DNA from: Pontibacter korlensis
GTDB lineage: Bacteria; Bacteroidota; Bacteroidia; Cytophagales; Hymenobacteraceae
DNA: 64,000 nt
Reading direction: 5' to 3'
Assembly (NCBI RefSeq): GCF_000973725.1
Contig: NZ_CP009621.1
Coordinates: 248,001-312,000 of the forward strand
Position numbers and translations under genes: made by a program. Numbering within the stretch: position 1 is the first letter of the stretch; each line of letters begins with the position of its first letter. Positions 1 through 64,000 of the stretch are shown in pieces. The notes under the pieces were generated by a model, which saw only the letters and a program-made list of their open reading frames with translations, was not told where the DNA came from and searched no databases.

Positions 1-1226
1 TCTGCGTTCCAGTTTTCTGCTTTGATGCGTTTATGCAACACATCCCGCACCATTTCCTTCACCTGTTCGTCTGAAAGCGCTTCATTACGGTTATAGAGGT
101 ACAGCTCGCAAATAACAGGATTTAAGTTAGACAGTGTGCCGCGGGTAAAGCGGGCACTAGCTTCTATGGTTTCGATGTCCTTCATCTTTTTAAGCTCGTT
201 GCGCATGACTTCTGTTACCTGGGTGTTAAGGCTTGCCTTTTGCAGTGCTGGCTGGCGCGAAAACTGCCAGTAAAGCATGCCTGCAATAATAAGCCCTGAA
301 ACCAGCATGGAGAGCCTGAATACAGACTCTTTCCCGTCAGCAAAACGTGCACCTTTGATGGTTACTTTGCCCAGGTATCGGAAAACCAACGCTGCCGTAA
401 ACTGGATGACTACCAGCTGAAAGAGTAGCAGGAATGCTCCACTGCGTATCAGCTGCCAGTTGCCAAAGTTCAGTGCCATACCAATCAGCCCGGTAGGAGG
501 CGCAAGCGAGGCTGCCACCAGCATACCCACAGCCGCGCCGGAAACCAAACTATCCCGCTCCGATTGAATCAAGTTGATACCTCCTGCTACACCAGCTGCC
601 AACGGTAACAAGATAGTCACCTGCGAAATGTGGCTCACGTTCACCATCATAGGGGTAGCGTGCTGCTGGCCTATCAGAAATGAAAGTATAAACGTGACTA
701 AGATGGCGGCGCCTATGGCCATAAAATAGCGCAACAAGCTTTGTTTAAGCAGCCCGCCTTTTCCTGAGGCTGCTCCCAGGGCAGCGTTCATGGCTGGCCC
801 GGCGAACGGTGAAACCAGCATGGCGGCCACCAGCAAATAACTAGTGTTCGTATAAAAGCCCACCCACACCAGCATGCCGCCTGCTACAGCGTATGTCAGC
901 AGCCCAACTTTTGAGCCCACACTCTGCAAGCCTCCTAAAAAAATCTCTAAAGGACTGCGGTAGGTTACGTCCGTTACCTGGTCCGGCGCATCACCCTGGG
1001 GTGGGTACATTGTAATAACTCCCCGGGGGACCAGCGTAATCTCTGCCTCTTCGAACTTACGCAGGTCGGCTATAAACTCGCTTACCTTCTTATTGTTGAG
1101 ATAAACTGTTACCACTTCCCCTTTCTCCACCTGATCCACCACCAGGTTTTTGCCATCGTGCTTCTCGGCTATTTCCCTTACCTCTCGTCCTTCTCCTTCT
1201 TTTACCTTTACAGTTAGTTTACGCAT
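1..1226 (-). CDS. DUF389 family integral membrane protein (partial, C-terminus off the left edge)
   Basis: Reading leftwards from the ATG at 1224-1226 gives an open frame of 408 codons with no stop before the window edge, so the gene is truncated by the window and not broken. The first ~90 residues are soluble and charged. A block of hydrophobic segments follows (about residues 95-310) with the glycine/proline-rich patches PFAGPAMNAALG and SLAPPTGLIGMAL, typical of the DUF389 (TIGR00341) hydrophobic domain. A soluble tail of ~90 residues comes last. The biochemical role of DUF389 proteins is not established; transport is a guess from topology. The upstream neighbour on the same strand ends at 1342 with a terminator between, so this gene is probably transcribed on its own. 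Confidence 0.85.
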   Translation of the reverse strand, partial: MRKLTVKVKEGEGREVREIAEKHDGKNLVVDQVEKGEVVTVYLNNKKVSEFIADLRKFEEAEITLVPRGVITMYPPQGDAPDQVTDVTYRSPLEIFLGGLQSVGSKVGLLTYAVAGGMLVWVGFYTNTSYLLVAAMLVSPFAGPAMNAALGAASGKGGLLKQSLLRYFMAIGAAILVTFILSFLIGQQHATPMMVNVSHISQVTILLPLAAGVAGGINLIQSERDSLVSGAAVGMLVAASLAPPTGLIGMALNFGNWQLIRSGAFLLLFQLVVIQFTAALVFRYLGKVTIKGARFADGKESVFRLSMLVSGLIIAGMLYWQFSRQPALQKASLNTQVTEVMRNELKKMKDIETIEASARFTRGTLSNLNPVICELYLYNRNEALSDEQVKEMVRDVLHKRIKAENWNA

Positions 1227-1287
1227 GTTCCTTTTATTTACCTCTTTTAGTACGGAGGCAGGAGGCACAGGTGTTCCAGTAAAACAG

Positions 1288-1322
1288 AAAGGCCCCTGCA
1301 ACAAGAGTTACAGGAGCCTTTC
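1288..1322 (-). terminator. Intrinsic terminator after the histidine phosphatase gene
   Basis: The stem AAAGGCnCCTG pairs with CAGGnGCCTTT around a ~13-base loop. On the minus strand it is followed by TCTGTTTT. It lies 20 bases past the stop of the minus-strand gene at 1342-1923. Confidence 0.75.
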
Positions 1323-1341
1323 TAAAATAAGTATGGGGAAG

Positions 1342-1923
1342 TTATTTACCAGCCTTACCGTAATGGTCTGTCTCTACGGTTGCCGTACCATCGGGTGCCA
1401 GTGTTACTTTAAACAGGTAGTCGTATTCCTGTTCTGATATATCTGCTACAGGTCGCTTTGCCCCCATTGCCTCTATAATTGGCAACACCGTGTTTGAGTG
1501 GCCTGATACCACCACTGTTTGCCCACGGTGCTGCTGCAGGATACGGTTTTTCAAACCATTAAAATCGTGAGCATCATACTCCTGCACTTCCAGCTTTCTT
1601 TCGTCTGCCAAAGGTTTGAGTGTGCTCTGGGTACGGACATACTTTGTGGCATAAAGGGCATCTACCTGCTGCCCCTGCAATAACGCGCGCAGTGCCTCTG
1701 CACGTGCCAGACCTGCTGGTGTTAAGTCAGGGTCCTGGTTATCCGGGTTTGAGATATCTTTTTCAGCATGACGCACCAGGTAAATTTCTGTTGGCTCTGC
1801 ATTGTTATCAACAGGGTCTACCACGGACAGGGCTCCCTCCTGCCCCACTGTGGATTGCCGACATGCTACAGAAAGCAGCATTAACAGAGGTACTAAAAAC
1901 TGTTGTAGTAAATGTCTTTTCAT
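1342..1923 (-). CDS. Histidine phosphatase superfamily lipoprotein (SixA/phosphoglycerate mutase-like)
   Basis: A 193-residue protein. It begins with a signal sequence and lipobox (LSVAC, Cys21), so it is probably an envelope lipoprotein. The catalytic RHAEK motif sits at residues 51-55, the RHG-type phosphohistidine nucleophile of the branch. A second conserved histidine lies in SGHSNTV (His142). The short single-domain length fits SixA-like phosphatases more than glycolytic mutases, and the substrate cannot be read from sequence. The stop is followed by a terminator. The upstream gene on the same strand ends 47 bases away, so the two may be co-transcribed. Confidence 0.85.
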   Translation of the reverse strand: MKRHLLQQFLVPLLMLLSVACRQSTVGQEGALSVVDPVDNNAEPTEIYLVRHAEKDISNPDNQDPDLTPAGLARAEALRALLQGQQVDALYATKYVRTQSTLKPLADERKLEVQEYDAHDFNGLKNRILQQHRGQTVVVSGHSNTVLPIIEAMGAKRPVADISEQEYDYLFKVTLAPDGTATVETDHYGKAGK

Positions 1924-1970
1924 GTAAACGACTGTAGGTTAGATGTATGGAAATTGATGGTTGTGTTTAA

Positions 1971-4859
1971 CTATGCCTGAGCCAACTGTACGCCGGCCTG
2001 TGCCACATTCTCGGCATCCTGCATGCGTCCTTTCTGTTGCAGCAGGCGCACCAGGCGCTGCCGTATTTCCAGTTGGTAAGGGTACAGCAAAAGGGAATTT
2101 TCATACACACGAACAGCGCTGTTAATTTTTCCTTTCGCTTCATACATGCGGCCTCGGGCGGATTGTATCTGTGCCTCCTGCACAACAGTTTCCGGTTTTG
2201 GGAGCTGCTTTATAATGGCCTTAGCTTTATCCTTGTGCCCCAGTGTTGCCAGTACAGACACCAGCAAATGCCTCTCCTGCATCGGCAGGCTAAGCTCATT
2301 ATCCAGCAGGGGCTGCGCCACCTGCTGAGCGGCATTTTTATCCTCCAGTTGCAGCTGGTAGGCCGCCATACGCACCATAAAGTCAGCACGTGGCGAGCCA
2401 GCAGCCGTTAAAATGCGCTGCGCCTCCTCCAGTGTTTCAAAAGCTTCTTTATACTTACCCTGGGTAGCCAGCACATCGGCATACTGCCTGCGCAATTCAT
2501 AATTTTGCGGTTTCAGTGTCACCAACCTTTTCAGCTCCTGTACCGCCTCCGGGTTTAGACTTGTAGTACCTTTTAACCAGCTGGCATAAGCCATAGCCTC
2601 ATCCCGACGATCACGCAGGTATGTTGAAACAGTTGGAGCATGCGCTACATAAGCTTCGGCCACAGCAATAGCCTCGGGCACCATGCCATAGTCCACAAAA
2701 AACTCCCGAAACCTTTCATTCGACTCTGCTCGCATTAACAGGTCATCTTCCAGGTCAGCAGCCTTTTTATAAAGCGCTATCTGGCTCATGAGTGCATCGT
2801 GGGCATTCAGCTTGCCACGGCGCTTCATGATTTCCAGCAGCTCTGCCTCTGCCAGGTATATGGGTGCATAGCTTGCGTCTATACGCTTAGCCTGCTCCAG
2901 CCAAGCCTGCGCCTCCTTATACTTTTTCTGATGCTGGGCTACACCGGCATAAGCCAACAGGGCAGGCTGGTAGTTTTTATTCCACACCAGGGCACTATCT
3001 AAGTATACTATTGCTTGCTGCAAGTCGTCCCGTCGCTGAGCCTTTTGTGCCAGGTTTACGTATACCTGCGCCCAATTACTGGCCATTGCCTGCTTATCGC
3101 CGGATAAATAAGCTCGCTGCCGTGCCACCAACCCGTCCAGAAATGTATACAGTTCCGGATCTTTGGCTTTGAGGTCTGCCGTGGTGTTGATGGACTTATG
3201 GTTAAGCGGATGCACCTTTACCGGCTCAAAGTAGGCTGGGTAGGTCTGTGCCAGGTATTCGTGCTCATTATTGGCAGAGTAATAATCCAACGTGCGGCCC
3301 TGCTCCATAGCCTGGTTGTAAAGCCTACGTACTTCGCGTTTCTCAGCATCCGTAAAAACACGCTGATGAAACAGGTGTACATACTCATGCAGTACCACGT
3401 TGCGCTCCAGGTAAGAACCGCGCACCACATACTCAATGGCCGCAGCCCCACTGCCTACACCCCGGATGTCCATCCACTGGCGGTTATCAAAAGTTGTAGC
3501 TTGCCGGAAATATGGGGAGCCCATAGCAATAGCCAGGTCTATATGCAGTGGAGGAATGACAAACTTCTCTCCTTGTTTCGATAAAAAGGGGAAATACACG
3601 ATGCTCTCATACAGCTGCGACCACACCATCTGCTGTACTTCGTCGCCAGGGTAATAAGCAACATCCGGAAATACCCTGGCGAAGTTTTCAGGATCTGCAA
3701 TTACTGTCTGTAGTACTACCTGCTGCAGCGAATCGTAGTTGTGCAGGTAAGTGAGCTGCTTTTGCTTTATCACAGCGGCCAGTGCATTATGCGCCGGTCC
3801 GTAGTGTTTCTTTTTCTGGAGGATACCTTGAAATACAGCCTGGGCTGAATCGAGGCGTGCCTGCCGGTTCATATCAAAGGCCATATAGAAAGCAGAACCG
3901 CGCAACATGGCAGGCAGTACAGAGTTCTTATACTTTTGCTGCACATGTGCAGCCTCTGCCAGCGCCTCTGCTACCTTGTTTTCAGAAAGTAATCTATCGG
4001 CAGCCTTTAGCTCCTGACGCACCTGCTCGTCATCTGCTTGGGCATAATCGGCATAGGTCAGGTTGGTATGGCCGTTGCCCCAGTGCCAGTGGGTCACGTA
4101 ATGCAGTGGGTTCAGCTCCAAAGCCAGTTCCCATTGTGCCGCCATGTTATGAAGCTGCGTCGCATCCACACGGCGCCAGATGGCATAGCCGTAGTTAAAG
4201 CGGGCATCGGCGTTAAATGGGTTCAGGCTGAGGCTGTTGATAAGCGGCTGCTCAGCCAGCTCCGGCTTTTGGTTCCAGAAGTGTACATCAGACTCCAGTA
4301 GCCAGGCATCAGCATTGTTGCGATTCCAACGCTGTACTTTCCTGGCCCACTCCAAGGCCTCACCATATTTCTTTTGAAGCATCAGCACACGCCCTACAAG
4401 CAAAGCGGCGTCCTCGTCTTGTGCGTTACGCTTTAGCAACTGGTTAGCTGTAGCCAGTGCTTTCTCCAGCTCCCAAGCCTGTACCTGCAGCTTACTTTGC
4501 AGCAGCCGTGCCTCACGCTCCTGAGGGTTCTCCTGCAGCACCTCTTTTACCAGTGCTTCGGCCTGGCTAAACCTGTTCTCCAGTATAGCTAACCGCGCCT
4601 GCGCCAGCTTTACCCCCGTGCTGGCAGAAGCAGACTGCAGCACATGCTTTGCTTCCTGCCAGGCACCTAAATCCAGCAGGCGTGTTGCTTTCTGCGCCGG
4701 GCTAATGCTTACTTCCATTGCCTGCTGGCGCTCCTGCTGTAGCTTTTGGCGAACCTCCGCTACTTCATTGGGGTGCTGGGCAAAAACAGGAATGGCCGTC
4801 AGGAAAACAGACGCGCAGAGCAGTACTTTAGAAATAGAAAGCATTGGAATGAGGTTCAC
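1971..4859 (-). CDS. Secreted TPR-repeat protein with HExxH metallopeptidase domain
   Basis: A 962-residue protein with an N-terminal signal peptide (cleavage likely after VFA near residue 28). Degenerate tetratricopeptide-like helical repeats occupy about residues 60-280 and again 600-960. Between them is a peptidase-like segment with HEYVH at residues 491-495, a zinc-binding HExxH signature. A downstream NEHEYLAQ could supply the third (Glu) ligand, as in gluzincins. This suggests a periplasmic or outer-membrane-associated metalloprotease flanked by protein-binding repeats. The arrangement is known among Bacteroidota but I cannot name a characterised family. No substrate is evident. Confidence 0.75.
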   Translation of the reverse strand: MNLIPMLSISKVLLCASVFLTAIPVFAQHPNEVAEVRQKLQQERQQAMEVSISPAQKATRLLDLGAWQEAKHVLQSASASTGVKLAQARLAILENRFSQAEALVKEVLQENPQEREARLLQSKLQVQAWELEKALATANQLLKRNAQDEDAALLVGRVLMLQKKYGEALEWARKVQRWNRNNADAWLLESDVHFWNQKPELAEQPLINSLSLNPFNADARFNYGYAIWRRVDATQLHNMAAQWELALELNPLHYVTHWHWGNGHTNLTYADYAQADDEQVRQELKAADRLLSENKVAEALAEAAHVQQKYKNSVLPAMLRGSAFYMAFDMNRQARLDSAQAVFQGILQKKKHYGPAHNALAAVIKQKQLTYLHNYDSLQQVVLQTVIADPENFARVFPDVAYYPGDEVQQMVWSQLYESIVYFPFLSKQGEKFVIPPLHIDLAIAMGSPYFRQATTFDNRQWMDIRGVGSGAAAIEYVVRGSYLERNVVLHEYVHLFHQRVFTDAEKREVRRLYNQAMEQGRTLDYYSANNEHEYLAQTYPAYFEPVKVHPLNHKSINTTADLKAKDPELYTFLDGLVARQRAYLSGDKQAMASNWAQVYVNLAQKAQRRDDLQQAIVYLDSALVWNKNYQPALLAYAGVAQHQKKYKEAQAWLEQAKRIDASYAPIYLAEAELLEIMKRRGKLNAHDALMSQIALYKKAADLEDDLLMRAESNERFREFFVDYGMVPEAIAVAEAYVAHAPTVSTYLRDRRDEAMAYASWLKGTTSLNPEAVQELKRLVTLKPQNYELRRQYADVLATQGKYKEAFETLEEAQRILTAAGSPRADFMVRMAAYQLQLEDKNAAQQVAQPLLDNELSLPMQERHLLVSVLATLGHKDKAKAIIKQLPKPETVVQEAQIQSARGRMYEAKGKINSAVRVYENSLLLYPYQLEIRQRLVRLLQQKGRMQDAENVAQAGVQLAQA

Positions 4860-4940
4860 AGATGACTATCCCATAAAAGTATAATATTCCTGCTTTTGAT
4901 AAAAGGAACAAGAGGTTATCTTTATTTGACATTCCCACCG

Positions 4941-5123
4941 CTAAAGCAGGTTGGATTCTTGGGCTACCTCGCTACTGCGACCGTATATCTCCCAAGCTGA
5001 AACGGTCTGCCCGACCGCCTTATTTCTTATATTACTAGCTGCGTTCACATCCCGGTGCAGGGCATGTTTGCTGCAGCAAAGGTAACAGCCGGCAAGTGCA
5101 GGCGGTAGAACATAGGGTAAGAT
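4941..5123 (-). pseudogene. tnpB: Remnant of an IS200/IS605-type tnpB (C-terminal 60 codons)
   Basis: On the minus strand an open frame of 60 codons ends with TAG at 4941. It carries the conserved end of TnpB: a zinc-ribbon half CYLCC followed by HRDVNAASNIRN, the RuvC-III DRDxNAAxNI block with His in place of the first Asp. It ends in AWEIYGRSSEVAQES, resembling typical TnpB tails. The frame is closed upstream by an in-frame stop at 5124-5126, and nothing recognisable as the rest of TnpB follows within the gap. The sequence after the stop (TAGCGGTGGGAATGTC) looks like an IS605-family right end. So this is a decayed 3' fragment, not a working nuclease. Confidence 0.75.
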
Positions 5124-5628
5124 CTAACCCAGCAAAAGTAAAGGAATGTCGCACCACATCCAGAGCGTCTTTGCCCACATCGACGCCCAGGTTCTGACAG
5201 AGTAAATTTTTCATAGCTGAAAGGGGCTTAAGTGGACAAAAAACATTCATCTTCCGGGCCTACACTCACTCATGCCTGCGGATGGGGCAGCCTCTAGGTA
5301 CTGTCCAGGCTTTTAAGATGAAGAGAAAGGGAAGGGCTTTCTCCCTCCCTTTCTGTTGGCTTACGTTTAAGAGCCTGATAAAATTGCACATACGCTTATA
5401 CTGCCAAAGATATGAGTGCCAGGGCTTTCTTTGGCATTTAATCGTAAAAAGCTCTTCCATCAGGGGCGGCTCATTTAAAGCCACTTGGCAGTAAATCACA
5501 AATTGCCAGTCTCCTATAAACAATCTACAGATTTTCTACAGATTCCCAATCTAGCTTTGGCCTGCTTGTTTCACTGAGCTCCGGCTCAGGAATACAGCAG
5601 TTAAGAACCACAGTTACTCTTACAGGAT
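5124..5628. other. Gap between tnpB remnant and the glycan cassette
   Basis: About 500 bases without a convincing gene. A short minus-strand reading near 5130-5250 contains GVDVGKDALDVV, which faintly recalls the start of DEDD (IS110) transposases or a TnpB RuvC-I strand. It is not continuous with any intact domain. An inverted repeat with AGAAAGGGA/TCCCTTTCT arms lies at 5324-5354. The promoter of the downstream cassette must lie here, but I see no clear TAnnTTTG box close to 5629. Confidence 0.4.
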
Positions 5629-6684
5629 ATGGGAGCCAAGTTTCGTATACTTTTAACGGGCAGTGCCGGCTTCATAGGCCATCACCTGATGCTGGCACTG
5701 CAGCGGCATGGGCATTATGTAGTGGGCCTGGATAACCTAAACAGCTATTACGACCCTAAGCTTAAACACGAGCGGTTAACACAACAGGGCTTCAAGCCTG
5801 AAGCTGTACAGCAACAAGTTCTTCTACAGCGTAACGTTAACGCAACTACATACTTTGTGCAGCTGGATCTGGCAGATGCCACCAACCTACAGCAGCTTTT
5901 TGCTGAGCAGGCTTTTGACATAGTAATCAATCTTGCCGCGCAGGCTGGTGTACGCCATAGTATAGATCACCCGGAGGAATATGTGAAAAGCAATTTAGTC
6001 GGCTTTGCTAACCTGCTGGAGTGTTGCCGGCGCCATCGCATCAAGCACCTGCTTTTTGCCTCTTCCAGCTCGGTATATGGTCTGAACGAGCAGTCACCCT
6101 TCAGTACCAGCCACCGCACCGACTCGCCAGTTTCGTTTTATGCCGCCACTAAAAAGGCTAATGAGGTAATGGCGCACAGTTATGCCCACCTTTACGGCAT
6201 TCCAACCACAGGCCTGCGCTTTTTTACAGTATACGGCCCTTGGGGGCGTCCCGACATGGCTTACTATAGCTTTACCAAGGCCATAGTGGAAGGCACGCCG
6301 ATCCGAATCTTTAACCACGGCGACATGTTACGCGCTTTCACCTACGTAGATGACGTAGTTGAAAGCATTTTACACTTACTGCAGGTGCAGCCTCAGCATG
6401 GTTCGGTTCCGTATAAACTCTACAATATTGGAAACAACAAACCCGAGCAACTGCTGGAGATGGTGGCAATTCTGGAGCGATTGCTACAGCTCAAGGCAAA
6501 ACTAGACCTGCAGCCCATGCAGCCCGGCGATGTACAGGCCACTTATGCCGATGTAGACGATCTGATATTGGCAACCGGCTTCAGGCCACGCACCTCCCTG
6601 GATGAGGGTCTCAGCAGGTTTATGGCCTGGTTCAGGGAATACCATCAGGTGGAGGCGGAACCCCAGCTGCTAACGAAGCGATAG
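5629..6684 (+). CDS. NAD-dependent epimerase/dehydratase, UDP-glucuronate 4-epimerase-like
   Basis: A 351-residue short-chain dehydrogenase/reductase of the extended type. The NAD-binding GSAGFIG is at residues 11-17, a serine-rich strand (SSSSVYG) is near 145-151, and the catalytic YxxxK is YAATK at 171-175. The segment LDNLNSYYDPKLKHERL after the first strand, and RFFTVYGPWGRPDMA later, match the UDP-glucuronate 4-epimerase subgroup (CapI/LspL/LpsL-like), which interconverts UDP-GlcA and UDP-GalA. It is first in a plus-strand run with a GT2, a LAB_N protein and a GT39. UDP-GalA would be a sensible donor for that pathway; this is inference. Confidence 0.85.
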   Translation: MGAKFRILLTGSAGFIGHHLMLALQRHGHYVVGLDNLNSYYDPKLKHERLTQQGFKPEAVQQQVLLQRNVNATTYFVQLDLADATNLQQLFAEQAFDIVINLAAQAGVRHSIDHPEEYVKSNLVGFANLLECCRRHRIKHLLFASSSSVYGLNEQSPFSTSHRTDSPVSFYAATKKANEVMAHSYAHLYGIPTTGLRFFTVYGPWGRPDMAYYSFTKAIVEGTPIRIFNHGDMLRAFTYVDDVVESILHLLQVQPQHGSVPYKLYNIGNNKPEQLLEMVAILERLLQLKAKLDLQPMQPGDVQATYADVDDLILATGFRPRTSLDEGLSRFMAWFREYHQVEAEPQLLTKR

Positions 6685-6739
6685 CGCCTGGACTGTCCCC
6701 CAATAACCCATATTAGAATCAATTTAACATAGAGAGCAG

Positions 6740-7501
6740 ATGCTTGAAAGAGGATTAGAGTCGGTCTCGCTGACCGTGCTGGTGCCGGTTTATAACGAAG
6801 AAGGCTGTCTGCAGCGCTTCCGGGAGGCAATGGATGCCTTTTTGGCGCAATCGCCGGTGCCAACGCAGGTATTGTTTGTGAACGATGGTTCCACCGATAA
6901 CAGCCTGCACCAGATACGCCAGATCTGCCAGGGCAGCGCAGGCTACAGCTATATTTCCCTGGACTGTAACCACGGCCTCAGCACCGCCATTAAAGCCGGT
7001 ATAGACCACAGCCAGACCACACACATCGGTTATATCGACTCCGACCTGCAGACATCGCCACTGGATTTTATGCTGTTTTTTGAGCACCTGCCCCACCACC
7101 AGATGGTGATTGGCATCAGGGCCAAGCGTAAGGATACCTTCATCAAGAAACGCTCTTCTAACATAGCGAATGGCTTCCGCCGCTACATGATAAACGATGG
7201 TATCCAGGACACAGGATGCCCGCTAAAGATTATGGATGCCGCCTACGCCAAGCGGGTGCCCTTCTTCGACGGTATGCACCGCTTTCTGCCTGCGCTGATA
7301 CAACTGCAGGGGGGAAAAATAAAACAGCTGCCGGTCCAGCACTTTGAGCGCTATGCTGGGTATTCCAAATACCACCTGTTTAACCGCCTGTGGGGTCCTT
7401 TGCTTGATACTTTTGCCTTCCGCTGGATGCGCAAACGGTACATCAGGTATGGCATTGCCGAGGAGTTTGTGAATCAACCTGTAGCCAATGGACATTTCTG
7501 A
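6740..7501 (+). CDS. Family 2 glycosyltransferase (polyprenyl-phosphate sugar synthase type)
   Basis: A 253-residue GT-A fold enzyme. LTVLVPVYNEE starts at residue 11, the nucleotide-binding VNDGSTDNS is near 47, and the metal-binding DSD is at 100-102 in GYIDSDLQTSP. The fold and length match DPM1/ArnC/RgtE-like enzymes that move a sugar from a nucleotide donor to polyprenyl phosphate on the cytoplasmic side. Unlike ArnC it has no C-terminal transmembrane pair, so it is a DPM1-like single-domain form. Its 3' end overlaps the next gene by 14 bases, which implies translational coupling with the LAB_N membrane protein. Confidence 0.85.
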   Translation: MLERGLESVSLTVLVPVYNEEGCLQRFREAMDAFLAQSPVPTQVLFVNDGSTDNSLHQIRQICQGSAGYSYISLDCNHGLSTAIKAGIDHSQTTHIGYIDSDLQTSPLDFMLFFEHLPHHQMVIGIRAKRKDTFIKKRSSNIANGFRRYMINDGIQDTGCPLKIMDAAYAKRVPFFDGMHRFLPALIQLQGGKIKQLPVQHFERYAGYSKYHLFNRLWGPLLDTFAFRWMRKRYIRYGIAEEFVNQPVANGHF

Positions 7502-8144
7502 AATGCTTATTTACGGCATTGGGCTGCTGGCCCAGCTGCTGTTCTCGGCACGTATTGTCATCCAATGGGTATTGTCTGAGCGCGCAGGCAGGGTACTCTC
7601 CCCTTCCTCCTTCTGGACTACCAGCCTGGTAGCCTCCATGTTGTTGATGGCTTACGGCGCCCTGCGCAATGATATGGTGATTATAGGCGGGCAGTTTATA
7701 TCTTATTTTATTTACCTGCGCAACATAAAGCTGAAAGGCAGATGGGATGACATGTCTGTACCTGTACGCTGGGTAGCGCTGCTATCTCCTTTTATGGCTT
7801 TGGGCTGGCTGCTCTGGAGCGATACCTACAGCTTCAGCTACATGATGGAGCACAGCAAAATTTCAGGCGCATTGATTGCCTGGGGTGGTGTTGGGCAGCT
7901 GATATTTACCCTGCGCTTTGTGTACCAGTGGTATTACGCTGAGCAAATGCAGGAATCGGTTATACCTATCGGCTTCTGGAGTATTAGCCTGGTAGGTAGC
8001 CTGATGATAATATCATACGCTATGCTGCGCATTGACCCTGTGCTGTTTCTGGGCCAGATCTTTGGTGTTGTAGCCTACAGTCGCAACTTTGTACTTGGGC
8101 TGCGCGAACAGCGGTCAGCCCCAAAACCTACTACATCTAGCTAA
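7488..8144 (+). CDS. Membrane protein with two tandem LAB_N (lipid-A-disaccharide synthase N-terminal) domains
   Basis: A 218-residue polytopic membrane protein made of two homologous halves. The halves (about residues 8-78 and 128-205) share the pattern QW...E......P..FW..SL..S...YA.LR.D.V...GQ.....Y.RN, which is the LAB_N motif set. LAB_N is related to MtN3/PQ-loop folds, so an internal duplication would give a complete small transporter-like bundle. It overlaps the GT2 by 14 bases and ends 5 bases before the GT39. From this context I infer a membrane helper such as a flippase for the lipid-linked sugar, in the position ArnE/ArnF hold in the Arn pathway. That role is inferred, not shown. 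Confidence 0.8.
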   Translation: MDISEMLIYGIGLLAQLLFSARIVIQWVLSERAGRVLSPSSFWTTSLVASMLLMAYGALRNDMVIIGGQFISYFIYLRNIKLKGRWDDMSVPVRWVALLSPFMALGWLLWSDTYSFSYMMEHSKISGALIAWGGVGQLIFTLRFVYQWYYAEQMQESVIPIGFWSISLVGSLMIISYAMLRIDPVLFLGQIFGVVAYSRNFVLGLREQRSAPKPTTSS

Positions 8145-8149
8145 TCCTG

Positions 8150-9784
8150 ATGTTGCAACCTGACAACCCGCGCACAGGCCGTTTTATGTATGGCCTGCTT
8201 TTAGTGCTGTTTCTGCTACTGCTGTATAACTTAGGGGGATGGGGCGTAATTGAGACCAGCGAAGCCCGTTATGCCGAAATCAGCCGCGAAATGTGGCTCA
8301 GCGGCGATTGGCTCCACCCACGCCTGCTGGGTATACAGCACTACCACAAGCCGCCAGTTACCTACATTGTTTCGGCGCTTGGGATGGGGCTCTTTGAGCC
8401 AAGTGCCTTCGGAGCCCGCTTTTTTCTGCAGCTCTCCCTCCTGCTGCAGATCTGGCTGGTGTACCTGGTCGGAAAACTGATCTTTAAGGACTCACGGCAG
8501 GCTTTACTGGCTGCTGTTGTGTACCTAAGCATACCGGCAGTGCTGCTCTCAGCCCGCAACCTAACAACAGACTCTTTCCTGACAACCTTTGAACTGGCTG
8601 CTGTCTGGGCCTGGCTGAGGTATAAAATCGATGCTAAAGCTGCCTGGCTATACTTTTTCTACCTGCTGCTGGCCTTGGCTTTTCTTACCAAAGGGCCGGT
8701 AGGGTTGATTTTTCCTGTTTTAGCAGCCATTGGGTTTGGCCACAACTATACTTCCAGGTACAGGCAGTTTTTAGGCTGGCACCACCTGCCAGCGCTGCTG
8801 CTCTTTCTGGTGCTGGGCAGTTCCTGGTATGTATACCTCATGCTGCAGGACCCAGCTTTTGTAGATTATTTTCTCTTTAAGCACACGGTACAGCGTTACG
8901 CAAACCCGGATACTTTTGGCCGCTCCAAACCATGGTGGTTCTACCTGGTGCTGGCTCCGGCACTTAGCCTGCCTTGGTCCGCTATACTTCTGGTAAAGTT
9001 TAAGAAATTAAAAGAACTACCGACACCGCTCAAGCGCCTGTTCATACTTTGGATACTTGTGCCGCTGGTATTCTTTTCCTTTTCTGGTTCTAAACTTATC
9101 CTATACATACTGCCGCTCTTTGCCGGGCAGGCACTGCTGACATCATGGTTACTCACAAACTTATCCACAGAGGCAATGTGGAAAGCCACGCGCGGCAGCA
9201 TGATTCACTTTGCTATACTTGCACTGGCGCTGTTGGTAGCCCCTCTACTACCCGTAGGTGTACAGTTGCCGTGGTGGGCGCTGGCCTTTCCTGTACTCAT
9301 ACTGGCAGGCTTGTTTATACTTTGGCGTAAGCCATGGCCACACCAACAGAAGCTCATGTACAGCGCTTTGCTGTTTACCCTGCTGCTTCTGCCCTACTCA
9401 ACACACCTGATGGGGAGCAATCCTGATTTTACCAACGGCAGCAGGCCCGTGGCAGAAGCTATCGAGGCGCATAGCCTGCAGAAGCGGCCTATCCTGGTAT
9501 ACAACCGACTACTTCCGTCTCTGGCTTTTGAGTTAAACAAGGAAATTATCTCCCTGAAGGATGATAGTAACAAACTAGAGCGCGAAATACAGTTTGAGCA
9601 GGACGAGCAATGGCGGGAGCAACTGCTGGAACTAGAGCGCAGCCAGGACATGCAACGGCTTAGACAGCTGTTACAGCAGGATGTGGTACTTGTGGTGAAG
9701 AATGAGCTGCCTGGAAAGCGGCAGTGGATGCTGCAACACTTTGATGAGCAGGTGCAGGTAGGAAAGTGGACAATTTACTATTAA
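8150..9784 (+). CDS. ArnT-like family 39 glycosyltransferase (lipid-linked sugar donor)
   Basis: A 544-residue integral membrane protein with about a dozen hydrophobic segments and a soluble C-terminal domain from ~440. The first periplasmic loop holds ETSEARYAEISREM and, about 20 residues on, HYHKPPVTY (residues 36-73). This is the signature of ArnT/RgtA-type GT39 enzymes, whose acidic loop residues bind the acceptor and the polyprenyl-phosphate donor. Such enzymes transfer aminoarabinose or galacturonic acid to lipid A or LPS core on the periplasmic face. It is last in the cassette, 5 bases after the LAB_N gene, and is followed by a bidirectional terminator. Confidence 0.85.
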   Translation: MLQPDNPRTGRFMYGLLLVLFLLLLYNLGGWGVIETSEARYAEISREMWLSGDWLHPRLLGIQHYHKPPVTYIVSALGMGLFEPSAFGARFFLQLSLLLQIWLVYLVGKLIFKDSRQALLAAVVYLSIPAVLLSARNLTTDSFLTTFELAAVWAWLRYKIDAKAAWLYFFYLLLALAFLTKGPVGLIFPVLAAIGFGHNYTSRYRQFLGWHHLPALLLFLVLGSSWYVYLMLQDPAFVDYFLFKHTVQRYANPDTFGRSKPWWFYLVLAPALSLPWSAILLVKFKKLKELPTPLKRLFILWILVPLVFFSFSGSKLILYILPLFAGQALLTSWLLTNLSTEAMWKATRGSMIHFAILALALLVAPLLPVGVQLPWWALAFPVLILAGLFILWRKPWPHQQKLMYSALLFTLLLLPYSTHLMGSNPDFTNGSRPVAEAIEAHSLQKRPILVYNRLLPSLAFELNKEIISLKDDSNKLEREIQFEQDEQWREQLLELERSQDMQRLRQLLQQDVVLVVKNELPGKRQWMLQHFDEQVQVGKWTIYY

Positions 9785-9836
9785 AGCAATTACTTTTCTG
9801 CAGGGGGCTGAGCAAGTACAATAGAGTTGAAAACAA

Positions 9837-9864
9837 AAAAGGCTAATCCTAAGATTAGCCTTTT
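9837..9864. terminator. Bidirectional terminator between the GT39 gene and tRNA-Leu
   Basis: A near-perfect stem AAAAGGCTAATC / GATTAGCCTTTT with a CTAA loop. It has T-rich flanks in both directions, so it can serve the plus-strand cassette ending at 9784 and the minus-strand tRNA. Confidence 0.85.
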
Positions 9865-9876
9865 CATGATTTAGTG

Positions 9877-9958
9877 TGCGCAAGAAAGGACTCGAACCTT
9901 CACACCTTGCGGAACTGCCGCCTGAAGACAGCGCGTCTACCAATTTCGCCACTTGCGC
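9877..9958 (-). tRNA. tRNA-Leu (anticodon CAG)
   Basis: On the minus strand the acceptor arms GCGCAAG / CTTGCGC pair perfectly. The D-arm contains GGCGAAATTGGTAGACGC, typical of class II tRNA-Leu. The anticodon stem CTGTC/GGCAG encloses the loop TTCAGGC with anticodon CAG (9922-9924). A long variable arm follows, then the T-arm with GTTCGAGTCC. The discriminator is A at 9877 and CCA is not encoded. The length of 82 nt is right for a leucine tRNA, and no intron or mismatch in the acceptor stem is seen. Confidence 0.95.
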
Positions 9959-10070
9959 TTGATTCACTATATCAAAATAAACGTCCCAAAACCCTTTAAC
10001 CCTTTGTGTTTTATTGGGAGTGCAAAAGTACTATACTGTACTATAAAAAGCAATATTGCCTAGATGATTT

Positions 10071-10790
10071 TTATTCTCTTTTGTCTGCATCGTCCAGCAG
10101 CACGGGTGTAATTTCTTTACCAGAGAAGCGCTCCATGCGGCGCAGCACTGTTATGCCTACTATAACCCACAGAAAGCCAGCCGCAAAGCCTGCCAGCACA
10201 TCGGTTGTGTAATGTACCCGCAGGTATACCCGGCTAAAGCCAATCAGCAGTACAAAAATGCTCAGCAGCACAATTAGCAGGTTCCGCAGGCGCACATCCT
10301 GCACGTTTTGCCACACCAGGTAAATCAACAGCCCATAAAAGGAGGCTGCCACCATACTGTGCCCACTCGGAAAACTTAGCCCCGACGCTTCCACCAAAGG
10401 CGACATGGGCCTCTCCCTGTCAAAAAAGTATTTCAGGACAAGATTCAGAGTAATACTGCCCAATGCCACAACCGGCACTTTCAGGGAATTCCACCGGTGC
10501 TTGCGCACAAACAGGTAATAAGCAATAAGGGCCAGCGCAGCCGGAGTCAGGAACTGCCGGGAGGCAAAAAAGGTGATAAACTTTATAAAGCTGTCCATAA
10601 ACGGACCGCTGATACTGGCCGCAAAGCTAAACCCCGCCTCGTCCAGCCATACTTTGTCCCCTTCCAGAATCTCGCGGCCAAGGTACAAGAACCCTACCAC
10701 ACAGGCTAAAAACAGCAGCCATACAAACACCAGCTCAACCGTAAAGAGAGCCGCAGATGCCACCATTCTTTTATAGAAACTTCGTATCAT
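10071..10790 (-). CDS. PAP2-superfamily membrane phosphatase
   Basis: A 239-residue membrane protein with about six hydrophobic segments and the full PAP2 active site. KYFFDRERP gives the KxxxxxxRP motif, SFPSGHS gives PSGH, and SRVYLRVHYTTD gives SRxxxxxHxxxD. These residues make the phosphohistidine intermediate in lipid phosphatases such as undecaprenyl-pyrophosphate or phosphatidylglycerophosphate phosphatases. The substrate here is unknown. The gene is divergent from thpR with an 83-base gap, so both promoters lie there. Confidence 0.9.
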   Translation of the reverse strand: MIRSFYKRMVASAALFTVELVFVWLLFLACVVGFLYLGREILEGDKVWLDEAGFSFAASISGPFMDSFIKFITFFASRQFLTPAALALIAYYLFVRKHRWNSLKVPVVALGSITLNLVLKYFFDRERPMSPLVEASGLSFPSGHSMVAASFYGLLIYLVWQNVQDVRLRNLLIVLLSIFVLLIGFSRVYLRVHYTTDVLAGFAAGFLWVIVGITVLRRMERFSGKEITPVLLDDADKRE

Positions 10791-10873
10791 AATGCTTTGG
10801 TGTCAATTTTGTGTCGTATTCATACCTGGTTTTGCTAACAGCCACATCAGGTAATAACCATACCCTATAAACT

Positions 10874-11419
10874 ATGAAAGACAGCATCAGGTTATTTGTT
10901 GCCGTGCCGCTGCCCCAGGTGCTGCAAGACAAGCTCCAGGAACAACTTCAGCATTTTGGGCACCCCAGCATCCGGTTTGTTCCGCCTCAGAACCTGCACC
11001 TGACCCTGTACTTTATCGGTAATGTAGCGCAGCAGGAACTCACAAGTATACAGGAGCAGCTAGCTCAGGTAGCTGAGCGCCATCAGCCTTTTACCTTGCA
11101 GTTCAGGCAAACAGAGCCTGGGCCTAAACTAAAACATCCAAGGCTGATATGGGCACGCTTTGCCGCACATCCTGCTTTTGAGGCGCTCAGCCAGGACCTG
11201 ACAAAAGTGCTGGCTGAGCAGCCACCCAAAAATCAGAAAGCTATACCTCATATTACCCTTGCCCGTTTCCGGAAGGATAAGACGCCACCAGAGCAGCTAC
11301 CTATCGTAACAGCTGCAGAGGCTCTGGAACTGCCGGTAATGGAGCTGGCACTCTGGCAATCGGTGTTGGGTACACCTCATCCAACTTACTCAATAGTAAC
11401 ACGCTACCCACTGGGCTAA
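10874..11419 (+). CDS. thpR: RNA 2',3'-cyclic phosphodiesterase (2H family)
   Basis: A 181-residue 2H phosphoesterase. The two HxTx motifs are HLTL at residues 42-45 and HITL at 126-129, symmetrically placed as in ThpR/LigT. Its length is the family norm. These enzymes open 2',3'-cyclic phosphate ends of RNA to 2'-phosphate. The early LFVAVPLP strand is also typical. It is followed 17 bases later by a CinA-type gene on the same strand. Confidence 0.9.
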   Translation: MKDSIRLFVAVPLPQVLQDKLQEQLQHFGHPSIRFVPPQNLHLTLYFIGNVAQQELTSIQEQLAQVAERHQPFTLQFRQTEPGPKLKHPRLIWARFAAHPAFEALSQDLTKVLAEQPPKNQKAIPHITLARFRKDKTPPEQLPIVTAAEALELPVMELALWQSVLGTPHPTYSIVTRYPLG

Positions 11420-11436
11420 AACCTGCAGCCGCCAAA

Positions 11437-11970
11437 ATGAGTAAGATAAGCCTGTTTTACACTAACCAAAACATCAAGATGAATCAAACAGAGCTTACCG
11501 AGCTGGTGCTGGGCCTGAAGGACAAAGGTTTAACAGTGGCGTTTGCTGAGAGCTGCACAGCAGGTATGCTGGCCTCAGAGTTTGTTAAAGCCAAAGGCAG
11601 CAGCGATGTACTGAAGGGTAGTTTAGTGGTGTACCAGCCGTCGGTAAAGCAAAAGCTCTTAGGTGTTAAAAAAGAAACCCTGGATCTTTACACGGCAGAG
11701 TCTCAACAGGTAACAAACGAGATGGTGATGGGACTAAAGAAAGCACTAGACGCCGACATAAGCATTGCCACGACAGGTTTGGCAGGTCCGGGAGCCTCCG
11801 AAAATGAAGAAAAGCCGGTGGGTACTATGTTTGTGTCCTTCCTGTACGATGGCAAAGCAGAGGAATTCCGTGAGGTATTCAAAGGCAACACCGAAAGCAT
11901 CCGAAAGCAACTTGTTGAGTTTATCTTTAAAAAACTTAAAGGGGTTCTGGAGCAGCATTACGACCGCTAA
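11437..11970 (+). CDS. pncC: CinA C-terminal domain protein, nicotinamide-nucleotide amidohydrolase
   Basis: A 177-residue stand-alone CinA C-terminal domain. The hallmark AESCTAGMLAS occurs near residue 38, followed by GSLVVYQPSVKQKLLGV, and TGLAGPG occurs later. These are the conserved blocks of the enzyme that deamidates NMN to nicotinic acid mononucleotide in pyridine nucleotide recycling. A second in-frame ATG at 11479 (residue 15, MNQTEL) gives a start closer to family alignments and is equally likely. The N-terminal molybdopterin-binding-like domain of full-length CinA is absent, as in PncC. Confidence 0.88.
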   Translation: MSKISLFYTNQNIKMNQTELTELVLGLKDKGLTVAFAESCTAGMLASEFVKAKGSSDVLKGSLVVYQPSVKQKLLGVKKETLDLYTAESQQVTNEMVMGLKKALDADISIATTGLAGPGASENEEKPVGTMFVSFLYDGKAEEFREVFKGNTESIRKQLVEFIFKKLKGVLEQHYDR

Positions 11971-12005
11971 TACCTATTTTAGCGTCTGAACCCACTATTT
12001 ATACT

Positions 12006-12659
12006 TTGCCGAAGCTTCCTGACAGCGGATTTCATTATGTAGCCTCTTTTTATGATGCCCTGGCACGGCTGGTATATGGCGAGGCCCTGCAGCAGGCACA
12101 GCTAGCTTTGCTCCCCTTCCTATCACAGCAGGCCCGGGTACTGGTAATTGGCGGCGGTACCGGCTGGATTCTGGAGCAACTGCTGCAAACGCAAAAGCAG
12201 CTGGATATTCTGTATCTGGATGCTGCCCCTGCCATGCTACAACGGGCACAACAGAAATATGAGCGCTACCAAAAGCCACAAAACTGCCATGTTAGTTTCC
12301 GTTTAGGCACAGAGCAGGAGCTGCAGCCGCAAGAGCAGTTTGATGTCATCATCACTCCTTTTCTGCTCGACCTCTTCCCCCCTTCGCGCCTGCAGCAGCT
12401 TATGACCAGGCTAACTGCTGCCCTGAAAGCCCATGGTAAGTGGTTGTTTGCTGACTTCTGGCCTGTAGAGCAGCCTCCGCCCTGGTGGCAACAGATTCTG
12501 ATTCGGGGAATGTACACTTTCTTCGGATGGCTGAGTGGGGTGCAAGCCAGGAAGTTACCTGACTACAGCTCCCATTTCAGGACGCTCGGTTTTGAGGAGA
12601 AGTATAGCGCGACATTTTATAGCGGCATGGTACAAGCAAAGGTGTTTGAGCGAAGCTAA
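12006..12659 (+). CDS. Class I SAM-dependent methyltransferase
   Basis: A 217-residue Rossmann methyltransferase. VLVIGGGTGWILEQLL near residue 45 is motif I, LYLDAAPAML carries the acidic residue after strand 2, and FDVIITPFLLDLF is the strand-4 region. The start is a TTG at 12006. No in-frame ATG occurs early enough to keep the conserved HYVASFYDALA segment, so the TTG or an undetected upstream start must be used. The substrate is not evident. It stands alone between pncC and an M61 peptidase. Confidence 0.75.
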   Translation: MPKLPDSGFHYVASFYDALARLVYGEALQQAQLALLPFLSQQARVLVIGGGTGWILEQLLQTQKQLDILYLDAAPAMLQRAQQKYERYQKPQNCHVSFRLGTEQELQPQEQFDVIITPFLLDLFPPSRLQQLMTRLTAALKAHGKWLFADFWPVEQPPPWWQQILIRGMYTFFGWLSGVQARKLPDYSSHFRTLGFEEKYSATFYSGMVQAKVFERS

Positions 12660-12785
12660 TGAAATAGCTTGCTACCCTCTACTTCATCATTTACTCCCCC
12701 CTCAAACAGCCACAACTTAATTACGGATTGCTCACCTGCTGCTCAATCCCTATATTTAGCCTTTCAACTATACTAATCTAACCTG

Positions 12786-14618
12786 ATGAAATCCAAATTA
12801 TACAGCCTGCTCGGTGTGGCACTGGGGCTAATGGCACAATCTGCTCTGGCACAGCAGCAGGTAAAATATGATCTTTCTTTCCCTAACGCAGTGCACCACG
12901 AGGCAGAGATAAAAGTTACTTTCTCCGACATCCAAGGCGATACTTTAAAAGTGTTGATGCCTCGCACCTCACCTGGCCGCTACGCTATACACGAGTTCGC
13001 CAAGAACGTGTACAACATAAAAGCTACCAACACACAGGGCCAACAACTGCCTGTTATAAGGCTAAGCATGAGTGAATGGGCAGTGCCAAATCATGGAGGG
13101 AGTGCTACCCTTAGCTATACTTTATTTGCCGATCATGCCGACGGCACCTATGCAGGCGTAGATGAAACGCATGCGCACCTGAATGCCCCTGCCACCTTTA
13201 TGTACGCCCGTGGTTTTGAGCAGGCTCCCGCCTCTGTTACTTTTAATACGCCTCAAGGAAGCAACTGGAAAGTAGCCACCCAGCTGAAGCAGGAACAGGG
13301 CAACACCTACTCGGCCCCTAACTTCCAGTACCTAATGGATAGCCCTACTGAACTGAGCAACTTTGATTTTGCCGAGTGGACAGTAAATGACGGCGGTAAG
13401 CAGAAAACCATACAGGTAGCCTTGCACCACACAGGCACCAGCGAGCAATTTCAACAGTATGTAGCCCAGACAAAGCAGATTGTAGCTGAGCAACAGGCAG
13501 TATTCGGTCAACTCCCTGACTTTGACTTTGGCCGTTACACATTTATAGGCTGCTATATGCCACAGGCCGTAGGCGACGGCATGGAACACCGCAACTCCAC
13601 TATACTTACCAGCTCCAGGCCTTTGGCTGCTGCCATGGGCCCGCTACTTAACACAGTGTCGCATGAATTTTTCCATGCCTGGAATGTAGAGCGAATCCGT
13701 CCAAAGTCGCTGGAGCCTTTCAACTTTCAGGAGGCAAATATGAGTGAGGCGCTGTGGCTGGCAGAGGGTTTTACCAGTTACTACGGCGATCTGACTATGG
13801 CCCGCACGGGTATTTTCGACCTGAAGAAGTATGCCTCCGACCTAGCGGGAGACCTTAATTACGTGCTGCTGTTACCGGGCCGCCAATACCACAGTTTAGT
13901 GCAGATGAGCCAGCAGGCTCCCTTTGTAGATGCTGCCCGTTCTGTAGACCCGGTTAACCGCCACAACACCTTTACCTCCTACTATACCTACGGCAGCATG
14001 ACAGGCTTGGCACTGGACATGACCTTGCGCCAGAAGTATAATAAGACCCTTGATGATTACATGCAGGCACTATGGAGCAAGTATGGAGCACCAGAAAAGC
14101 CCTATACGATGGCTGACCTGCAGGAAACACTAGCTGAAGTTAGCGGAGATGCTACCTGGGCAAAGCAGTTCTTTGAGCAAAGCGTGTTTGGAAGTGGGCT
14201 ACCTGATTATGCTCGGCTATTGGCCAAAGCTGGACTCGAGCTACGCAAAGCAAAACCTAATGAGGCTACAGTAGCCATGCTTAACTTCGATTATAAGGAT
14301 GGAGTAGCCACCATTGCAAACGGCACTTTTGTGAACACAGGTGCCTATAAGGCTGGTCTGGAAAAAGGCGATGTTATTTTAACGTTTGACGGCAGAAAGC
14401 TAAAGTCAGAGAAAGAACTGAACAAAGTTCTTAAAAAGCATAAACCAGGAGATAGCGTACCGGTAACCTTTACCCGACACGGCCAGGCCCGAACTACGAG
14501 CTTTGTACTAGACGAAGAACCAATTCTTGAGTTGGTACCTTTTGAGAGTATAGGTAAACAGCTAACACCAGAAATGCAGGCTTATCGTGCGGCGTGGCTG
14601 GGCTCCAAGGCGAAATAG
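12786..14618 (+). CDS. M61 family glycyl aminopeptidase-like metallopeptidase with PDZ domain, secreted
   Basis: A 610-residue protein with a signal peptide (cleavage after ALA near residue 22). An N-terminal beta-rich domain is followed by the catalytic domain with HEFFH at residues 293-297 and the third zinc ligand Glu327 in LAEGFTSYY. A C-terminal PDZ-like domain lies at about 505-575 (GAYKAGLEKGDVILTFDG). This order is that of M61 peptidases, which cleave N-terminal residues from peptides in the periplasm. No partner genes are obvious; the next gene starts 97 bases later with a GTG codon. Confidence 0.9.
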   Translation: MKSKLYSLLGVALGLMAQSALAQQQVKYDLSFPNAVHHEAEIKVTFSDIQGDTLKVLMPRTSPGRYAIHEFAKNVYNIKATNTQGQQLPVIRLSMSEWAVPNHGGSATLSYTLFADHADGTYAGVDETHAHLNAPATFMYARGFEQAPASVTFNTPQGSNWKVATQLKQEQGNTYSAPNFQYLMDSPTELSNFDFAEWTVNDGGKQKTIQVALHHTGTSEQFQQYVAQTKQIVAEQQAVFGQLPDFDFGRYTFIGCYMPQAVGDGMEHRNSTILTSSRPLAAAMGPLLNTVSHEFFHAWNVERIRPKSLEPFNFQEANMSEALWLAEGFTSYYGDLTMARTGIFDLKKYASDLAGDLNYVLLLPGRQYHSLVQMSQQAPFVDAARSVDPVNRHNTFTSYYTYGSMTGLALDMTLRQKYNKTLDDYMQALWSKYGAPEKPYTMADLQETLAEVSGDATWAKQFFEQSVFGSGLPDYARLLAKAGLELRKAKPNEATVAMLNFDYKDGVATIANGTFVNTGAYKAGLEKGDVILTFDGRKLKSEKELNKVLKKHKPGDSVPVTFTRHGQARTTSFVLDEEPILELVPFESIGKQLTPEMQAYRAAWLGSKAK

Positions 14619-14715
14619 TATCTTTAAGTATAATGAAATGCCGATAGATGCGTTTTGCTTTTGAACCATCTAAGCCTTACCTTAGTATAAGAATTTATAC
14701 TTCAGATATTTCCAC

Positions 14716-15369
14716 GTGAAAAATATATTCAGAACCATACTGGCAGCAGGCTTGCTGTACGCAGGGCAAAGTGTGGCACAGGATGTTAAGCCTAGTATAG
14801 AGCCAGCTCCTGTACCAACAGAAACAACTGTTGCTCCAACCGCCACAGTTCTACAGGAAAGTGCCGTGGATACAAAACCATCCTGGCAGGGGCCTAAACT
14901 TAGCTACAGCCTGAACATGGGAGCTAGCTTCAGCAACGGCTTTGGCAGTGCTACTTACCTGGAGCCTTCGGTGCGTTACCAGGTGAGCAACAGGTTCAGG
15001 GTTAACACCAGCTTAGCCTATGTGCACACTACCTCATCGAACATGGCAGTAACAGGCCCTGAGGGTACTACTGTTCTGTACCGCAACCGCGGTGGCAGCC
15101 ATTATATAGCTAGTGTGGGCGTAGATTACCTGGCCAGCGACAGGCTTATCCTGAGCGGCAACATATGGCGCGATTTTTCTAACCTGCCAGCCAACGACTT
15201 TAACAGGAGCTTTAACAACTTAGGGCGCATGGGTGCCGATTTCCGGGCTACTTATAAGATCACAGAAAACCTGAGCGTGACCGGTGGCATCCGTTACTCT
15301 GAGGGAGCCTCTCCTTTTGCCAGCCCATTCTACTCGCCGGCTTACGGCAGCAGGTATGGCTACTGGTAG
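14716..15369 (+). CDS. Secreted protein, probable small outer-membrane beta-barrel
   Basis: A 217-residue protein from a GTG start, with a signal peptide ending at VAQ (residue ~21). A proline/threonine-rich linker (~22-55) leads to alternating-hydrophobicity strands such as LSYSLNMGASFSNGF and YRVNTSLAYV-like segments, which suggests an eight-strand outer-membrane barrel. The protein ends with an aromatic residue (YGYW), as barrels often do. I do not recognise a named family. A terminator follows. Confidence 0.6.
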   Translation: MKNIFRTILAAGLLYAGQSVAQDVKPSIEPAPVPTETTVAPTATVLQESAVDTKPSWQGPKLSYSLNMGASFSNGFGSATYLEPSVRYQVSNRFRVNTSLAYVHTTSSNMAVTGPEGTTVLYRNRGGSHYIASVGVDYLASDRLILSGNIWRDFSNLPANDFNRSFNNLGRMGADFRATYKITENLSVTGGIRYSEGASPFASPFYSPAYGSRYGYW

Positions 15370-15399
15370 CAGGTACCTGTAAAAACAGAAATCAAAAGG

Positions 15400-15436
15400 A
15401 CGCTTCTCTACTTAAATGTTAGGGAAGCGTTTTTTA
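15400..15436 (+). terminator. Intrinsic terminator
   Basis: The stem ACGCTTCTC / GGGAAGCGT (one wobble) is followed by a TTTTTT run, 30 bases after the stop of the barrel-like gene at 14716-15369. Confidence 0.8.
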
Positions 15437-15570
15437 TGTTCCTGCCCTAAGCTCCTGCCGCAGCAACCAGGTATCATCTTAACCAAAACTACCGTTTCTG
15501 AAGTATACAAGTATGATTTGGGGCAAAAGCTTTGTAAGTGATGGCCAAACATCCTTAAAAATACAGTTCT

Positions 15571-16635
15571 TTGCCTCTACCTTTTGTGAGTGAATGTGAA
15601 CTACAACTGAAACAAACTTTGCAGCAGCATAACAACCATACCCGCCATATTAAGAACGACCGCCTCGAAACCATAAAACCTGGCTACAGGGGCAACAAAA
15701 CCATCAACGGGCGCTTTGCCAACGGTGAGGAGCTATATAACCCCGACTTTAGAAAGGTGCTGCGCTGGCAACTAAGCCGTAATCCGCAGCGTGAGCAAAA
15801 AAAGCACGATGACTACACCCCACTGGTGCAGGAGGGCTCCGATTTTATACACGATCAGCGGGATATGCTGGTATGGCTGGGACATGCTTCTTTCTTTATC
15901 CGGTTAAACGGCATTACATTTCTTACAGACCCCGTGCTGTACGATATACCACTGGTGAAGCGAAAAGTAGGCTTACCGTGTGCACCTGAGGAGCTAAAGA
16001 ACATCGACTTTCTTCTGCTCTCTCACGCTCACCGCGACCATCTCGATAAAAAATCCATCCAAACGATTTTTGAGAACAACCCACAGGTAAAGGCACTTGC
16101 CCCGCTGCGTGCAGGGGATATCCTGCGAAGTGTTAACCCCAACCTGCCTTACCAGGAAGCAGGTTGGTACCAGAAGTTTGACCTGGTGCCAGGAAGCGTG
16201 GAAGTATACTTTCTGCCTGCCTCGCATTGGCACAGGCGCGGGCTGCTGGATATGAACAAGGTACTTTGGGGCAGCTTTCTTCTCAAAACGCCAGACCTGA
16301 CCGTTTACTTTGCCGGAGACACAGGCCTAGACGGGCATTTTGAGGAGATTGAGGAACTGCTGGGGCCAATGGATGTATGCCTGATGCCAGTTGGAGCCTA
16401 TAAGCCATCTTTTCTGATGCGCCGCAGCCACCTGAACCCCAACGAGGCCGTGAAAGCGTATAATCAACTGCGGGGCGGCCTTTTTATACCCATGCACTAC
16501 GGTACCTACGACCTGTCTGACGAGCCAGCAAGTGAGCCGGTGCGCCTCTTGGAGCAACTGGCTGCCTCTGGCGTGCTACAGGGCCTGCGCATTCCGGCTA
16601 TAGGGGAGCCGGTGCTTTTGCACGATATGATCTAA
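15571..16635 (+). CDS. MBL-fold metallohydrolase (UlaG/NAPE-PLD-like)
   Basis: A 354-residue metallo-beta-lactamase fold protein. WLGHASFFI starts the fold, SHAHRDHLD gives the HxHxDH metal motif, FAGDTG carries the bridging aspartate and MHYGTYDL the last histidine. The sequence order and the LGHAS entry match the UlaG / N-acylphosphatidylethanolamine phospholipase D-like branch. The start is uncertain: a TTG at 15571 lies in a TTTG context and could be promoter sequence. A GTG at 15586 is an alternative and would lose only five residues. Confidence 0.8.
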   Translation: MPLPFVSECELQLKQTLQQHNNHTRHIKNDRLETIKPGYRGNKTINGRFANGEELYNPDFRKVLRWQLSRNPQREQKKHDDYTPLVQEGSDFIHDQRDMLVWLGHASFFIRLNGITFLTDPVLYDIPLVKRKVGLPCAPEELKNIDFLLLSHAHRDHLDKKSIQTIFENNPQVKALAPLRAGDILRSVNPNLPYQEAGWYQKFDLVPGSVEVYFLPASHWHRRGLLDMNKVLWGSFLLKTPDLTVYFAGDTGLDGHFEEIEELLGPMDVCLMPVGAYKPSFLMRRSHLNPNEAVKAYNQLRGGLFIPMHYGTYDLSDEPASEPVRLLEQLAASGVLQGLRIPAIGEPVLLHDMI

Positions 16636-16660
16636 GGCTGGTGGTAGACAGTAGTTTTGC

Positions 16661-16668
16661 TATATTTG
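16661..16668 (+). promoter_or_regulatory. Putative Bacteroidota -7 box (TATATTTG)
   Basis: An exact TAnnTTTG match 43 bases before the start of the symporter gene at 16712. No clear TTG -33 element is seen at the usual distance, so this is a moderate call. Confidence 0.45.
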
Positions 16669-16711
16669 TACTATTGAGCTTAAATAGCGTTTACGAACTA
16701 CTACTTATATT

Positions 16712-18190
16712 ATGTCCTCAACCCTTATCATAGGCTTAATTGTAGCCTATTTTTGTATTCTTATTGGCATATCCTACATCACCAGCCGAAACACCGACTC
16801 TGAAACCTTCTTTCTTGCCAACCGCGCTTCGCCATGGTATGTAGTAGCTTTTGGTATGATTGGCACCTCTCTTTCGGGGGTAACCTTTGTGTCGATACCG
16901 GGTATGGTGGCCGCAGCGGAGTTTTCTTACCTGCAGCTGGTGCTAGGGTACTTGCTTGGCTACTTTGTGATTGCCACAGTACTCATGCCAATGTACTACC
17001 GCATGAACCTTGTATCGATTTATACTTACCTGGAGCAGCGCTTCGGGTGGTGGTCGTACAAAACGGGGGCAGCTTTTTTCCTGCTTTCACGCACACTGGG
17101 TGCTGCTATTCGCCTTTTCCTGGTGGCAGGCGTGCTGCAGTTAGCTGTTTTTGATGAACTAGGCGTACCCTTTTCTGTATCTGTTATCATCACCATTGCG
17201 CTGATCTGGGTTTATACCTTCCGTGGTGGTATGAAAACCATCATCTGGACAGATACTTTTCAGACAACAGCCATGCTAGTGGCAGTGGGTACTAGTATCT
17301 GGCTTATCTCTGACGAACTGAACCTGGGCTTCCAGGGGATGATAGATACCATACAGGCAAGTGATTATTCGCAGGTGTTCTACTGGGACGTGAAAGACAG
17401 CCGGTACTTTCTAAAGCAGTTCTTCTCCGGCGCCTTTATCGCCATTGTGATGACTGGTCTTGACCAGGACATGATGCAGAAGAACCTCAGCTGCAAAAAC
17501 ATTGGGGAAGCACAGAAAAACATGTTCTGGTTCAGCATCATACTTGTGTTTGTTAACATACTGTTCCTGGCGCTAGGTGCCCTGCTATACATCTATGCCA
17601 ACGCCAAAGGCATTGCACTGCCAGAGCGCGGCGACGATGTGTTCCCATTCCTGGCTCTAAACCACTTCACATACTTTGCCGGCATCGTGTTTATACTTGG
17701 TATCATTGCCATCACCTACGCCTCTGCCGACTCAGCACTTACAGCTCTCACCACCTCCTTCTGCGTGGACTTCCTGGACTTTAAGAGCCGTCCGGAGCAG
17801 GAGCGTGTTCGTATGCGCTACATCGTGCATGCTGGCTTCTCGCTGGTAATGGTGCTGGTTATTATTGTGTTTGATATTCTCAACAACGATAGTGTGGTGA
17901 CAGCGGTCTTTAAGGTCGCCGGTTATACCTATGGTCCACTGCTGGGTATGTATACCTTTGGTCTTTACACCAAACGTGCTGTTCGCGATAAGTTTGTGCC
18001 AGCTGTTTGTATCATTGCACCACTGCTTACCTTCATCCTGAGCTACAACTCAGTAGACTGGTTCTGGGGCTATGAGTTTGGCTTTGAAGTACTGATCCTA
18101 AACGGCTTCCTGACTTTTGTTGGCCTGATGGCTGTGTCCTCCGGCAGAATAGACGAACTGGAGCTGGTTCAGGAGAAACAGACAGCTTAA
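16712..18190 (+). CDS. Sodium:solute symporter family protein
   Basis: A 492-residue membrane protein with about 13 hydrophobic helices and the SSS family layout. The first helix is followed by FFLANRASPWYVVAFGMIGTSLSGVTF, and YTFRGGMKTIIWTDTFQT matches the conserved GG(M)KAVxWTD-type region of family members. GYTYGPLLGMYTFG is in the C-terminal part. The substrate (sugar, amino acid or other anion) cannot be deduced. It is transcribed alone, with a -7 box upstream and a strong terminator downstream. Confidence 0.88.
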   Translation: MSSTLIIGLIVAYFCILIGISYITSRNTDSETFFLANRASPWYVVAFGMIGTSLSGVTFVSIPGMVAAAEFSYLQLVLGYLLGYFVIATVLMPMYYRMNLVSIYTYLEQRFGWWSYKTGAAFFLLSRTLGAAIRLFLVAGVLQLAVFDELGVPFSVSVIITIALIWVYTFRGGMKTIIWTDTFQTTAMLVAVGTSIWLISDELNLGFQGMIDTIQASDYSQVFYWDVKDSRYFLKQFFSGAFIAIVMTGLDQDMMQKNLSCKNIGEAQKNMFWFSIILVFVNILFLALGALLYIYANAKGIALPERGDDVFPFLALNHFTYFAGIVFILGIIAITYASADSALTALTTSFCVDFLDFKSRPEQERVRMRYIVHAGFSLVMVLVIIVFDILNNDSVVTAVFKVAGYTYGPLLGMYTFGLYTKRAVRDKFVPAVCIIAPLLTFILSYNSVDWFWGYEFGFEVLILNGFLTFVGLMAVSSGRIDELELVQEKQTA

Positions 18191-18203
18191 ATCCAGAAGT
18201 CAA

Positions 18204-18246
18204 GCAAAAGGCCTCCTCTTTAACCAGAGGAGGCCTTTTGCTTTTT
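18204..18246 (+). terminator. Strong intrinsic terminator
   Basis: Perfect 16-bp arms GCAAAAGGCCTCCTCT / AGAGGAGGCCTTTTGC with a six-base loop, followed by TTTTT. It lies 13 bases past the symporter stop. Confidence 0.9.
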
Positions 18247-18340
18247 AAGTGCCTGTCAAGAGGCTGTTTGTATAACAGATTATACTTCATTCCTACAGGC
18301 TCCTTCTCCTAAAAACAGGACAAGGAATTCGCTGTCTCAA

Positions 18341-18725
18341 CTAGGTGAACCCACCCCCTAACCCCTCCGAGTAGGGGAATTTTAGGGGAACGATAAACAT
18401 CCCCCTGTGACCAACGGTCGCAAATTTCAACTCTCGTCTCACTGGACAATTAAGTATAGCTGGGGCTGTCGAACAGGTCCCAGTCCTTAGGTGGGGGTAG
18501 GGGCCCTCGACAAAGAGCGCCTCGAGAGGTTCCGGTGCCTGAAAGGCATTGCGACGCAGGAGCAAAGGAAGCGAAAGCAGCGCGATGCCCAAAGACGAGG
18601 CCTCCCGGCCTTGAGGGTACCAAAGCATGAGGTGAAACAAGCAGGTGGTAAGGCTATGGAGGAACAGCAGCAACGAAAAGATAGCTTCCCTCAAGCAGTA
18701 AAAGGCTGTAGCTATGGAAGCATAG
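18341..18725 (-). repeat. Dispersed intergenic repeat, copy A
   Basis: This stretch in the 650-base gap before the ABC transporter resembles, as reverse complement, the plus-strand segments at 23428-23660 and 41222-41527. Shared landmarks in order are a CCATAGCTACAGC-like block, GCTGCTGTTC-TCCAT, a block ending in CTTGTTTCACCT, AAGGACTGG, GGATGTT-AT-GTT and GGTTAGGGGGTGG. Copy A is the fullest. The conceptual peptide QQRKDS-PQAV-CSYGSI inside it is echoed in the other copies but interrupted by a stop in copy B, so I treat it as a nucleotide repeat and not a gene. Confidence 0.65.
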
Positions 18726-18835
18726 CCTCAGACACAGACCACTTCCTAAAAAGCTTTAAAACAGATGTTCATGCGCTAAACACATACATCCTGACGAACC
18801 TCCAATAAACCATCTATAATCTCCCACATATTACT

Positions 18836-18843
18836 TACCTTTG
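18836..18843 (+). promoter_or_regulatory. Putative -7 box (TACCTTTG) of the ABC transporter
   Basis: An exact TAnnTTTG match. It overlaps the TTG that would otherwise be the farthest upstream start of the ABC transporter frame, which argues that translation begins further down at 18967. No TTG -33 element is apparent. Confidence 0.5.
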
Positions 18844-18966
18844 CAATATTTTGCGGGACTGTGGCATCATAAGGCACTTGTAGCTGTTATACCATTGTAT
18901 CCCAAGGGCTGGGCTGGTTTTGCAATACTGGCTTGGCTCCCAAACATTTTAAGCAGCGTATTATTA

Positions 18967-20787
18967 ATGGCAAAACGCGGATTCGGGTTTAGCGGCGAAG
19001 AGAAAGACAAAGAAGGCAGGAAAAAGATAACGAAGGAAAGCTTTCGCCGTGGCCTCAAAATTTTTAGCTACGTACTTCCCTACAAGTTTAAATTTATCGT
19101 TGGTCTGGCGTTCCTGGTACTGTCCAGCCTAACGTTCATGGCCTTTCCGTACCTGGTAGGCGAGCTATTCAACTCTTCTACCGGTAATCCAAGCGGCTTA
19201 CTTCAGGATATCAATGTGATTGCCATGGGGCTGTTTGGTATCATTCTGTTGCAGGGTATTTTCTCCTTTTTCAGGGTATACTTCTTTGCCCAGGTAAGTG
19301 AGAATGCCGTGGCTGACATACGCCGCGACCTCTACAGCAAATTTGTGCAGCTTCCCATCTCTTTCTACGAGAAGCGCCGTGTGGGCGAAGTAACCAGCCG
19401 CATTACGACCGATGTCGCACAAGTACAGGATGCGATGTCCATCACGCTGGCCGAGCTCTTCCGCCAGACTACGACACTTATTGTGGGTGTAGGCATTATC
19501 ATGTGGACCTCCATCAAGCTTTCCCTGTTTATGCTGGCAACTTTTCCGGTGCTGGTGGCGCTGGCGTTGGTGTTTGGCCGCAAAATAAAGATGCTGTCTA
19601 AGAAAACACAGGATGAATTAGCCAATACCAATGTTATTGTAGAAGAAACGCTGCAGGCTATCAACACGGTAAAGGCCTTCACAAACGAAATGTTTGAGGT
19701 GGCGCGGTACCGTAATACGCTTGGCAAGGCCGTAAAAACAGCTCTTTCTGCTGCTTACTACCGTGGTGCTTTTATTACTTTCATTATTGTTGGCCTTTTC
19801 GGTGGAATTATTCTGGTGATTTGGTATGGTGCCACACTGGTAGCCAATGGCGATATCGATGGTGGCAGCCTGATTTCTTTTGTGCTCTACACAGTCTTTA
19901 TAGGTGCCTCTGTAGGCGGTTTAGGGGAGATATACGGCAAGGTGCAGTCTGCTTTGGGAGCTACAGAACGTATACTGGAAATCCTGCAGGAGCAGGAAGA
20001 ACCTACCGATAAGAGTGATAGGGCACTGAGCGAAGTTCCTCGTGTAAACGGTAATATCAGCTACCGCCATGTGGCTTTCTCCTACCCTACCCGTCCCGAT
20101 ATTCAGGTACTTAGCAATATTAACTTTAGCGTTAATGCCGGAGAGAAAGTAGCCTTAGTAGGCCCGAGTGGCTCTGGTAAGTCTACTATCATACAACTGC
20201 TGATGCGCTATTACGATGTTTCTGGAGGCAGTATACTGGTTGATGGCCGCGACATTCGTGACATGAGCATGACCATGCTCCGTGCCAACGTTGGTGTGGT
20301 ACCGCAGGAGGTTCTGTTATTTGGTGGCACTATCCGCGAAAACATTGCCTATGGCCGACCAGGAGCAACAGAAGCCGAAATAATTGAAGCAGCCCGAAAA
20401 GCCAATGCCTACGACTTTATCATGAGCTTCCCGGAAGGTATGGATACATTGGTAGGTGAACGCGGTATCAAGCTTTCAGGTGGCCAGCGCCAGCGTGTAG
20501 CCATTGCCCGAGCCATACTTAAAGACCCTGCCATACTTATACTTGATGAAGCTACCAGCGCCCTCGACTCTGAATCCGAACACCTGGTACAGCAGGCAAT
20601 GGATGAGCTGATGAAAGGCCGTACCACCATTGTAATTGCACACCGCTTAGCTACTATCCGCAAGGTGGACAAGATCCTGGTAATCGAGAATGGTGAGATT
20701 GTAGAGCAAGGATCCCATGAAGAGCTTTCTGTTAACCCGGAGGGCATGTATGCCAACCTGCTTCGTCTGCAGTTTGAATTAAGCTAA
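18967..20787 (+). CDS. ABC transporter, fused permease and ATP-binding subunit (exporter type)
   Basis: A 606-residue half-transporter from the ATG at 18967. Six transmembrane segments occupy about residues 30-330 and the nucleotide-binding domain about 365-600. The Walker A is GPSGSGKST, the signature LSGGQRQR, the Walker B ILILDEATSALD, and the H-loop AHRLAT. The arrangement matches MsbA/multidrug/lipid exporters working as homodimers; the cargo is unknown. The frame is open 42 codons further upstream to a TTG, but that codon sits in a -7 box and the extra residues are not family-like. Confidence 0.88.
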   Translation: MAKRGFGFSGEEKDKEGRKKITKESFRRGLKIFSYVLPYKFKFIVGLAFLVLSSLTFMAFPYLVGELFNSSTGNPSGLLQDINVIAMGLFGIILLQGIFSFFRVYFFAQVSENAVADIRRDLYSKFVQLPISFYEKRRVGEVTSRITTDVAQVQDAMSITLAELFRQTTTLIVGVGIIMWTSIKLSLFMLATFPVLVALALVFGRKIKMLSKKTQDELANTNVIVEETLQAINTVKAFTNEMFEVARYRNTLGKAVKTALSAAYYRGAFITFIIVGLFGGIILVIWYGATLVANGDIDGGSLISFVLYTVFIGASVGGLGEIYGKVQSALGATERILEILQEQEEPTDKSDRALSEVPRVNGNISYRHVAFSYPTRPDIQVLSNINFSVNAGEKVALVGPSGSGKSTIIQLLMRYYDVSGGSILVDGRDIRDMSMTMLRANVGVVPQEVLLFGGTIRENIAYGRPGATEAEIIEAARKANAYDFIMSFPEGMDTLVGERGIKLSGGQRQRVAIARAILKDPAILILDEATSALDSESEHLVQQAMDELMKGRTTIVIAHRLATIRKVDKILVIENGEIVEQGSHEELSVNPEGMYANLLRLQFELS

Positions 20788-20830
20788 AAGAACAGAGTGG
20801 CTTGAGCCACTCCCAAAATAAACGTACAGA

Positions 20831-20869
20831 ATCCTGCTGCAGCCTTGCCTGTGGTAGGATTTTATACTT
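20831..20869 (+). terminator. Probable intrinsic terminator
   Basis: A 12-pair stem ATCCTGCTGCAG / CTGTGGTAGGAT (three wobble pairs) followed by TTTATACTTTA. A smaller palindrome GAGTGGCT-TG-AGCCACTC precedes it at 20795-20812. Both follow the ABC transporter stop. Confidence 0.55.
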
Positions 20870-20911
20870 TATACATATACATTAGGCTATATTTTACGTA
20901 ACAGGTGAAAC

Positions 20912-21439
20912 ATGCGCCTAAAGCATAAACTCTTTCTACCCTACACCCTGCTTTTTTCTTTACTGTTCATGGCCCTGCAGGTGCAGGCACAACGGTATTC
21001 TGGCACTTTCACAGCTCTTCATGCCTATTATTTGGAGATAGGAGGCAACTCTGATACCTATTCCATCAACTATGACCGCATAGTATACCAGCGCTACATC
21101 TTTAAAGCGGCTGTTCGGGCAGGTATAGGCACCAACCTGTTTTTTCAGGAAGGGGAGCCAGGGGTGTATCCTATCGTACCCGTGGAAGCTGTCGGTATGG
21201 TAGGTGCTACTGAAAACCACGTAGAGTTTGGCCTGGGCTATACCCGCCGCTTTACAGACCATCCTGACTTACTACAGAACATGTATTTTACCAGAGTGGG
21301 GTTCCGGTACCAGGCGCCGCGCGGGGGCTTACTGGTAAGGCTGGCGGTAACTCCTTTCATCTCCCCTGAAAGCAAGAGTAAAACACCGGGACATGCTGTG
21401 GTACCAAGGTTTGGCTTGAGTGTGGGGCGAAGCTTTTAG
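20912..21439 (+). CDS. Secreted hypothetical protein, probable outer-membrane protein
   Basis: A 175-residue protein with an N-terminal signal peptide ending near VQAQ (residue 27). The rest is a run of amphipathic strands (NDxx-poor, rich in Tyr, Phe, Arg and Gly) such as VEFGLGYTRRF and GLLVRLAVTPFI, ending in RSF. This fits a small outer-membrane barrel. No named family is recognised. Its neighbours are an ABC exporter upstream and a DUF2911 gene downstream, with no overlap or obvious operon. Confidence 0.6.
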   Translation: MRLKHKLFLPYTLLFSLLFMALQVQAQRYSGTFTALHAYYLEIGGNSDTYSINYDRIVYQRYIFKAAVRAGIGTNLFFQEGEPGVYPIVPVEAVGMVGATENHVEFGLGYTRRFTDHPDLLQNMYFTRVGFRYQAPRGGLLVRLAVTPFISPESKSKTPGHAVVPRFGLSVGRSF

Positions 21440-21544
21440 ACTGCGGCTTTAGGCACTTTCTTACTCCCCCAGCATTCCTTTCTTTGGGGATAATTTGTAA
21501 TATTACGTCAGCATCACGATGCTACAACTTAAGTAAAAAGAACC

Positions 21545-22414
21545 ATGAAGAAAACACTGATCGGATTTGCATTATCAGCAGCACTAATGCTTGGAGCAGG
21601 TGCTGTACAGGCACAAGGCATCAAAATGCCAGCCTCAAGCCCCTCACAAAAAATTGAGCAGGCTGTCGGCTTGGGCACTGTGACGGTAGAATATTCACGC
21701 CCGTCTATGAAAGGCCGCGAGATTTTTGGAGATCTGGTGCCTTACGATAAAGTATGGCGCACAGGAGCTAACGCTTCCACCAAGATCAAATTCTCTGACG
21801 ATGTAACCATCCAAGGAAACAAGGTACCTGCGGGCGAGTATGCCCTTTATACTATACCAGGCAAAGACGAGTGGACTGTTATCATCCACAAAAACACAAA
21901 GCACTGGGGTGATGGCGGCAAGGACTACAACCCGGCTGAAGATCAGGTTCGCTTTACTGTAAAGCCACAGCAAAACCCGCGCGAGGTAGAGTCTTTCACC
22001 ATCAACTTTGCTAACCTGAAACCAGATGCTGCCGACCTGGAGATCCTGTGGGACAATGCTATTGTACCTTTCACCATCACTACAGATGTAGACAGCAAGG
22101 TAATGAGCCAGATACAGCAGCAGGTGATTAACGGCACTAACGTAAACCCAGGCATGTACGCAGCAGCAGCCAACTACTACCTGGAAAACAACCGTGACCT
22201 GAAGCAGGCGCACGAGTGGATGAAGAAAGCCAACGCAACCGATCCTAAATTCTGGAACATGCACACACAGGCCAAAATCGAAGCGCAAATGAAGAACTAC
22301 AAAGCTGCTATCAAAACAGCTGAGAAGTCTATGGAACTGGCTAAGGCTGCTAACAACCCAGACTATGTACGCCTGAATGAAAAGGCTATTGCTGAGTGGA
22401 AAAAGTTGAAATAA
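21545..22414 (+). CDS. DUF2911 domain-containing secreted protein
   Basis: A 289-residue protein with a signal peptide (cleavage after VQA, ~22). The DUF2911 domain follows at about 35-180, recognised by VEYSRPSMKGREIFG, PYDKVWRTGAN and the strand AGEYALYTIPG. The C-terminal ~100 residues are alpha-helical and TPR-like (YYLENNRDLKQAHEWM, then KAAIKTAEKSMELA). DUF2911 proteins are widespread in Bacteroidota without known function. The gene has its own terminator 24 bases downstream. Confidence 0.85.
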   Translation: MKKTLIGFALSAALMLGAGAVQAQGIKMPASSPSQKIEQAVGLGTVTVEYSRPSMKGREIFGDLVPYDKVWRTGANASTKIKFSDDVTIQGNKVPAGEYALYTIPGKDEWTVIIHKNTKHWGDGGKDYNPAEDQVRFTVKPQQNPREVESFTINFANLKPDAADLEILWDNAIVPFTITTDVDSKVMSQIQQQVINGTNVNPGMYAAAANYYLENNRDLKQAHEWMKKANATDPKFWNMHTQAKIEAQMKNYKAAIKTAEKSMELAKAANNPDYVRLNEKAIAEWKKLK

Positions 22415-22437
22415 AGTTAACTTTGTTTTTAACGTAT

Positions 22438-22473
22438 AAAAGCCTCCGGGAACATACTTCCGGAGGCTTTTTT
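22438..22473 (+). terminator. Intrinsic terminator
   Basis: Perfect arms AAAAGCCTCCGG / CCGGAGGCTTTT with a ten-base loop and a T run, after the DUF2911 gene. Confidence 0.9.
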
Positions 22474-22488
22474 GTGTCACTATAAAGT

Positions 22489-23412
22489 TTGAACCTGTTG
22501 GAAGAGAAGAAGCATTCTGAAGAACACTTGGGTCCGGCCCGAGAATACTGGTGGAACGAAGATTACCTGGAGCTCTTGGCCGAGCGTCTGTACCTGCGCT
22601 ATACCCAAACACTGGTGGACATTGGCTGCGGCAAAGGCATGATGGGCTTTAGATTCTCAAAGTACATGCCATCAGGTAGCAAAGTGTATGGTGTAGATTA
22701 TGAGCCTGGCTACATTGCCGAGGCACAGCAGCGGGCGCAGAGCGAGTTTGGGCACAATACCATCGGGTACGAATTCAGAGTAGGCAACGCCACTGAGGTA
22801 CCTCTTCCCGATAACATTGCTGATGTAACACTCTGCCAAACCCTGCTGATCCACGTAAAAAACCCGCAGCGCGTGATAGAGGAAATGATCCGCGTAACAA
22901 AGCCCGGTGGCTGGGTACTGGCACTGGAGCCAAACAACCTGGTGCCTAACCTCATGTTCGACCGCTATGGGGAGACTGACTATAATGTGGAGGCCATGCT
23001 GGAAGTATTAGAAATCAAACTTCGTATCGAGAAGGGCAAGAAACAGCTGGGTGAGGGCTTCAATTCTCTTGGCGATGTAGTACCGGACCTCTTTCTAAAA
23101 GCTGGCCTGCAGGATGTGAAAGTATGGATTTCTGATAAGGCGCTTTCCATCATTCCTCCCTACGATACGCAGGAAAAGATGCTGCGCGTGGAGCAAATGC
23201 TACAGTGGATCGAGAGCGAGGCCATGGGCTATGATTACCAGGACAACCTGAACTACTTTATGGCGGGCGGTGGAGATAAAGATAAGTTTGATGCCTACTG
23301 GCAAAAGCTGCTCTACAACAAGATCATGCTCAAAGAAAAGCTACAGAAAGAAGAGTATGTATCGGCGGGGGGAAGCTTGGTCTATATTGTTGCAGCGCAG
23401 AAACCAAGGTAG
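22489..23412 (+). CDS. SAM-dependent methyltransferase
   Basis: A 307-residue protein with a class I methyltransferase core. LVDIGCGKGMMGFRF is motif I near residue 43, VYGVDYEPGYI gives the acidic strand-2 end, and VTLCQTLLIHVKNP is the motif near strand 4. A ~100-residue helical extension follows the core. It starts with TTG at 22489, only 16 bases after the upstream terminator, and a second TTG lies three codons on; no ATG is available before motif I. The substrate is unknown. Confidence 0.75.
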   Translation: MNLLEEKKHSEEHLGPAREYWWNEDYLELLAERLYLRYTQTLVDIGCGKGMMGFRFSKYMPSGSKVYGVDYEPGYIAEAQQRAQSEFGHNTIGYEFRVGNATEVPLPDNIADVTLCQTLLIHVKNPQRVIEEMIRVTKPGGWVLALEPNNLVPNLMFDRYGETDYNVEAMLEVLEIKLRIEKGKKQLGEGFNSLGDVVPDLFLKAGLQDVKVWISDKALSIIPPYDTQEKMLRVEQMLQWIESEAMGYDYQDNLNYFMAGGGDKDKFDAYWQKLLYNKIMLKEKLQKEEYVSAGGSLVYIVAAQKPR

Positions 23413-23427
23413 TCAATTTATTAAAAG

Positions 23428-23660
23428 AGCTGGTTCCATGGTTACAGCTTTCTGCAGATTGATACAGGCTATTTTTCCTTTGCTGCTATTCATCCCCGGC
23501 TTTACTTCCTGCTCGTTTCACCTACCGCTTCGCTCAAACCAAGGACTGGAATCAGGCTCGATGGCCACCGCCTTTGCTAACTTCGGCTCTGAAGGGAGGC
23601 ATAGGAGGATGTTCATAGTTATGAGAATTCCTCTCTACAGAAGGGTTAGGGGGTGGCATG
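23428..23660 (+). repeat. Dispersed intergenic repeat, copy B
   Basis: This lies between the convergent methyltransferase and symporter genes. It matches copy A in order: a CCATGGTTACAGC block, TTGCTGCTATTCATCC, TACTTCCTGCTCGTTTCACCT, AAGGACTGG, GGATGTTCATAGTT and GGGTTAGGGGGTGGC. The echo of the peptide in copy A is broken here by a TAG, which supports a non-coding element. The rest of the gap (23661-23740) shows nothing further. Confidence 0.65.
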
Positions 23661-23740
23661 AACACAGCGCCTATGCTTTAACAGTAACACATCTGCTTTA
23701 AGGATAAGGGGCAGAGCTTGTCAAAACAAGAGCAAACCCA

Positions 23741-25456
23741 CTACGCAAGCAGCTCTTTCTTTCTCTTTCCTATCAAGCCTTCCAGTATAAAACCAAACAG
23801 AATCACTGCAACACAGCCTATTACATTGAACCACAGAAAAGCAATATCAGTGAAGTAGTGGCAGTAAAGCACCACAGCTTCAGCAAGTATGGCTGCGAAG
23901 AATACAGCATTGCCTTTGATCCGCTTAAAGTAAAAAGCCACGAGAAAAATACCGAGGATTGTGCCGTAGAAGATAGACCCTATGATGTTGACTGCCTGAA
24001 TCAGGTTATCGAGCAGGGAGGCATAGGTGGCAAAAAGTATGGCTATAAAGCCCCAGCCTGCTGTCAAAAGCTTGGAGGCTCTGAGGTAGTGTATCGGGCT
24101 GCCATCTTGCTTTACGGAGCGTTTGTAAATATCTACCACAGTCGTTGAGGCCAGTGCATTAAGCTCTGATGCCGTTGAGGACATAGCAGCAGAGAAAATC
24201 ACTGCCAGCAGCAATCCCACTAACCCTGTCGGTAGGTACTTCATCACGAAGGAGATGAAAACGTAGTCTGTATCTCTGGTCTCTGCCTTTGGTACAGCTT
24301 TCTTGATCACACTTTTTACCTGCTCCCTCACCTCGTTTCCGGCAGAAGTATAGCTTGCCACCTCGGCCTGAGCGGCAGCAATGGCTGCTTCGTCCTCAGC
24401 TTTAAGCGCCACTACCAGCTCCTGTACAGCCTCCTGCTTCTGCTCAAACACCTGGCTGTACTGTGCCTCCAGCCCGCGCAACTCATCGGCGTGGGCAGTA
24501 GCGTATACTTTGCTTTTGGCTGCCTCATTGAAGAATACGGGTGGCTGGTTAAACTGGTAAAACACGAACACCATCACCCCGATAAACAGGATCAGGAACT
24601 GCATTGGTATCTTCAGAAGGCCATTAAATAACAGCCCCAGGCGGCTCTCCCCTATCGACTTTCCGCCTAAATAGCGCGCTACCTGGCTCTGATCCGTACC
24701 AAAGTATGACAGCGCCAGAAACAGCCCGCCTGTGATGCCAGACCAGAAGTTGTAGCGGTCATCCCAGCTTTTTTCCCAATCCCAGTTAAAATCCACGACA
24801 TTCATCCTGCCCATTTTACCGGCTACGGCCACGGCATCGCCAAAGCCCACGTTCTCTGGCAAGAAGTTTACCACCATGATTCCTGCAATGATCATCCCAC
24901 CCATCATAACCGCCATCTGCTGCTTCTGCGTCACACTAACGGCTTTGGTGCCACCTGAGACAGTATAAATGATCACCAGTATACCGATGATAAGGTTGGT
25001 TGCTGTAAGGCTCCAGCCAAGTATAGTGGAAAGTATAATGGCGGGTGCATAAATGGTTATACCCGCTGCCAATCCGCGCTGCACCAGAAAAAGAAAAGCT
25101 GCCAGTGAACGGGTCTTCAGGTCGAAGCGGTTCTCCAGGAACTCATAGGCAGTAAATACATTAAGGCGGTAAAAAATTGGGATAACTGTAATGGAGATGA
25201 TCACCATGGCAATAGGCAACCCGAAGTAAAACTGCACGAAGCGCATTCCGTCTTCATACGCCTGCCCTGGCGTAGACAGGAATGTAATCGCACTGGCCTG
25301 CGTCGCCATCACAGATAAGCCAATGGACCACCACTTCATGCTGTTGTCGCCCTTTAGGTAGCCTTGTATGTCTTTGCTGCCGCGCGTCTTCCAGACACCG
25401 TAGGTCACGATAAACCCTAGTGTGCCTATTAGCACAACCCAGTCGAGTGGCCTCAT
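23741..25456 (-). CDS. Sodium:solute symporter (SSS family), large form
   Basis: A 571-residue membrane protein with 13 or more hydrophobic helices. The family region SGGTKAVSVTQKQQ corresponds to the conserved GG(x)KAVxxTD block. A charged, Ala/Glu-rich cytoplasmic insertion of ~90 residues (about 315-400, LRGLEAQYSQVFEQKQ) separates the middle helices, as seen in Bacteroidota members annotated as transporters of sugars or similar solutes. Its ATG overlaps the stop of an upstream 48-residue membrane protein (ATGA), so the two are translationally coupled. The substrate is not evident. Confidence 0.87.
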   Translation of the reverse strand: MRPLDWVVLIGTLGFIVTYGVWKTRGSKDIQGYLKGDNSMKWWSIGLSVMATQASAITFLSTPGQAYEDGMRFVQFYFGLPIAMVIISITVIPIFYRLNVFTAYEFLENRFDLKTRSLAAFLFLVQRGLAAGITIYAPAIILSTILGWSLTATNLIIGILVIIYTVSGGTKAVSVTQKQQMAVMMGGMIIAGIMVVNFLPENVGFGDAVAVAGKMGRMNVVDFNWDWEKSWDDRYNFWSGITGGLFLALSYFGTDQSQVARYLGGKSIGESRLGLLFNGLLKIPMQFLILFIGVMVFVFYQFNQPPVFFNEAAKSKVYATAHADELRGLEAQYSQVFEQKQEAVQELVVALKAEDEAAIAAAQAEVASYTSAGNEVREQVKSVIKKAVPKAETRDTDYVFISFVMKYLPTGLVGLLLAVIFSAAMSSTASELNALASTTVVDIYKRSVKQDGSPIHYLRASKLLTAGWGFIAILFATYASLLDNLIQAVNIIGSIFYGTILGIFLVAFYFKRIKGNAVFFAAILAEAVVLYCHYFTDIAFLWFNVIGCVAVILFGFILEGLIGKRKKELLA

Positions 25457-25599
25457 GCGTAAATTTTTGTGATGATGTAGAACAGAATAATCAGAAAAGC
25501 CAGGTTACCCAGCACCAGCCAGTACATACCAGCCCAGCTGCTAAAAAAAGGCGGTTTCTCAATTAGTGTTTCTGTATCTACAGGGTGATTGTCTTTCAT
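25453..25599 (-). CDS. 48-residue single-pass membrane protein coupled to the symporter
   Basis: A small frame starting at the ATG at 25597-25599 with product MKDNHPVDTETLIEKPPFF and onward. It has a charged N-terminal ~18 residues, a short amphipathic patch (SSWAGMYW) and one strong transmembrane helix (LVLGNLAFLIILFYII). Its TGA overlaps the start codon of the symporter in an ATGA arrangement, the classic sign of translational coupling. Small accessory subunits next to SSS transporters are known in other bacteria. By position and topology this could be one, but the family is not recognised. Confidence 0.75.
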   Translation of the reverse strand: MKDNHPVDTETLIEKPPFFSSWAGMYWLVLGNLAFLIILFYIITKIYA

Positions 25600-25667
25600 A
25601 GTTGTACGTTCCGGTAAAAGGCTCTTCGACAAAAGAAGGATAATCTATACTACCTTTTGTCAGAAAG

Positions 25668-28211
25668 CTACTTCACTGCACTTTGTGCTTTGCCACTTGC
25701 GGCACCTTCTGCTTTTCCCAATGAAATGAGGTTGGCAAACAAACGGTAAGCACCTGGTACGCCTGCCGGTAACTCCCTGAACCAGGAGTAGCCTGTATAG
25801 ATGTAGTAGCCCTCACCATACTTGGCTACCAGCAATCCGCCATCGCGGGCTGGCTCACCAGGGTCATTAGACGAAAGTATAGGCGTAAATTCTTCGCTCC
25901 ACTTGTTAGGGAAGTACAAGCCTCGCTCCTGCACCCATCCTTCAAAATCTCTCTTCGTGATTTTGTTGGGCGTATTAAGCACTGGATGGTTTGGGGCTAG
26001 CAGGCGTACTTCGGCGTCCTCTACGGCGACACGATCACGGCTGAGTTGCAGTGGATAGGGTGCAACGTTTGGCACCACCAGGCTGTGGTTCGTGTTGTAC
26101 TGCACAATCAGGTTGCCTCCCTGCTTCACGTAGTCGAGCAACACCGGCTGGTAGAAGCGCATCCGGTCTACAGTGTTGTAGGCACGCACCCCAAGTATAA
26201 CTGCATCAAACTGCTGCAAGTAGCTTAGGCGCATGTTCTCATCTTTCAGCAAGGTGACGTTGTAGCCGATTTGCTCCAGGCTAGCAGGAATATCGTCACC
26301 TGCTCCCATCAGGTACGCCACTTTCTCTCCCTGCTTCTGCAAGTCCAGCTTAACGATTTTTGCCGTCGCCTCCGGAAATGTTACTTGTGCAGGAATATGG
26401 CTGTAGTTGATCTCACTTAATCCCTGGGAATAAGTTTTACCGCCCACAGTGGCGATAGCCTGCAACTGTGCCTCCTGCTGTTTCTTTGGCGGATAAACCA
26501 TGAAACGTATGCTTTGCTCAGCACCTTTAGATGCTAATTCAAAAGGCGCTGCCGCTGGCTCAGAACGCCAGCCTTTTGGCATGGCCAGTTTCAGCTCACC
26601 TTTGATATTGTCTTTACCCGCTTTCACCAGTACCTGCACCTGCTTCGGCTCGCCATTTGCAAACATCAGTACCTGTTGGCGCAAGTTGACAAACACTGGT
26701 GGCGTTACTATAAATGGCCGATACACCTCTCCCTCTACTGGGTCAGTTCTTTTATAAACTACTGGCACTTGCACCTGCAGCAGCTCGCCAGCTACCTGTA
26801 AGCTAAAAGTAGCCTGTGCGGCAGGCGCATTTTCCGGCAGCCCAACTTCCTGTAACGCTTTAACCGCGAACATGCCCAGCGTACCTTGTTCGCGTAGCCA
26901 GTAAGGCTGTGAGTATGGCAAGCCTTGTGGTACAGTTTTGCTGCTGCTATACTTCAGCGGGTCGTTATTCTTCAGGTTATAATCAAGGGTAGTATCCGAG
27001 GAGGCAAAACTGTACTGTATACGCTTTAGAGTAACAGGTGTCGAGGAACGGTTGATAGCCTCTACTTGCAGCGTTACAGGCTGGCCCGGAGCAACAGCAT
27101 AATCGCTGGCTGTAACCTCCAGGTAGAGCCCCATACTCTCTTGTAGCACATCCTGTATTTCCTCCAGCTTTACCCGCTTCCAATAGCTATCAGGCAACTT
27201 TTCCAGTTCCTTTCTGGCTGCAATAAGCGTTGGCACTATAGCTGCCGGTACTGTTGGCTTGAAGTTATTGATAGCCTGTTGAATCAGCTGCTGTACTTTT
27301 TCGCTGCCCTTTACACGGCTCCAGCTTGTATTAACACCTTCAAAGAGTTCCTGCTGCGCCTTGTCGCCTGATGTATGCTGCAGGTATTCTATACTTGTGC
27401 CACGGGAGCCACTTGCGCCAAATCCCTGGCTTTTGTGCATACTGCGGCTTTCTGCGGCTACTTCTCCATAAGACTTCCCTAACAAGGGGTTATACCCACC
27501 AACATCTATTTTTAGCAGCTCTTTTCCATACTTTTCAAACTCCTCCTGGCTTGTGAACGACCAAACGCCAGTGTTCCAGAGCAGGCGCTTTGGCTGCCAT
27601 ACTTCCACATGCTTTAACTGCTCCGGAAAACGCTTCGGGTCTGCGGCAGCCTTAAAAGCCTCCGCAGCAAGTATAGCTGAGGCACTGTGGTGCCCATGAC
27701 CCGCCCGCTCATCAGGAGGAAAACGAGTGATCATTACATCAGGCCTAAACTTACGGATTGTCCAAACCATATCTGCCAGCACCTGCTCACGGTCCCAGAT
27801 CGTAAAGGTTTCCGCTGGGGTCTTAGAGTAGCCAAAGTCGTTGGCGCGGGTAAAAAACTGCTGTCCACCATCCCTACGGCGCGCCTGCAGTAACTCCTGT
27901 GTCCGAATAATGCCTAAGCCTTCCCGAATCTCAGGGCCTATCAGGTTTTGACCGCCATCGCCACGCGTTATAGCCAGATAACCGGTATTGTAAAGTTTTT
28001 CGTTTGCCAGATAGGCGATCAGGCGGGTATTCTCATCATCAGGGTGCGCCGCAACATAGAGCGCAGAGCCCAGCACATTTAGCTTTTGCAGGTCTTGCAG
28101 CACCTTAGCTGCCGAGGCTTTCTGCGGCATTTGTGCCAGCAAAGCCCCTGCGCAATGCATCAGGCCCAGTGCTAATAACATCGAGTGAAGGAGACGTGTA
28201 CGGATCTTCAT
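25668..28211 (-). CDS. Secreted PIG-L family deacetylase with large C-terminal region
   Basis: An 847-residue protein from the ATG at 28209-28211; the frame is open 23 codons further, but this start places a normal signal peptide (cleavage after LLA, ~26) at the N-terminus. The PIG-L/LmbE deacetylase domain follows (about 40-280) with the zinc/active-site motif AHPDDE at residues 55-60 and the later HGHHSAS. The next ~550 residues include beta-rich domains and, near the C-terminus, a Rossmann-like segment of the type found in glutamine-amidotransferase-like (ThuA-like) folds (YDAVILGVRAYN-type strand). PIG-L enzymes remove N-acetyl groups from glycans or glycolipids. Confidence 0.85.
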   Translation of the reverse strand: MKIRTRLLHSMLLALGLMHCAGALLAQMPQKASAAKVLQDLQKLNVLGSALYVAAHPDDENTRLIAYLANEKLYNTGYLAITRGDGGQNLIGPEIREGLGIIRTQELLQARRRDGGQQFFTRANDFGYSKTPAETFTIWDREQVLADMVWTIRKFRPDVMITRFPPDERAGHGHHSASAILAAEAFKAAADPKRFPEQLKHVEVWQPKRLLWNTGVWSFTSQEEFEKYGKELLKIDVGGYNPLLGKSYGEVAAESRSMHKSQGFGASGSRGTSIEYLQHTSGDKAQQELFEGVNTSWSRVKGSEKVQQLIQQAINNFKPTVPAAIVPTLIAARKELEKLPDSYWKRVKLEEIQDVLQESMGLYLEVTASDYAVAPGQPVTLQVEAINRSSTPVTLKRIQYSFASSDTTLDYNLKNNDPLKYSSSKTVPQGLPYSQPYWLREQGTLGMFAVKALQEVGLPENAPAAQATFSLQVAGELLQVQVPVVYKRTDPVEGEVYRPFIVTPPVFVNLRQQVLMFANGEPKQVQVLVKAGKDNIKGELKLAMPKGWRSEPAAAPFELASKGAEQSIRFMVYPPKKQQEAQLQAIATVGGKTYSQGLSEINYSHIPAQVTFPEATAKIVKLDLQKQGEKVAYLMGAGDDIPASLEQIGYNVTLLKDENMRLSYLQQFDAVILGVRAYNTVDRMRFYQPVLLDYVKQGGNLIVQYNTNHSLVVPNVAPYPLQLSRDRVAVEDAEVRLLAPNHPVLNTPNKITKRDFEGWVQERGLYFPNKWSEEFTPILSSNDPGEPARDGGLLVAKYGEGYYIYTGYSWFRELPAGVPGAYRLFANLISLGKAEGAASGKAQSAVK

Positions 28212-28611
28212 AGTATCAGAAAACAGGCAGTGCGCCCGCGATATGTGTTGACAATGTATGCGCCCTGTAAAACTAAGCATTTCTGCGGATGGATAACATG
28301 CCTTTTACCTCCTTTCTGACATAGACACCAAACCTAAGGTTAAACAACAGTTTCAAGCATTTATACTTCATTTTTAAGCTGGAAGCGCTAATTTTGTTGA
28401 TAAGGGGCTCTTTAAGAGTTTTCCACCAAAATTCTTAAAAAAGTATAGGATAAGAGTTAGATTTATACTATGTTCGTTTAAGCTTAACAGCTACTACTTT
28501 TTCTCTTACCGCTTACTAGTACAGATAACTTTAGCATAACAGTAACGTAAAACACTGCGCTTACGATATAGCGTGTTGCATACTTCTACCCCCTCTATGC
28601 GATAGACAAAT
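28212..28611. other. Divergent intergenic region
   Basis: About 400 bases between the divergent deacetylase and the plus-strand gene at 28612. It is AT-richer than the surrounding genes and must hold both promoters, but I find no full TTG/TAnnTTTG pair. AAGTATA heptamers occur near 28361 and 28441. No gene seen. Confidence 0.4.
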
Positions 28612-29310
28612 ATGCCCAACCAAAGAGAAAGTAACATCAACGACTTTGCATTCGACTACTTATGCAGCCATTACATCACCCGTTTTGGCACAAAAAAAGT
28701 ATTGGTAGATAAAGAAGAGCGAACAAAACAGGGGCATATAACACAGGGGCTATTCTCGCTAAAAAAACATGACGACACGCTTTTTGTTGCTGCTTTACAC
28801 ACAGCCCACTCCCCTCAGATCACCAAAGCACTTACAAGATTTAAAAAGAACGGTTTAAGCAGGCTTCGCTTTGTTTCGGCACTGTTGGTACTTGCGGCCG
28901 TCTCTGTAGCGGGTTGGCTCATCTTAAAGAGTATAACCTACGCCTTAACAGCCGCTGTAGCGCTGGCTGTGCTTACTTTTGCGCTGCACTCGGTGCTTGA
29001 GAAGAGATATCATACACAAAAGATTACCCGCCTGCTGGACGAGCTAAAGAAAACACCTGCCGATGAGCAATGGTTGGGTCTCTCGGTAAGCAGCCTTGTT
29101 TTTCGCCATAATTACCTGGCAAAGCACCTGTTAGCATTGTGCGAACGCCGTGGTATTGGGCTAATTACTGTCGGGCAGCGTGCTAAAATAGTTCTGCTGA
29201 AAGAAGCACAGACATCAGCCTGTCGGCGCGGCGATTTTCTGTCGCATTACCAGTCTGATGAACGCATACGTAAGGCTCTCTTGGGCGACTCTGTACTGCG
29301 CGTAGCATAA
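28612..29310 (+). CDS. Hypothetical protein with two central transmembrane helices
   Basis: A 232-residue protein. The first ~85 residues are soluble and basic (GLFSLKKHDDTLFVAALHTA). Two adjacent hydrophobic helices follow at about 90-130 (VSALLVLAAVSVAGWLIL and ALTAAVALAVLTFAL). The C-terminal ~100 residues are soluble, with a pattern (FRHNYLAKHLLALCERRGIGLITV, seen in two parts around residue 165-190) of strand-helix character that recalls nuclease-like folds. I cannot identify a catalytic motif and do not assign a function. The start at ATG 28612 is the only good one. Confidence 0.6.
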   Translation: MPNQRESNINDFAFDYLCSHYITRFGTKKVLVDKEERTKQGHITQGLFSLKKHDDTLFVAALHTAHSPQITKALTRFKKNGLSRLRFVSALLVLAAVSVAGWLILKSITYALTAAVALAVLTFALHSVLEKRYHTQKITRLLDELKKTPADEQWLGLSVSSLVFRHNYLAKHLLALCERRGIGLITVGQRAKIVLLKEAQTSACRRGDFLSHYQSDERIRKALLGDSVLRVA

Positions 29311-29435
29311 GCAAAACATATCCTGGCATACCTTTCTACTTATTCAATAATTAGGTTGCAGTGCAACAATAGGGTTGCAGCATTAGTACAAAACCCTACA
29401 TGCCCCTAATACAGTAACAAACTTGATAGAAAGCT

Positions 29436-29519
29436 ATGACACTAATACTTTTAATTATACTCGCCATCATTATCATAATCGGGGTAATCTGGTTTAATTC
29501 TAAAACCCCAAAGCGGTAA
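29436..29519 (+). CDS. 27-residue single-transmembrane microprotein
   Basis: The ATG at 29436 begins a 27-residue frame: a continuous hydrophobic helix (LILLIILAIIIIIGVIWF) followed by a polar basic tail NSKTPKR. An AGAAAG sequence lies just before the start, close to a ribosome-binding site. The stop is 15 bases before the DUF2461 gene, so it could be the leader gene of that unit. Length and composition fit known bacterial single-helix regulators or toxins, but nothing more specific can be said, and it may be untranslated. Confidence 0.45.
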   Translation: MTLILLIILAIIIIIGVIWFNSKTPKR

Positions 29520-29534
29520 CGAGTACCTTTCTAG

Positions 29535-30203
29535 ATGAACATTCGGTACATCCTTGACTTTTTGCAAGGACTACAGCAGCACAACAGCAAGCAGTGGATG
29601 GATGTGCACCGGGAGGAATACCTGCAGGCAAAGGCTTACTTTGTAGAGTTAGTGGAATACCTGATTTCACAACTACAACAGTTCGACGCATCGCTTCATG
29701 GGGTAACGGCGCAGGAGTGTATCTTCAGGATCAACAAGAATGATTTTTCCAAAAAGGGAGAAGTACCATACAAACGCCATTTTGGCGCAGGCATATCGCC
29801 AGCAGGTCGACACTCCCCTTTTGCCAATTATGTACTGATGCTGGAGCCTGGAGGACAATCGAGAATAGGTGGCGGTATACGTAAACCTGGCAGTAAGCAA
29901 CTCGAGCTGATACGGCAGGAAATTGACTATAACCCTGGCCAACTACAGCAAATACTGGATGCACCCGCGCTTAAGTCTACCTTTGCTGGGCTGCGCGGCG
30001 AGCAAACCAGAAACGCACCTAAAGGCTACGATAAGTCGCACCCAGAGCTCGAGCTAATCAAGTATAAAGGATACCAGGTGCTTCACTTTTTTAGTGATGA
30101 AGAAGTAACTGAACCTGGCTTCATAGAGCGTGTGCCCTCCATGTTACGGCAGGTAAAACCGCTCCACGATTTTCTAAACAACGCCATAACTGAACTATCG
30201 TGA
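29535..30203 (+). CDS. DUF2461 domain-containing protein
   Basis: A 222-residue cytoplasmic protein matching the DUF2461 (TIGR02453) family over its length. It opens with LDFLQGLQQHNSKQWMD, has the central IFRINKNDFSKKGEVPYK (the conserved RI(x)RDxRFSxDK-PYK-like block), then GGGIRKP and the C-terminal half. The function of the family is unknown. Its last four bases GTGA contain the start of the next gene, so the two are coupled. Confidence 0.85.
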   Translation: MNIRYILDFLQGLQQHNSKQWMDVHREEYLQAKAYFVELVEYLISQLQQFDASLHGVTAQECIFRINKNDFSKKGEVPYKRHFGAGISPAGRHSPFANYVLMLEPGGQSRIGGGIRKPGSKQLELIRQEIDYNPGQLQQILDAPALKSTFAGLRGEQTRNAPKGYDKSHPELELIKYKGYQVLHFFSDEEVTEPGFIERVPSMLRQVKPLHDFLNNAITELS

Positions 30204-30577
30204 AACATACGTTACCCTTTATTGCAAGCCTGCTGCTTGTTGTAGCTATCGTTATGTCCTGCCGCCAGGAGCCAAAACGGATGCCAGATACATTGCCAGA
30301 TGTGTACGGCTACGTCACCGATATCAAACGCACTGCTAACAACGGCAGCGGTGCCATGGCTGTCGTGGCTATTAAGGCTTTGGAGGGGGTAGAAGCAAAT
30401 TATGATGATGCCAGCGTCAAGATTGATGAGCATACGCTATTGGAGGACCAAACTGGAGAGCCGCTAACATTAGCGGAGCTACGCGAAGGGCATGAGATTC
30501 AGGCTTGGTTTGATGGAGATGTGCTGGCAAGTAAGCCTGTACAAGGTCGCGCTAAAGCAGTACGCATCAAAAGGTAG
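30200..30577 (+). CDS. Small lipoprotein, DUF3221-like
   Basis: A 125-residue protein starting with GTG inside the stop of the upstream DUF2461 gene (GTGA overlap). The signal peptide ends in a lipobox (IVMSC, Cys21). The mature part has an OB-like strand pattern with GYVTDI at its start and AWFDGDVLASKPVQGRAKAVRI near the end, resembling DUF3221. That match is by pattern only. Likely a periplasmic-facing lipoprotein of unknown role. Confidence 0.65.
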   Translation: MKHTLPFIASLLLVVAIVMSCRQEPKRMPDTLPDVYGYVTDIKRTANNGSGAMAVVAIKALEGVEANYDDASVKIDEHTLLEDQTGEPLTLAELREGHEIQAWFDGDVLASKPVQGRAKAVRIKR

Positions 30578-30746
30578 CCCACCCTATCAAACAAATTGTT
30601 CCCTCCAAAAAGTATCACTCTAGCAATATAGTATAAAAATATATTCACTAAGCGTCAGCCTTCTGTTACTAAAGGTCGTAAAAGGATGCTTGTCGGGAAG
30701 TTGCCACAGGGCTACCACCGCATACCTAGCACCTCACCTTTACTAC

Positions 30747-31229
30747 ATGGAGCATCTACCTTACATTGACTTTGAGGAAAAAGTGGCGGCCTGGCCCGCA
30801 CCAATTGAACTAACGCACCTGGAGGGAGACGTTTTTGTAACAATAAAATCACACCAAACCTACATAGAAGCAAAGTGGAGTGGTCATATCACTTCTTGTG
30901 ATATCATCACTGCTTCCAGAGTATACCTCTCACTTATGCAGACGCACGATTGCCCGGACAAGTTACTGAACGATAAAACAGATGTAACCGGCGACTGGTC
31001 TGATGCCAACGACTGGATGGAGTTTGAATGGCTCCCACAGGCTGTTTTTGCTGGTTTACGTTTTATGGCTCATGTTTACTCAAGCAACATGTTTAGCCGT
31101 CTCTCTGCCAGAGACCTATACTTAAGGGTAACACCACGTCTGCAGATGCAAAACTTCAACAACCGCGAAGAAGGCCTGCACTGGCTGCTTACCTGCCTAC
31201 CCTCTGAGCAGGAAGAAGAGGTTAGATAG
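30747..31229 (+). CDS. Hypothetical cytoplasmic protein, STAS/SpoIIAA-like
   Basis: A 160-residue protein from the ATG at 30747; the frame is open to a TTG at 30690, but the ATG start places the protein like its apparent relatives. No signal or membrane segment. Several features suit the SpoIIAA/STAS-like fold common in Cytophagales: a strand with EAKWSGHIT, then CPDKLLNDKTDVTGDWSDANDWME, WLPQAVFAGLRFMAHV, and an amphipathic C-terminal helix ending in LHWLL. The role is not known. Convergent with the small gene downstream, 21 bases apart. Confidence 0.6.
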   Translation: MEHLPYIDFEEKVAAWPAPIELTHLEGDVFVTIKSHQTYIEAKWSGHITSCDIITASRVYLSLMQTHDCPDKLLNDKTDVTGDWSDANDWMEFEWLPQAVFAGLRFMAHVYSSNMFSRLSARDLYLRVTPRLQMQNFNNREEGLHWLLTCLPSEQEEEVR

Positions 31230-31236
31230 GAGCTTG

Positions 31237-31272
31237 AAGCCCCGATTGCTTTATTCTGCAATCGGAGCTTCC
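31237..31272. terminator. Hairpin between convergent genes
   Basis: The stem GAAGC-CCGATTGC / GCAATCGG-GCTTC (one mismatch) has an eight-base T-rich loop. It covers the gap between the STAS-like gene and the small secreted gene, and overlaps the last codons of the latter. The usual T tract is weak on both sides. Confidence 0.5.
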
Positions 31273-31439
31273 ACTGTAATTTCCACCGTATCTAACATTA
31301 CATCCATTACTGGCTCCTCATAAGCTGGGGAAAGTGGCTGTAGAGCAACTACTTTTGTTTGTTGCGGAACTCTGTATGTTTCTTGTACAGCGAAACCAAA
31401 ACCAAACATTGATGCGGCGAGAACGATTAAAATTTTCAT
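31251..31439 (-). CDS. Small secreted protein (62 residues)
   Basis: A 62-residue frame with a clear N-terminal signal peptide (ILIVLAASMFGFGFA) and an acidic, Val/Pro-rich mature part ending in EITVEAPIAE. It has a well-formed Bacteroidota promoter about 40 bases upstream (TTTG at 31507-31510, TAGATTTG at 31479-31486), which makes it more than a chance frame. No family recognised. Confidence 0.55.
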   Translation of the reverse strand: MKILIVLAASMFGFGFAVQETYRVPQQTKVVALQPLSPAYEEPVMDVMLDTVEITVEAPIAE

Positions 31440-31478
31440 AGTTTTAAAATTTAGTTGTTTTACTTCCTTTTGTTATCA

Positions 31479-31510
31479 CAAATCTACTATAAGGTACTAT
31501 GTAATACAAA
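31479..31510 (-). promoter_or_regulatory. Bacteroidota-type promoter of the small secreted protein
   Basis: On the minus strand TTTG (31507-31510) is separated by 20 bases from TAGATTTG (31479-31486), matching the -33 TTG / -7 TAnnTTTG consensus used by Bacteroidota sigma factors. It lies 40 bases before the start at 31439. This is the best promoter I see in the window. Confidence 0.7.
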
Positions 31511-31708
31511 GTACTGTTACAGTATAAGCTACTATATTATACCAACACCCCTCATCTGTCCGCGAAACAGCTTAAGAGCTGGACGAACATGATTAAACTT
31601 TTAAAGCATTTTTCAGGCTTTTAATAAGATTTGAGATCACAAATTGGAAGAGACGACTTTTTGCAAGATGAAGATCAGCAAAGGGGCTATAGTAGGCTGA
31701 AAAAACAG

Positions 31709-31716
31709 TAACTTTG
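31709..31716 (+). promoter_or_regulatory. Putative -7 box (TAACTTTG) of the amino acid permease
   Basis: An exact TAnnTTTG match 17 bases before the ATG of the permease at 31733, implying a very short leader. The -33 element is not apparent. Confidence 0.45.
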
Positions 31717-31732
31717 GCCCCACTTTTTACTT

Positions 31733-33205
31733 ATGCACAACTCTACAAATCCTATTCAAGAAGAGGAGGCGCGTGACACAAGCGGGTTCAAGCGCGAGAT
31801 TACCCTCTACGACGCCATCATGATCGTGACAGGCGGCATGATTGGCTCTGGTATATTCATTGTAACTGCTGATATTTCCCAGGCCGTTGTAAGTCCCGGC
31901 TACATGCTTTTAGTATGGCTTATCTCTGGTTTCCTCACCATGGTAGGGGCTGCAAGCTATGGCGAGCTGTCCTCTATGTTTCCAAAGGTGGGCGGGCAGT
32001 ACGTTTACCTGAAGGAGGCATACAATAAAATGGTTGCCTTCCTGTATGGGTGGACACTGTTTCTGGTGATACAAACTGGTGTCATAGCGGCCGTAGGAGT
32101 AGCTTTTGCTCGTTTTACAGGTGTACTGATTCCCTGGTTCAGTGAAGACAATGTGCTGCTGCGAATAGGCAGTTTCAACTTCTCGTCTGTGCAGCTTCTT
32201 ACCATAATCAGCATTATCTTTCTTACCTACATTAATTCCAGAGGAGTTAAAAGTGGAAAGATGATCCAAAACATCTTTGGAAGCACCAAGCTGATAGCAC
32301 TCTTTGGTTTGATACTTTTCGGCCTGCTGATGGGGGTAAACGATACAGCGGTTGAGGCAAACTTCTCTGACTTTTGGGGACCAAGTGGCGCTAGCACAGC
32401 TCTACCAACAGGCATGGCGCTGGTCTCGGCACTAGGCATAGCGATGGTGGGTGCTTTGTTCTCTGCCGACTCCTGGAATAACATAGGCTTTTCAGGAGAT
32501 GAGATCGTAAACCCGAAACGTACCATTGTATTAAGTATGGTGATCGGCACAGCTATCGTAATGGGAATTTACCTGCTCATTAACCTGGTGTACCTGCTGG
32601 TGCTGCCTATGCACGGCTCTCCGGATGCCACCACTGTACTAGGGCAAGGCATCACGTATGCCGATAATGCACGCGTGGCTGCCGCAGCTGCAGAAGTGAT
32701 TGGAGGATACAAAGCGACTGTAGCCATCGCTATACTCATCATGATATCCACATTCAGCTGTAATAACGGAGCCATACTTTCCGGAGCTCGCGTATACTAC
32801 GCCATTGCAAAAGATGGTCTGTTTTTCGAGAAAATGGGCCGCCTGAACAAGAATGGCGTACCTGCAGCAGCACTTTGGCTACAGTGCATCTGGGCTTGTC
32901 TTTTGTGCCTTTCCGGCACCTTTAATGACCTGTTGGATTATGTGGTCTTCGCTGTTATGTTGTTCTACATACTGACAATAGTTGGCATATTTGTGCTGCG
33001 AAAAAAACGTCCGGAGCTACCCAGGCCATACAAAGCTTTTGGCTACCCCGTGCTGCCAGCACTTTATGTACTTATTTCCTCTGCCATCTGTATCATCCTG
33101 CTAATTGATAAGCCAAAGTTCACCTGGCCAGGCCTGATTATCGTGGCACTTGGTATACCGGTTTATTACCTCTTTGGTAACAGGTTCAGGAAGATTAAAG
33201 CTTAG
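31733..33205 (+). CDS. APC superfamily amino acid permease
   Basis: A 490-residue membrane protein with about 12 transmembrane segments. The first helix carries GGMIGSGIF (residues ~36-44), the substrate-binding glycine-rich unwound stretch of APC transporters. SMFPKVGGQYVYLKEAY follows, and GDEIVNPKRTI in helix 6-7 matches the conserved E-x-NP block. Substrate amino acid unknown. It has a -7 box upstream and a terminator downstream, so it is monocistronic. Confidence 0.88.
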   Translation: MHNSTNPIQEEEARDTSGFKREITLYDAIMIVTGGMIGSGIFIVTADISQAVVSPGYMLLVWLISGFLTMVGAASYGELSSMFPKVGGQYVYLKEAYNKMVAFLYGWTLFLVIQTGVIAAVGVAFARFTGVLIPWFSEDNVLLRIGSFNFSSVQLLTIISIIFLTYINSRGVKSGKMIQNIFGSTKLIALFGLILFGLLMGVNDTAVEANFSDFWGPSGASTALPTGMALVSALGIAMVGALFSADSWNNIGFSGDEIVNPKRTIVLSMVIGTAIVMGIYLLINLVYLLVLPMHGSPDATTVLGQGITYADNARVAAAAAEVIGGYKATVAIAILIMISTFSCNNGAILSGARVYYAIAKDGLFFEKMGRLNKNGVPAAALWLQCIWACLLCLSGTFNDLLDYVVFAVMLFYILTIVGIFVLRKKRPELPRPYKAFGYPVLPALYVLISSAICIILLIDKPKFTWPGLIIVALGIPVYYLFGNRFRKIKA

Positions 33206-33226
33206 TTTATACTTAACCGATATCAG

Positions 33227-33257
33227 AGCCTACAGCCAATGCTGTAGGCTTTTTATT
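33227..33257 (+). terminator. Intrinsic terminator
   Basis: Perfect arms AGCCTACAGC / GCTGTAGGCT with a four-base CAAT loop, followed by TTTTATTT. It follows the permease. Confidence 0.9.
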
Positions 33258-33351
33258 TGCTCATTAGCATTGGCTTTGGCTTAATCAAAATATTGCAAAA
33301 CGCATATCTGCTGCTCACGTAGTACATCTGTAAATACAGCTAAGGACTTAT

Positions 33352-33912
33352 ATGAGTACAAAAGATGCTATACCACCAGGCTGGAGCTATAACCCGGCCT
33401 CTTGGCCACAACGCCTGCCAATTGTAATTGCCGCTTTAGTAGGAATGGGCATTGCCACTTACCTGGCCTTATTTCAGCTAAAAGTAATCGATACTGTTTG
33501 GGAGCCGTTCTTTGGTGACGGAAGCCGCAAGATTCTCACCTCCAAAACCTCTCAGATCCTGCCTATACCCGACGCAGCACTAGGCGCTATAGGATACGTG
33601 GCAGATGCACTTGGCGGCATAATTGGTGGTGTACGCAGGTGGCGCACCATGCCTTGGATTGTGATTGCCTTTGGCTTGGCTGTAGGTCCATTGGGTTTTG
33701 TAAGCGTCCTGTTGGTAGTACTGCAACCAGTACTGTACGATGCCTGGTGCACCCTTTGCTTAAGCACAGCACTCATTTCTGTAGTGATGATAGGCCCTGC
33801 CATGGACGAGATGCTGGCTAGCCTGCAATACATGAAGCGTGTAAAAGAGGCTAATGTGTCGCTTTGGAAAGCATTCTGGGGCTACAAAGAAGTTCAGGGT
33901 AGAGTAATTTAA
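33352..33912 (+). CDS. Vitamin K epoxide reductase (VKOR)-like membrane protein
   Basis: A 186-residue membrane protein with about four hydrophobic segments. Near the C-terminus DAWCTLCLSTALISV holds a CxxC motif in the position of the VKOR quinone-site cysteines, and the PIPDAALGAIGYV segment is also VKOR-like. The upstream loop cysteine pair found in disulfide-forming VKOR proteins is absent; these are the only two cysteines in the protein. So it may not shuttle disulfides. The next gene, a SPW-repeat protein, starts 9 bases later. Confidence 0.75.
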   Translation: MSTKDAIPPGWSYNPASWPQRLPIVIAALVGMGIATYLALFQLKVIDTVWEPFFGDGSRKILTSKTSQILPIPDAALGAIGYVADALGGIIGGVRRWRTMPWIVIAFGLAVGPLGFVSVLLVVLQPVLYDAWCTLCLSTALISVVMIGPAMDEMLASLQYMKRVKEANVSLWKAFWGYKEVQGRVI

Positions 33913-33921
33913 GCAGGAGCT

Positions 33922-34320
33922 ATGTGGGCACAAATCATAAACGCAATACTAGGCATCTGGCTTATGGCCTCCTCTGCCATACTTGGCTACGCCGATTCTA
34001 AAACTATAACCGATAACGAGCACATCATAGGGCCAGTTATTGCAAGCTTTGCCATCATATCGTGGTGGGAGGCGACACGCGTTGTTCGCTTGTACAACGT
34101 ACCACTAGGGCTCTGGCTGCTAGTGGCTCCATGGGTGCTAGGTTTTGATAACACTACAGCCACTATCAATAGCATGCTGGTAGGTGCAGTTGTAACAGGT
34201 TTAAGCTTTGTAAAAGGAAAGATAGAGGAAACCCACGGCGGAGGGTGGATTGCTGTAGTGAAGTCAGACACGCTGCACGCGCGCCAAGCGGCTAAGCAGC
34301 CGAGAACAGACCTGGAGTAG
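33922..34320 (+). CDS. SPW-repeat membrane protein
   Basis: A 132-residue membrane protein with four hydrophobic segments in two repeats. IWLMASSAILGY and LWLLVAPWVLGF match the SPW repeat (W-L-x-x-x-PW-x-L-G pattern). The function of the family is unknown. It sits 9 bases downstream of the VKOR-like gene and is probably co-transcribed with it. The C-terminal ~25 residues are cytoplasmic and basic. Confidence 0.8.
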   Translation: MWAQIINAILGIWLMASSAILGYADSKTITDNEHIIGPVIASFAIISWWEATRVVRLYNVPLGLWLLVAPWVLGFDNTTATINSMLVGAVVTGLSFVKGKIEETHGGGWIAVVKSDTLHARQAAKQPRTDLE

Positions 34321-34448
34321 AAATTACAGAGCAGGAAGGCTCTTTAAGCCACGACATGATGCTGCGTGAGGGAAACCGGGAAGCATTCACTGCACGCATG
34401 AACACTATGGACCCCGACCATCTAAACAAGCCAGCGAACATACAGGCA

Positions 34449-34486
34449 CCTGCACTTTGTTCCTCTATCGAGGAACAAAGTGCAGG
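34449..34486. promoter_or_regulatory. Perfect 17-bp hairpin in the gap before the hydrolase gene
   Basis: Arms CCTGCACTTTGTTCCTC and GAGGAACAAAGTGCAGG pair without mismatch around a TATC loop. There is no T tract on either strand, so it is not a plain intrinsic terminator. It lies about 130 bases after the SPW gene and 130 before the hydrolase. It could be an operator, an RNA-processing site or a small mobile remnant. Confidence 0.55.
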
Positions 34487-34616
34487 ATGCAATACAGCTT
34501 CTAAACAATGGACATTAGCCTCAAGTAAGCTGTTCTAAAGGTAAATGCGTTATACTTAACATTCTGCTGTTCTCTTTCTCTAAAAACAACTACCTTTCTC
34601 ATCGTACATAGTTACC

Positions 34617-35315
34617 ATGAGCAAAGTATACCTGATAAGTGGACTGGGGGCAGATTGGCGCATGTTTCAGTTTCTGAAACTGCCAGAGTACATACCTTAT
34701 GAGCATGTGGAATGGATTGCGCCGCTTTACCGCCATGAGCCACTTCATGAATATGCACAGCGCCTGAAAGCGTATATCAATGATCCGGAGCCTGTACTTG
34801 TAGGCTTATCTTTTGGAGGTGTGGTGGCCATTGAGTTGGCAAAATTGCTGCGTCCTTGCAAGACAATCATTATCTCCAGCCTAGCCAATCGGTACGATCT
34901 GCCAACATATTACCGCATACTTGGCAGTACCAAATTGCACCACTGGATGCCGTTCCGCCTGATGCAGGGCATGTATCCCCTAGCTCCTTTCTTCTTTGGC
35001 GCACATACCAAAGCTGAGCGAAAGGTTCTAAAGCAAGCTTTTTTCGAGATTGATGAACAGTTCCTTCGGTGGGCCTTGGAGCAGATGCTGGCATGGCCAC
35101 AGGAGAAAGTGTTGCCAGGTTTAGTACAGATACACGGCACCCGCGATCTGGTCCTCCCGCTCCGCGACCGCTCTGATATCCTCAAAATACAGGGTGGGGA
35201 GCATCTCATGATTATGCACCAGGCCGACAAAATAAGTGCTATCTTAGCTTCGATTTTAGAAGAAACATGGACAAAAGCAGATACATCGTTACCACCACTA
35301 AGGGGCAACAGGTAG
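34617..35315 (+). CDS. Alpha/beta hydrolase fold protein
   Basis: A 232-residue alpha/beta hydrolase. The nucleophile elbow is GLSFGG (Ser around residue 65) with VLVGLSFGGVVAIELA on the strand-turn-helix, and the oxyanion strand is ISGLGAD near residue 7. The C-terminal strand-loop with HGTRDLVLP and GGEHLMIMH fits the catalytic Asp and His. Specificity unknown. Its last 49 bases overlap the next gene in another frame, an unusually long overlap. Confidence 0.78.
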   Translation: MSKVYLISGLGADWRMFQFLKLPEYIPYEHVEWIAPLYRHEPLHEYAQRLKAYINDPEPVLVGLSFGGVVAIELAKLLRPCKTIIISSLANRYDLPTYYRILGSTKLHHWMPFRLMQGMYPLAPFFFGAHTKAERKVLKQAFFEIDEQFLRWALEQMLAWPQEKVLPGLVQIHGTRDLVLPLRDRSDILKIQGGEHLMIMHQADKISAILASILEETWTKADTSLPPLRGNR

Positions 35316-35518
35316 ACCTAACGCAAGCGCAAATTTTACGCAGCAACAACCTCTACCCTTTTGGACAGCACAATTACGCTATTTACGAAACACCTGAGGG
35401 TATTTTTATAAAGGCCATGAATAGCGGCGAGCGTGAGATCATGCTTACGCATTATGAGCAGATAGATGAAGCCACTGCTCGTAACTACAAGCACCCATAC
35501 TTCAGAACAGACGATTGA
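35267..35518 (+). CDS. Small hypothetical protein (83 residues)
   Basis: A soluble 83-residue protein with no signal. It has a compact strand-rich look (RYIVTTTKGQQVDLTQAQIL, NYAIYETPEGIFIKAM). It begins inside the hydrolase gene (overlap 35267-35315) and ends three bases before the start of the FAD oxidoreductase, so it is likely part of a three-gene unit. No family recognised. Confidence 0.6.
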   Translation: MDKSRYIVTTTKGQQVDLTQAQILRSNNLYPFGQHNYAIYETPEGIFIKAMNSGEREIMLTHYEQIDEATARNYKHPYFRTDD

Positions 35519-35521
35519 TTT

Positions 35522-36667
35522 ATGCAACTCAGCTTCTGGGAACAGGAAACATACTTTAAGAACATAGATGTACTGATTGTAGGCAGCGGCATTGTAGGGC
35601 TGAACGCTGCCCTGCACCTAAAAAAGCAACAGCCACAGCTAAAGGTGTTGGTGGCGGAGCGGGGCTTACTGCCTACCGGTGCTAGCTCCAAAAACGCTGG
35701 GTTTGCCTGCTTCGGCAGCCCCTCAGAGATGCTGGACGACCTGCAGCACCACTCTGAGGATGAAGTGTTCGGCTTAGTAGAGCGTCGTTGGAAAGGTCTC
35801 AAGCGCCTGCGCCAGAATCTTGGTGATACTGCCATAGATTATCACCGCTGGGGTGGCTATGAGCTGTTTGAGCCGCAGCAGCAAGCGTTGTACCAGTCCT
35901 GCCTGGAGCAGTTGCCTTACCTGAACAAGCAGTTGCAAAGTATAGTTGGCCAAGCGGAGGTATTTCAATCTGCAGATGAAAAAATAAGCCAGTTTGGCTT
36001 TAAAGGAGTACAGCACCTGCTGCTGAGTACTGCCGAGGGCCAAATAGATACTGGCAAGATGATTCTGGCGCTCACGCAGAAAGTACAGGCAATGGGCGTG
36101 CTGGTGCTGAACGGCCTGGAGATGCAATCGCTGGAGGAGGATGAGCAAGGTATAACGGCCGTTACGGCTCAAGGCCTGAACCTGAGGGCCAGAGCCGCTC
36201 TGGTGGCTACTAATGGTTTTGCCCAAAAGCTTCTTCCTACGCTACAGGTACAGCCCGCACGCGCGCAGGTGCTCATCACTAAACCTATTGAACACCTTAA
36301 GCTAAAAGGCACCTTCCACTACGACAGAGGTTATTATTACTTCCGTAACATCGGAAACAGAGTGCTGTTCGGTGGCGGCCGGAACCTGGCCATAGAAACC
36401 GAAACCACGACTGAACTTGGCTTAACAGAGCTGATACAAGAAAGGCTGGATAACTTGTTGCACGAAGTTATACTTCCAGGTACACCATTCGAAGTAGAGC
36501 ACCGTTGGAGTGGCATTATGGGTATGGGTGTCGGTAATGCCAAAACTACCCTAGTACAGCGTGTGTCGGAGCGGATTAGCTGCGCCGTACGCCTTGGTGG
36601 TATGGGTATTGCCATCGGCTCTTTGGTAGGTGAAGAAGGAGCTGAGCTGGTACTGCAGCAGGTGTAG
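35522..36667 (+). CDS. FAD-dependent oxidoreductase (DAO family)
   Basis: A 381-residue flavoprotein of the glycine/D-amino acid oxidase (DAO) fold. The ADP-binding GSGIVG is at residues 21-26, and the segment LLPTGASSKNAGFACFG after the first beta-alpha-beta unit is the typical N-terminal region of these enzymes. GGMGIAIG near the C-terminus is the second FAD contact. Substrate unknown, possibly an amine. It starts 3 bases after the upstream small gene. Confidence 0.85.
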   Translation: MQLSFWEQETYFKNIDVLIVGSGIVGLNAALHLKKQQPQLKVLVAERGLLPTGASSKNAGFACFGSPSEMLDDLQHHSEDEVFGLVERRWKGLKRLRQNLGDTAIDYHRWGGYELFEPQQQALYQSCLEQLPYLNKQLQSIVGQAEVFQSADEKISQFGFKGVQHLLLSTAEGQIDTGKMILALTQKVQAMGVLVLNGLEMQSLEEDEQGITAVTAQGLNLRARAALVATNGFAQKLLPTLQVQPARAQVLITKPIEHLKLKGTFHYDRGYYYFRNIGNRVLFGGGRNLAIETETTTELGLTELIQERLDNLLHEVILPGTPFEVEHRWSGIMGMGVGNAKTTLVQRVSERISCAVRLGGMGIAIGSLVGEEGAELVLQQV

Positions 36668-36707
36668 CAAATGAAGTAGCTAATTAAAACCAGACACTGT
36701 AACTATA

Positions 36708-38306
36708 GTGAGATTCTTAAAAGGGCTCCATGAGTCACCGAGAGCTGTCCTGTTTCTTATATGGGTATTGGTTACAGTCATCAACATCAATAAGGCCTTT
36801 CATATTGATGATACTTTTCACCTCGAGGTAGCCCAGTGGATTCAAAATAACCCAATGCAGCCAATGTCAGGTCGTGTCAATTGGGAAAACACTAGCCAGC
36901 CAATTTACTATTTTAACCAACCACCTCTATACTTCTATTTTATAGCTGCAGCAGGTAGTGCCTTTGGCTATTCGGAAGTCCCGTTACACCTATTTCAGTC
37001 TCTTTTTTCCTTACTAAGCATAATTTACTTCTATAAGCTGCTATGCCTCTTTCATAGGAATTTTGCTTTGCTAGGGACTTCGTTCCTCGCATTGGGACCT
37101 GCCTTTATAGTTAACCAGAACTTGATGGTAGATGTCCCTGTACTTAGTGTGTCTATTATCTTTATCTATTTACTTATAAAGTATGACGAGGTACACCTAA
37201 AGAGGGACATCTACTTTGCAGCTCTAATCCTTAGTATAGGCTTACTCTTCAAATACTCACTACTACCCCTCTTTCCTATACTTGTATACTCAGTTTGGCA
37301 AAAGAAAAGGCTCGATTTAACACCAGCCATTTTAGTGCCACTACTTTTCCTCATGGCCTGGACAACTTTAAACTACCTAGAGTTTGGAAGCTCCCATATG
37401 GGTGGTAGACATAGAAATGAAATCTCTTCAAAACTATTATTTGATAACTCTATTGCCTTTCTGCTTACTCTAGGTGCAGTGGTTCCTTTCTCTATCGTTT
37501 TCATTCAAAGCTGGTTTAAAGCAAGAAGAAGGCAAGCAATAGTTGTTAGTTGTTTTTGCTTGTTAATTGTTGTTTCTGCATATGTACATGTTTACGGCTT
37601 CCAAATAAGATCTTTCCCACATACTATATTTTGGCTTGCTTTCCTGGCTAATGGACTTGTGCTCATTGTACTTTCCTTCGTAGGTGCACTTGAAGCTCTA
37701 CTCCTACCCAAAGCTAGGATAGTAGCACTATGGGGCATATCCATGGCTGTATTTATTACGCTTTATGCACCGTTTATGGCCACAAGGCATATTCTCTTGA
37801 TTCTCCCTCCTCTGATAATTCTTTGCGGTTACCTACTCGATCATGCATCTAGAGCAACCGCTACAATATCACTTATTCTAACCTGCTTTTTAGGTCTGAC
37901 TTTAGGTGTTTCGGATTGGCTTTATGCTGATTTTTATAGAAGGGCATCTAAGGATGCGTTGGTAAGTGTGCCACAGGGAAAAAAAGTGTGGGCAGTCGGT
38001 CATTGGGGCTGGCAGTGGTACAGCAAACAAGAAAATATGCACTTTTACGAATACAAGATATCTAATCTTGAGGCAGGAGATTTCCTTATTTCGCCGGAGG
38101 TATATCCTAAACAGCAAATTCCAAATGATATTGAACTTGCTAAAGTTGCAAGTATAGTGTACTCTCCAAGTATTTGGAATGCGTTAACAACAGCTCATTT
38201 TGCCCGCTTTTATAACTCTTATTCCACAAAACTTCCATGGTACCTCTCCAATGCGCCCGTAGATTCAGTTACTGTGTATAAGGTAGTAAGAACATCTTGT
38301 CGGTAG
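36708..38306 (+). CDS. Family 39-like glycosyltransferase, AT-rich (probably acquired)
   Basis: A 532-residue polytopic membrane protein with about a dozen helices. The loop after the first helix has IDDTFHLEVAQWI and, further, FNQPPLYFYF, the acidic-loop/PPLY pattern of GT39/PMT-type enzymes using polyprenyl-phosphate sugars. It starts with GTG. Its codon use is clearly more A/T-rich (TTT, ATA, AAA and TTA frequent) than neighbours such as the FAD oxidoreductase, which suggests acquisition from another genome. It has its own terminator and no partner glycan genes adjacent. Confidence 0.75.
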   Translation: MRFLKGLHESPRAVLFLIWVLVTVININKAFHIDDTFHLEVAQWIQNNPMQPMSGRVNWENTSQPIYYFNQPPLYFYFIAAAGSAFGYSEVPLHLFQSLFSLLSIIYFYKLLCLFHRNFALLGTSFLALGPAFIVNQNLMVDVPVLSVSIIFIYLLIKYDEVHLKRDIYFAALILSIGLLFKYSLLPLFPILVYSVWQKKRLDLTPAILVPLLFLMAWTTLNYLEFGSSHMGGRHRNEISSKLLFDNSIAFLLTLGAVVPFSIVFIQSWFKARRRQAIVVSCFCLLIVVSAYVHVYGFQIRSFPHTIFWLAFLANGLVLIVLSFVGALEALLLPKARIVALWGISMAVFITLYAPFMATRHILLILPPLIILCGYLLDHASRATATISLILTCFLGLTLGVSDWLYADFYRRASKDALVSVPQGKKVWAVGHWGWQWYSKQENMHFYEYKISNLEAGDFLISPEVYPKQQIPNDIELAKVASIVYSPSIWNALTTAHFARFYNSYSTKLPWYLSNAPVDSVTVYKVVRTSCR

Positions 38307-38335
38307 CTCACACACACATCCCCTTAAAAGCAAAA

Positions 38336-38364
38336 AAGGCAGCCTGTGCAGTACAGGTTGCCTT
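38336..38364. terminator. Bidirectional terminator
   Basis: A 10-bp stem GGCAGCCTGT / ACAGGTTGCC (one G-T pair) with flanking A/T runs on both sides. It serves the plus-strand GT39 gene and the minus-strand small gene. Confidence 0.85.
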
Positions 38365-38387
38365 TTATATGATGCGTCTGGTGTGAC

Positions 38388-38600
38388 TTATGCGGTTGCC
38401 CATTTGGCAGCAGTTTGGTGAGACATCGCGTTTATATAACGTTTTTGAGCTTCCTGTTCAGCTCGGTAGAAAGCATTGTACTCTTCCTCTCCCAGCTCTT
38501 CACGAAGCGCTATATGGTATAAGGCCATTTCAGGATAATACTTGTACTGTTCCTGTCGCTCTTTTGGACTGCTTCTGTTAAAGTCATAGAAACTTCTCAT
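38388..38600 (-). CDS. Small cytoplasmic hypothetical protein (70 residues)
   Basis: A 70-residue, strongly charged helical protein (SSPKERQEQYKYYPEMALYHI, then REELGEEEYNAFYRAEQEAQ). It has no signal or membrane helix. It is isolated from other genes, with a good terminator 24 bases after the stop, which supports a real gene. Family not recognised. Confidence 0.55.
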   Translation of the reverse strand: MRSFYDFNRSSPKERQEQYKYYPEMALYHIALREELGEEEYNAFYRAEQEAQKRYINAMSHQTAAKWATA

Positions 38601-38958
38601 GGTTGTTTTTCCTGTTAAATATTTGATCTATAATTTGTTAAACAACCTTAACATACTCTTAACATTTAGTTTTAGTTGTTAAGTTTTTTACAGAATCACC
38701 ATCAGCCGCAGGCACGGTAGCCTTTTAACTAAAAAATATTGCCGCTCCACTTAAGGCATCAGGGTAGCTACCTCAGAAGAAACAAGTTTTCAGTTGCACT
38801 GAAATTCTTTTCGGCAACTTTATTAAAACTTATCAGAAAAGCACATCTAATCTTCTGAAGGAACATGGCCTAGCGCTTCAGCTTTAGACTTCATCATAAC
38901 AAACAAAGCCCGACCACATGGACGGGCTTTGCTGCTCTTTAGATCCTTATCGCGCTTT
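38601..38958. other. Intergenic region
   Basis: About 360 AT-rich bases between two minus-strand genes. They hold the presumed promoter of the 70-residue protein, several TTAACA-type repeats near 38636-38680 and the terminator at 38904-38931. No gene found. Confidence 0.4.
38904..38931 (-). terminator. Intrinsic terminator
   Basis: The stem CAAAGCCCG-CCA / TGG-CGGGCTTTG has T-rich sequence on its minus-strand side (TTTGTTTG). It follows the minus-strand gene ending at 38959. Confidence 0.8.
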
Positions 38959-39465
38959 TTAAAATATGACGATAAACAGGATGAAGAATATAATTAATAA
39001 TACTACTGTCTGATCTGAGTACTGCTTTAAGTAAAATCCTGTGCATAAGAGCAATTCACGGTCCTCAGGCGGCACATTAGCTGCTAACAGTATGGTGCCG
39101 TTGCAGATTTCCAGTAAGCCTTGGCTATACCAAATCAGCTCCTCCCCTGCATTACTTACCCAGCGGTAGCTGTTCGAAAACATGTCAGAAACCAGCGTAT
39201 ACCAGCGACCGGATGCCATGCGCAGGGTGTATCTTCCCCAATCCGGCATACTCACATCCGCTATTAGCTCTCCATTTTCCAGAATATCTACCTCATTTTT
39301 AAAGCTGCTGCGCATCTTCAGGAAGTATGAAGTTGTTTCGGAAGTATACAGCGCATCGTTGCTCCAGGTGCCGGTAAAGGTTAACCGGGCTATAGGCGCT
39401 AGCGCTGAACCAAACACATAATGCTTGCTAAACAGCTTCGGTTGCTTCCAAGGGATGGTCTCCAT
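38959..39465 (-). CDS. Hypothetical tail-anchored protein
   Basis: From the ATG at 39463-39465 a 168-residue protein; a longer start at 39516 would overlap the upstream peptidase by 38 bases and is less likely. The body is a beta-rich soluble domain (YFLKMRSSFKNEVDILENGE, then GRYTLRMASGRWY). It ends in one hydrophobic helix at the very C-terminus (VVLLIIFFILFIVIF), a tail-anchor topology. I do not recognise the family. Confidence 0.6.
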   Translation of the reverse strand: METIPWKQPKLFSKHYVFGSALAPIARLTFTGTWSNDALYTSETTSYFLKMRSSFKNEVDILENGELIADVSMPDWGRYTLRMASGRWYTLVSDMFSNSYRWVSNAGEELIWYSQGLLEICNGTILLAANVPPEDRELLLCTGFYLKQYSDQTVVLLIIFFILFIVIF

Positions 39466-39478
39466 TTGGCTAAAGCGT

Positions 39479-41140
39479 TTATCTGTTAAGCCCCAATACC
39501 TCTGTACCCTGCTCAAACACGATATCTACTGGTATATTGGCTTGGGCCAGGCGATCCAGGTCTGCCTGCAGCTGAGCACTAATTTGCCCCTGCTCATTTA
39601 GTAGCTCACCCACACCCGCATAATCGCCGTTGCCCTGCAGCGTCAGAATTTTCTCCGACAGCTTATTCATTGCCTCGCGCGTCTTCTCATAATTTACGTG
39701 GTATTTACCTGTTGCCTCCTCACGTTCGAAGGCTCCGTTTTCTTTAAAGAAGTTAAAGCGCACCATGTTAGCCTTGCCGTGCGCACTGGCTGCACCAAAC
39801 CTGACAGATCGGAAGATACCCGCCAAAAAGGTAGTATAATACTCCTTCAGGTCGCCTTCAACTTCGCCTTTCTCTTGCAACTGCGTAATCATGTATAAGC
39901 CCAGAATATCGGCCTTGCCTTCTTCCAAGGCAGATGCATGCTCCTTTAATGCTTCACGTACTGTGCCTTTATTGTTGATGGTGTTCTTGATTCCCAGACC
40001 GTGCGCCACCTCGTGGAACATGGTGTTGGCAAAAAAGGCATCGAAGGTTACGTACTGCTGCTGGTCCTCGGCTATCAACTCCTCTGCAATAGGCTCCATG
40101 ATTTTATCGAACTTAGCTTGCATGGCATTTTTAAGCTGCAGGCGGCGCGTACCTTTCTTCAGCTGCACTTCCTCATCGTTAGGCAAATTGATGGCAATGG
40201 TTTTGCTACCAGCGTTGCTGTCGCCGGCATAATACACTACATCATAGGCATTCAAGTCGGAGTCAGTACCCGGAGTTTCTTTTTTATACTGTGCCGGCAC
40301 AGGCAGGCCACGCTGTAGCTCCGGCAAGAAAGCCGCATATTTCGACAGGCGGTCGCTCCACTCCATATCCTTAATCAGTACGTAAGCCTCGTGCGCAGCC
40401 TTGTACCCGAACAGCTTATCCTCATAGGTTTCGATCGGACCAATAACTATATCCAGCCTATTGGTTTTCATCTCCATCCAGGCCAGGTCCGATGGTTGGT
40501 AATTATCAGTTAGCATGGCCTCTGCACGCAAAATCAGGTATTTCTTCAGGCCTGCACCTTCTGCCAGATCAGCAGCCTGCTTCAGCAGTTTTGCTACCTG
40601 CTGTACCTGGTCCTTAAACTGAACATGGTAAGGTACCGTGATCAGCTTACCATTCTCATCGCGTCGCAGGAAGGTGTACTGGCTGCTTTTATCCTTCAGG
40701 TCGGCCTGCTCAAACTCTTCCTTCGTCATATCTGTCGGATAAAAGTTAGCTCCCTCCGGCTTTGGCCCTACTCCTGGTATAAACGGCTCGTTGTTGTTAA
40801 GGCGGTCCCATGGGCCATAGTTGATTTGCACATACCTTTTGGCGGCTTCGCTGTCCAGAGTAGCTAATAGAGAATCTCTTTTGCCATAGGCTTCATACCA
40901 GAACAGTCCGTTCATTATATCTGATGCCTCAATCAGAAGCGGGATCATCTTTCGCTCATTCTCACTCAGGTGGCTCAGGTCAGATGTCAGTCGAACCGAA
41001 GTATATGTATCTAGTTTCTGCTGCAGGCTATCTGCTGCTACCTCCTCTGTAGTGGTCTTGTTACCATCGGTTGTACTGCTGCTACAGCCGAAAGTAGCCG
41101 CAGCCATGGCCGAGGCAAATAATATATGGCGTGGTTTCAT
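39479..41140 (-). CDS. M49-like (dipeptidyl-peptidase III-type) zinc peptidase lipoprotein
   Basis: A 553-residue lipoprotein (signal with lipobox ATFGC, Cys19). The catalytic motif is HEVAH at residues 376-380, followed ~28 residues later by EEGKADILGLY, the counterpart of the EECRAE metal-ligand motif of dipeptidyl peptidase III. DPP III itself uses the longer HELLGH spacing, so this belongs to the divergent Bacteroidota branch often annotated as Zn-dependent hydrolase or DPP3-family. It would trim peptides in the periplasm. It is followed by the tail-anchored gene. Confidence 0.8.
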   Translation of the reverse strand: MKPRHILFASAMAAATFGCSSSTTDGNKTTTEEVAADSLQQKLDTYTSVRLTSDLSHLSENERKMIPLLIEASDIMNGLFWYEAYGKRDSLLATLDSEAAKRYVQINYGPWDRLNNNEPFIPGVGPKPEGANFYPTDMTKEEFEQADLKDKSSQYTFLRRDENGKLITVPYHVQFKDQVQQVAKLLKQAADLAEGAGLKKYLILRAEAMLTDNYQPSDLAWMEMKTNRLDIVIGPIETYEDKLFGYKAAHEAYVLIKDMEWSDRLSKYAAFLPELQRGLPVPAQYKKETPGTDSDLNAYDVVYYAGDSNAGSKTIAINLPNDEEVQLKKGTRRLQLKNAMQAKFDKIMEPIAEELIAEDQQQYVTFDAFFANTMFHEVAHGLGIKNTINNKGTVREALKEHASALEEGKADILGLYMITQLQEKGEVEGDLKEYYTTFLAGIFRSVRFGAASAHGKANMVRFNFFKENGAFEREEATGKYHVNYEKTREAMNKLSEKILTLQGNGDYAGVGELLNEQGQISAQLQADLDRLAQANIPVDIVFEQGTEVLGLNR

Positions 41141-41221
41141 GTATTTAGTTTGAGATTAGTTTCTATGTTGAAGATAGTGTTTTTTAGGGTGAAGGCAATA
41201 GGATTAGTAGTATAGAGAGCT

Positions 41222-41527
41222 TTGGGTATACTTTCATAGCTACAGCAATTTACAGCTTGCGGCAAGCTCCTTACTAGCTGCTGTTCATCCATGGCTTTGC
41301 TTCCTTTATTATTGTACTTCCGGCTTTGATGGCCTCTAGGCCAGGAGGCCTTGTCCTGGCCTGGAGGCCATCGTGCGGCGTGCCTGAAGCTGCTCCTCGC
41401 TCCGCTGCGGGCTGTCCTTGCCGGGCGCCGCAACATGCACAAGGCGCTCAAGTCAGGTGCAGTTAGCCAGCGCTGACGAAGCTTGAACCAGACTCCCTTC
41501 CCTGCTCTTTAGAGAAGGTGGGGTAAA
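41222..41527 (+). repeat. Dispersed intergenic repeat, copy C
   Basis: This lies in the gap between the peptidase and the kinase. It shares with copies A and B the blocks TTTCATAGCTACAGC, CTAGCTGCTGTTCATCC-TGGC, an AGGCC-GGAGGCC palindromic patch (41337-41375) and an end with GGTGGGG. A minus-strand frame here carries the peptide QQ-VRSLPQAV-CSY-SI that is recognisably like the one in copy A. The middle differs most between copies. Confidence 0.55.
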
Positions 41528-41530
41528 ACG

Positions 41531-41562
41531 AAAAGGGAAGCAACCTTGGCTGCTCCCCTTTT
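41531..41562 (-). terminator. Intrinsic terminator
   Basis: The stem AAAAGGGAAGCA / TGCTCCCCTTTT (one mismatch) has a TTTTCGTTTT tail on the minus strand. It lies 29 bases after the deoxynucleoside kinase stop. Confidence 0.8.
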
Positions 41563-41590
41563 CAGAAGTATAAACGTATAACCTTAATTC

Positions 41591-42205
41591 TTAAAACAAG
41601 CCGAACAGCTCACCCTGGATTTTTTCGATGATGGTACCTAGATCCTCAGGATTGGCAACAAAGTCCATGTTATTCACATCAATTACCAACAGTTTGCCTA
41701 AGTCGTAATTGCTCATCCAGGTGTTATAGTGCTCGTTCAGGTTACGCAGGTAGTTGATGCTGATGCTGCTCTCGTAATCGCGGTTGCGCTTTTCGATCTG
41801 TCCGATCAGTTTTGGCAGGTCAGCTTTCAGGTAGATCATCAGGTCAGGCGCCTTCACCATACTGATCATAGACTGGAACAGCGCATAATAGTTTTCGTAG
41901 TCGCGGGTACTCATCAAGCCAGACTGGTGCAGGTTCTTGGCAAAAATATGGGCATCCTCGTAGATAGTACGGTCCTGAATTACACTCTTGCTGTTAGCCT
42001 GTATCTGCTGTACTTGGTTAAAGCGGCTGTTCAGGAAGAACACTTGCAGGTGGAACGCCCACCGTTCCATGTCCTCATAAAAATCCTTCAGGTAAGGGTT
42101 GTTATCTACCGCCTCCAGGTATAAATCCCATTTAAAGTGCTGGGCCAGCTTTGTAGCCAGCGTTGTTTTGCCGGCACCAATATTGCCAACTATCGCGATA
42201 TGCAT
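41591..42205 (-). CDS. Deoxynucleoside kinase
   Basis: A 204-residue kinase from the ATG at 42203-42205 (the open frame reaches 42250, but MHIAIVGNIGAGKTT is the proper N-terminus). The P-loop is GNIGAGKTT at residues 7-15, the DRT(I)YEDA motif carries the catalytic Asp-Arg, and the LID-like KRNRDYE region is near residue 150. It phosphorylates deoxyribonucleosides for salvage; which base is not determinable. Bacteroidota usually carry this gene singly. Confidence 0.9.
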   Translation of the reverse strand: MHIAIVGNIGAGKTTLATKLAQHFKWDLYLEAVDNNPYLKDFYEDMERWAFHLQVFFLNSRFNQVQQIQANSKSVIQDRTIYEDAHIFAKNLHQSGLMSTRDYENYYALFQSMISMVKAPDLMIYLKADLPKLIGQIEKRNRDYESSISINYLRNLNEHYNTWMSNYDLGKLLVIDVNNMDFVANPEDLGTIIEKIQGELFGLF

Positions 42206-42419
42206 TGTATTCTGAAACTTTAATAAAACAGGATTGCAAAAGTACGGCATTTTAAAGCAGCATTATCGACAACTTCCCCACCGGGTTATCAACATTAGCT
42301 AACAGCTATACTTATACATCACCCGCAAATATCAATTATCGCGCAGCTAGAAAATCAATAGCAAATAGGAAAAAACGTGTTTGAGTTATCCACCCTTGGC
42401 AGGGTAAGTCTAAACGACT

Positions 42420-43751
42420 TTAGTTACGGGTTTTGAGGTTCGAGACTATGTGCGCCCCCACTTGCTTTCCCTCCTCTGAGCCATTAACGATGGCTGGCAT
42501 GAAGTGTATACCACCGTAAAGGCGGCTTAGGGCAGCCTCTTCGGCCGCTTGCTCAAAAGAGCTAAAGGAGCGCACCGGCAGGCCATAGGCAAGCTCTGTT
42601 GAGTCCTCATACTGAAAAGATGGGCCGTACAGGTCTGTCAGCACCACTGCTGCGGCATTTGAGATAACACTGTGCCCGCTTGGGTACTCAGGGAAAGGTG
42701 GTGTTTGCAGGAGAGGCACCCAATTCTCATCCACAAGCATATTTATCGCCGTTTCCGGGCGTACGCGGTCGCTTCTGTACTTTTCATCCCAACAACTGAT
42801 GAAGCCATCAGCCAGCGAGATAGCCACACGGGTATAAGCCTCCATGGTCTGCATCATATCGGCTGCTACTTTACGCGAAGCAATGCCTGCTATTCCCATC
42901 CAATGTCCTCCAGGGGTTATCTTCTTGGTGGCGTACATGACATGCCCTGTGGTATGCATCACAAAAGGATTGCAGTCCCAGAAGCTGGCGATTTGCCTTT
43001 GCTCATCGGTCATATTATTGGTGGTTTCATAGACCTGCATCACCTCTTTATAGAAATCGCTGTTCTTATCTGTGCTGTAGACAGAGGGCTTAGCCGGAGC
43101 AAACTGGCTGCAGGAATCCAGCACAAAGGGGCGCACCTTAAACCAGAAAGGCTCCACGGCATCCATGTAAGCTGGTGGTGTGGGCACCCAGCGGCCCGGC
43201 TCCTGAGATACCGTATGGCGAAATCCCCTTGTCTGCTTATACCCATCCTCAGCGGCATAAGCCATGATGCTTTTCGCTGCCAGCTGCCCGTACCGTACCG
43301 AACGCGTGAAAACATCCTCCGGCACACCCATTTTCCTGTACTTGGCAAACAGCTGCTCCTCATAGGCATCCAGCATGTCGGTTGAGAAGATGAGGTTACG
43401 GCCAACAGTAAGGTAAGCGCTTAAACTGGCGAGCGGGAAGCAATAAACAGCATCTGCAGCTGGCTGCGGTATGCCTTTATAGCCATTCAACTGCCCTGCC
43501 AGCGACTTGTAGGCCGGGTAGTCGTGAACCAGCACCTCATAGGCGGCAAGCTGAGTATAGGCGTAGATCCTGCTGGCTACCGGCGGGGAGAAAATATCGT
43601 GCATGATTATATCCGTTAGCTCTCTAACGGATTGGTGCAGGAACTCAGGGTCAGCCGCCGCCTGCCTGTAGTCGACATTCTTGTTCTGGCAGCCAGTTAC
43701 TACTCCCAAAACAAGAAAAAGTAAACTGGCAAGTATAAATGGCCTCTTCAT
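42420..43751 (-). CDS. Vanadium haloperoxidase-like PAP2 lipoprotein
   Basis: A 443-residue lipoprotein (lipobox VVTGC, Cys21). The PAP2/haloperoxidase active site is complete: KYRSDRVRP (KxxxxxxRP), YPSGHS, and SRLYGGIHF (SRxxxGxxH). This motif set binds vanadate or phosphate in vanadium-dependent haloperoxidases and in acid phosphatases. The length and two-half helical layout match the haloperoxidase branch, but whether it oxidises halide or is a phosphatase cannot be told from sequence. It is the last gene of the unit with SusC, SusD and two FG-GAP lipoproteins. Confidence 0.82.
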   Translation of the reverse strand: MKRPFILASLLFLVLGVVTGCQNKNVDYRQAAADPEFLHQSVRELTDIIMHDIFSPPVASRIYAYTQLAAYEVLVHDYPAYKSLAGQLNGYKGIPQPAADAVYCFPLASLSAYLTVGRNLIFSTDMLDAYEEQLFAKYRKMGVPEDVFTRSVRYGQLAAKSIMAYAAEDGYKQTRGFRHTVSQEPGRWVPTPPAYMDAVEPFWFKVRPFVLDSCSQFAPAKPSVYSTDKNSDFYKEVMQVYETTNNMTDEQRQIASFWDCNPFVMHTTGHVMYATKKITPGGHWMGIAGIASRKVAADMMQTMEAYTRVAISLADGFISCWDEKYRSDRVRPETAINMLVDENWVPLLQTPPFPEYPSGHSVISNAAAVVLTDLYGPSFQYEDSTELAYGLPVRSFSSFEQAAEEAALSRLYGGIHFMPAIVNGSEEGKQVGAHIVSNLKTRN

Positions 43752-43822
43752 GTCTCAGGTATCTTTTATAGGTGATTAGAGAAAGTTATTTCAGTTAGCA
43801 ATTTGTCCGGCGGATATGAACA

Positions 43823-46800
43823 TTATGGATCATCACGAATAGTTATACTCGACGCCAGCTGCTCTGCTGACAGAGGTGAATCCAACTTTTTGAGGAGCTG
43901 CAAAGGCTGCTTGTTGCAGGCTACCAGCATGAGCTCGCCATCTGCAGTTTTAAGCTTTTTAATATCGCGTACTTCTCCTGCCAGCATAAACCGGCTTTCA
44001 GTTGGAGGTACAGCCCTAAAGCCACCTTTGCCGTTGCCTGCCAGTATTAGTCCATAACTGCCATCATACCTGCCCTGGTAAGTGCTAACGCCGTGTAGGT
44101 TTCCCCCTGCCAAGATATCCAGGTGGCCATCATGGTTTACATCCTCCACGTGTAGCGCAAAAATTTTAGATACCTGTGCCTGGTAGGGCAACAGGTGCTT
44201 TTTAAACTCCCCGTTCCCCGTGTTCTCCAGGTAGATGGACTCAAACGTGTTTACCTCCAACAAGAGTGCCTCTTTCAGCTCATCCTTATCAAAGACTTCC
44301 TCTATGGTTTTACCTGCGTAGGCTTCATAGTTGTTGAACTTTTTGTTGATAAGCGGCAGCTGCTTACCAAGCTCATCTTTTGTGGCGACAGGATACCAGT
44401 TGTTGTGCAGGCGGTAACTTAGGATATGGTCCATACTTTCGTTGCCGTCAATATCCTTCACATACATTCTTAAAGCTGTATCTTCTTTCTTTCTGAACTT
44501 TGTGTTAGTGCCTAAATTGCCCAATACCAGGTCCAGATCACCGTCTTTGTCGAAGTCCGCGGCTTTTACTGTTTGCCAGAAACCTGCCAGCTGGTTCAAA
44601 AGCCCGTTGTCGGTGACTTTGCTGAATTTGTTATCCTTGTTCTCAAAGATTGTTACCGGCATCCAGTCCCCCACCACTACCAGGTCCGTATCACCGTCGC
44701 CGTTATAATCCAGCCATACGCCATCTGTTACCATGCCTGCTTTGCGCAGCTCAGGAGCCAGTTGCGCTGTCCTGTCGGTAAAATTGCCTTTGCCGTCGTT
44801 TCGTAACAGGTAAGAGTTGGGGGAGTGGCCATACCTGTAGCCAAGCACGCGGCCACCAACAAACAAGTCCAGGTCACCGTCACTGTCAAAGTCAAAAGGC
44901 CGCACACAGCTCTTGTTATCATACATGGCTGGCAGCCCTTTGCTCCTGGTAAAGTTGCCTTTGCCATCATTGAGGTAGAGCCGGTCAAACTGCTCCTTCA
45001 TCTCTCCATAGAATTCGTTGCCGCCGCTTACCACGTAAAGTTCTGGGTATTGGTCGTTGTTGGCGTCGAAAAAGGCAGCATCCACGTCCTCATAAATTGA
45101 ATCAGCCTGGAAGAGCGACTGGTTGGAAAGTATAAAATTGCCATCTGACCGCTGTACATACAGAGCCCCCGCCTGCCACTTGGCTCCGCCTACATAAAAG
45201 TCGTCTAGCCCATCTCCATTTACATCGCTAACGGCAACTTTTGGACCTTCTGTAGAAGTCTGAAACGGAATCAGGCTTTCTCTGTAAAAATCAAAGTAGT
45301 TGTTCTCCTTATGTGTAAAGCTCACCTGATAAGCATTGGTTACATCCTCGAACAGCGGTTTATGCTTCGGTGCAAAGTGACTGTAGTATACATCAGCGTC
45401 TTGCTCGGCTGCGGATTCCTCCAGTACGAGTATGGCGTTTGCCGGCACATTGGTTCGCAGCTCTGTTTTCTGATTTGCCCAGATCACGATCAGGGTATCT
45501 ACGCGAGCCTGTTTGCCCAGGCCAAAGTTCAGCACAGGCTCAACCGAAGACATAAACCCACGCGTAGGCATGAGCTGTTGTACTTGCATTGCTCCGTTGC
45601 TCTTCAGCAGCACCTTTGCTCCGTGGCCAAAGGTGTTTAGCTTATCTCCTTTCAGTTTCACTTTAAGGTAGTTGTTGCCACTCCGCTCACTGCCGTTATT
45701 TTTATAAATGCCCGCAGGCTGGTTGATGTTATTGGTGACCAATTCCAGGTGCCCGTCGTTATTTAGGTCGGCATACACCGCACCATTCGATACGGTTGGC
45801 TCAGCGAACCCCCAGGCCAAGGACTTGTCCTGGAAGCGCAGGTCACGGCTCCCTTTGTAGAGATAATTATGCACCTTCCCTTCTGGCATCATGCTGATGG
45901 CTTTTTGGTCAAGGGAACTGGAGATCTCAGGCGCATAATGCATGGAGTCTGTTGAGGCAAACTTGACGTAATCCATGTTATTTGGCCGATGCACAATGCC
46001 GTTCGAGATAAAGATGTCTTTGATGCCATCATTGTCATAATCGGCTAGCAAGGTACTCCAACTCCAGTCAGTGGCTGCTACGCCGGCCATCAGGCCCACA
46101 TCAGAAAACTTCTCGCCACCGTGGCTTAGCTGCAGGCAGTTGCGGCTATACTGGTTGTAGTACCCAAACTGCAGCTTATACAGGAATATATCCAGCGGAT
46201 CCTCACCCATGGATGACTTCTCCACCACTTCATCTTCAGGGTACATGTCCAGTGTCATCAGGTCAGGATAGCCATCATTGTTCATATCGGCAGCGTCGCA
46301 ACCCATCGAGAACCTGCTCAGGTGCTGGAAGTGGTTCTTTACACTTTCTGTAAAGGTGCCATCTCCGTTGTTCAAGTAATAGTAGTCATCTTCATGAAAA
46401 TCGTTGGCGACATAGATATCATCCCAGCCATCGTTGTTCATATCAGCCACCACTACTCCCAGGCCATACCCCATGGCCGCGCCATAAATCCCGGCCTTTT
46501 CGCTAATGTCTTTGAACTTAACCACTTTGCCCTCGGCTGCCCCATCAGAGGTAATTAGCTGGTTTTCGTACAGCACATCTCCTGCCTCGTTGTGGCGGAG
46601 GTTGCGGGTGTTCACCCGGTCGTAGCTACGCGAAGTATGAACAGCATGGTTCAGCAAGTATACATCGAGATCACCGTCACGGTCGTGGTCGAAAAAAGCG
46701 GCCTGGGTAGAAAAGCCTGTAAAGTCAAGGCCATAGTCAGCAGCCATCTCGGTGAAGCTTACTTTGCCGTCTGCATCTGCTCCATTGTTGATATACAGTT

Positions 46801-47290
46801 CATTCGCTCCTTCCAGACCTTTAAAGTCGCTCACTGCACACACGTAGATATCCAGCAGGCCGTCCCCGTTCACATCGGCCATGGCCACGCCTGTCTGCCA
46901 GTCAGAATAGCCCTCCACGCCAGCTGCCTCAGAGACATCCTCAAACGCAAAGTTGCCTTTGTTTAAGTATAGCTTGTTTTTACCCTGGTTTGAGACAAAG
47001 TATAGGTCTACCAAACCATCGTTGTTAAGATCGCCAGCTGCCACGCCAGCACCATTGTAAAAATACAGGTAGCTCAAGATATTAAGCTTATCTGTATCCT
47101 GTACATGATTGGTAAAGCTGATTTGGGTTTGAGTGGAATCCAGCACCTCAAATAAGGCTCGCTCTCCTCCTGCTGCCTTGCTTTGGCAACCATAAAAGGA
47201 CAGGCACGCCGCCACTGCCCCCACAAGTGCGCCAATGGCTAAGAGTTGGTGGTTAAAAAGCTTCAGAGACATAGCAAAATAGTATTTCAT
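43823..47290 (-). CDS. FG-GAP/VCBS repeat lipoprotein with ASPIC/UnbV domains (second of a tandem pair)
   Basis: An 1155-residue lipoprotein (lipobox FYGC). It has about 13 calcium-type FG-GAP/VCBS repeats recognised by DxNxDGxxDxYV strings (for example DLNNDGLVDLYF, DVNGDGLLDIYV, DFDKDGDLDLVL). These form integrin-like beta-propellers, with an ASPIC/UnbV-like segment between the two propeller halves (about residues 560-640; VKLKGDKLNTFGHGAKV). It shares architecture and many positions with the gene upstream, 27 bases away, so the pair arose by duplication. A surface calcium-stabilised binding protein is the likely role. Confidence 0.85.
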   Translation of the reverse strand: MKYYFAMSLKLFNHQLLAIGALVGAVAACLSFYGCQSKAAGGERALFEVLDSTQTQISFTNHVQDTDKLNILSYLYFYNGAGVAAGDLNNDGLVDLYFVSNQGKNKLYLNKGNFAFEDVSEAAGVEGYSDWQTGVAMADVNGDGLLDIYVCAVSDFKGLEGANELYINNGADADGKVSFTEMAADYGLDFTGFSTQAAFFDHDRDGDLDVYLLNHAVHTSRSYDRVNTRNLRHNEAGDVLYENQLITSDGAAEGKVVKFKDISEKAGIYGAAMGYGLGVVVADMNNDGWDDIYVANDFHEDDYYYLNNGDGTFTESVKNHFQHLSRFSMGCDAADMNNDGYPDLMTLDMYPEDEVVEKSSMGEDPLDIFLYKLQFGYYNQYSRNCLQLSHGGEKFSDVGLMAGVAATDWSWSTLLADYDNDGIKDIFISNGIVHRPNNMDYVKFASTDSMHYAPEISSSLDQKAISMMPEGKVHNYLYKGSRDLRFQDKSLAWGFAEPTVSNGAVYADLNNDGHLELVTNNINQPAGIYKNNGSERSGNNYLKVKLKGDKLNTFGHGAKVLLKSNGAMQVQQLMPTRGFMSSVEPVLNFGLGKQARVDTLIVIWANQKTELRTNVPANAILVLEESAAEQDADVYYSHFAPKHKPLFEDVTNAYQVSFTHKENNYFDFYRESLIPFQTSTEGPKVAVSDVNGDGLDDFYVGGAKWQAGALYVQRSDGNFILSNQSLFQADSIYEDVDAAFFDANNDQYPELYVVSGGNEFYGEMKEQFDRLYLNDGKGNFTRSKGLPAMYDNKSCVRPFDFDSDGDLDLFVGGRVLGYRYGHSPNSYLLRNDGKGNFTDRTAQLAPELRKAGMVTDGVWLDYNGDGDTDLVVVGDWMPVTIFENKDNKFSKVTDNGLLNQLAGFWQTVKAADFDKDGDLDLVLGNLGTNTKFRKKEDTALRMYVKDIDGNESMDHILSYRLHNNWYPVATKDELGKQLPLINKKFNNYEAYAGKTIEEVFDKDELKEALLLEVNTFESIYLENTGNGEFKKHLLPYQAQVSKIFALHVEDVNHDGHLDILAGGNLHGVSTYQGRYDGSYGLILAGNGKGGFRAVPPTESRFMLAGEVRDIKKLKTADGELMLVACNKQPLQLLKKLDSPLSAEQLASSITIRDDP

Positions 47291-47317
47291 AGGGTGATGT
47301 TCTAAAGTTTTCTACTT

Positions 47318-50300
47318 TTAAAGAGCAGGCTTTTGACTACTACTCTGGATTCCAAAAACCTGCAGCTTATCGTTGTTTTTGCCTAGCAGGAAGTAAGGCT
47401 GGCCATTAGCTCCGGTTACCTGCCGCATGCGGCGCACCTGGCCCTTGGTAAAAAAGCCTGACTCTTTGGGCTTCTTCACCTCAAAACGGCCACCACCCTT
47501 TCCCTCCAGCACAAGTCCGTAGTTGGCGTCGTACTGTCCAATCTCCGGCAACACATCATGGAAATTACCTGCCAGCAGAATATCCAGGTGCCCGTCTTTG
47601 TTATAGTCCACTGTCTCAATGGCATGGATAGGAGAGAACTGCACCTCTACAGGCAGCGCCTCCAAAGCGAAGCTCATATTCCCTTTGTTGATCAGGACAG
47701 ATGAGTTCGGGTTATCTACTTTTTTGATGAGGGCAGCTTTTAGCTCCGCTTCCGGCAGAATCTCGTGTATCTGCTTGCCGGCATAGTCTGCGTACTTGAT
47801 GAACTTCTTCTTAATGCTTGGCACCTGCTTCTGCAAATCCTGCTTCAGCACCATAGGGTAGGCCTTTCCGTTCTCAGTATAGCAATTGATGACCTGCTCT
47901 ATGGTACCGTTGCCCTCGAAATCGTGCACATACATTTCCACAGGTTTGTCTGGGCTTGCAGCCAAACGCGTGTTCCGGCCCAGGTTGCCCAAAACAAAGT
48001 CCGTGTTTCCGTCTCCGTTTATATCGGCTGGTTTAATGGTATTCCACCACCCTGATGAGTTAGGTATTTCAGTTTTTTCGTTGAGCTTACGGCCTTTGTT
48101 ATTCGTAAAGATGGTAACCGGCATCCAGTCTCCCACCAGTATCAGCTCCGGGAACTGGTCGCCGTTCAAGTCCATCCAGGCGGCATCGGAAATCATGCCC
48201 AGCTCGTTGGCAGGCAGGTATCGCTTGGTGTAGTTCTTAAAGTTTCCGCTTCCATCGTTCACGTACAGGTAGCTTGGGGGATCATAGCCATACCCTCCCG
48301 GGATCATGCGCCCTCCAATAAACAAGTCCATGTCACCGTCCTGGTCGAAATCAGCGGCGGCTACGCAGGAAGCATTCGTTTCAAGGTTTGGCAGCCGGTC
48401 TTCTTTGGTGAAGTTTCCTTTTCCGTCGTTAATGTAGAGCCTGTCCAGCAACTGGGGCGAGTTTGCCATAAACTCGTTGCTGCCGGTTACGACCATCAGG
48501 TCCAGGTCGCCATCCCCATCCGCATCAAAAAACTGAGCTGCCACATCTTCAGAGGCCAAATCCTCTTCAAATACCTGTGTGGTGCTTTCCATAAACGAGC
48601 CGTTTTTCTGCTGCAAAAACAGCCTCTTGGCTCCTCCAGCCGCACCACCCAAGTACACATCGTCCAGCCCGTCGCCATTCACATCTCCTGTAGCCAGGGC
48701 AGGGCCCTGGGTAGAGAGCATTTGCTTCAGCATAGCATCGCGGTTATAATCTACAAAGTTGCTTTCCTGATGGGTATAATCCAGCTTTACGAACTCAGAG
48801 GCATCATAAAAGGGCTTGTCCTGCTTGATAACTTCGGGAAGATGCAGCTGGTCGGCTTTTTGGTATTCTAGTGTAATATCCTGATCAGGCCTTACCTGGT
48901 CGAGCACCTGCATTTTGTCATCTGGCCAGATCACACGCACAGAATCAATCTTAGATTCCTTGCCTAGGCCAAACACCAGTGTCAGGTCTACCGAAGATTC
49001 GAAGCCGCGGTTGGGCATTTGCTGCAGGTATACTGTTTTTTGAGGCTGGTGCACATATACTTTCGCCCCTATTCCGTTCAGGTTCACCTGTCCCCCCTTC
49101 AGTTTTACACGCAGATAGTGGTGCTGCAGCGCCTCAGAAGTTTTGTTCCTGTAGACAGAGACAGGCATGTTCACGTTGTTCACGACCAGGTCCAGGTCTC
49201 CGTCGTTGTCAAGGTCGCCGTAAGCTGCCCCGTTTGAAAAGCCAGGTGCACCTAAGCCCCAGCTCTTAACCTGGTTCACGAACTGCAGGTTACCCTTGTT
49301 CTGGAAGGCATAGTTAGGGATAGGCGTAGAACTCATTCTGGAGATCAACTCTTTGTTGTAGCTGTATCCGCCACCGCCCTCAATGGCCTTGCGCATGGTC
49401 TCTTCGTTGCCCAGGAAGTTGACATAGTCCTGATCTGTCAGGTCCTGAAAGATGCCGTTAGCCACGAATATATCTTTCAGGCCATCGTTGTCCATGTCGA
49501 AGATAAGCGCACCCCAGCTCCAGTCGGTAGCATGAACCCCGGCCAGACGGGCCACTTCGCTAAAGGTGTTGTCCCCGTTGTTCAGGTGGAGCATGTTCTG
49601 CATGTACTGCACATGAAAGTCGCGGGCTAGCTTCAGCTGCTGCAGATCGTAGTTTTCGTAGGCCGAGGTTTTCTTTAGCCGGACATCATCCCAGGGCAGC
49701 ATGTCGGTTACGAAAATATCGAGGTTGCCGCTGTTGGTAAGGTCGGCTATGTCTGCCCCCATAGAAGAAAGACTCTCGTGCGGCATCCAGTCTTTGCTGG
49801 CCTCGGTAAAGGTGCCGTTTTGCTTGTTTATGTAGAGGTAATCCCGCTCATAAAAATCATTGGAAATAAAGATATCCAGCCAGTTATCATTGTTTACATC
49901 CCCAATCGTGATGCCTAAACCAAAGCCGATCAGGCTACCGTAGATGCCTGCCTCTTGGCTTACATCCGTAAACTTACCGCTATCGTTGCGGAGCAGTTTA
50001 TCGCCGCCTAATTTGTTGCGTTGACCACGAATGTTCGTAAAACCCAGCCTGCTTACTGGGTAGGAGCTATTGTTGAGCAGGTACACGTCCAGGTCACCAT
50101 CCCGGTCATAATCAAAAAAGGTAGCGTGGGTAGAGTAGCCTTCATCATCCAGCCCGTAAGCAGTGGCTTTATCGGTGAAGGAAGGAATGCCCTGATCGGA
50201 AAGGCCGTTGTTTATGAAGAGTTCGTTTTTGCGGTTGTCGCCGTTTACCTCTCCGGCATTGCAGACGTAGATATCCAGTAAACCGTCGCCGTTTACATCG

Positions 50301-50659
50301 GCCAGGGTAACCCCCGTACTCCAGGCCTGGTTACCTCCTACTCCTGCCTGCTCGGTGATGTCTTCGAACTGGAAATTCCCCTTGTTCAGGTATAGCTTGT
50401 TCTTCTCTTTGTTGGAGGTCAGGTAAATGTCTGCCAGTCCATCGTTGTTCACATCCCCGATGGCCACACCTCCTCCGTTATAGAAGTTGCGGTAGTTGAA
50501 GATGTTCATCTCCTGGCTGCTTTCCACTTTATTGACGAACGCAATGTTTGTGGAGGAAGCGGCAAGCTCTTCGAACAAGGCACTGTCTTCTTGCTGTGTT
50601 TTCTTGTTGCAGGCAAAACACATAGCAAGTATAAGGGTGACTAATGCAGGTATTCTCAT
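47318..50659 (-). CDS. FG-GAP/VCBS repeat lipoprotein with ASPIC/UnbV domain (first of a tandem pair)
   Basis: An 1113-residue lipoprotein (lipobox CFAC, Cys17). It is organised like its downstream paralogue: seven FG-GAP repeats, an ASPIC/UnbV domain near residues 530-610 (LKGGQVNLNGIGAKVYV), then about six more repeats such as DVNGDGLDDVYLGGA and DADGDGDLDLMVVTG. Aspartate-rich loops indicate bound calcium. It follows SusD by 97 bases, so it probably belongs to the same mRNA. Proteins like this often occur near SusCD pairs in Bacteroidota; the ligand is not known. Confidence 0.85.
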   Translation of the reverse strand: MRIPALVTLILAMCFACNKKTQQEDSALFEELAASSTNIAFVNKVESSQEMNIFNYRNFYNGGGVAIGDVNNDGLADIYLTSNKEKNKLYLNKGNFQFEDITEQAGVGGNQAWSTGVTLADVNGDGLLDIYVCNAGEVNGDNRKNELFINNGLSDQGIPSFTDKATAYGLDDEGYSTHATFFDYDRDGDLDVYLLNNSSYPVSRLGFTNIRGQRNKLGGDKLLRNDSGKFTDVSQEAGIYGSLIGFGLGITIGDVNNDNWLDIFISNDFYERDYLYINKQNGTFTEASKDWMPHESLSSMGADIADLTNSGNLDIFVTDMLPWDDVRLKKTSAYENYDLQQLKLARDFHVQYMQNMLHLNNGDNTFSEVARLAGVHATDWSWGALIFDMDNDGLKDIFVANGIFQDLTDQDYVNFLGNEETMRKAIEGGGGYSYNKELISRMSSTPIPNYAFQNKGNLQFVNQVKSWGLGAPGFSNGAAYGDLDNDGDLDLVVNNVNMPVSVYRNKTSEALQHHYLRVKLKGGQVNLNGIGAKVYVHQPQKTVYLQQMPNRGFESSVDLTLVFGLGKESKIDSVRVIWPDDKMQVLDQVRPDQDITLEYQKADQLHLPEVIKQDKPFYDASEFVKLDYTHQESNFVDYNRDAMLKQMLSTQGPALATGDVNGDGLDDVYLGGAAGGAKRLFLQQKNGSFMESTTQVFEEDLASEDVAAQFFDADGDGDLDLMVVTGSNEFMANSPQLLDRLYINDGKGNFTKEDRLPNLETNASCVAAADFDQDGDMDLFIGGRMIPGGYGYDPPSYLYVNDGSGNFKNYTKRYLPANELGMISDAAWMDLNGDQFPELILVGDWMPVTIFTNNKGRKLNEKTEIPNSSGWWNTIKPADINGDGNTDFVLGNLGRNTRLAASPDKPVEMYVHDFEGNGTIEQVINCYTENGKAYPMVLKQDLQKQVPSIKKKFIKYADYAGKQIHEILPEAELKAALIKKVDNPNSSVLINKGNMSFALEALPVEVQFSPIHAIETVDYNKDGHLDILLAGNFHDVLPEIGQYDANYGLVLEGKGGGRFEVKKPKESGFFTKGQVRRMRQVTGANGQPYFLLGKNNDKLQVFGIQSSSQKPAL

Positions 50660-50756
50660 GAGGGCTGAAAAATTATAAACTGCCTCTAAAACCTAATTTT
50701 CCTGTGAGCAGAAACTGCTAGCTCACAGGAAAATCAGTTGCTATTCTGCTACAGAG

Positions 50757-52289
50757 CTAGTAGCCTGGGTTTTGAGTCAGGTTAGGGTTATTGGATAGCT
50801 GTTGGGCAGGTATCGGGAACAGTCTTCTAAAATCCTGGGTATTGTTTTTAAACTCCCAGGTATCTCCCGTATACCTTCCAAAGCGAATAAGATCGTTTCT
50901 GCGCCAGCCCTCCCAGGCAAACTCCCTACCTCGCTCCTCTAACAGCATATCAAGTGTTACAGAGCTTAACGGATTGACACCAGCACGGGCTCTCACCTGG
51001 TTTACCAGCTCAAGCGCCTCCCCGGCATTGCCTAAGCGCAGCAGCGCTTCCGCCTTCATCAACAGCACATCTGCATAGCGGAATACCACAAAGTCATTGT
51101 CCTGGTCTGTTCGGCTATTGTTGGTTTGCACCTCATACTTCACACTGCGCACCCCCTCGTTTGCAAAGGCTCTTTCCAGTGAGGTAATCTGAGGCGTAAA
51201 GATGAGCTGCTTGTTCTGGTTGTCTACTGCATCGGTAAAGGTGATCACTTCGCCCTGGTTGTTTAACTGCGGGCCAACCAGCCACATGTTCCTCCGCTGA
51301 TCGTTTTCAGAGAACAGGTTGTAAAACTCTGCCCGCGTAGCATAACCATTCCAAGGGTTCGTGTTTAAGCCGTAAACCGCACCCTGTGCATAGTGTAGCG
51401 TCCTCATCTGAAAGTTCATTCCCGGGGCCAGTATCCTGTCGTAAGGTATGGTAAAGATGTTCTCTACATAGGTTGCAGGGTCGTTGCCATTATCCACTGA
51501 GAAGTTGCTCAGGAAATCCGGGTTCAGGCCATACCCTACAGGGGAGTTGATTACGGCGTTGGTTGCGTCTATAACATCCTGCCACCTGGGGGTACCGGTA
51601 TAAACTTCAGCGTTTAAGTATAGCTTTGCCAGCAAAGTATAGGCAGCCGCTTTTGTAAACCGGCCATAAAGTTCCAGCGAGTTTCCCTCTCTCAGGGTAG
51701 GCAGCGCTTCCAGTATTTCCTGCTCCACAAAAGCAAAAACCTCTGCGCGGCTACTCTGCTCCGGGTTTCCGGGCGGGGTCTCTTCTGTAATAATGGGCAC
51801 GTTGCCAAACATGTCCAGCAGCCAGAAATAGGCAAACGCACGCAGCATTCTTACTTCTGCCACCAACACATCTTCACCTTCTATCTGCAAATCACTTGTC
51901 GAGAGTGTGATCAAATTCAGGTTAGCATTGGCAATCACTCTGTAGGCCCACTCCCACGATCCGTTAATCTGGCCGGGAGAAACAGGGGTCCACTCGTGCC
52001 TGGCCATCAGTTGCCAGGAGGCGTTGTCGTACCAGTCGGGACCGCGTGTTGGCACCACTATCTCATCGGTAGTTGCTTCCAGAAGAGGTAAAGGAGGATC
52101 CAGAAAGCCCCGGAGCTCAGCGTAGGTGGCTCCCACAGTTGAGCGTAACTCCGCTTCTGTACGGGGATATTGGGAGGCTTCTGCCTGGTCAAATATCTCA
52201 GAATCAAGATCTGTACAGGCTTGGCTTCCCCAGCCCAGTAATGCTACTGATGCAAAAGCTAAAACCTGCAGACGCTTATATGTTCTCAT
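50757..52289 (-). CDS. SusD/RagB-family nutrient-binding outer membrane lipoprotein
   Basis: A 510-residue lipoprotein (signal peptide, Cys25 in SQAC). The SusD fold is recognised by an N-terminal TPR half (NANLNLITLS, VAEVRMLRAFAYFWLLDMFGNVPII) and the C-terminal FRYADVLLMKAEALLRLG, EFAWEGWRRNDLIRFGRY and terminal region with QNPGY. It caps the SusC porin lid and captures the ligand at the cell surface. It sits 50 bases after susC. The glycan or peptide cannot be told. Confidence 0.92.
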   Translation of the reverse strand: MRTYKRLQVLAFASVALLGWGSQACTDLDSEIFDQAEASQYPRTEAELRSTVGATYAELRGFLDPPLPLLEATTDEIVVPTRGPDWYDNASWQLMARHEWTPVSPGQINGSWEWAYRVIANANLNLITLSTSDLQIEGEDVLVAEVRMLRAFAYFWLLDMFGNVPIITEETPPGNPEQSSRAEVFAFVEQEILEALPTLREGNSLELYGRFTKAAAYTLLAKLYLNAEVYTGTPRWQDVIDATNAVINSPVGYGLNPDFLSNFSVDNGNDPATYVENIFTIPYDRILAPGMNFQMRTLHYAQGAVYGLNTNPWNGYATRAEFYNLFSENDQRRNMWLVGPQLNNQGEVITFTDAVDNQNKQLIFTPQITSLERAFANEGVRSVKYEVQTNNSRTDQDNDFVVFRYADVLLMKAEALLRLGNAGEALELVNQVRARAGVNPLSSVTLDMLLEERGREFAWEGWRRNDLIRFGRYTGDTWEFKNNTQDFRRLFPIPAQQLSNNPNLTQNPGY

Positions 52290-52339
52290 GATAGAATCAG
52301 TTTTTGAGTTTATATATCTGTTAAAGCATCAGTACATAA

Positions 52340-55300
52340 CTAGAAGACGATGGAAATACCCAGCGTGAAAGTTCTTGTTCTTGGGTAGAAGGTCAGTGGT
52401 TCTATACCAGTTGATAAACTGGCTGCGCGAATATCATTCTCCGTAATATCCGTGCCGCCTAGAGAGCGCCTGATGGTGGAAGCCTCAGCAGGTGTAAGGT
52501 TGGCACCACCAGCACCGCCACCGCCGCCTGGCTGTACACCCGCCGACTGTGAACCGCCATAAATGTCACGTGAAGTTCCTAGCCTTGGCTCAGGATCTAT
52601 GCCTCGGTAATTAGTGATTACGAAGGTGTTGTTACCGGCAATAAAGACAGAGGCGTTCGTGATCTGGTCCCAGAAATTAGGCAGACGGTAAGAAAGGCGG
52701 AAGTTGTCCAAACGGACAAAGTCTCCGTCTTCAACCCACTGGCTGGAGAATGCCGGAGGCAGGCCCTCTGGAATACCTGTATCAAAGGCATCTTCCACCA
52801 CGTTGTTGCCCGGGAAGCGGTTCGGGTTGGCAGAGTAAATGTAAGGTCCGTTTACAATCTGGTGGCCCAAAGCGCCTCTGAACAGGAAGCTAAGCTCCAC
52901 GCTCTTATAACCCAAAGTGTTACCCCATCCAAAAAGAAGATTTGGGTTTGCATCGCCCAGGAAGGTACGGTCAGCTCCAAAAGGATCATTGCCGCCGCCT
53001 CCGAAGTCCTCCCAAAGGTAGATTGGAGCTCCCGTGTCATTTGTGCCATAGCCTCTTAGAACCGGCCCGTAGAACTGGCCAACCGGCCTGCCTTCCAAGA
53101 GCACTACAGGCTCTGCTATACCACCCTGGCCACTGCCAAAGTTACCATAGGTTCGGGGGCTTTCAGGATCGTACTGGAATAAGCCAGAGCTTAAGGACTC
53201 TACCCTGTTTCTGTTATGTGAAAGGTTAAGGAGTGTGCGCCACTGGAAATCGCCTGCCTCTACAGCCAGGAAATCCAATGCCAACTCTACCCCGCGGTTG
53301 CTGATTTCACCAACGTTGGCTAGTATGTTAGGCGCTACGGCTGTAAGGTTTCCGGAACCATACCTTGTACCTATGGCGATCGGATATTCAAACAGCAGGT
53401 CTTTGGTATTCTTGTCATACAACTCCAGCGAGCCACTCAAGCGGCCATCAAAGAAAGCGAAGTCCAGACCGACGTTCCACATACTTGAGGTTTCCCACTT
53501 CAAATCAGGGTTCGCATTCTGCAGCGGCCTGTAGGCTCCAATAAACTCTCCCCCTGATTGGTAGGTACCGCTTCGCCCATAAAGTGGCCGGGCTGCATAA
53601 TCTGGTATACCTTCCTGGTTACCAGTAACACCATAGCCAACACGCAGCTTAAGGTCGCTTATAAAGCCAACGTCCTGCAGGAAGCTTTCCTCCTTCAGGC
53701 GCCAGCCTACAGAAAGCGAAGGAAACCAGCCCCAGCGGTTATTCTCACCAAATCGGGAAGAGCCATCCCTTCGGATGTTAGCAGTCAACAGGTACCTGTC
53801 GTTGTAGGAATAGTTAACCCGGCCGATAAAGCCAACCAGGATTGCCTCTGACTGATAGGAACCTACTTCCCGATCCAGTGGGTTGTCGCCGGTGCCAATG
53901 TTGTTATACCCGAACACATCCGGGAAGCCCCTGTTAGCGGCAAACAAGCCTTGGTTTGATAGTTTCTGGTAAGTATAGCCGCCGAGCACGTTAAAAGTGT
54001 GCGAGCCAAAATCCCTTTCATACTGCCCAGTTAGCTCCAACAGGCGGTCTATCACCTCTCTTTCAGAGCGCATGCCGAAAGAAACGTTGTTATTGTTGGC
54101 CCGCCATGTACTAGGCCTGAAGAAGCCATAGATACTGTTGTAGGTGTTGATAGAGGTGTTTACCCCAAACCGAAGGCCTTCCACCGGCTCCAGGTATACT
54201 TTCAGGTTACCTAATGTCTGCCTGTCCCTGGATTCATTGGTGATCTGCCTCATTCGGGCCACAGGGTTCTCAATTTCGAAACCACCCGGTATGCGGCTGC
54301 CATTAAACTCATCAAAGCCTGCAATGCCTGGCTGCAGGTAAGTGCCATTGTCATTGTAGACCGGAATAGTTGGGTTGATTCTGCCGGCCAGCAGGAAAGG
54401 GAAATAGTCTACATAGTCCTTATTGCTTACCTGCTGCGAGAGCAACAGCTGTACTTCCAGCTTGTCATTTATTGCTTTTTGAGTGAGGTTCAGTCGGCCG
54501 TTCAGGCGATCAAAGCCAGAGTTGATGGCAATACCGGGCTGCTTCAGATAAACTACAGAGCCTCGGTAAGTAAACTTATCGGTACCCCCTGAGACAGCCA
54601 GGCTGTGGTTGTGGCTAATAGCGTTGCGCGTTAACTCATCAAACCAGTCGGTTCTGGCGCCATAGTCGTTTGCTGCTACATCCAGCCCCTGCTCCCGTAG
54701 CCTGTTTACATAATCATCGGCAGATAGGAAAGGAAGCGTTCTGGATACCGACTCTACGCCTGCATAACTGCTTAGCTCAACTGTAATCCTGCCTTCCTGC
54801 CCGCGCTTGGTTGTAACAATAATAACCCCGTTAGCACCTCTTGAACCATAGATAGCAGCAGCTGATGCATCTTTCAGGACGTCTATCGACTCGATGTCTT
54901 CCGGCGCCACCGTGTTTAAGTCTGCTCCGGCTACACCGTCTATTACAATCAGCGGCTCGCTGTTGGCACTCAGAGAAGAGGTACCTCTTAAACGTATCGC
55001 TGGCCTGTTGTTGGTTGGGTCGCCACTGTTAGATACTATGTTCAGGCCAGCCACCTTACCTTGTATTGCCTGCATCGGGTTATTGATGACCCCTGCGTTC
55101 AGGTCCTCGGCTGTTACGGTAGAAGTAGCACCTGTGACATCGGCTTTGCGTTGGGTACCATAACCGGTTACCACCACTTCCCCCAAAGCTTGCACATCAG
55201 AAGTAAGTGTAACATTGATAACTGACCGGCTGTTGATAGGTACCTCCTGCTTTCGGTAACCTAACGAGGAAATGATGAGTGTCCCAGTGGGATTGGGTAC

Positions 55301-55594
55301 AGTTAGCGTGAAATTGCCGTCCGCATCCGTGGTGGCACCTACTGTTGTACCTTGTACAACTACAGCAGCCCCAGGTACGCCTGTTCCTTTTTCATCAGTT
55401 ACCCGTCCTCTTACTTCCAGCTGCTGCTGTACAAGAGCAAAGGCAGTAGCACTACTGGCAATTTTAGCCTGCGTCGTTTCCGGAGAAAGTAAAGCAACGG
55501 CTAGCAGTGCTATGGCAATCTTTTTGGACGAAAGTGATTCCGGGAAAGGAATAACAGAGGAAAGCACATTTGAGGTAAGGTAAATCTTTCTCAT
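52340..55594 (-). CDS. SusC/RagA-family TonB-linked outer membrane transporter
   Basis: A 1084-residue protein. The layout is an unusually long N-terminal region, a carboxypeptidase-regulatory-like domain (about 55-135, EVRGRVTDEKGTGVPGAAV), the TonB-dependent plug (about 140-250, starting GEVVVTGYGTQRKADVTGA, with IDVLKDASAAAIYGSRGANG), and a beta-barrel ending in FTLGISIVF. It imports a large ligand by TonB energy with the SusD lid. Its own promoter must lie in the 414-base gap upstream. No sigma/anti-sigma pair is seen in the window. Confidence 0.93.
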   Translation of the reverse strand: MRKIYLTSNVLSSVIPFPESLSSKKIAIALLAVALLSPETTQAKIASSATAFALVQQQLEVRGRVTDEKGTGVPGAAVVVQGTTVGATTDADGNFTLTVPNPTGTLIISSLGYRKQEVPINSRSVINVTLTSDVQALGEVVVTGYGTQRKADVTGATSTVTAEDLNAGVINNPMQAIQGKVAGLNIVSNSGDPTNNRPAIRLRGTSSLSANSEPLIVIDGVAGADLNTVAPEDIESIDVLKDASAAAIYGSRGANGVIIVTTKRGQEGRITVELSSYAGVESVSRTLPFLSADDYVNRLREQGLDVAANDYGARTDWFDELTRNAISHNHSLAVSGGTDKFTYRGSVVYLKQPGIAINSGFDRLNGRLNLTQKAINDKLEVQLLLSQQVSNKDYVDYFPFLLAGRINPTIPVYNDNGTYLQPGIAGFDEFNGSRIPGGFEIENPVARMRQITNESRDRQTLGNLKVYLEPVEGLRFGVNTSINTYNSIYGFFRPSTWRANNNNVSFGMRSEREVIDRLLELTGQYERDFGSHTFNVLGGYTYQKLSNQGLFAANRGFPDVFGYNNIGTGDNPLDREVGSYQSEAILVGFIGRVNYSYNDRYLLTANIRRDGSSRFGENNRWGWFPSLSVGWRLKEESFLQDVGFISDLKLRVGYGVTGNQEGIPDYAARPLYGRSGTYQSGGEFIGAYRPLQNANPDLKWETSSMWNVGLDFAFFDGRLSGSLELYDKNTKDLLFEYPIAIGTRYGSGNLTAVAPNILANVGEISNRGVELALDFLAVEAGDFQWRTLLNLSHNRNRVESLSSGLFQYDPESPRTYGNFGSGQGGIAEPVVLLEGRPVGQFYGPVLRGYGTNDTGAPIYLWEDFGGGGNDPFGADRTFLGDANPNLLFGWGNTLGYKSVELSFLFRGALGHQIVNGPYIYSANPNRFPGNNVVEDAFDTGIPEGLPPAFSSQWVEDGDFVRLDNFRLSYRLPNFWDQITNASVFIAGNNTFVITNYRGIDPEPRLGTSRDIYGGSQSAGVQPGGGGGAGGANLTPAEASTIRRSLGGTDITENDIRAASLSTGIEPLTFYPRTRTFTLGISIVF

Positions 55595-56008
55595 ATAATG
55601 GCCTTAAGAGATGTTAGAATATAGATGTTATAGCAAGACGTATCTCCCTTGTACCCATGGAAAAGCACTTCAGGCTCAAAAGCCTGTCTGGTGCACCATG
55701 TACTGCATGTAGTGCTCAAGCAGGGGCTTTAAATCATACTTATTCTATACTTTCCTCTTCGCTATGAGACTATTAAACCCCTCTTATCTTAACTGATTAT
55801 TTACATTAATACACATATTATTTATAAATGTTTAATAAAAATATAAGTTTTTAAACATTTATTTTACCTCCATAACTTGGTTTGATCTTAAAAACAGATA
55901 TGCTTTGGCAACCACACATCAGCGAGGGCAGTTGTCCTCAGGAAATGGAGCTTCCCATATAAGCTTACTAGCCAACAGGGGTGAAGAAAAACCTTCACAC
56001 AGCCTGTT
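55595..56008. other. Gap between the two accessory units, with an inverted repeat
   Basis: About 410 AT-rich bases, no gene. It probably contains the terminator of the SGNH unit and the promoter of the susC unit. An inverted repeat ATAAATGTTTAA / TTAAACATTTAT with a 15-base spacer lies at 55824-55862. Such a 12-bp palindrome could be a regulator site for susC. Confidence 0.5.
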
Positions 56009-57109
56009 CTACAGGCCCTTGGTTGGGGTCAGCTCATACTTGCGCAGAATCTTCAGGAGCTGCGGCTTTAACTGCTGCAGCATCCGATCAAAGCCCAAGT
56101 CGTTTGGGTGACCACCATCAATTGTGCCTTCATGATCATCGCCGAGTTGCTTGTCGTAGGAGAGTAAGTATAAGTCCTTCACCCCACTGCGTAGCAGCTT
56201 AGAAACCTCCAGTTCTATCTGCTCGTTTTGCGCTTTCACCCAGTTTCCCACTTCCTCATCGAAAGCTCCGTGTTCCCGGACAGTCCTGGGTATAACGATG
56301 ATGGGCGCCAGAGGGTGATGTTGCCTGATGGTGTTTACAAGGTAGGCTGTTCGCTCGCGGATTTCCTCAGGCGAAGAGTTCGGCACACAGTCCAGCACAA
56401 AGGCATCTGCTTTGACGGTAACTATCATATCAGCCACAGCCTTTTCCATTTTGGCGCTTCCACTTAACCCTAGGTTCAGAAAGTTAATACCGGTGTCACG
56501 GCTAAGGCGAGCAGGGTATGCCATACCTGGCCTGCTGGCTGAGGCTCCTTGCAGTATGCTGGAGCCATACATCAGGATTCGCTTTTCGAATGGGTCTTTC
56601 ATAGCCTGTAGAGAGCTTCCCTCCTCTACTCCAATTTCCAGGCTGACAGTTTCATCATACAAAGGAAGGTACAACAAGCATTCTTTCTCGCCTTCCTCCA
56701 TGTTCTGTACCAAGGTGTACGCTGTGCAGTCGCCCTTAGGCCTCCCAACACCGGCAAATTGCCAGCGGCCATCATTTTTGATATAGAGGTCCAGCCCCTC
56801 GTGGGCAATGGCAGTCATGTTGGGCAAAGTTTTGCGGCTGCTGGTGCACCATTTAGCTGCAATGACAGTACTGTTAGTTTTAAAGGCAATGGCTAAGCCT
56901 GCTGAGTTAGTTAAGCGTCTTTTTACCGCCGGAGGCATTAACGGGTGATCCGTAGTATCAACCCTATGGTAAACCTGTTGAGTAGGTAATATCTTTCCAA
57001 CCAAAGTCAGATCAGAGGCCGGTGTATAAACAATTGACTGGCCATAGGAAAAGGTTATAGTAAGGGCACAAACTACAGCCAGTGCCCACTTCATGATATC
57101 ATACTTCAT
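56009..57109 (-). CDS. SGNH/GDSL hydrolase, secreted
   Basis: A 366-residue protein with a signal peptide (MKWALAVVCALTITFSYGQS; the ATG six residues upstream is also possible). An N-terminal beta-sandwich of the SGNH_N kind (about 35-170, GLDLYIKNDGRWQF) is followed by the SGNH domain. Block I is YGSSILQGASA (Ser nucleophile), block V is DGGHPNDLGF (catalytic Asp-x-x-His). These enzymes remove acetyl or acyl esters from glycans or lipids. It is the last gene of the unit containing NAGPA and the DUF218-hemopexin gene. Confidence 0.85.
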   Translation of the reverse strand: MKYDIMKWALAVVCALTITFSYGQSIVYTPASDLTLVGKILPTQQVYHRVDTTDHPLMPPAVKRRLTNSAGLAIAFKTNSTVIAAKWCTSSRKTLPNMTAIAHEGLDLYIKNDGRWQFAGVGRPKGDCTAYTLVQNMEEGEKECLLYLPLYDETVSLEIGVEEGSSLQAMKDPFEKRILMYGSSILQGASASRPGMAYPARLSRDTGINFLNLGLSGSAKMEKAVADMIVTVKADAFVLDCVPNSSPEEIRERTAYLVNTIRQHHPLAPIIVIPRTVREHGAFDEEVGNWVKAQNEQIELEVSKLLRSGVKDLYLLSYDKQLGDDHEGTIDGGHPNDLGFDRMLQQLKPQLLKILRKYELTPTKGL

Positions 57110-57232
57110 ACTGTAGGAGTATTATACTTTTCGATGATTAGGTGCTGGGCTATAAAAAGCAGCACATTGATATTTTAGATGGAAGAGTGAAAAATAAACT
57201 ACTCTTTGCTCCTGCTAAAGCGTCATTTCTTC

Positions 57233-58117
57233 CTAACGCTCATGAAAGGTAATGACAGTCGCCACGCCACGTTCACCTGCATGGTCAAATTGTTTATTGT
57301 CGCACGGGTAGTTCACTACGCCCCGGTTTCTGACCCAAGCCGTAGATGATCCTCCGCCATCCAGGTTCATGGCCTCCACACAGCCCAGCGCATGCATCAC
57401 TGTAGCCAGTTGCTCTGTTGTCATGCCGTGTGCTTCCGTAAACCTGCCATCTACTACCACGGCGATCAGGTGGTTATCTTTTGTGATACCCACTGCAGTC
57501 CGGGGATGCCGATTGGTATTGAAGACCTGCTGCTCCTGTTTCACAAGCTCATCACTAAAAACCAGCAGGGGTCCAGATGTCAGCAACGTATGGGCTTCGG
57601 TCAGAGAGCTCCATCCGGCTGAGGGTTTCTTCACAACAGAGATGCTCCCATCTGCACCTACGGCAAAGCCTGCGTTTTCCCGGTAGGGGGTAAAGCCGCT
57701 TCGGGTGGTATGGATGATTTGCCCCTCCTTCTTGAAAAAGACCGTGGAGCCACCTTTGGAGGTGTCAAAATATGACCCGTTAATGGCCGCAGTGGCACGA
57801 AGACGCGCAGCCCCCTCACTTGTCTTCAGAAAGCCAGAGGTGACATGTGGAATGTCTATCGCTACCCCTTCATCGTTCAGGTCAATATCCAGGACAGTGA
57901 TGCTTTGGTTGGAGTTGAAAAGGTCATTGAAATGCTTATACTTCCATACAAGGGACTCTGAAACATTTCGTGTCTCCCAGTTCGCCGTGGCCAGCTGCTC
58001 GGCCACGGTTTGGGGCACCTGTACGACAGGAGGTGTCGTGTCTGGCCTTACCTGATCTTCCGAACACCCGGCCAGCAGCATGGTCGGGAGCAGCAATAGG
58101 GCTAAAAGCTTTTTCAT
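57233..58117 (-). CDS. NAGPA-domain phosphodiester glycosidase lipoprotein
   Basis: A 294-residue lipoprotein from the ATG at 58115-58117 (lipobox LLAGC; the longer frame from 58159 would overlap the upstream gene and precede the signal). The NAGPA (DUF2233) domain covers most of the rest. INGSYFD, RTAVGI, VVDGR and LDGGGSSTAWV are the conserved blocks of N-acetylglucosamine-1-phosphodiester alpha-N-acetylglucosaminidase-like proteins. Members cleave sugar phosphodiesters, so the target here may be a phosphoglycan. It lies 28 bases after the DUF218-hemopexin gene. Confidence 0.88.
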   Translation of the reverse strand: MKKLLALLLLPTMLLAGCSEDQVRPDTTPPVVQVPQTVAEQLATANWETRNVSESLVWKYKHFNDLFNSNQSITVLDIDLNDEGVAIDIPHVTSGFLKTSEGAARLRATAAINGSYFDTSKGGSTVFFKKEGQIIHTTRSGFTPYRENAGFAVGADGSISVVKKPSAGWSSLTEAHTLLTSGPLLVFSDELVKQEQQVFNTNRHPRTAVGITKDNHLIAVVVDGRFTEAHGMTTEQLATVMHALGCVEAMNLDGGGSSTAWVRNRGVVNYPCDNKQFDHAGERGVATVITFHER

Positions 58118-58145
58118 GGTTGTATCTTCTGTTGAGGCGTAGAAC

Positions 58146-59396
58146 TTACTTTTCCCCAAGTATGGCTTCCGGCCAGGCCACCTCTGTATTCTTTGGGTAA
58201 CCCGGCTCCAACTTCATACTTTCCTCCGGGGAGATGACAACGAATTCCTTTCCCCTGAACAAGTATACTTTATTCTCCCGGCTGTTATAGTCAGCTGCAT
58301 CCACGTCACCGCTGCCCCATGAAAATGGCCAGTCAGGCACTAACGTGCTGATCTTTTGGGGAGCTCCTGCAACCTTGTTCCTGCTGGCCGGTACTTGCAG
58401 GTATTCTTCTCCTTTAAACAGGTAAATCTCCTTGCTCCTCGGGTTAAAGAAGGCTGCATCCAGGTGGCCGTAGTGCCAAGGGGCGGGCAGGTTGTTCACC
58501 AGGTCTGTCAGGGGTTTGGGGTAGCCGGCATCAAGTGTTTTGGCCTCCGGGGAGAAGCGGGCATACGCTGTGCCTTTAAAAATATAGACCTTGTTATCGC
58601 TGTTGTTGTAGTAGGCTGCATCCAACTCGCCAGCCCAGGCGGCAGGAAGGGCGGGCAGGGCCAGGGCAGTTCTTTCAACACTTCCTTCACCTGGCTTTGC
58701 TGCACTTTCCACATACGCCAGACCGTTCATCAGGCGGTAAGTGGTTTGCCAGCGCTTCTTCTTGTTTTCAACCGTAAAGCTGGCACCTACCATAGGCCAA
58801 AGCGCCTTTGCAGAGAAAACCTCACTACTTACCTCTGGATCGAAGATGTTCGTGTAATTTACCTGATCAGTATTTTTAGGAAGTATACTGCCTTCTATGT
58901 GGTACACAGCCGTTACGCTGTCGTTGGCTGTGAAACGCGCTGCCACCGGAATAGCGTGCCAATGGTTAGAGACCACATAAAGCTTGTCACCGGGCCTGAT
59001 AACTTTTGTGCCGTCTGCCTTTCTGAGCATTCTGCTGTAGGTGTAGTTTTGAACCGTACTTTTGGATTTCTCCTCTTTGAAGATGATCTCGGCCGGCACT
59101 CCCTTTGCTACCAGTATTTCCTTCATTTCGGAGGCTTCGCATAGTTTGGATTGATGCGCAGCACAGCCGCCGGATACCACAATGTAGTCGAACGATGTGG
59201 GCGAGGCATAGAGTCTGTAACCAACCTCCACCCTTTCCACCAATGTGTTTTTATCTGCAGAGCCTAGAATAAGTATGCCGTTCCGCTGGCCAGTCGGCTC
59301 CTGTTGCGCCATGGCCCCGAGGCTGCAAACCTGAAAGGTTAAAAGTATAAGTACCCTGGCCACTTGTAGCTTCGGAAAGATCTTGTTTTTCATCAT
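58146..59396 (-). CDS. DUF218 (YdcF/ElyC-like) domain fused to hemopexin repeats, secreted
   Basis: A 416-residue protein with a signal peptide (cleavage after MAQ, ~31). Residues ~38-170 match DUF218: ILILGSAD at the first strand, VVSGGCAA, the SEMKEILVAKGVP helix, and SNHWHAIPVAARF. From ~256 three hemopexin-like blades follow, each starting with (D)DAA or DVDAA and containing VYIFKG, IYLFKG or VYLFRG (at about 256-308, 310-360, 363-410). A degenerate fourth may lie at 203-254. DUF218 enzymes are linked to envelope glycan and lipid-carrier metabolism. Hemopexin repeats on them are unusual and suggest substrate or surface binding. Part of a minus-strand unit. Confidence 0.8.
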   Translation of the reverse strand: MMKNKIFPKLQVARVLILLTFQVCSLGAMAQQEPTGQRNGILILGSADKNTLVERVEVGYRLYASPTSFDYIVVSGGCAAHQSKLCEASEMKEILVAKGVPAEIIFKEEKSKSTVQNYTYSRMLRKADGTKVIRPGDKLYVVSNHWHAIPVAARFTANDSVTAVYHIEGSILPKNTDQVNYTNIFDPEVSSEVFSAKALWPMVGASFTVENKKKRWQTTYRLMNGLAYVESAAKPGEGSVERTALALPALPAAWAGELDAAYYNNSDNKVYIFKGTAYARFSPEAKTLDAGYPKPLTDLVNNLPAPWHYGHLDAAFFNPRSKEIYLFKGEEYLQVPASRNKVAGAPQKISTLVPDWPFSWGSGDVDAADYNSRENKVYLFRGKEFVVISPEESMKLEPGYPKNTEVAWPEAILGEK

Positions 59397-59501
59397 CTGC
59401 TTTTGTTTTACACAAAAAGGTGCCGGGTTTCAGCAACCCTAGCACCCATACTTTATAGATGTACTTCAGGATGCTCCTGATAGCACACAAAGTATAAAGG
59501 A

Positions 59502-59532
59502 ATATGGGAAGTTATACTAGTACTCCCCATAT
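59502..59532 (-). promoter_or_regulatory. Intra-operon hairpin
   Basis: The stem ATATGGGAAGT / ACTCCCCATAT (one mismatch) with a nine-base loop lies in the 150-base gap between the beta-helix gene and the DUF218 gene. It could attenuate transcription or mark an RNA-processing point. Confidence 0.4.
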
Positions 59533-59546
59533 CCATTATAAAAAGC

Positions 59547-61232
59547 TTAGTTCCCGTCTGCCAGCGCGCCCATGGCGTGTAAGCCGGAGCGGCTGTTATG
59601 CTGCAGATCCTTTGTTATCAGGCTGCTTTCTACGGCAGGGCTAAGGCTGCTGCCCAGTTTCACCAGGTCGTCTGCGCTCATGCCGTGCTCCAAGGCAGGG
59701 TTATTCTCCCCAACAGGTACATAGGCCTCTGTAAACATGGTGCCCGCATCAAAGCTGGCTCCCTCAATGGCCTCACCATTCGCCTCATAGGCTACACTTC
59801 CCAGCACCGAGGACCCTACAACCGGGGCAGGTGCATCGGATTCATATACATCTACATCCGGCCCGTCGCCTTTCTGCTCATTACCTGAGACAATCGAGTT
59901 GTAAATGCTTACCTTGTTAACGCCTGCTCTTCTATAGATACCGCCGCCAGGTCCGTTAATCGAGTTGCCAGTAATGGTAGTGTTCACTATTACAGCCTCA
60001 TTATTATTATACATCATAACACCACCGCCTCCGTTAGCAGAAGTACTGGTATTGCCATAGATAAGGCAGTTCACCAGAAGGCCTTTGGAGTTCTGGCGGA
60101 TGTAATAAGCGGCTCCGTAGGAGCGTCCATTGTTATCAGCAATGATAGAGTTGTACATATTAACCGTGGCGTCCGGATAGCCATGAACACCTGCGGCTGT
60201 TCCGCCCGAGTTACCTTTCACCTCTGTATCATACATATGGGCAACAGACTCACTGATCCACACACCGCCGGCATTGCCAGCAGAACTGTTGTTGTTTATC
60301 TTGCTTCTGTGGATGGTGACAACTGATCCCCCGAAGGCGTACAAGCCGGCCACGTTCTTATCAGACATGTTGTCCACAATCTCGGTGTCCAGTATGTCTA
60401 CCACGGCGTTGCCGATAGTGATACCTCCGCCATAGTCTCTTCTAAAGGAGGTGCCGTTGATCTTGGCAGAGGAAGTTGCCGGACCAGCCTTACCCTCTGT
60501 GATTTTCAGGCCTTCCAGCACCACCTTCTGCCCCTCTGTTTTAGGGGCAGACACCGTGACCACGTGGTAAGACACGCCGCCGCCGGAAAGTATGGTCCGG
60601 TACTGATGAGGGCTTGCCTCGCTGCCTTCCGTGGCATCGGCCGGGTAACCTCCTTTTAAACGAACATACTTGCTGATCTCAAAAGTCACGTCACCGGCAT
60701 CCCCCGGATCGCCGCCCGTAACCGTTGCTGTCGGCGTATAAACCCCTTCAGCTATATGGATGGTGTTCCCGCTAACTGCTATGCCCAGTGCATTCTGCAG
60801 GTTAGTGGCATCGTCCCAGGAGTAACCTTCCCCGGTACCGTCTACCCTCACGTAGATGTCATCCCGGTTGCCGGCCTCCTGCGTTACCAGAATCTCCTGC
60901 TGCGTAACACCGTTTGCCGAGACTGTAATTTTTCCGGTTCTCTCGTCGTCGTCGTTTTCCTCTACCGTAAAAGAGAGGTTCACCTTGCCTTTCTCCCCGG
61001 AAGTCTGCTCCAAGCTGATCCAATCCACATCCGTTTCCACCTGCCATGCCTGGTTGGTTAGAAAAACGATAGTGTGCTTGCTGCTGGTATTTGCCACGGA
61101 GAAAGCCTGGTTCTCCAGAAACAGCCTGGGCTCAAAGTCCTCGTCGTCCTTCTTACAGCCTGCCAAGGTGACAAGTATAAAGGCAGCCAGGAAGAACCGT
61201 GTGATCAAACTGAATTGTAGTATTCTTTTCAT
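59547..61232 (-). CDS. BACON-domain, right-handed beta-helix lipoprotein
   Basis: A 561-residue lipoprotein (lipobox TLAGC, Cys26). A BACON domain occupies about 38-130 (VETDVDWISLEQTSGEKG, ISVSANGVTQQEI pattern), as in Bacteroidota carbohydrate-binding proteins. Residues ~135-520 form a parallel beta-helix with short repeating turns (ILDTEIVDN, VTIHRSKINNNSSAGN, AVIVNTTITGNS), like pectate-lyase and related polysaccharide-binding or cleaving proteins. No catalytic site is obvious. It likely binds the polymer at the surface. Confidence 0.8.
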   Translation of the reverse strand: MKRILQFSLITRFFLAAFILVTLAGCKKDDEDFEPRLFLENQAFSVANTSSKHTIVFLTNQAWQVETDVDWISLEQTSGEKGKVNLSFTVEENDDDERTGKITVSANGVTQQEILVTQEAGNRDDIYVRVDGTGEGYSWDDATNLQNALGIAVSGNTIHIAEGVYTPTATVTGGDPGDAGDVTFEISKYVRLKGGYPADATEGSEASPHQYRTILSGGGVSYHVVTVSAPKTEGQKVVLEGLKITEGKAGPATSSAKINGTSFRRDYGGGITIGNAVVDILDTEIVDNMSDKNVAGLYAFGGSVVTIHRSKINNNSSAGNAGGVWISESVAHMYDTEVKGNSGGTAAGVHGYPDATVNMYNSIIADNNGRSYGAAYYIRQNSKGLLVNCLIYGNTSTSANGGGGVMMYNNNEAVIVNTTITGNSINGPGGGIYRRAGVNKVSIYNSIVSGNEQKGDGPDVDVYESDAPAPVVGSSVLGSVAYEANGEAIEGASFDAGTMFTEAYVPVGENNPALEHGMSADDLVKLGSSLSPAVESSLITKDLQHNSRSGLHAMGALADGN

Positions 61233-61293
61233 GGGTTGATGCTGTTTTTATCAATAGCGTCAGTGAAACAGACCTGCCCCACTGACACCTTGC

Positions 61294-62256
61294 TTATTTG
61301 CTGTTGATATAATTGGTATAGAGGGATTGATAGCACGTTGCAAAGTCCTTCTCATCCTCGTAGGCGCTCTCGTACATGAACGGGCCGGTATACTCCACCG
61401 CCTCCAAGGCGGCCAGAATAGCGTTCCAGTCGTTCTTTCCTTCGCCTGAGCAAGGGAAGAAGTGGTTCTCCGCCGCCCCAGTACCATCGGCAATATGCAC
61501 CGTCTTCAAACGGCTGCCCATGGCCTTTATCAGGTTCTCCGGGTTTTTGATGTGATTCATGTCAATGGCAGAGTAGATAGACTTTGGCAGCCTGTTAAAG
61601 ATTTCCACCGTTTCCTCTACTGTTCGCATAAGCGGGCGCTCCCGGCCGTTGCTGGCCTGCAGCTCAGGTCCGAGCATATTCTCAAGCACCATCGTGGCAT
61701 TTATACTTTGCACCGCCTTGTCTAGCTCCGTGGCCGACTTGATCAGCTGGCTTTTGCGCCTGTCCCGCTCGTTGAGGCCCAGGTAATAGCTCGGGTGGAA
61801 GAGTATAACCTCCGGCTCCAGAATCCTCAGGAAAGAGATCAGCTTCGTATGCTTTGCCACCACATCCTGCCTGTCTGCCTCATTAAGGATGGACAGGTCA
61901 ATGTGCTGACCGTAGGGCATGTGCACCGACCATACTTTGATACCGGCCGCATCCGCTGCCTTCTTGGCATCCGTCAGCCTTTTGATGATTTCCTCATCGG
62001 ACAGCTTGAAGTTCCGGTTCCCATCCAGAAAAAGGCTCATACCGGAAGCTTCCACAAAACTCACCCCCACAGATTTGGCATAAGCAAGCTTCTCCGGCGT
62101 AAACTTACTGATGGCCAATCCATAGCCAATTTGGAGGGGCGCTACCGGGGTTTCTTTGGCAGGCTCCTCCGGCGCAGGCTCATCTTTCCCAGTATCACAG
62201 GCACTGAAGTTGAGCAAACAGGCAAATAGTATCGCTAACATTGCTATTCTTGTCAT
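61294..62256 (-). CDS. Sugar phosphate isomerase/epimerase-like TIM-barrel lipoprotein
   Basis: A 320-residue lipoprotein (lipobox NFSAC, Cys20) with a proline/glutamate linker to ~42. The AP-endonuclease-2/xylose-isomerase-like TIM barrel follows. VLENM, IDMNHIKNPENLI, TVHIADG and the late YESAYE match the metal-binding positions of this family. Enzymes of the fold isomerise sugars, and a lipoprotein form working on the outside of the cell is notable. It starts 12 bases after the upstream SusD-like gene. Confidence 0.8.
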   Translation of the reverse strand: MTRIAMLAILFACLLNFSACDTGKDEPAPEEPAKETPVAPLQIGYGLAISKFTPEKLAYAKSVGVSFVEASGMSLFLDGNRNFKLSDEEIIKRLTDAKKAADAAGIKVWSVHMPYGQHIDLSILNEADRQDVVAKHTKLISFLRILEPEVILFHPSYYLGLNERDRRKSQLIKSATELDKAVQSINATMVLENMLGPELQASNGRERPLMRTVEETVEIFNRLPKSIYSAIDMNHIKNPENLIKAMGSRLKTVHIADGTGAAENHFFPCSGEGKNDWNAILAALEAVEYTGPFMYESAYEDEKDFATCYQSLYTNYINSK

Positions 62257-62268
62257 GAGTGTGAAAAA

Positions 62269-64000
62269 TTACTCCCAGTTTGGGTTTTGTACCAGATTCT
62301 CGTTCAGTCTCAGGTCTTCGATTGGAAGCGGGTAATAATAGTCCCGGTTTTCGTCGAAATAGCCGCCTAGTGAGAAAGGGTTCAGGTAGCCGGAGGTACC
62401 GTTGGTTAATGGCCTTTGTTGTATGTTGATAATAGTGGAAGCCTCTTTTGGCGCGCCGGCGGCGTTGCCATCGTGCAGGAACACATCAGTTTTGCCGTCG
62501 TTGTTGAAGTCGTGTGCGCCCAGGCCTGAGAAGTAAATGCCCACCATCGGCTGCTCTATTTTTTTGCCCTCTTTCCAGCGCATCAAATCATCCCAGCGGT
62601 GTCCTTCGTTAAAGAGCTCAATGCGGCGCTCCCGGCGAATCTCCAGGAGCACGCCTTTGTTAGCTCCTCCATCTATATTTGGATACATAGCCGCCAGGTA
62701 CGGATCGGGGTTGGCATTGGCCTGCGCCAGGTTGAGGTGCGGCATACCTACTCTGTCTCTGAGCTTGTTGATGCTGATATCCAGGTCCTGCTGCGTGAGG
62801 GTGCCCAGCTCGGCTTTGGCCTCCGCATAAATCAATAAGGCCTCTGCGTAACGGAAGATGATAATGTCCATGTAAGAGGCACTCCACTGGTCTCGGGACG
62901 GAAGTGCTTTGATCACGCGGTAACCTGTGGTTGTACCGTTCAGGTTCACCGGCTCAGGGGTGCTCTCTCCGTATACCATAAAATTCGGTCCGGCTGTAGT
63001 CTGGGTCAGGCGAGGGTCGCGGTCTTGCATCTCCTCATAAAACTCCATGGTTTCATAGCCCGTCTTATCTGTAAACCGGCTACCGTCCTTCATCAGGTAG
63101 CTATTGATAACATCCTTTGTGATACCCCAGGCACCCATGGTAGGGGCCGTCATCAGGTAACCCAGGTTGTGCTGGCCTAAATCCCGCTCGTAGTCCCTGG
63201 CCAGGATGGTTTCCGTAGGGTCCTGCACGTTACGGGCAAACAGCTCACGGTATGCCTCATTAGGGCCGCCTGCGGTAAACAAGCGGTAAGCACCTGAGTT
63301 TATCAGTTCCCCGGACGCAGCGGCCGCTTCCTGCAGCAGCTGCTCATAATCTCCAAGACCATGATACTTTCTGAACGTGCCCTCGTACAGCGCGATTCTG
63401 GCTTTCAGAAGCAAAGCTGTATACTTGGTAATGCGGTTTAGCTCTACCTCCGCCGGAATGTTGGCTATGGCATAGTCAATATCGGCCATCACCGAATCGA
63501 TCACCAGCTTGCGCGGATCTCGCGCCTTGTACAGATCAGGGTCCCCGGCCTCCAGCACTTTGCTGTACCACGGCACATCCCCAAAGCGCTGCACCTTCTC
63601 AAAGTAGAAGTAGGCCCGGAAGAAGCGGGCGATGCCGCCATACTTGCGCTTGGCTGCCTCATCAGGCACGCGGTGGTAGTTCTCCAGGAAAAAGTTAATA
63701 TCTCTGAGCCTGCTCCAGGACCAGCCCCCGCTCCCACGGGTGGTAGGCACCATACGGTTGCCCCTCACTCTATCGGACGCGTTCAAGGGCACGATGTTAT
63801 CTGAGGAGGCATCATCGCTGTAGACCCCGGTGGTGGGTAGCATACTGTAAAAGTCATTTGTGGCCACCTCCAGGTCCGTAGCTGTTTTGAAGAAGAACTC
63901 TGCGTCCACTTTGTCCTTTGGGGGCCTGTCCAGGAAATCTTTTTCGCAGCCGGTAAAGAGCATGGTAAGGAAGGCGAAAACGGAAGTAATGTATATTCTT
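62269..64000 (-). CDS. SusD/RagB-family outer membrane lipoprotein (N-terminus off the right edge)
   Basis: The SusD family C-terminal part is clear: YMDIIIFRYAEALLIYAEAKAEL, RRERRIELFNEGHRWDDLMRWK and the terminal QNPNWE. The frame stays open to the window end. Its leading residues there (RIYITSVFAFLTM before LFTGC) form a signal helix with a lipobox, so the real start is just beyond 64000 and the ATG at 63963 is internal. At least 577 residues. Its susC partner is presumably outside the window. It would serve ligand capture for the glycan handled by the genes downstream. Confidence 0.88.
   Translation of the reverse strand, partial: RIYITSVFAFLTMLFTGCEKDFLDRPPKDKVDAEFFFKTATDLEVATNDFYSMLPTTGVYSDDASSDNIVPLNASDRVRGNRMVPTTRGSGGWSWSRLRDINFFLENYHRVPDEAAKRKYGGIARFFRAYFYFEKVQRFGDVPWYSKVLEAGDPDLYKARDPRKLVIDSVMADIDYAIANIPAEVELNRITKYTALLLKARIALYEGTFRKYHGLGDYEQLLQEAAAASGELINSGAYRLFTAGGPNEAYRELFARNVQDPTETILARDYERDLGQHNLGYLMTAPTMGAWGITKDVINSYLMKDGSRFTDKTGYETMEFYEEMQDRDPRLTQTTAGPNFMVYGESTPEPVNLNGTTTGYRVIKALPSRDQWSASYMDIIIFRYAEALLIYAEAKAELGTLTQQDLDISINKLRDRVGMPHLNLAQANANPDPYLAAMYPNIDGGANKGVLLEIRRERRIELFNEGHRWDDLMRWKEGKKIEQPMVGIYFSGLGAHDFNNDGKTDVFLHDGNAAGAPKEASTIINIQQRPLTNGTSGYLNPFSLGGYFDENRDYYYPLPIEDLRLNENLVQNPNWE

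What the first reader, a model, noticed from the sequence alone, without database searches (positions are those of the whole stretch)
1..64000. The heptamer AAGTATA / TATACTT is strongly over-represented throughout the window
Reading the whole window by eye I count at least about 70 occurrences on the two strands. A random heptamer at about 50% GC is expected about 8 times (64000 x 2 / 16384). Examples: 684-690, 3001-3007, 9214-9220, 9316-9322, 25019-25025, 25031-25037, 27669-27675, 38150-38156, 43731-43737, 46998-47004, 61173-61179, plus two palindromic 10-mers AAGTATACTT at 16202-16211 and 58261-58270. They occur inside genes of every function, in both strands, and in gaps. Inside genes the reverse form often spells Ile-Leu as ATA-CTT, codons that otherwise seem less used here. 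This resembles highly iterated motifs (HIP1, Chi, KOPS, uptake sequences) more than promoters. Codon-pair bias is the main alternative.
Basis: partly seen in the sequence, partly recalled or inferred. Interest (0 to 1): 0.7.

Follow-up and report, generated by a model that had tools for sequence, protein, structure and literature searches.

The report
Genome-wide uptake-like DNA word with dialects
A short DNA word repeated thousands of times in this Pontibacter genome exists in three dialects across its genus, much like the self-recognition tags that some other bacteria use when they take up DNA; that it serves uptake here is likely but not shown.

Summary
AAGTATA occurs 79 times in the window (about 7 expected) and 5,476 times in the genome, against 623 for the reversed word. 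It is not codon-pair bias: all six codon phases are enriched, DNA between genes is denser, and synonymous shuffling leaves a 4-fold excess. There is no replication-strand bias. The genus is Pontibacter by its relatives. Of its 50 species genomes, 39 carry one of three words on a shared frame: AAGTATA in 20, AGGTATA in 12, AACTATA in 4, A plus C in 3; 11 have none. Nothing outside the genus comes close. Between two close species, sites are lost at about half the matched control rate. This resembles DNA-uptake-sequence dialects most. The own strain's comEC (DNA channel) is a pseudogene and its word is the weakest of its dialect, but two other genomes with broken comEC show no weakening, and the own strain still keeps sites above control in simple pairs. 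Three methyltransferase families do not track the word. No pilin signature was found. Uptake is inferred, not shown.

The parts
684..690 (+). AAGTATA copy
2450..2456 (-). AAGTATA copy
2918..2924 (-). AAGTATA copy
3001..3007 (+). AAGTATA copy
3929..3935 (-). AAGTATA copy
4877..4883 (+). AAGTATA copy
5646..5652 (-). AAGTATA copy
8649..8655 (-). AAGTATA copy
8747..8753 (-). AAGTATA copy
8983..8989 (-). AAGTATA copy
9214..9220 (-). AAGTATA copy
9316..9322 (-). AAGTATA copy
11044..11050 (+). AAGTATA copy
12000..12006 (-). AAGTATA copy
12600..12606 (+). AAGTATA copy
13116..13122 (-). AAGTATA copy
13601..13607 (-). AAGTATA copy
14034..14040 (+). AAGTATA copy
14626..14632 (+). AAGTATA copy
14696..14702 (-). 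AAGTATA copy
15501..15507 (+). AAGTATA copy
16202..16211 (.). palindrome AAGTATACTT (two overlapping copies)
17021..17027 (-). AAGTATA copy
17692..17698 (-). AAGTATA copy
18281..18287 (-). AAGTATA copy
18452..18458 (+). AAGTATA copy
19277..19283 (-). AAGTATA copy
20538..20544 (-). AAGTATA copy
20863..20869 (-). AAGTATA copy
24346..24352 (+). AAGTATA copy
24504..24510 (-). AAGTATA copy
25019..25025 (+). AAGTATA copy
25031..25037 (+). AAGTATA copy
25875..25881 (+). AAGTATA copy
26193..26199 (+). AAGTATA copy
26948..26954 (-). AAGTATA copy
27390..27396 (-). AAGTATA copy
27669..27675 (+). AAGTATA copy
28362..28368 (-). AAGTATA copy
28441..28447 (+). AAGTATA copy
30060..30066 (+). AAGTATA copy
31117..31123 (-). 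AAGTATA copy
33208..33214 (-). AAGTATA copy
34551..34557 (-). AAGTATA copy
34624..34630 (+). AAGTATA copy
35938..35944 (+). AAGTATA copy
36469..36475 (-). AAGTATA copy
36928..36934 (-). AAGTATA copy
37277..37283 (-). AAGTATA copy
38150..38156 (+). AAGTATA copy
39342..39348 (+). AAGTATA copy
40999..41005 (+). AAGTATA copy
41227..41233 (-). AAGTATA copy
41566..41572 (+). AAGTATA copy
42307..42313 (-). AAGTATA copy
43731..43737 (+). AAGTATA copy
45128..45134 (+). AAGTATA copy
46656..46662 (+). AAGTATA copy
46965..46971 (+). AAGTATA copy
46998..47004 (+). AAGTATA copy
49056..49062 (-). AAGTATA copy
50627..50633 (+). AAGTATA copy
51616..51622 (+). AAGTATA copy
51635..51641 (+). AAGTATA copy
53971..53977 (+). 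AAGTATA copy
54195..54201 (-). AAGTATA copy
55746..55752 (-). AAGTATA copy
56166..56172 (+). AAGTATA copy
57123..57129 (-). AAGTATA copy
57937..57943 (-). AAGTATA copy
58261..58270 (.). palindrome AAGTATACTT (two overlapping copies)
58881..58887 (+). AAGTATA copy
59343..59349 (+). AAGTATA copy
59490..59496 (+). AAGTATA copy
61173..61179 (+). AAGTATA copy
61702..61708 (-). AAGTATA copy
63420..63426 (-). AAGTATA copy

Best explanation
AAGTATA (best form AAGTATAA) is the local dialect of a genus-wide family of DNA-uptake-sequence-like self tags with the frame A-R-S-TATA-R. A DNA-recognising component of natural transformation prefers DNA that carries the species' own word. Copies that arise by chance are carried back into the population more often than their mutated versions, so the word builds up wherever DNA can tolerate it, on both strands. 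When the recogniser's specificity shifts by one or two bases, a new dialect accumulates and the old one decays. In the window's own strain uptake may have been lost, because comEC is a pseudogene, and the inherited copies may be fading. SHOWN: the enrichment, its independence of codons, the three dialects, mixed genomes, slowed loss between two active species, the broken comEC of the own strain and its weaker word. INFERRED: that the sorting process is DNA uptake, that an unknown non-pilin receptor reads the word, and that comEC loss caused the weakening.
For: Genome-wide table: 39 of 50 genus genomes carry a word at 7x or more over its reversed control (A 20, G 12, C 4, A+C 3); forward and reverse totals are nearly equal, e.g. 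A 93,706 and 94,800. In 12, 10 and 3 gyrB loci the best octamers are AAGTATAA 37x, AGGTATAG 56x and AACTATAG 42x, with a strict TATA core. On a seven-gene tree of 30 species the 7 G species form one clade, and the four C or A+C species another (100/100 each); six changes explain all states and two explain word or none. DUS dialects in Neisseriaceae also follow phylogeny, and one genome there holds two dialects in nearly equal number (PMC3630211: outline with abstract, and one results section). Density is higher outside genes: 1.46 against 0.90 per kb in the own genome, 4.20 against 1.54 in 320 kb of four active relatives. Coding copies there number 386 against 49 in synonymous shuffles. P. mucosus against a close relative (G123, taken as P. 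chinhatensis): 19 losses in 340 site-lineages against 0.113 expected (p 0.0002), and 8 gains against 3.8 (p 0.04); with the reference swapped, on the same data, 17 of 332 against 0.109, and 10 against 3.9; 60 of 104 permuted heptamers gave 113 gains against 107.5. Own comEC: two stops and a frame change. Own word 8.8x, the lowest of 23 A-bearing genomes. Sites shared by two relatives: own keeps 0.33-0.48 against controls of 0.32-0.38; active relatives keep 0.60-0.77 against 0.37-0.54. Riemerella columbina, also Bacteroidota, prefers its own DNA in transformation competition (PMC7965970, one section read).
Against: No uptake assay is at hand; none for Pontibacter appeared in the listings, which showed 10 of 374 and 12 of 176 papers. 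The pilin signature PF07963 is absent from all 34 genus genomes searched, so the known receptor class is missing. Two other genomes with broken comEC keep full words: HSC-14F20 (G046, several lesions, G word 27x) and G119 (one frame change, C word 21x). All 11 motif-less genomes have comEC with a full-length frame. In simple pairs the own strain still keeps sites above control (0.25-0.33 against 0.14-0.16; active pairs at similar distance 0.41-0.54 against 0.17-0.24), so its decay is partial at best. The ten same-site tests all point one way, but p runs from 0.002 to 0.45, the data overlap, and the own strain is more divergent than some partners. In the gain test a non-motif word did as well (TACCTGG 7 against 2.1), three of five such words did not exceed expectation, and permuted words were also lost slightly slower than controls (0.083 against 0.100). 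Between mucosus and chinhatensis the gyrB locus alone shows little extra conservation (0.64-0.69 against 0.60-0.62). Spacing is random or clustered. Slowed loss would also follow from another role or from biased repair.
Confidence: 0.47

Rival explanations
1. The word is the binding site of another chromosomal DNA-binding system, such as a recombination or repair signal working like Chi or a nucleoid or segregation protein, whose specificity drifts between clades.
For: The word is in genes and gaps on both strands and is lost more slowly than controls. A 9.7-kb stretch of P. mucosus without the word is low in GC and carries a serine recombinase, so DNA that looks acquired lacks the word.
Against: No leading-strand bias (671 leading, 609 lagging), no convergent pairing beyond overlapping palindromes and no helical phase that I could see, no even spacing. 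An essential chromosomal role is hard to square with 11 of 50 species lacking all three words.
Confidence: 0.23
2. A DNA methyltransferase recognises the word, and methylation-linked repair or selection raises its number, as proposed for HIP1 in cyanobacteria.
For: HIP words also reach 1-2 per kb and can be replaced by other words along with their methyltransferases (PMC4390886: outline with abstract, parts 1 and 2 of 3 of the discussion).
Against: PF01555 is missing from 13 of 39 motif-positive genomes and PF00145 from 20 of 39; both are missing from five, including P. flavimaris (G083) at 38x. PF07669, searched in 30 genomes, had matches in 29 but none in the own genome, and in P. burrus, P. 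ruber and P. arcticus one match each, in open frames of 811, 1176 and 555 residues; that reading is by frame length, not by orthology. The words are not palindromes. Other methyltransferase models (PF02384, PF02086 and more) were not searched.
Confidence: 0.11
3. A context-dependent mutation or mismatch-repair bias creates the word, with no function.
For: Gains are above and losses below expectation; enrichment over the reversed word is similar inside and outside genes in the own genome (9.0x and 8.3x from the densities).
Against: The words need seven or eight specified bases, in largely exclusive dialects, and reach 38x; known mutation biases act on two or three neighbours (recalled). Vsr-type repair (PF03852) is absent from six motif-positive genomes.
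Confidence: 0.16
4. Codon-pair or codon-usage bias.
For: The ATA-CTT phase is the commonest (229 of 942).
Against: All six phases are enriched, density is higher outside genes, and 942 copies were seen against 236 in 20 synonymous shuffles. The other dialects behave alike, save that one phase of AACTATA would spell a stop codon and is empty.
Confidence: 0.01

Closest known systems
DNA uptake sequence (DUS) dialects of Neisseriaceae (PMC3630211: abstract and one results section seen)
   Same: Thousands of copies; dialects differ by one or two bases around a fixed core; one dialect per species as a rule, following the species tree; a genome with two dialects.
   Different: 8-mer here, 10- to 12-mer there; phylum Bacteroidota; no pilin signature found; uptake preference not tested; 11 of 50 species genomes of the genus have none of the three words.
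Uptake signal sequences (USS) of Pasteurellaceae (PMC12616744 and PMC1626085, search listings only)
   Same: High-copy short word in related forms.
   Different: The receptor predicted there is a type IV minor pilin; no pilin signature was found here.
HIP1 and alternate HIPs of cyanobacteria (PMC4390886: abstract and two of three parts of the discussion seen)
   Same: About 1-2 copies per kb; replaced by other words in some lineages.
   Different: HIPs are GC-rich palindromes tied to methyltransferases; these words are AT-rich, not palindromic, and show no link to the three methyltransferase families tested.

Membership tests
DNA uptake sequence / USS | Very high copy number on both strands throughout the genome | tested here: met
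DNA uptake sequence / USS | Dialects differing by a few bases around a conserved core, one per species or clade | tested here: met
   three of 39 bearers hold two dialects
DNA uptake sequence / USS | Word raises DNA uptake or transformation | not testable with these tools
   needs an assay
DNA uptake sequence / USS | Type IV (minor) pilin receptor such as ComP | tested here: not met
   PF07963, one short model (27 positions), absent from 34 of 34 genus genomes; the one match among 36 genomes is Adhaeribacter soli. The other 16 genus genomes were not searched.
DNA uptake sequence / USS | Competence channel (ComEC) in bearers; its loss followed by decay of the word | tested here: inconclusive
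   PF03772 in 50 of 50; own comEC broken and word weaker, but G046 and G119 broken without weakening
HIP1-type iterated motif | Palindromic word | tested here: not met
   the best octamers AAGTATAA, AGGTATAG and AACTATAG are not their own reverse complements
HIP1-type iterated motif | Cognate methyltransferase present with the word | tested here: inconclusive
   PF01555, PF00145 (50 genomes) and PF07669 (30 genomes) do not track it; other families not searched
Chi / KOPS | Orientation bias with replication | tested here: not met
   671 leading, 609 lagging in 1.26 Mb, origin and terminus judged from GC skew

The most novel reading that the evidence does not exclude
Pontibacter has a self-DNA recognition system for natural transformation with species dialects, read by a receptor unlike the pilin receptors of Neisseriaceae and Pasteurellaceae. 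Dialect switching and loss, with fading after comEC loss and larger genomes in motif-less species, would make the birth and death of uptake specificity directly readable within one genus.
Probability: 0.43. Interest if true: 0.92.

Novelty: new variant of a known kind. Interest (0 to 1): 0.83.

Why it matters
Sequence-specific DNA uptake is known from two families of Proteobacteria (recalled) and is tied there to pilin proteins (PMC3868556 and PMC12616744, listings only). A 2021 word count in three Bacteroidota genomes found only A/T-rich frequent words (PMC7965970). A strong, switching, three-dialect word in a genus without a pilin signature would be an independent origin. It gives a natural experiment on how such specificity changes, what follows when it is lost, and which protein reads the word. 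It could also give a tag for transforming these bacteria.

Tried and rejected
Vsr-type repair (PF03852): present in 43 of 50 genus genomes; six of the seven without it carry a word, so it is not the cause. Hairpin or terminator pairs and helical phasing: none evident; 20 palindromes AAGTATACTT in the sample, about what I roughly expect from composition. ComEC as dialect determinant: the gyrB DNA tree scattered the C-dialect species and the ComEC tree grouped them, which looked like a dialect-linked transfer. A multi-gene protein tree groups the same species at 100/100, so the claim was withdrawn. On re-check, one of the eight 'genes' proved to be an antisense frame; without it the seven-gene tree says the same. 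One search also coded harenae as C, fetidus as C and unc903 as A from 22-kb loci; with the genome-wide classes the count of changes is again six. ComEC is 2.9x faster on the stem of the C clade, but two control genes are 2.2x and 2.0x faster too, so this is not used. Even spacing: rejected. In-place conversion of AAGTATA to AACTATA: not among the listed commonest states at the few aligned sites. A similar word in Chitinophaga, Hymenobacter, Adhaeribacter and others: not seen in single loci of about 22 kb, except ACCTAGG in two.

Limits: genes in the 1.26-Mb sample were called by a simple script of mine; the loss and gain test rests on about 82 kb of two genomes; the genome-size contrast is not corrected for kinship; the 7x threshold for a dialect is my choice; paper listings were capped.
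Full report
THE OBSERVATION. AAGTATA occurs 79 times in the 64-kb window; 100 dinucleotide shuffles average 7.0 and never exceed 12. The whole genome (5,462,537 bases, one contig, window at 248001-312000) has 5,476 copies against 623 for the word read backwards. In a 1.264-Mb sample it has the highest z of all heptamers under order-1 and order-2 models. Under order 5 it ranks second but only 1.22x, because its sub-words carry the same signal. Outside the heptamer there are weak preferences for A before it and for A at the next two positions.

NOT CODONS, NOT STRAND. In the sample 940 copies lie in called genes, 324 between genes and 16 across a border, giving 0.90 and 1.46 per kb. All six codon phases are enriched 2.3- to 8-fold; 20 rounds of synonymous shuffling give 236 against 942 observed, the largest z of the heptamers with at least 5 expected. 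Leading and lagging counts are 671 and 609. There is no convergent pairing beyond overlapping palindromes and no even spacing. The other dialects behave alike: coding copies 386 against 49 shuffled for A in 320 kb of four active relatives, 222 against 21 for G in ten gyrB loci, 92 against 12 for C in three, the one phase of AACTATA that spells a stop being empty.

A GENUS-WIDE SYSTEM WITH DIALECTS. In 200 genomes of the family (50 of the own genus), only the own genus shows strong excess, and there it is bimodal; other genera reach about 2.5x. Named relatives identify the genus as Pontibacter, one member being named Botryobacter. Comparing word counts of AAGTATA-rich and AAGTATA-poor species (14 gyrB loci each) showed that the poor group has a word of its own: AGGTATAG at 34x, 2.4x in the rich group. 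Species by species, three dialects appear, AAGTATAA, AGGTATAG and AACTATAG, and a few species with none. Genome-wide counts for the 50 genomes (table, threshold 7x over the reversed word) give 20 A, 12 G, 4 C, 3 A plus C, and 11 without; one of the 11 has a weak G word (G115, 5.7x) and one weak A, G and C (harenae, 2.2-4.0x). Counts reach 13,168 copies (G085, AACTATA). On a seven-gene protein tree of 30 species the G species form one clade (100/100), and burrus, populi (C), fetidus and unc903 (A plus C) another (100/100). Six changes explain all states and two explain word or none. In 390 genomes of the order, 19 of them of this genus, the highest ratio that I see outside the genus is 2.4.

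DYNAMICS. For P. mucosus and a close relative (G123, taken as P. chinhatensis; 92.5% identical over 85 kb), with outgroups, ancestral sites were lost at 0.056 per lineage (19 of 340) against 0.113 for neighbouring heptamers in the same codon phase (p 0.0002), and 8 gains were seen against 3.8 expected (p 0.04). With the reference swapped, on the same data: 17 of 332 against 0.109, and 10 against 3.9. Sixty of the 104 other arrangements of the same letters gave 113 gains against 107.5 and loss 0.083 against 0.100. Of five frequent unrelated words two had gains above expectation (TACCTGG 7 against 2.1, TTACCTG 6 against 3.1) and three did not. So slowed loss is well supported and raised gain only weakly. 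On the gyrB locus alone the two species keep the word little better than other heptamers.

THE OWN STRAIN. Its excess (8.8x) is the lowest of the 23 A-bearing genomes. Its comEC, found by PF03772, is broken by two stops and a frame change. On aligned DNA it carries 29-34 copies where relatives carry 45-76. It keeps sites shared by two relatives at about the control rate (0.33-0.48 against 0.32-0.38), while active relatives keep them above it (0.60-0.77 against 0.37-0.54). In simple pairs it still keeps sites above control (0.25-0.33 against 0.14-0.16), though less than active pairs (0.41-0.54 against 0.17-0.24). Same-site comparisons all point the same way, with p from 0.002 to 0.45 and overlapping data. 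This fits partial fading after loss of uptake. Against it, HSC-14F20 (G046) has a comEC with several lesions and G119 one frame change, and both have full complements. Loss there may be recent, but that was not shown.

MECHANISM. Dialects, mixed genomes, strand symmetry and turnover are what a DNA-uptake drive predicts and what DUS dialects show in Neisseriaceae (PMC3630211). The receptor named there in other papers is a type IV pilin (ComP, PMC3868556, listing only). The pilin signature PF07963 is absent from all 34 genus genomes searched, so a different reader would be needed. Methyltransferase-driven iteration, the HIP model (PMC4390886), is disfavoured: PF01555 is missing in 19 of 50 and PF00145 in 27 of 50 genomes, and both are missing in five motif-positive ones, one of them the own strain. 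PF07669 shows no shared enzyme by frame length among 30 genomes; that is my reading of lengths, not an orthology test. Other methyltransferase families were not searched.

GENOME SIZE. Motif-less genomes are larger (median 5.8 Mb, n = 11) than bearers (4.6 Mb, n = 39; Mann-Whitney p 3.5e-6, not corrected for kinship), and the own strain is the largest bearer. Among bearers, size and excess are unrelated (rho 0.11, p 0.51). This would fit the idea that transformation helps purge mobile DNA (recalled), but the motif-less species fall into few clades (two changes on the tree), so shared ancestry may explain it.

LITERATURE. Searches of the held library for Pontibacter with the word, for HIP words, for DUS or USS with Bacteroidetes, Bacteroidota, Cytophaga or Flavobacterium, and for natural transformation in this group (5 to 15 papers listed per search of up to 33,304 found) listed no report of this motif. 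One paper on Riemerella columbina shows own-DNA preference in the phylum and lists only A/T-rich frequent words in three genomes (PMC7965970: passages and one section).

VERDICT. A real, strong, genus-specific family of iterated words with dialects, working most likely like an uptake sequence; uptake itself remains to be tested.

Noticed in passing
own genome C1:2771217-2771876 and around (L177:790-2881): comEC of the window's strain is a pseudogene with two stops and a frame change.
   Followed up: yes
G046 (HSC-14F20) comEC locus L174; G119 comEC locus L190: Two further genus genomes have broken comEC (several lesions; one frame change) while their words remain abundant.
   Followed up: partly
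50 genus genomes: Motif-less genomes are larger than motif-bearing ones (median 5.8 against 4.6 Mb), not corrected for kinship.
   Followed up: partly
L104 (Solirubrum) and L113 (Hymenobacter crusticola) gyrB loci: ACCTAGG is enriched 14x and 9x in single 22-kb loci; possibly another iterated word in this family.
   Followed up: no
L216:2252-11925 (G107, P. mucosus): A 9.7-kb stretch without the word, GC 0.38 (the 80 kb around it 0.52), carrying a serine recombinase; probably a mobile island.
   Followed up: partly
own genome sample: CAGGTA/TACCTG is also enriched (2.9x, order 1), and GCAGGAGG is skewed 104:36 to the leading strand; not examined for a Chi-like role.
   Followed up: no
own genome stretches L048, L068, L013, L038, L049, L067: Six of 60 sampled 20-kb stretches hold only 3-5 copies. 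Of seven frames scanned in two of them, one in L049 is a transposase and two in L048 are ThiC and a BATS-domain radical SAM protein, so low density is not only in mobile DNA.
   Followed up: partly
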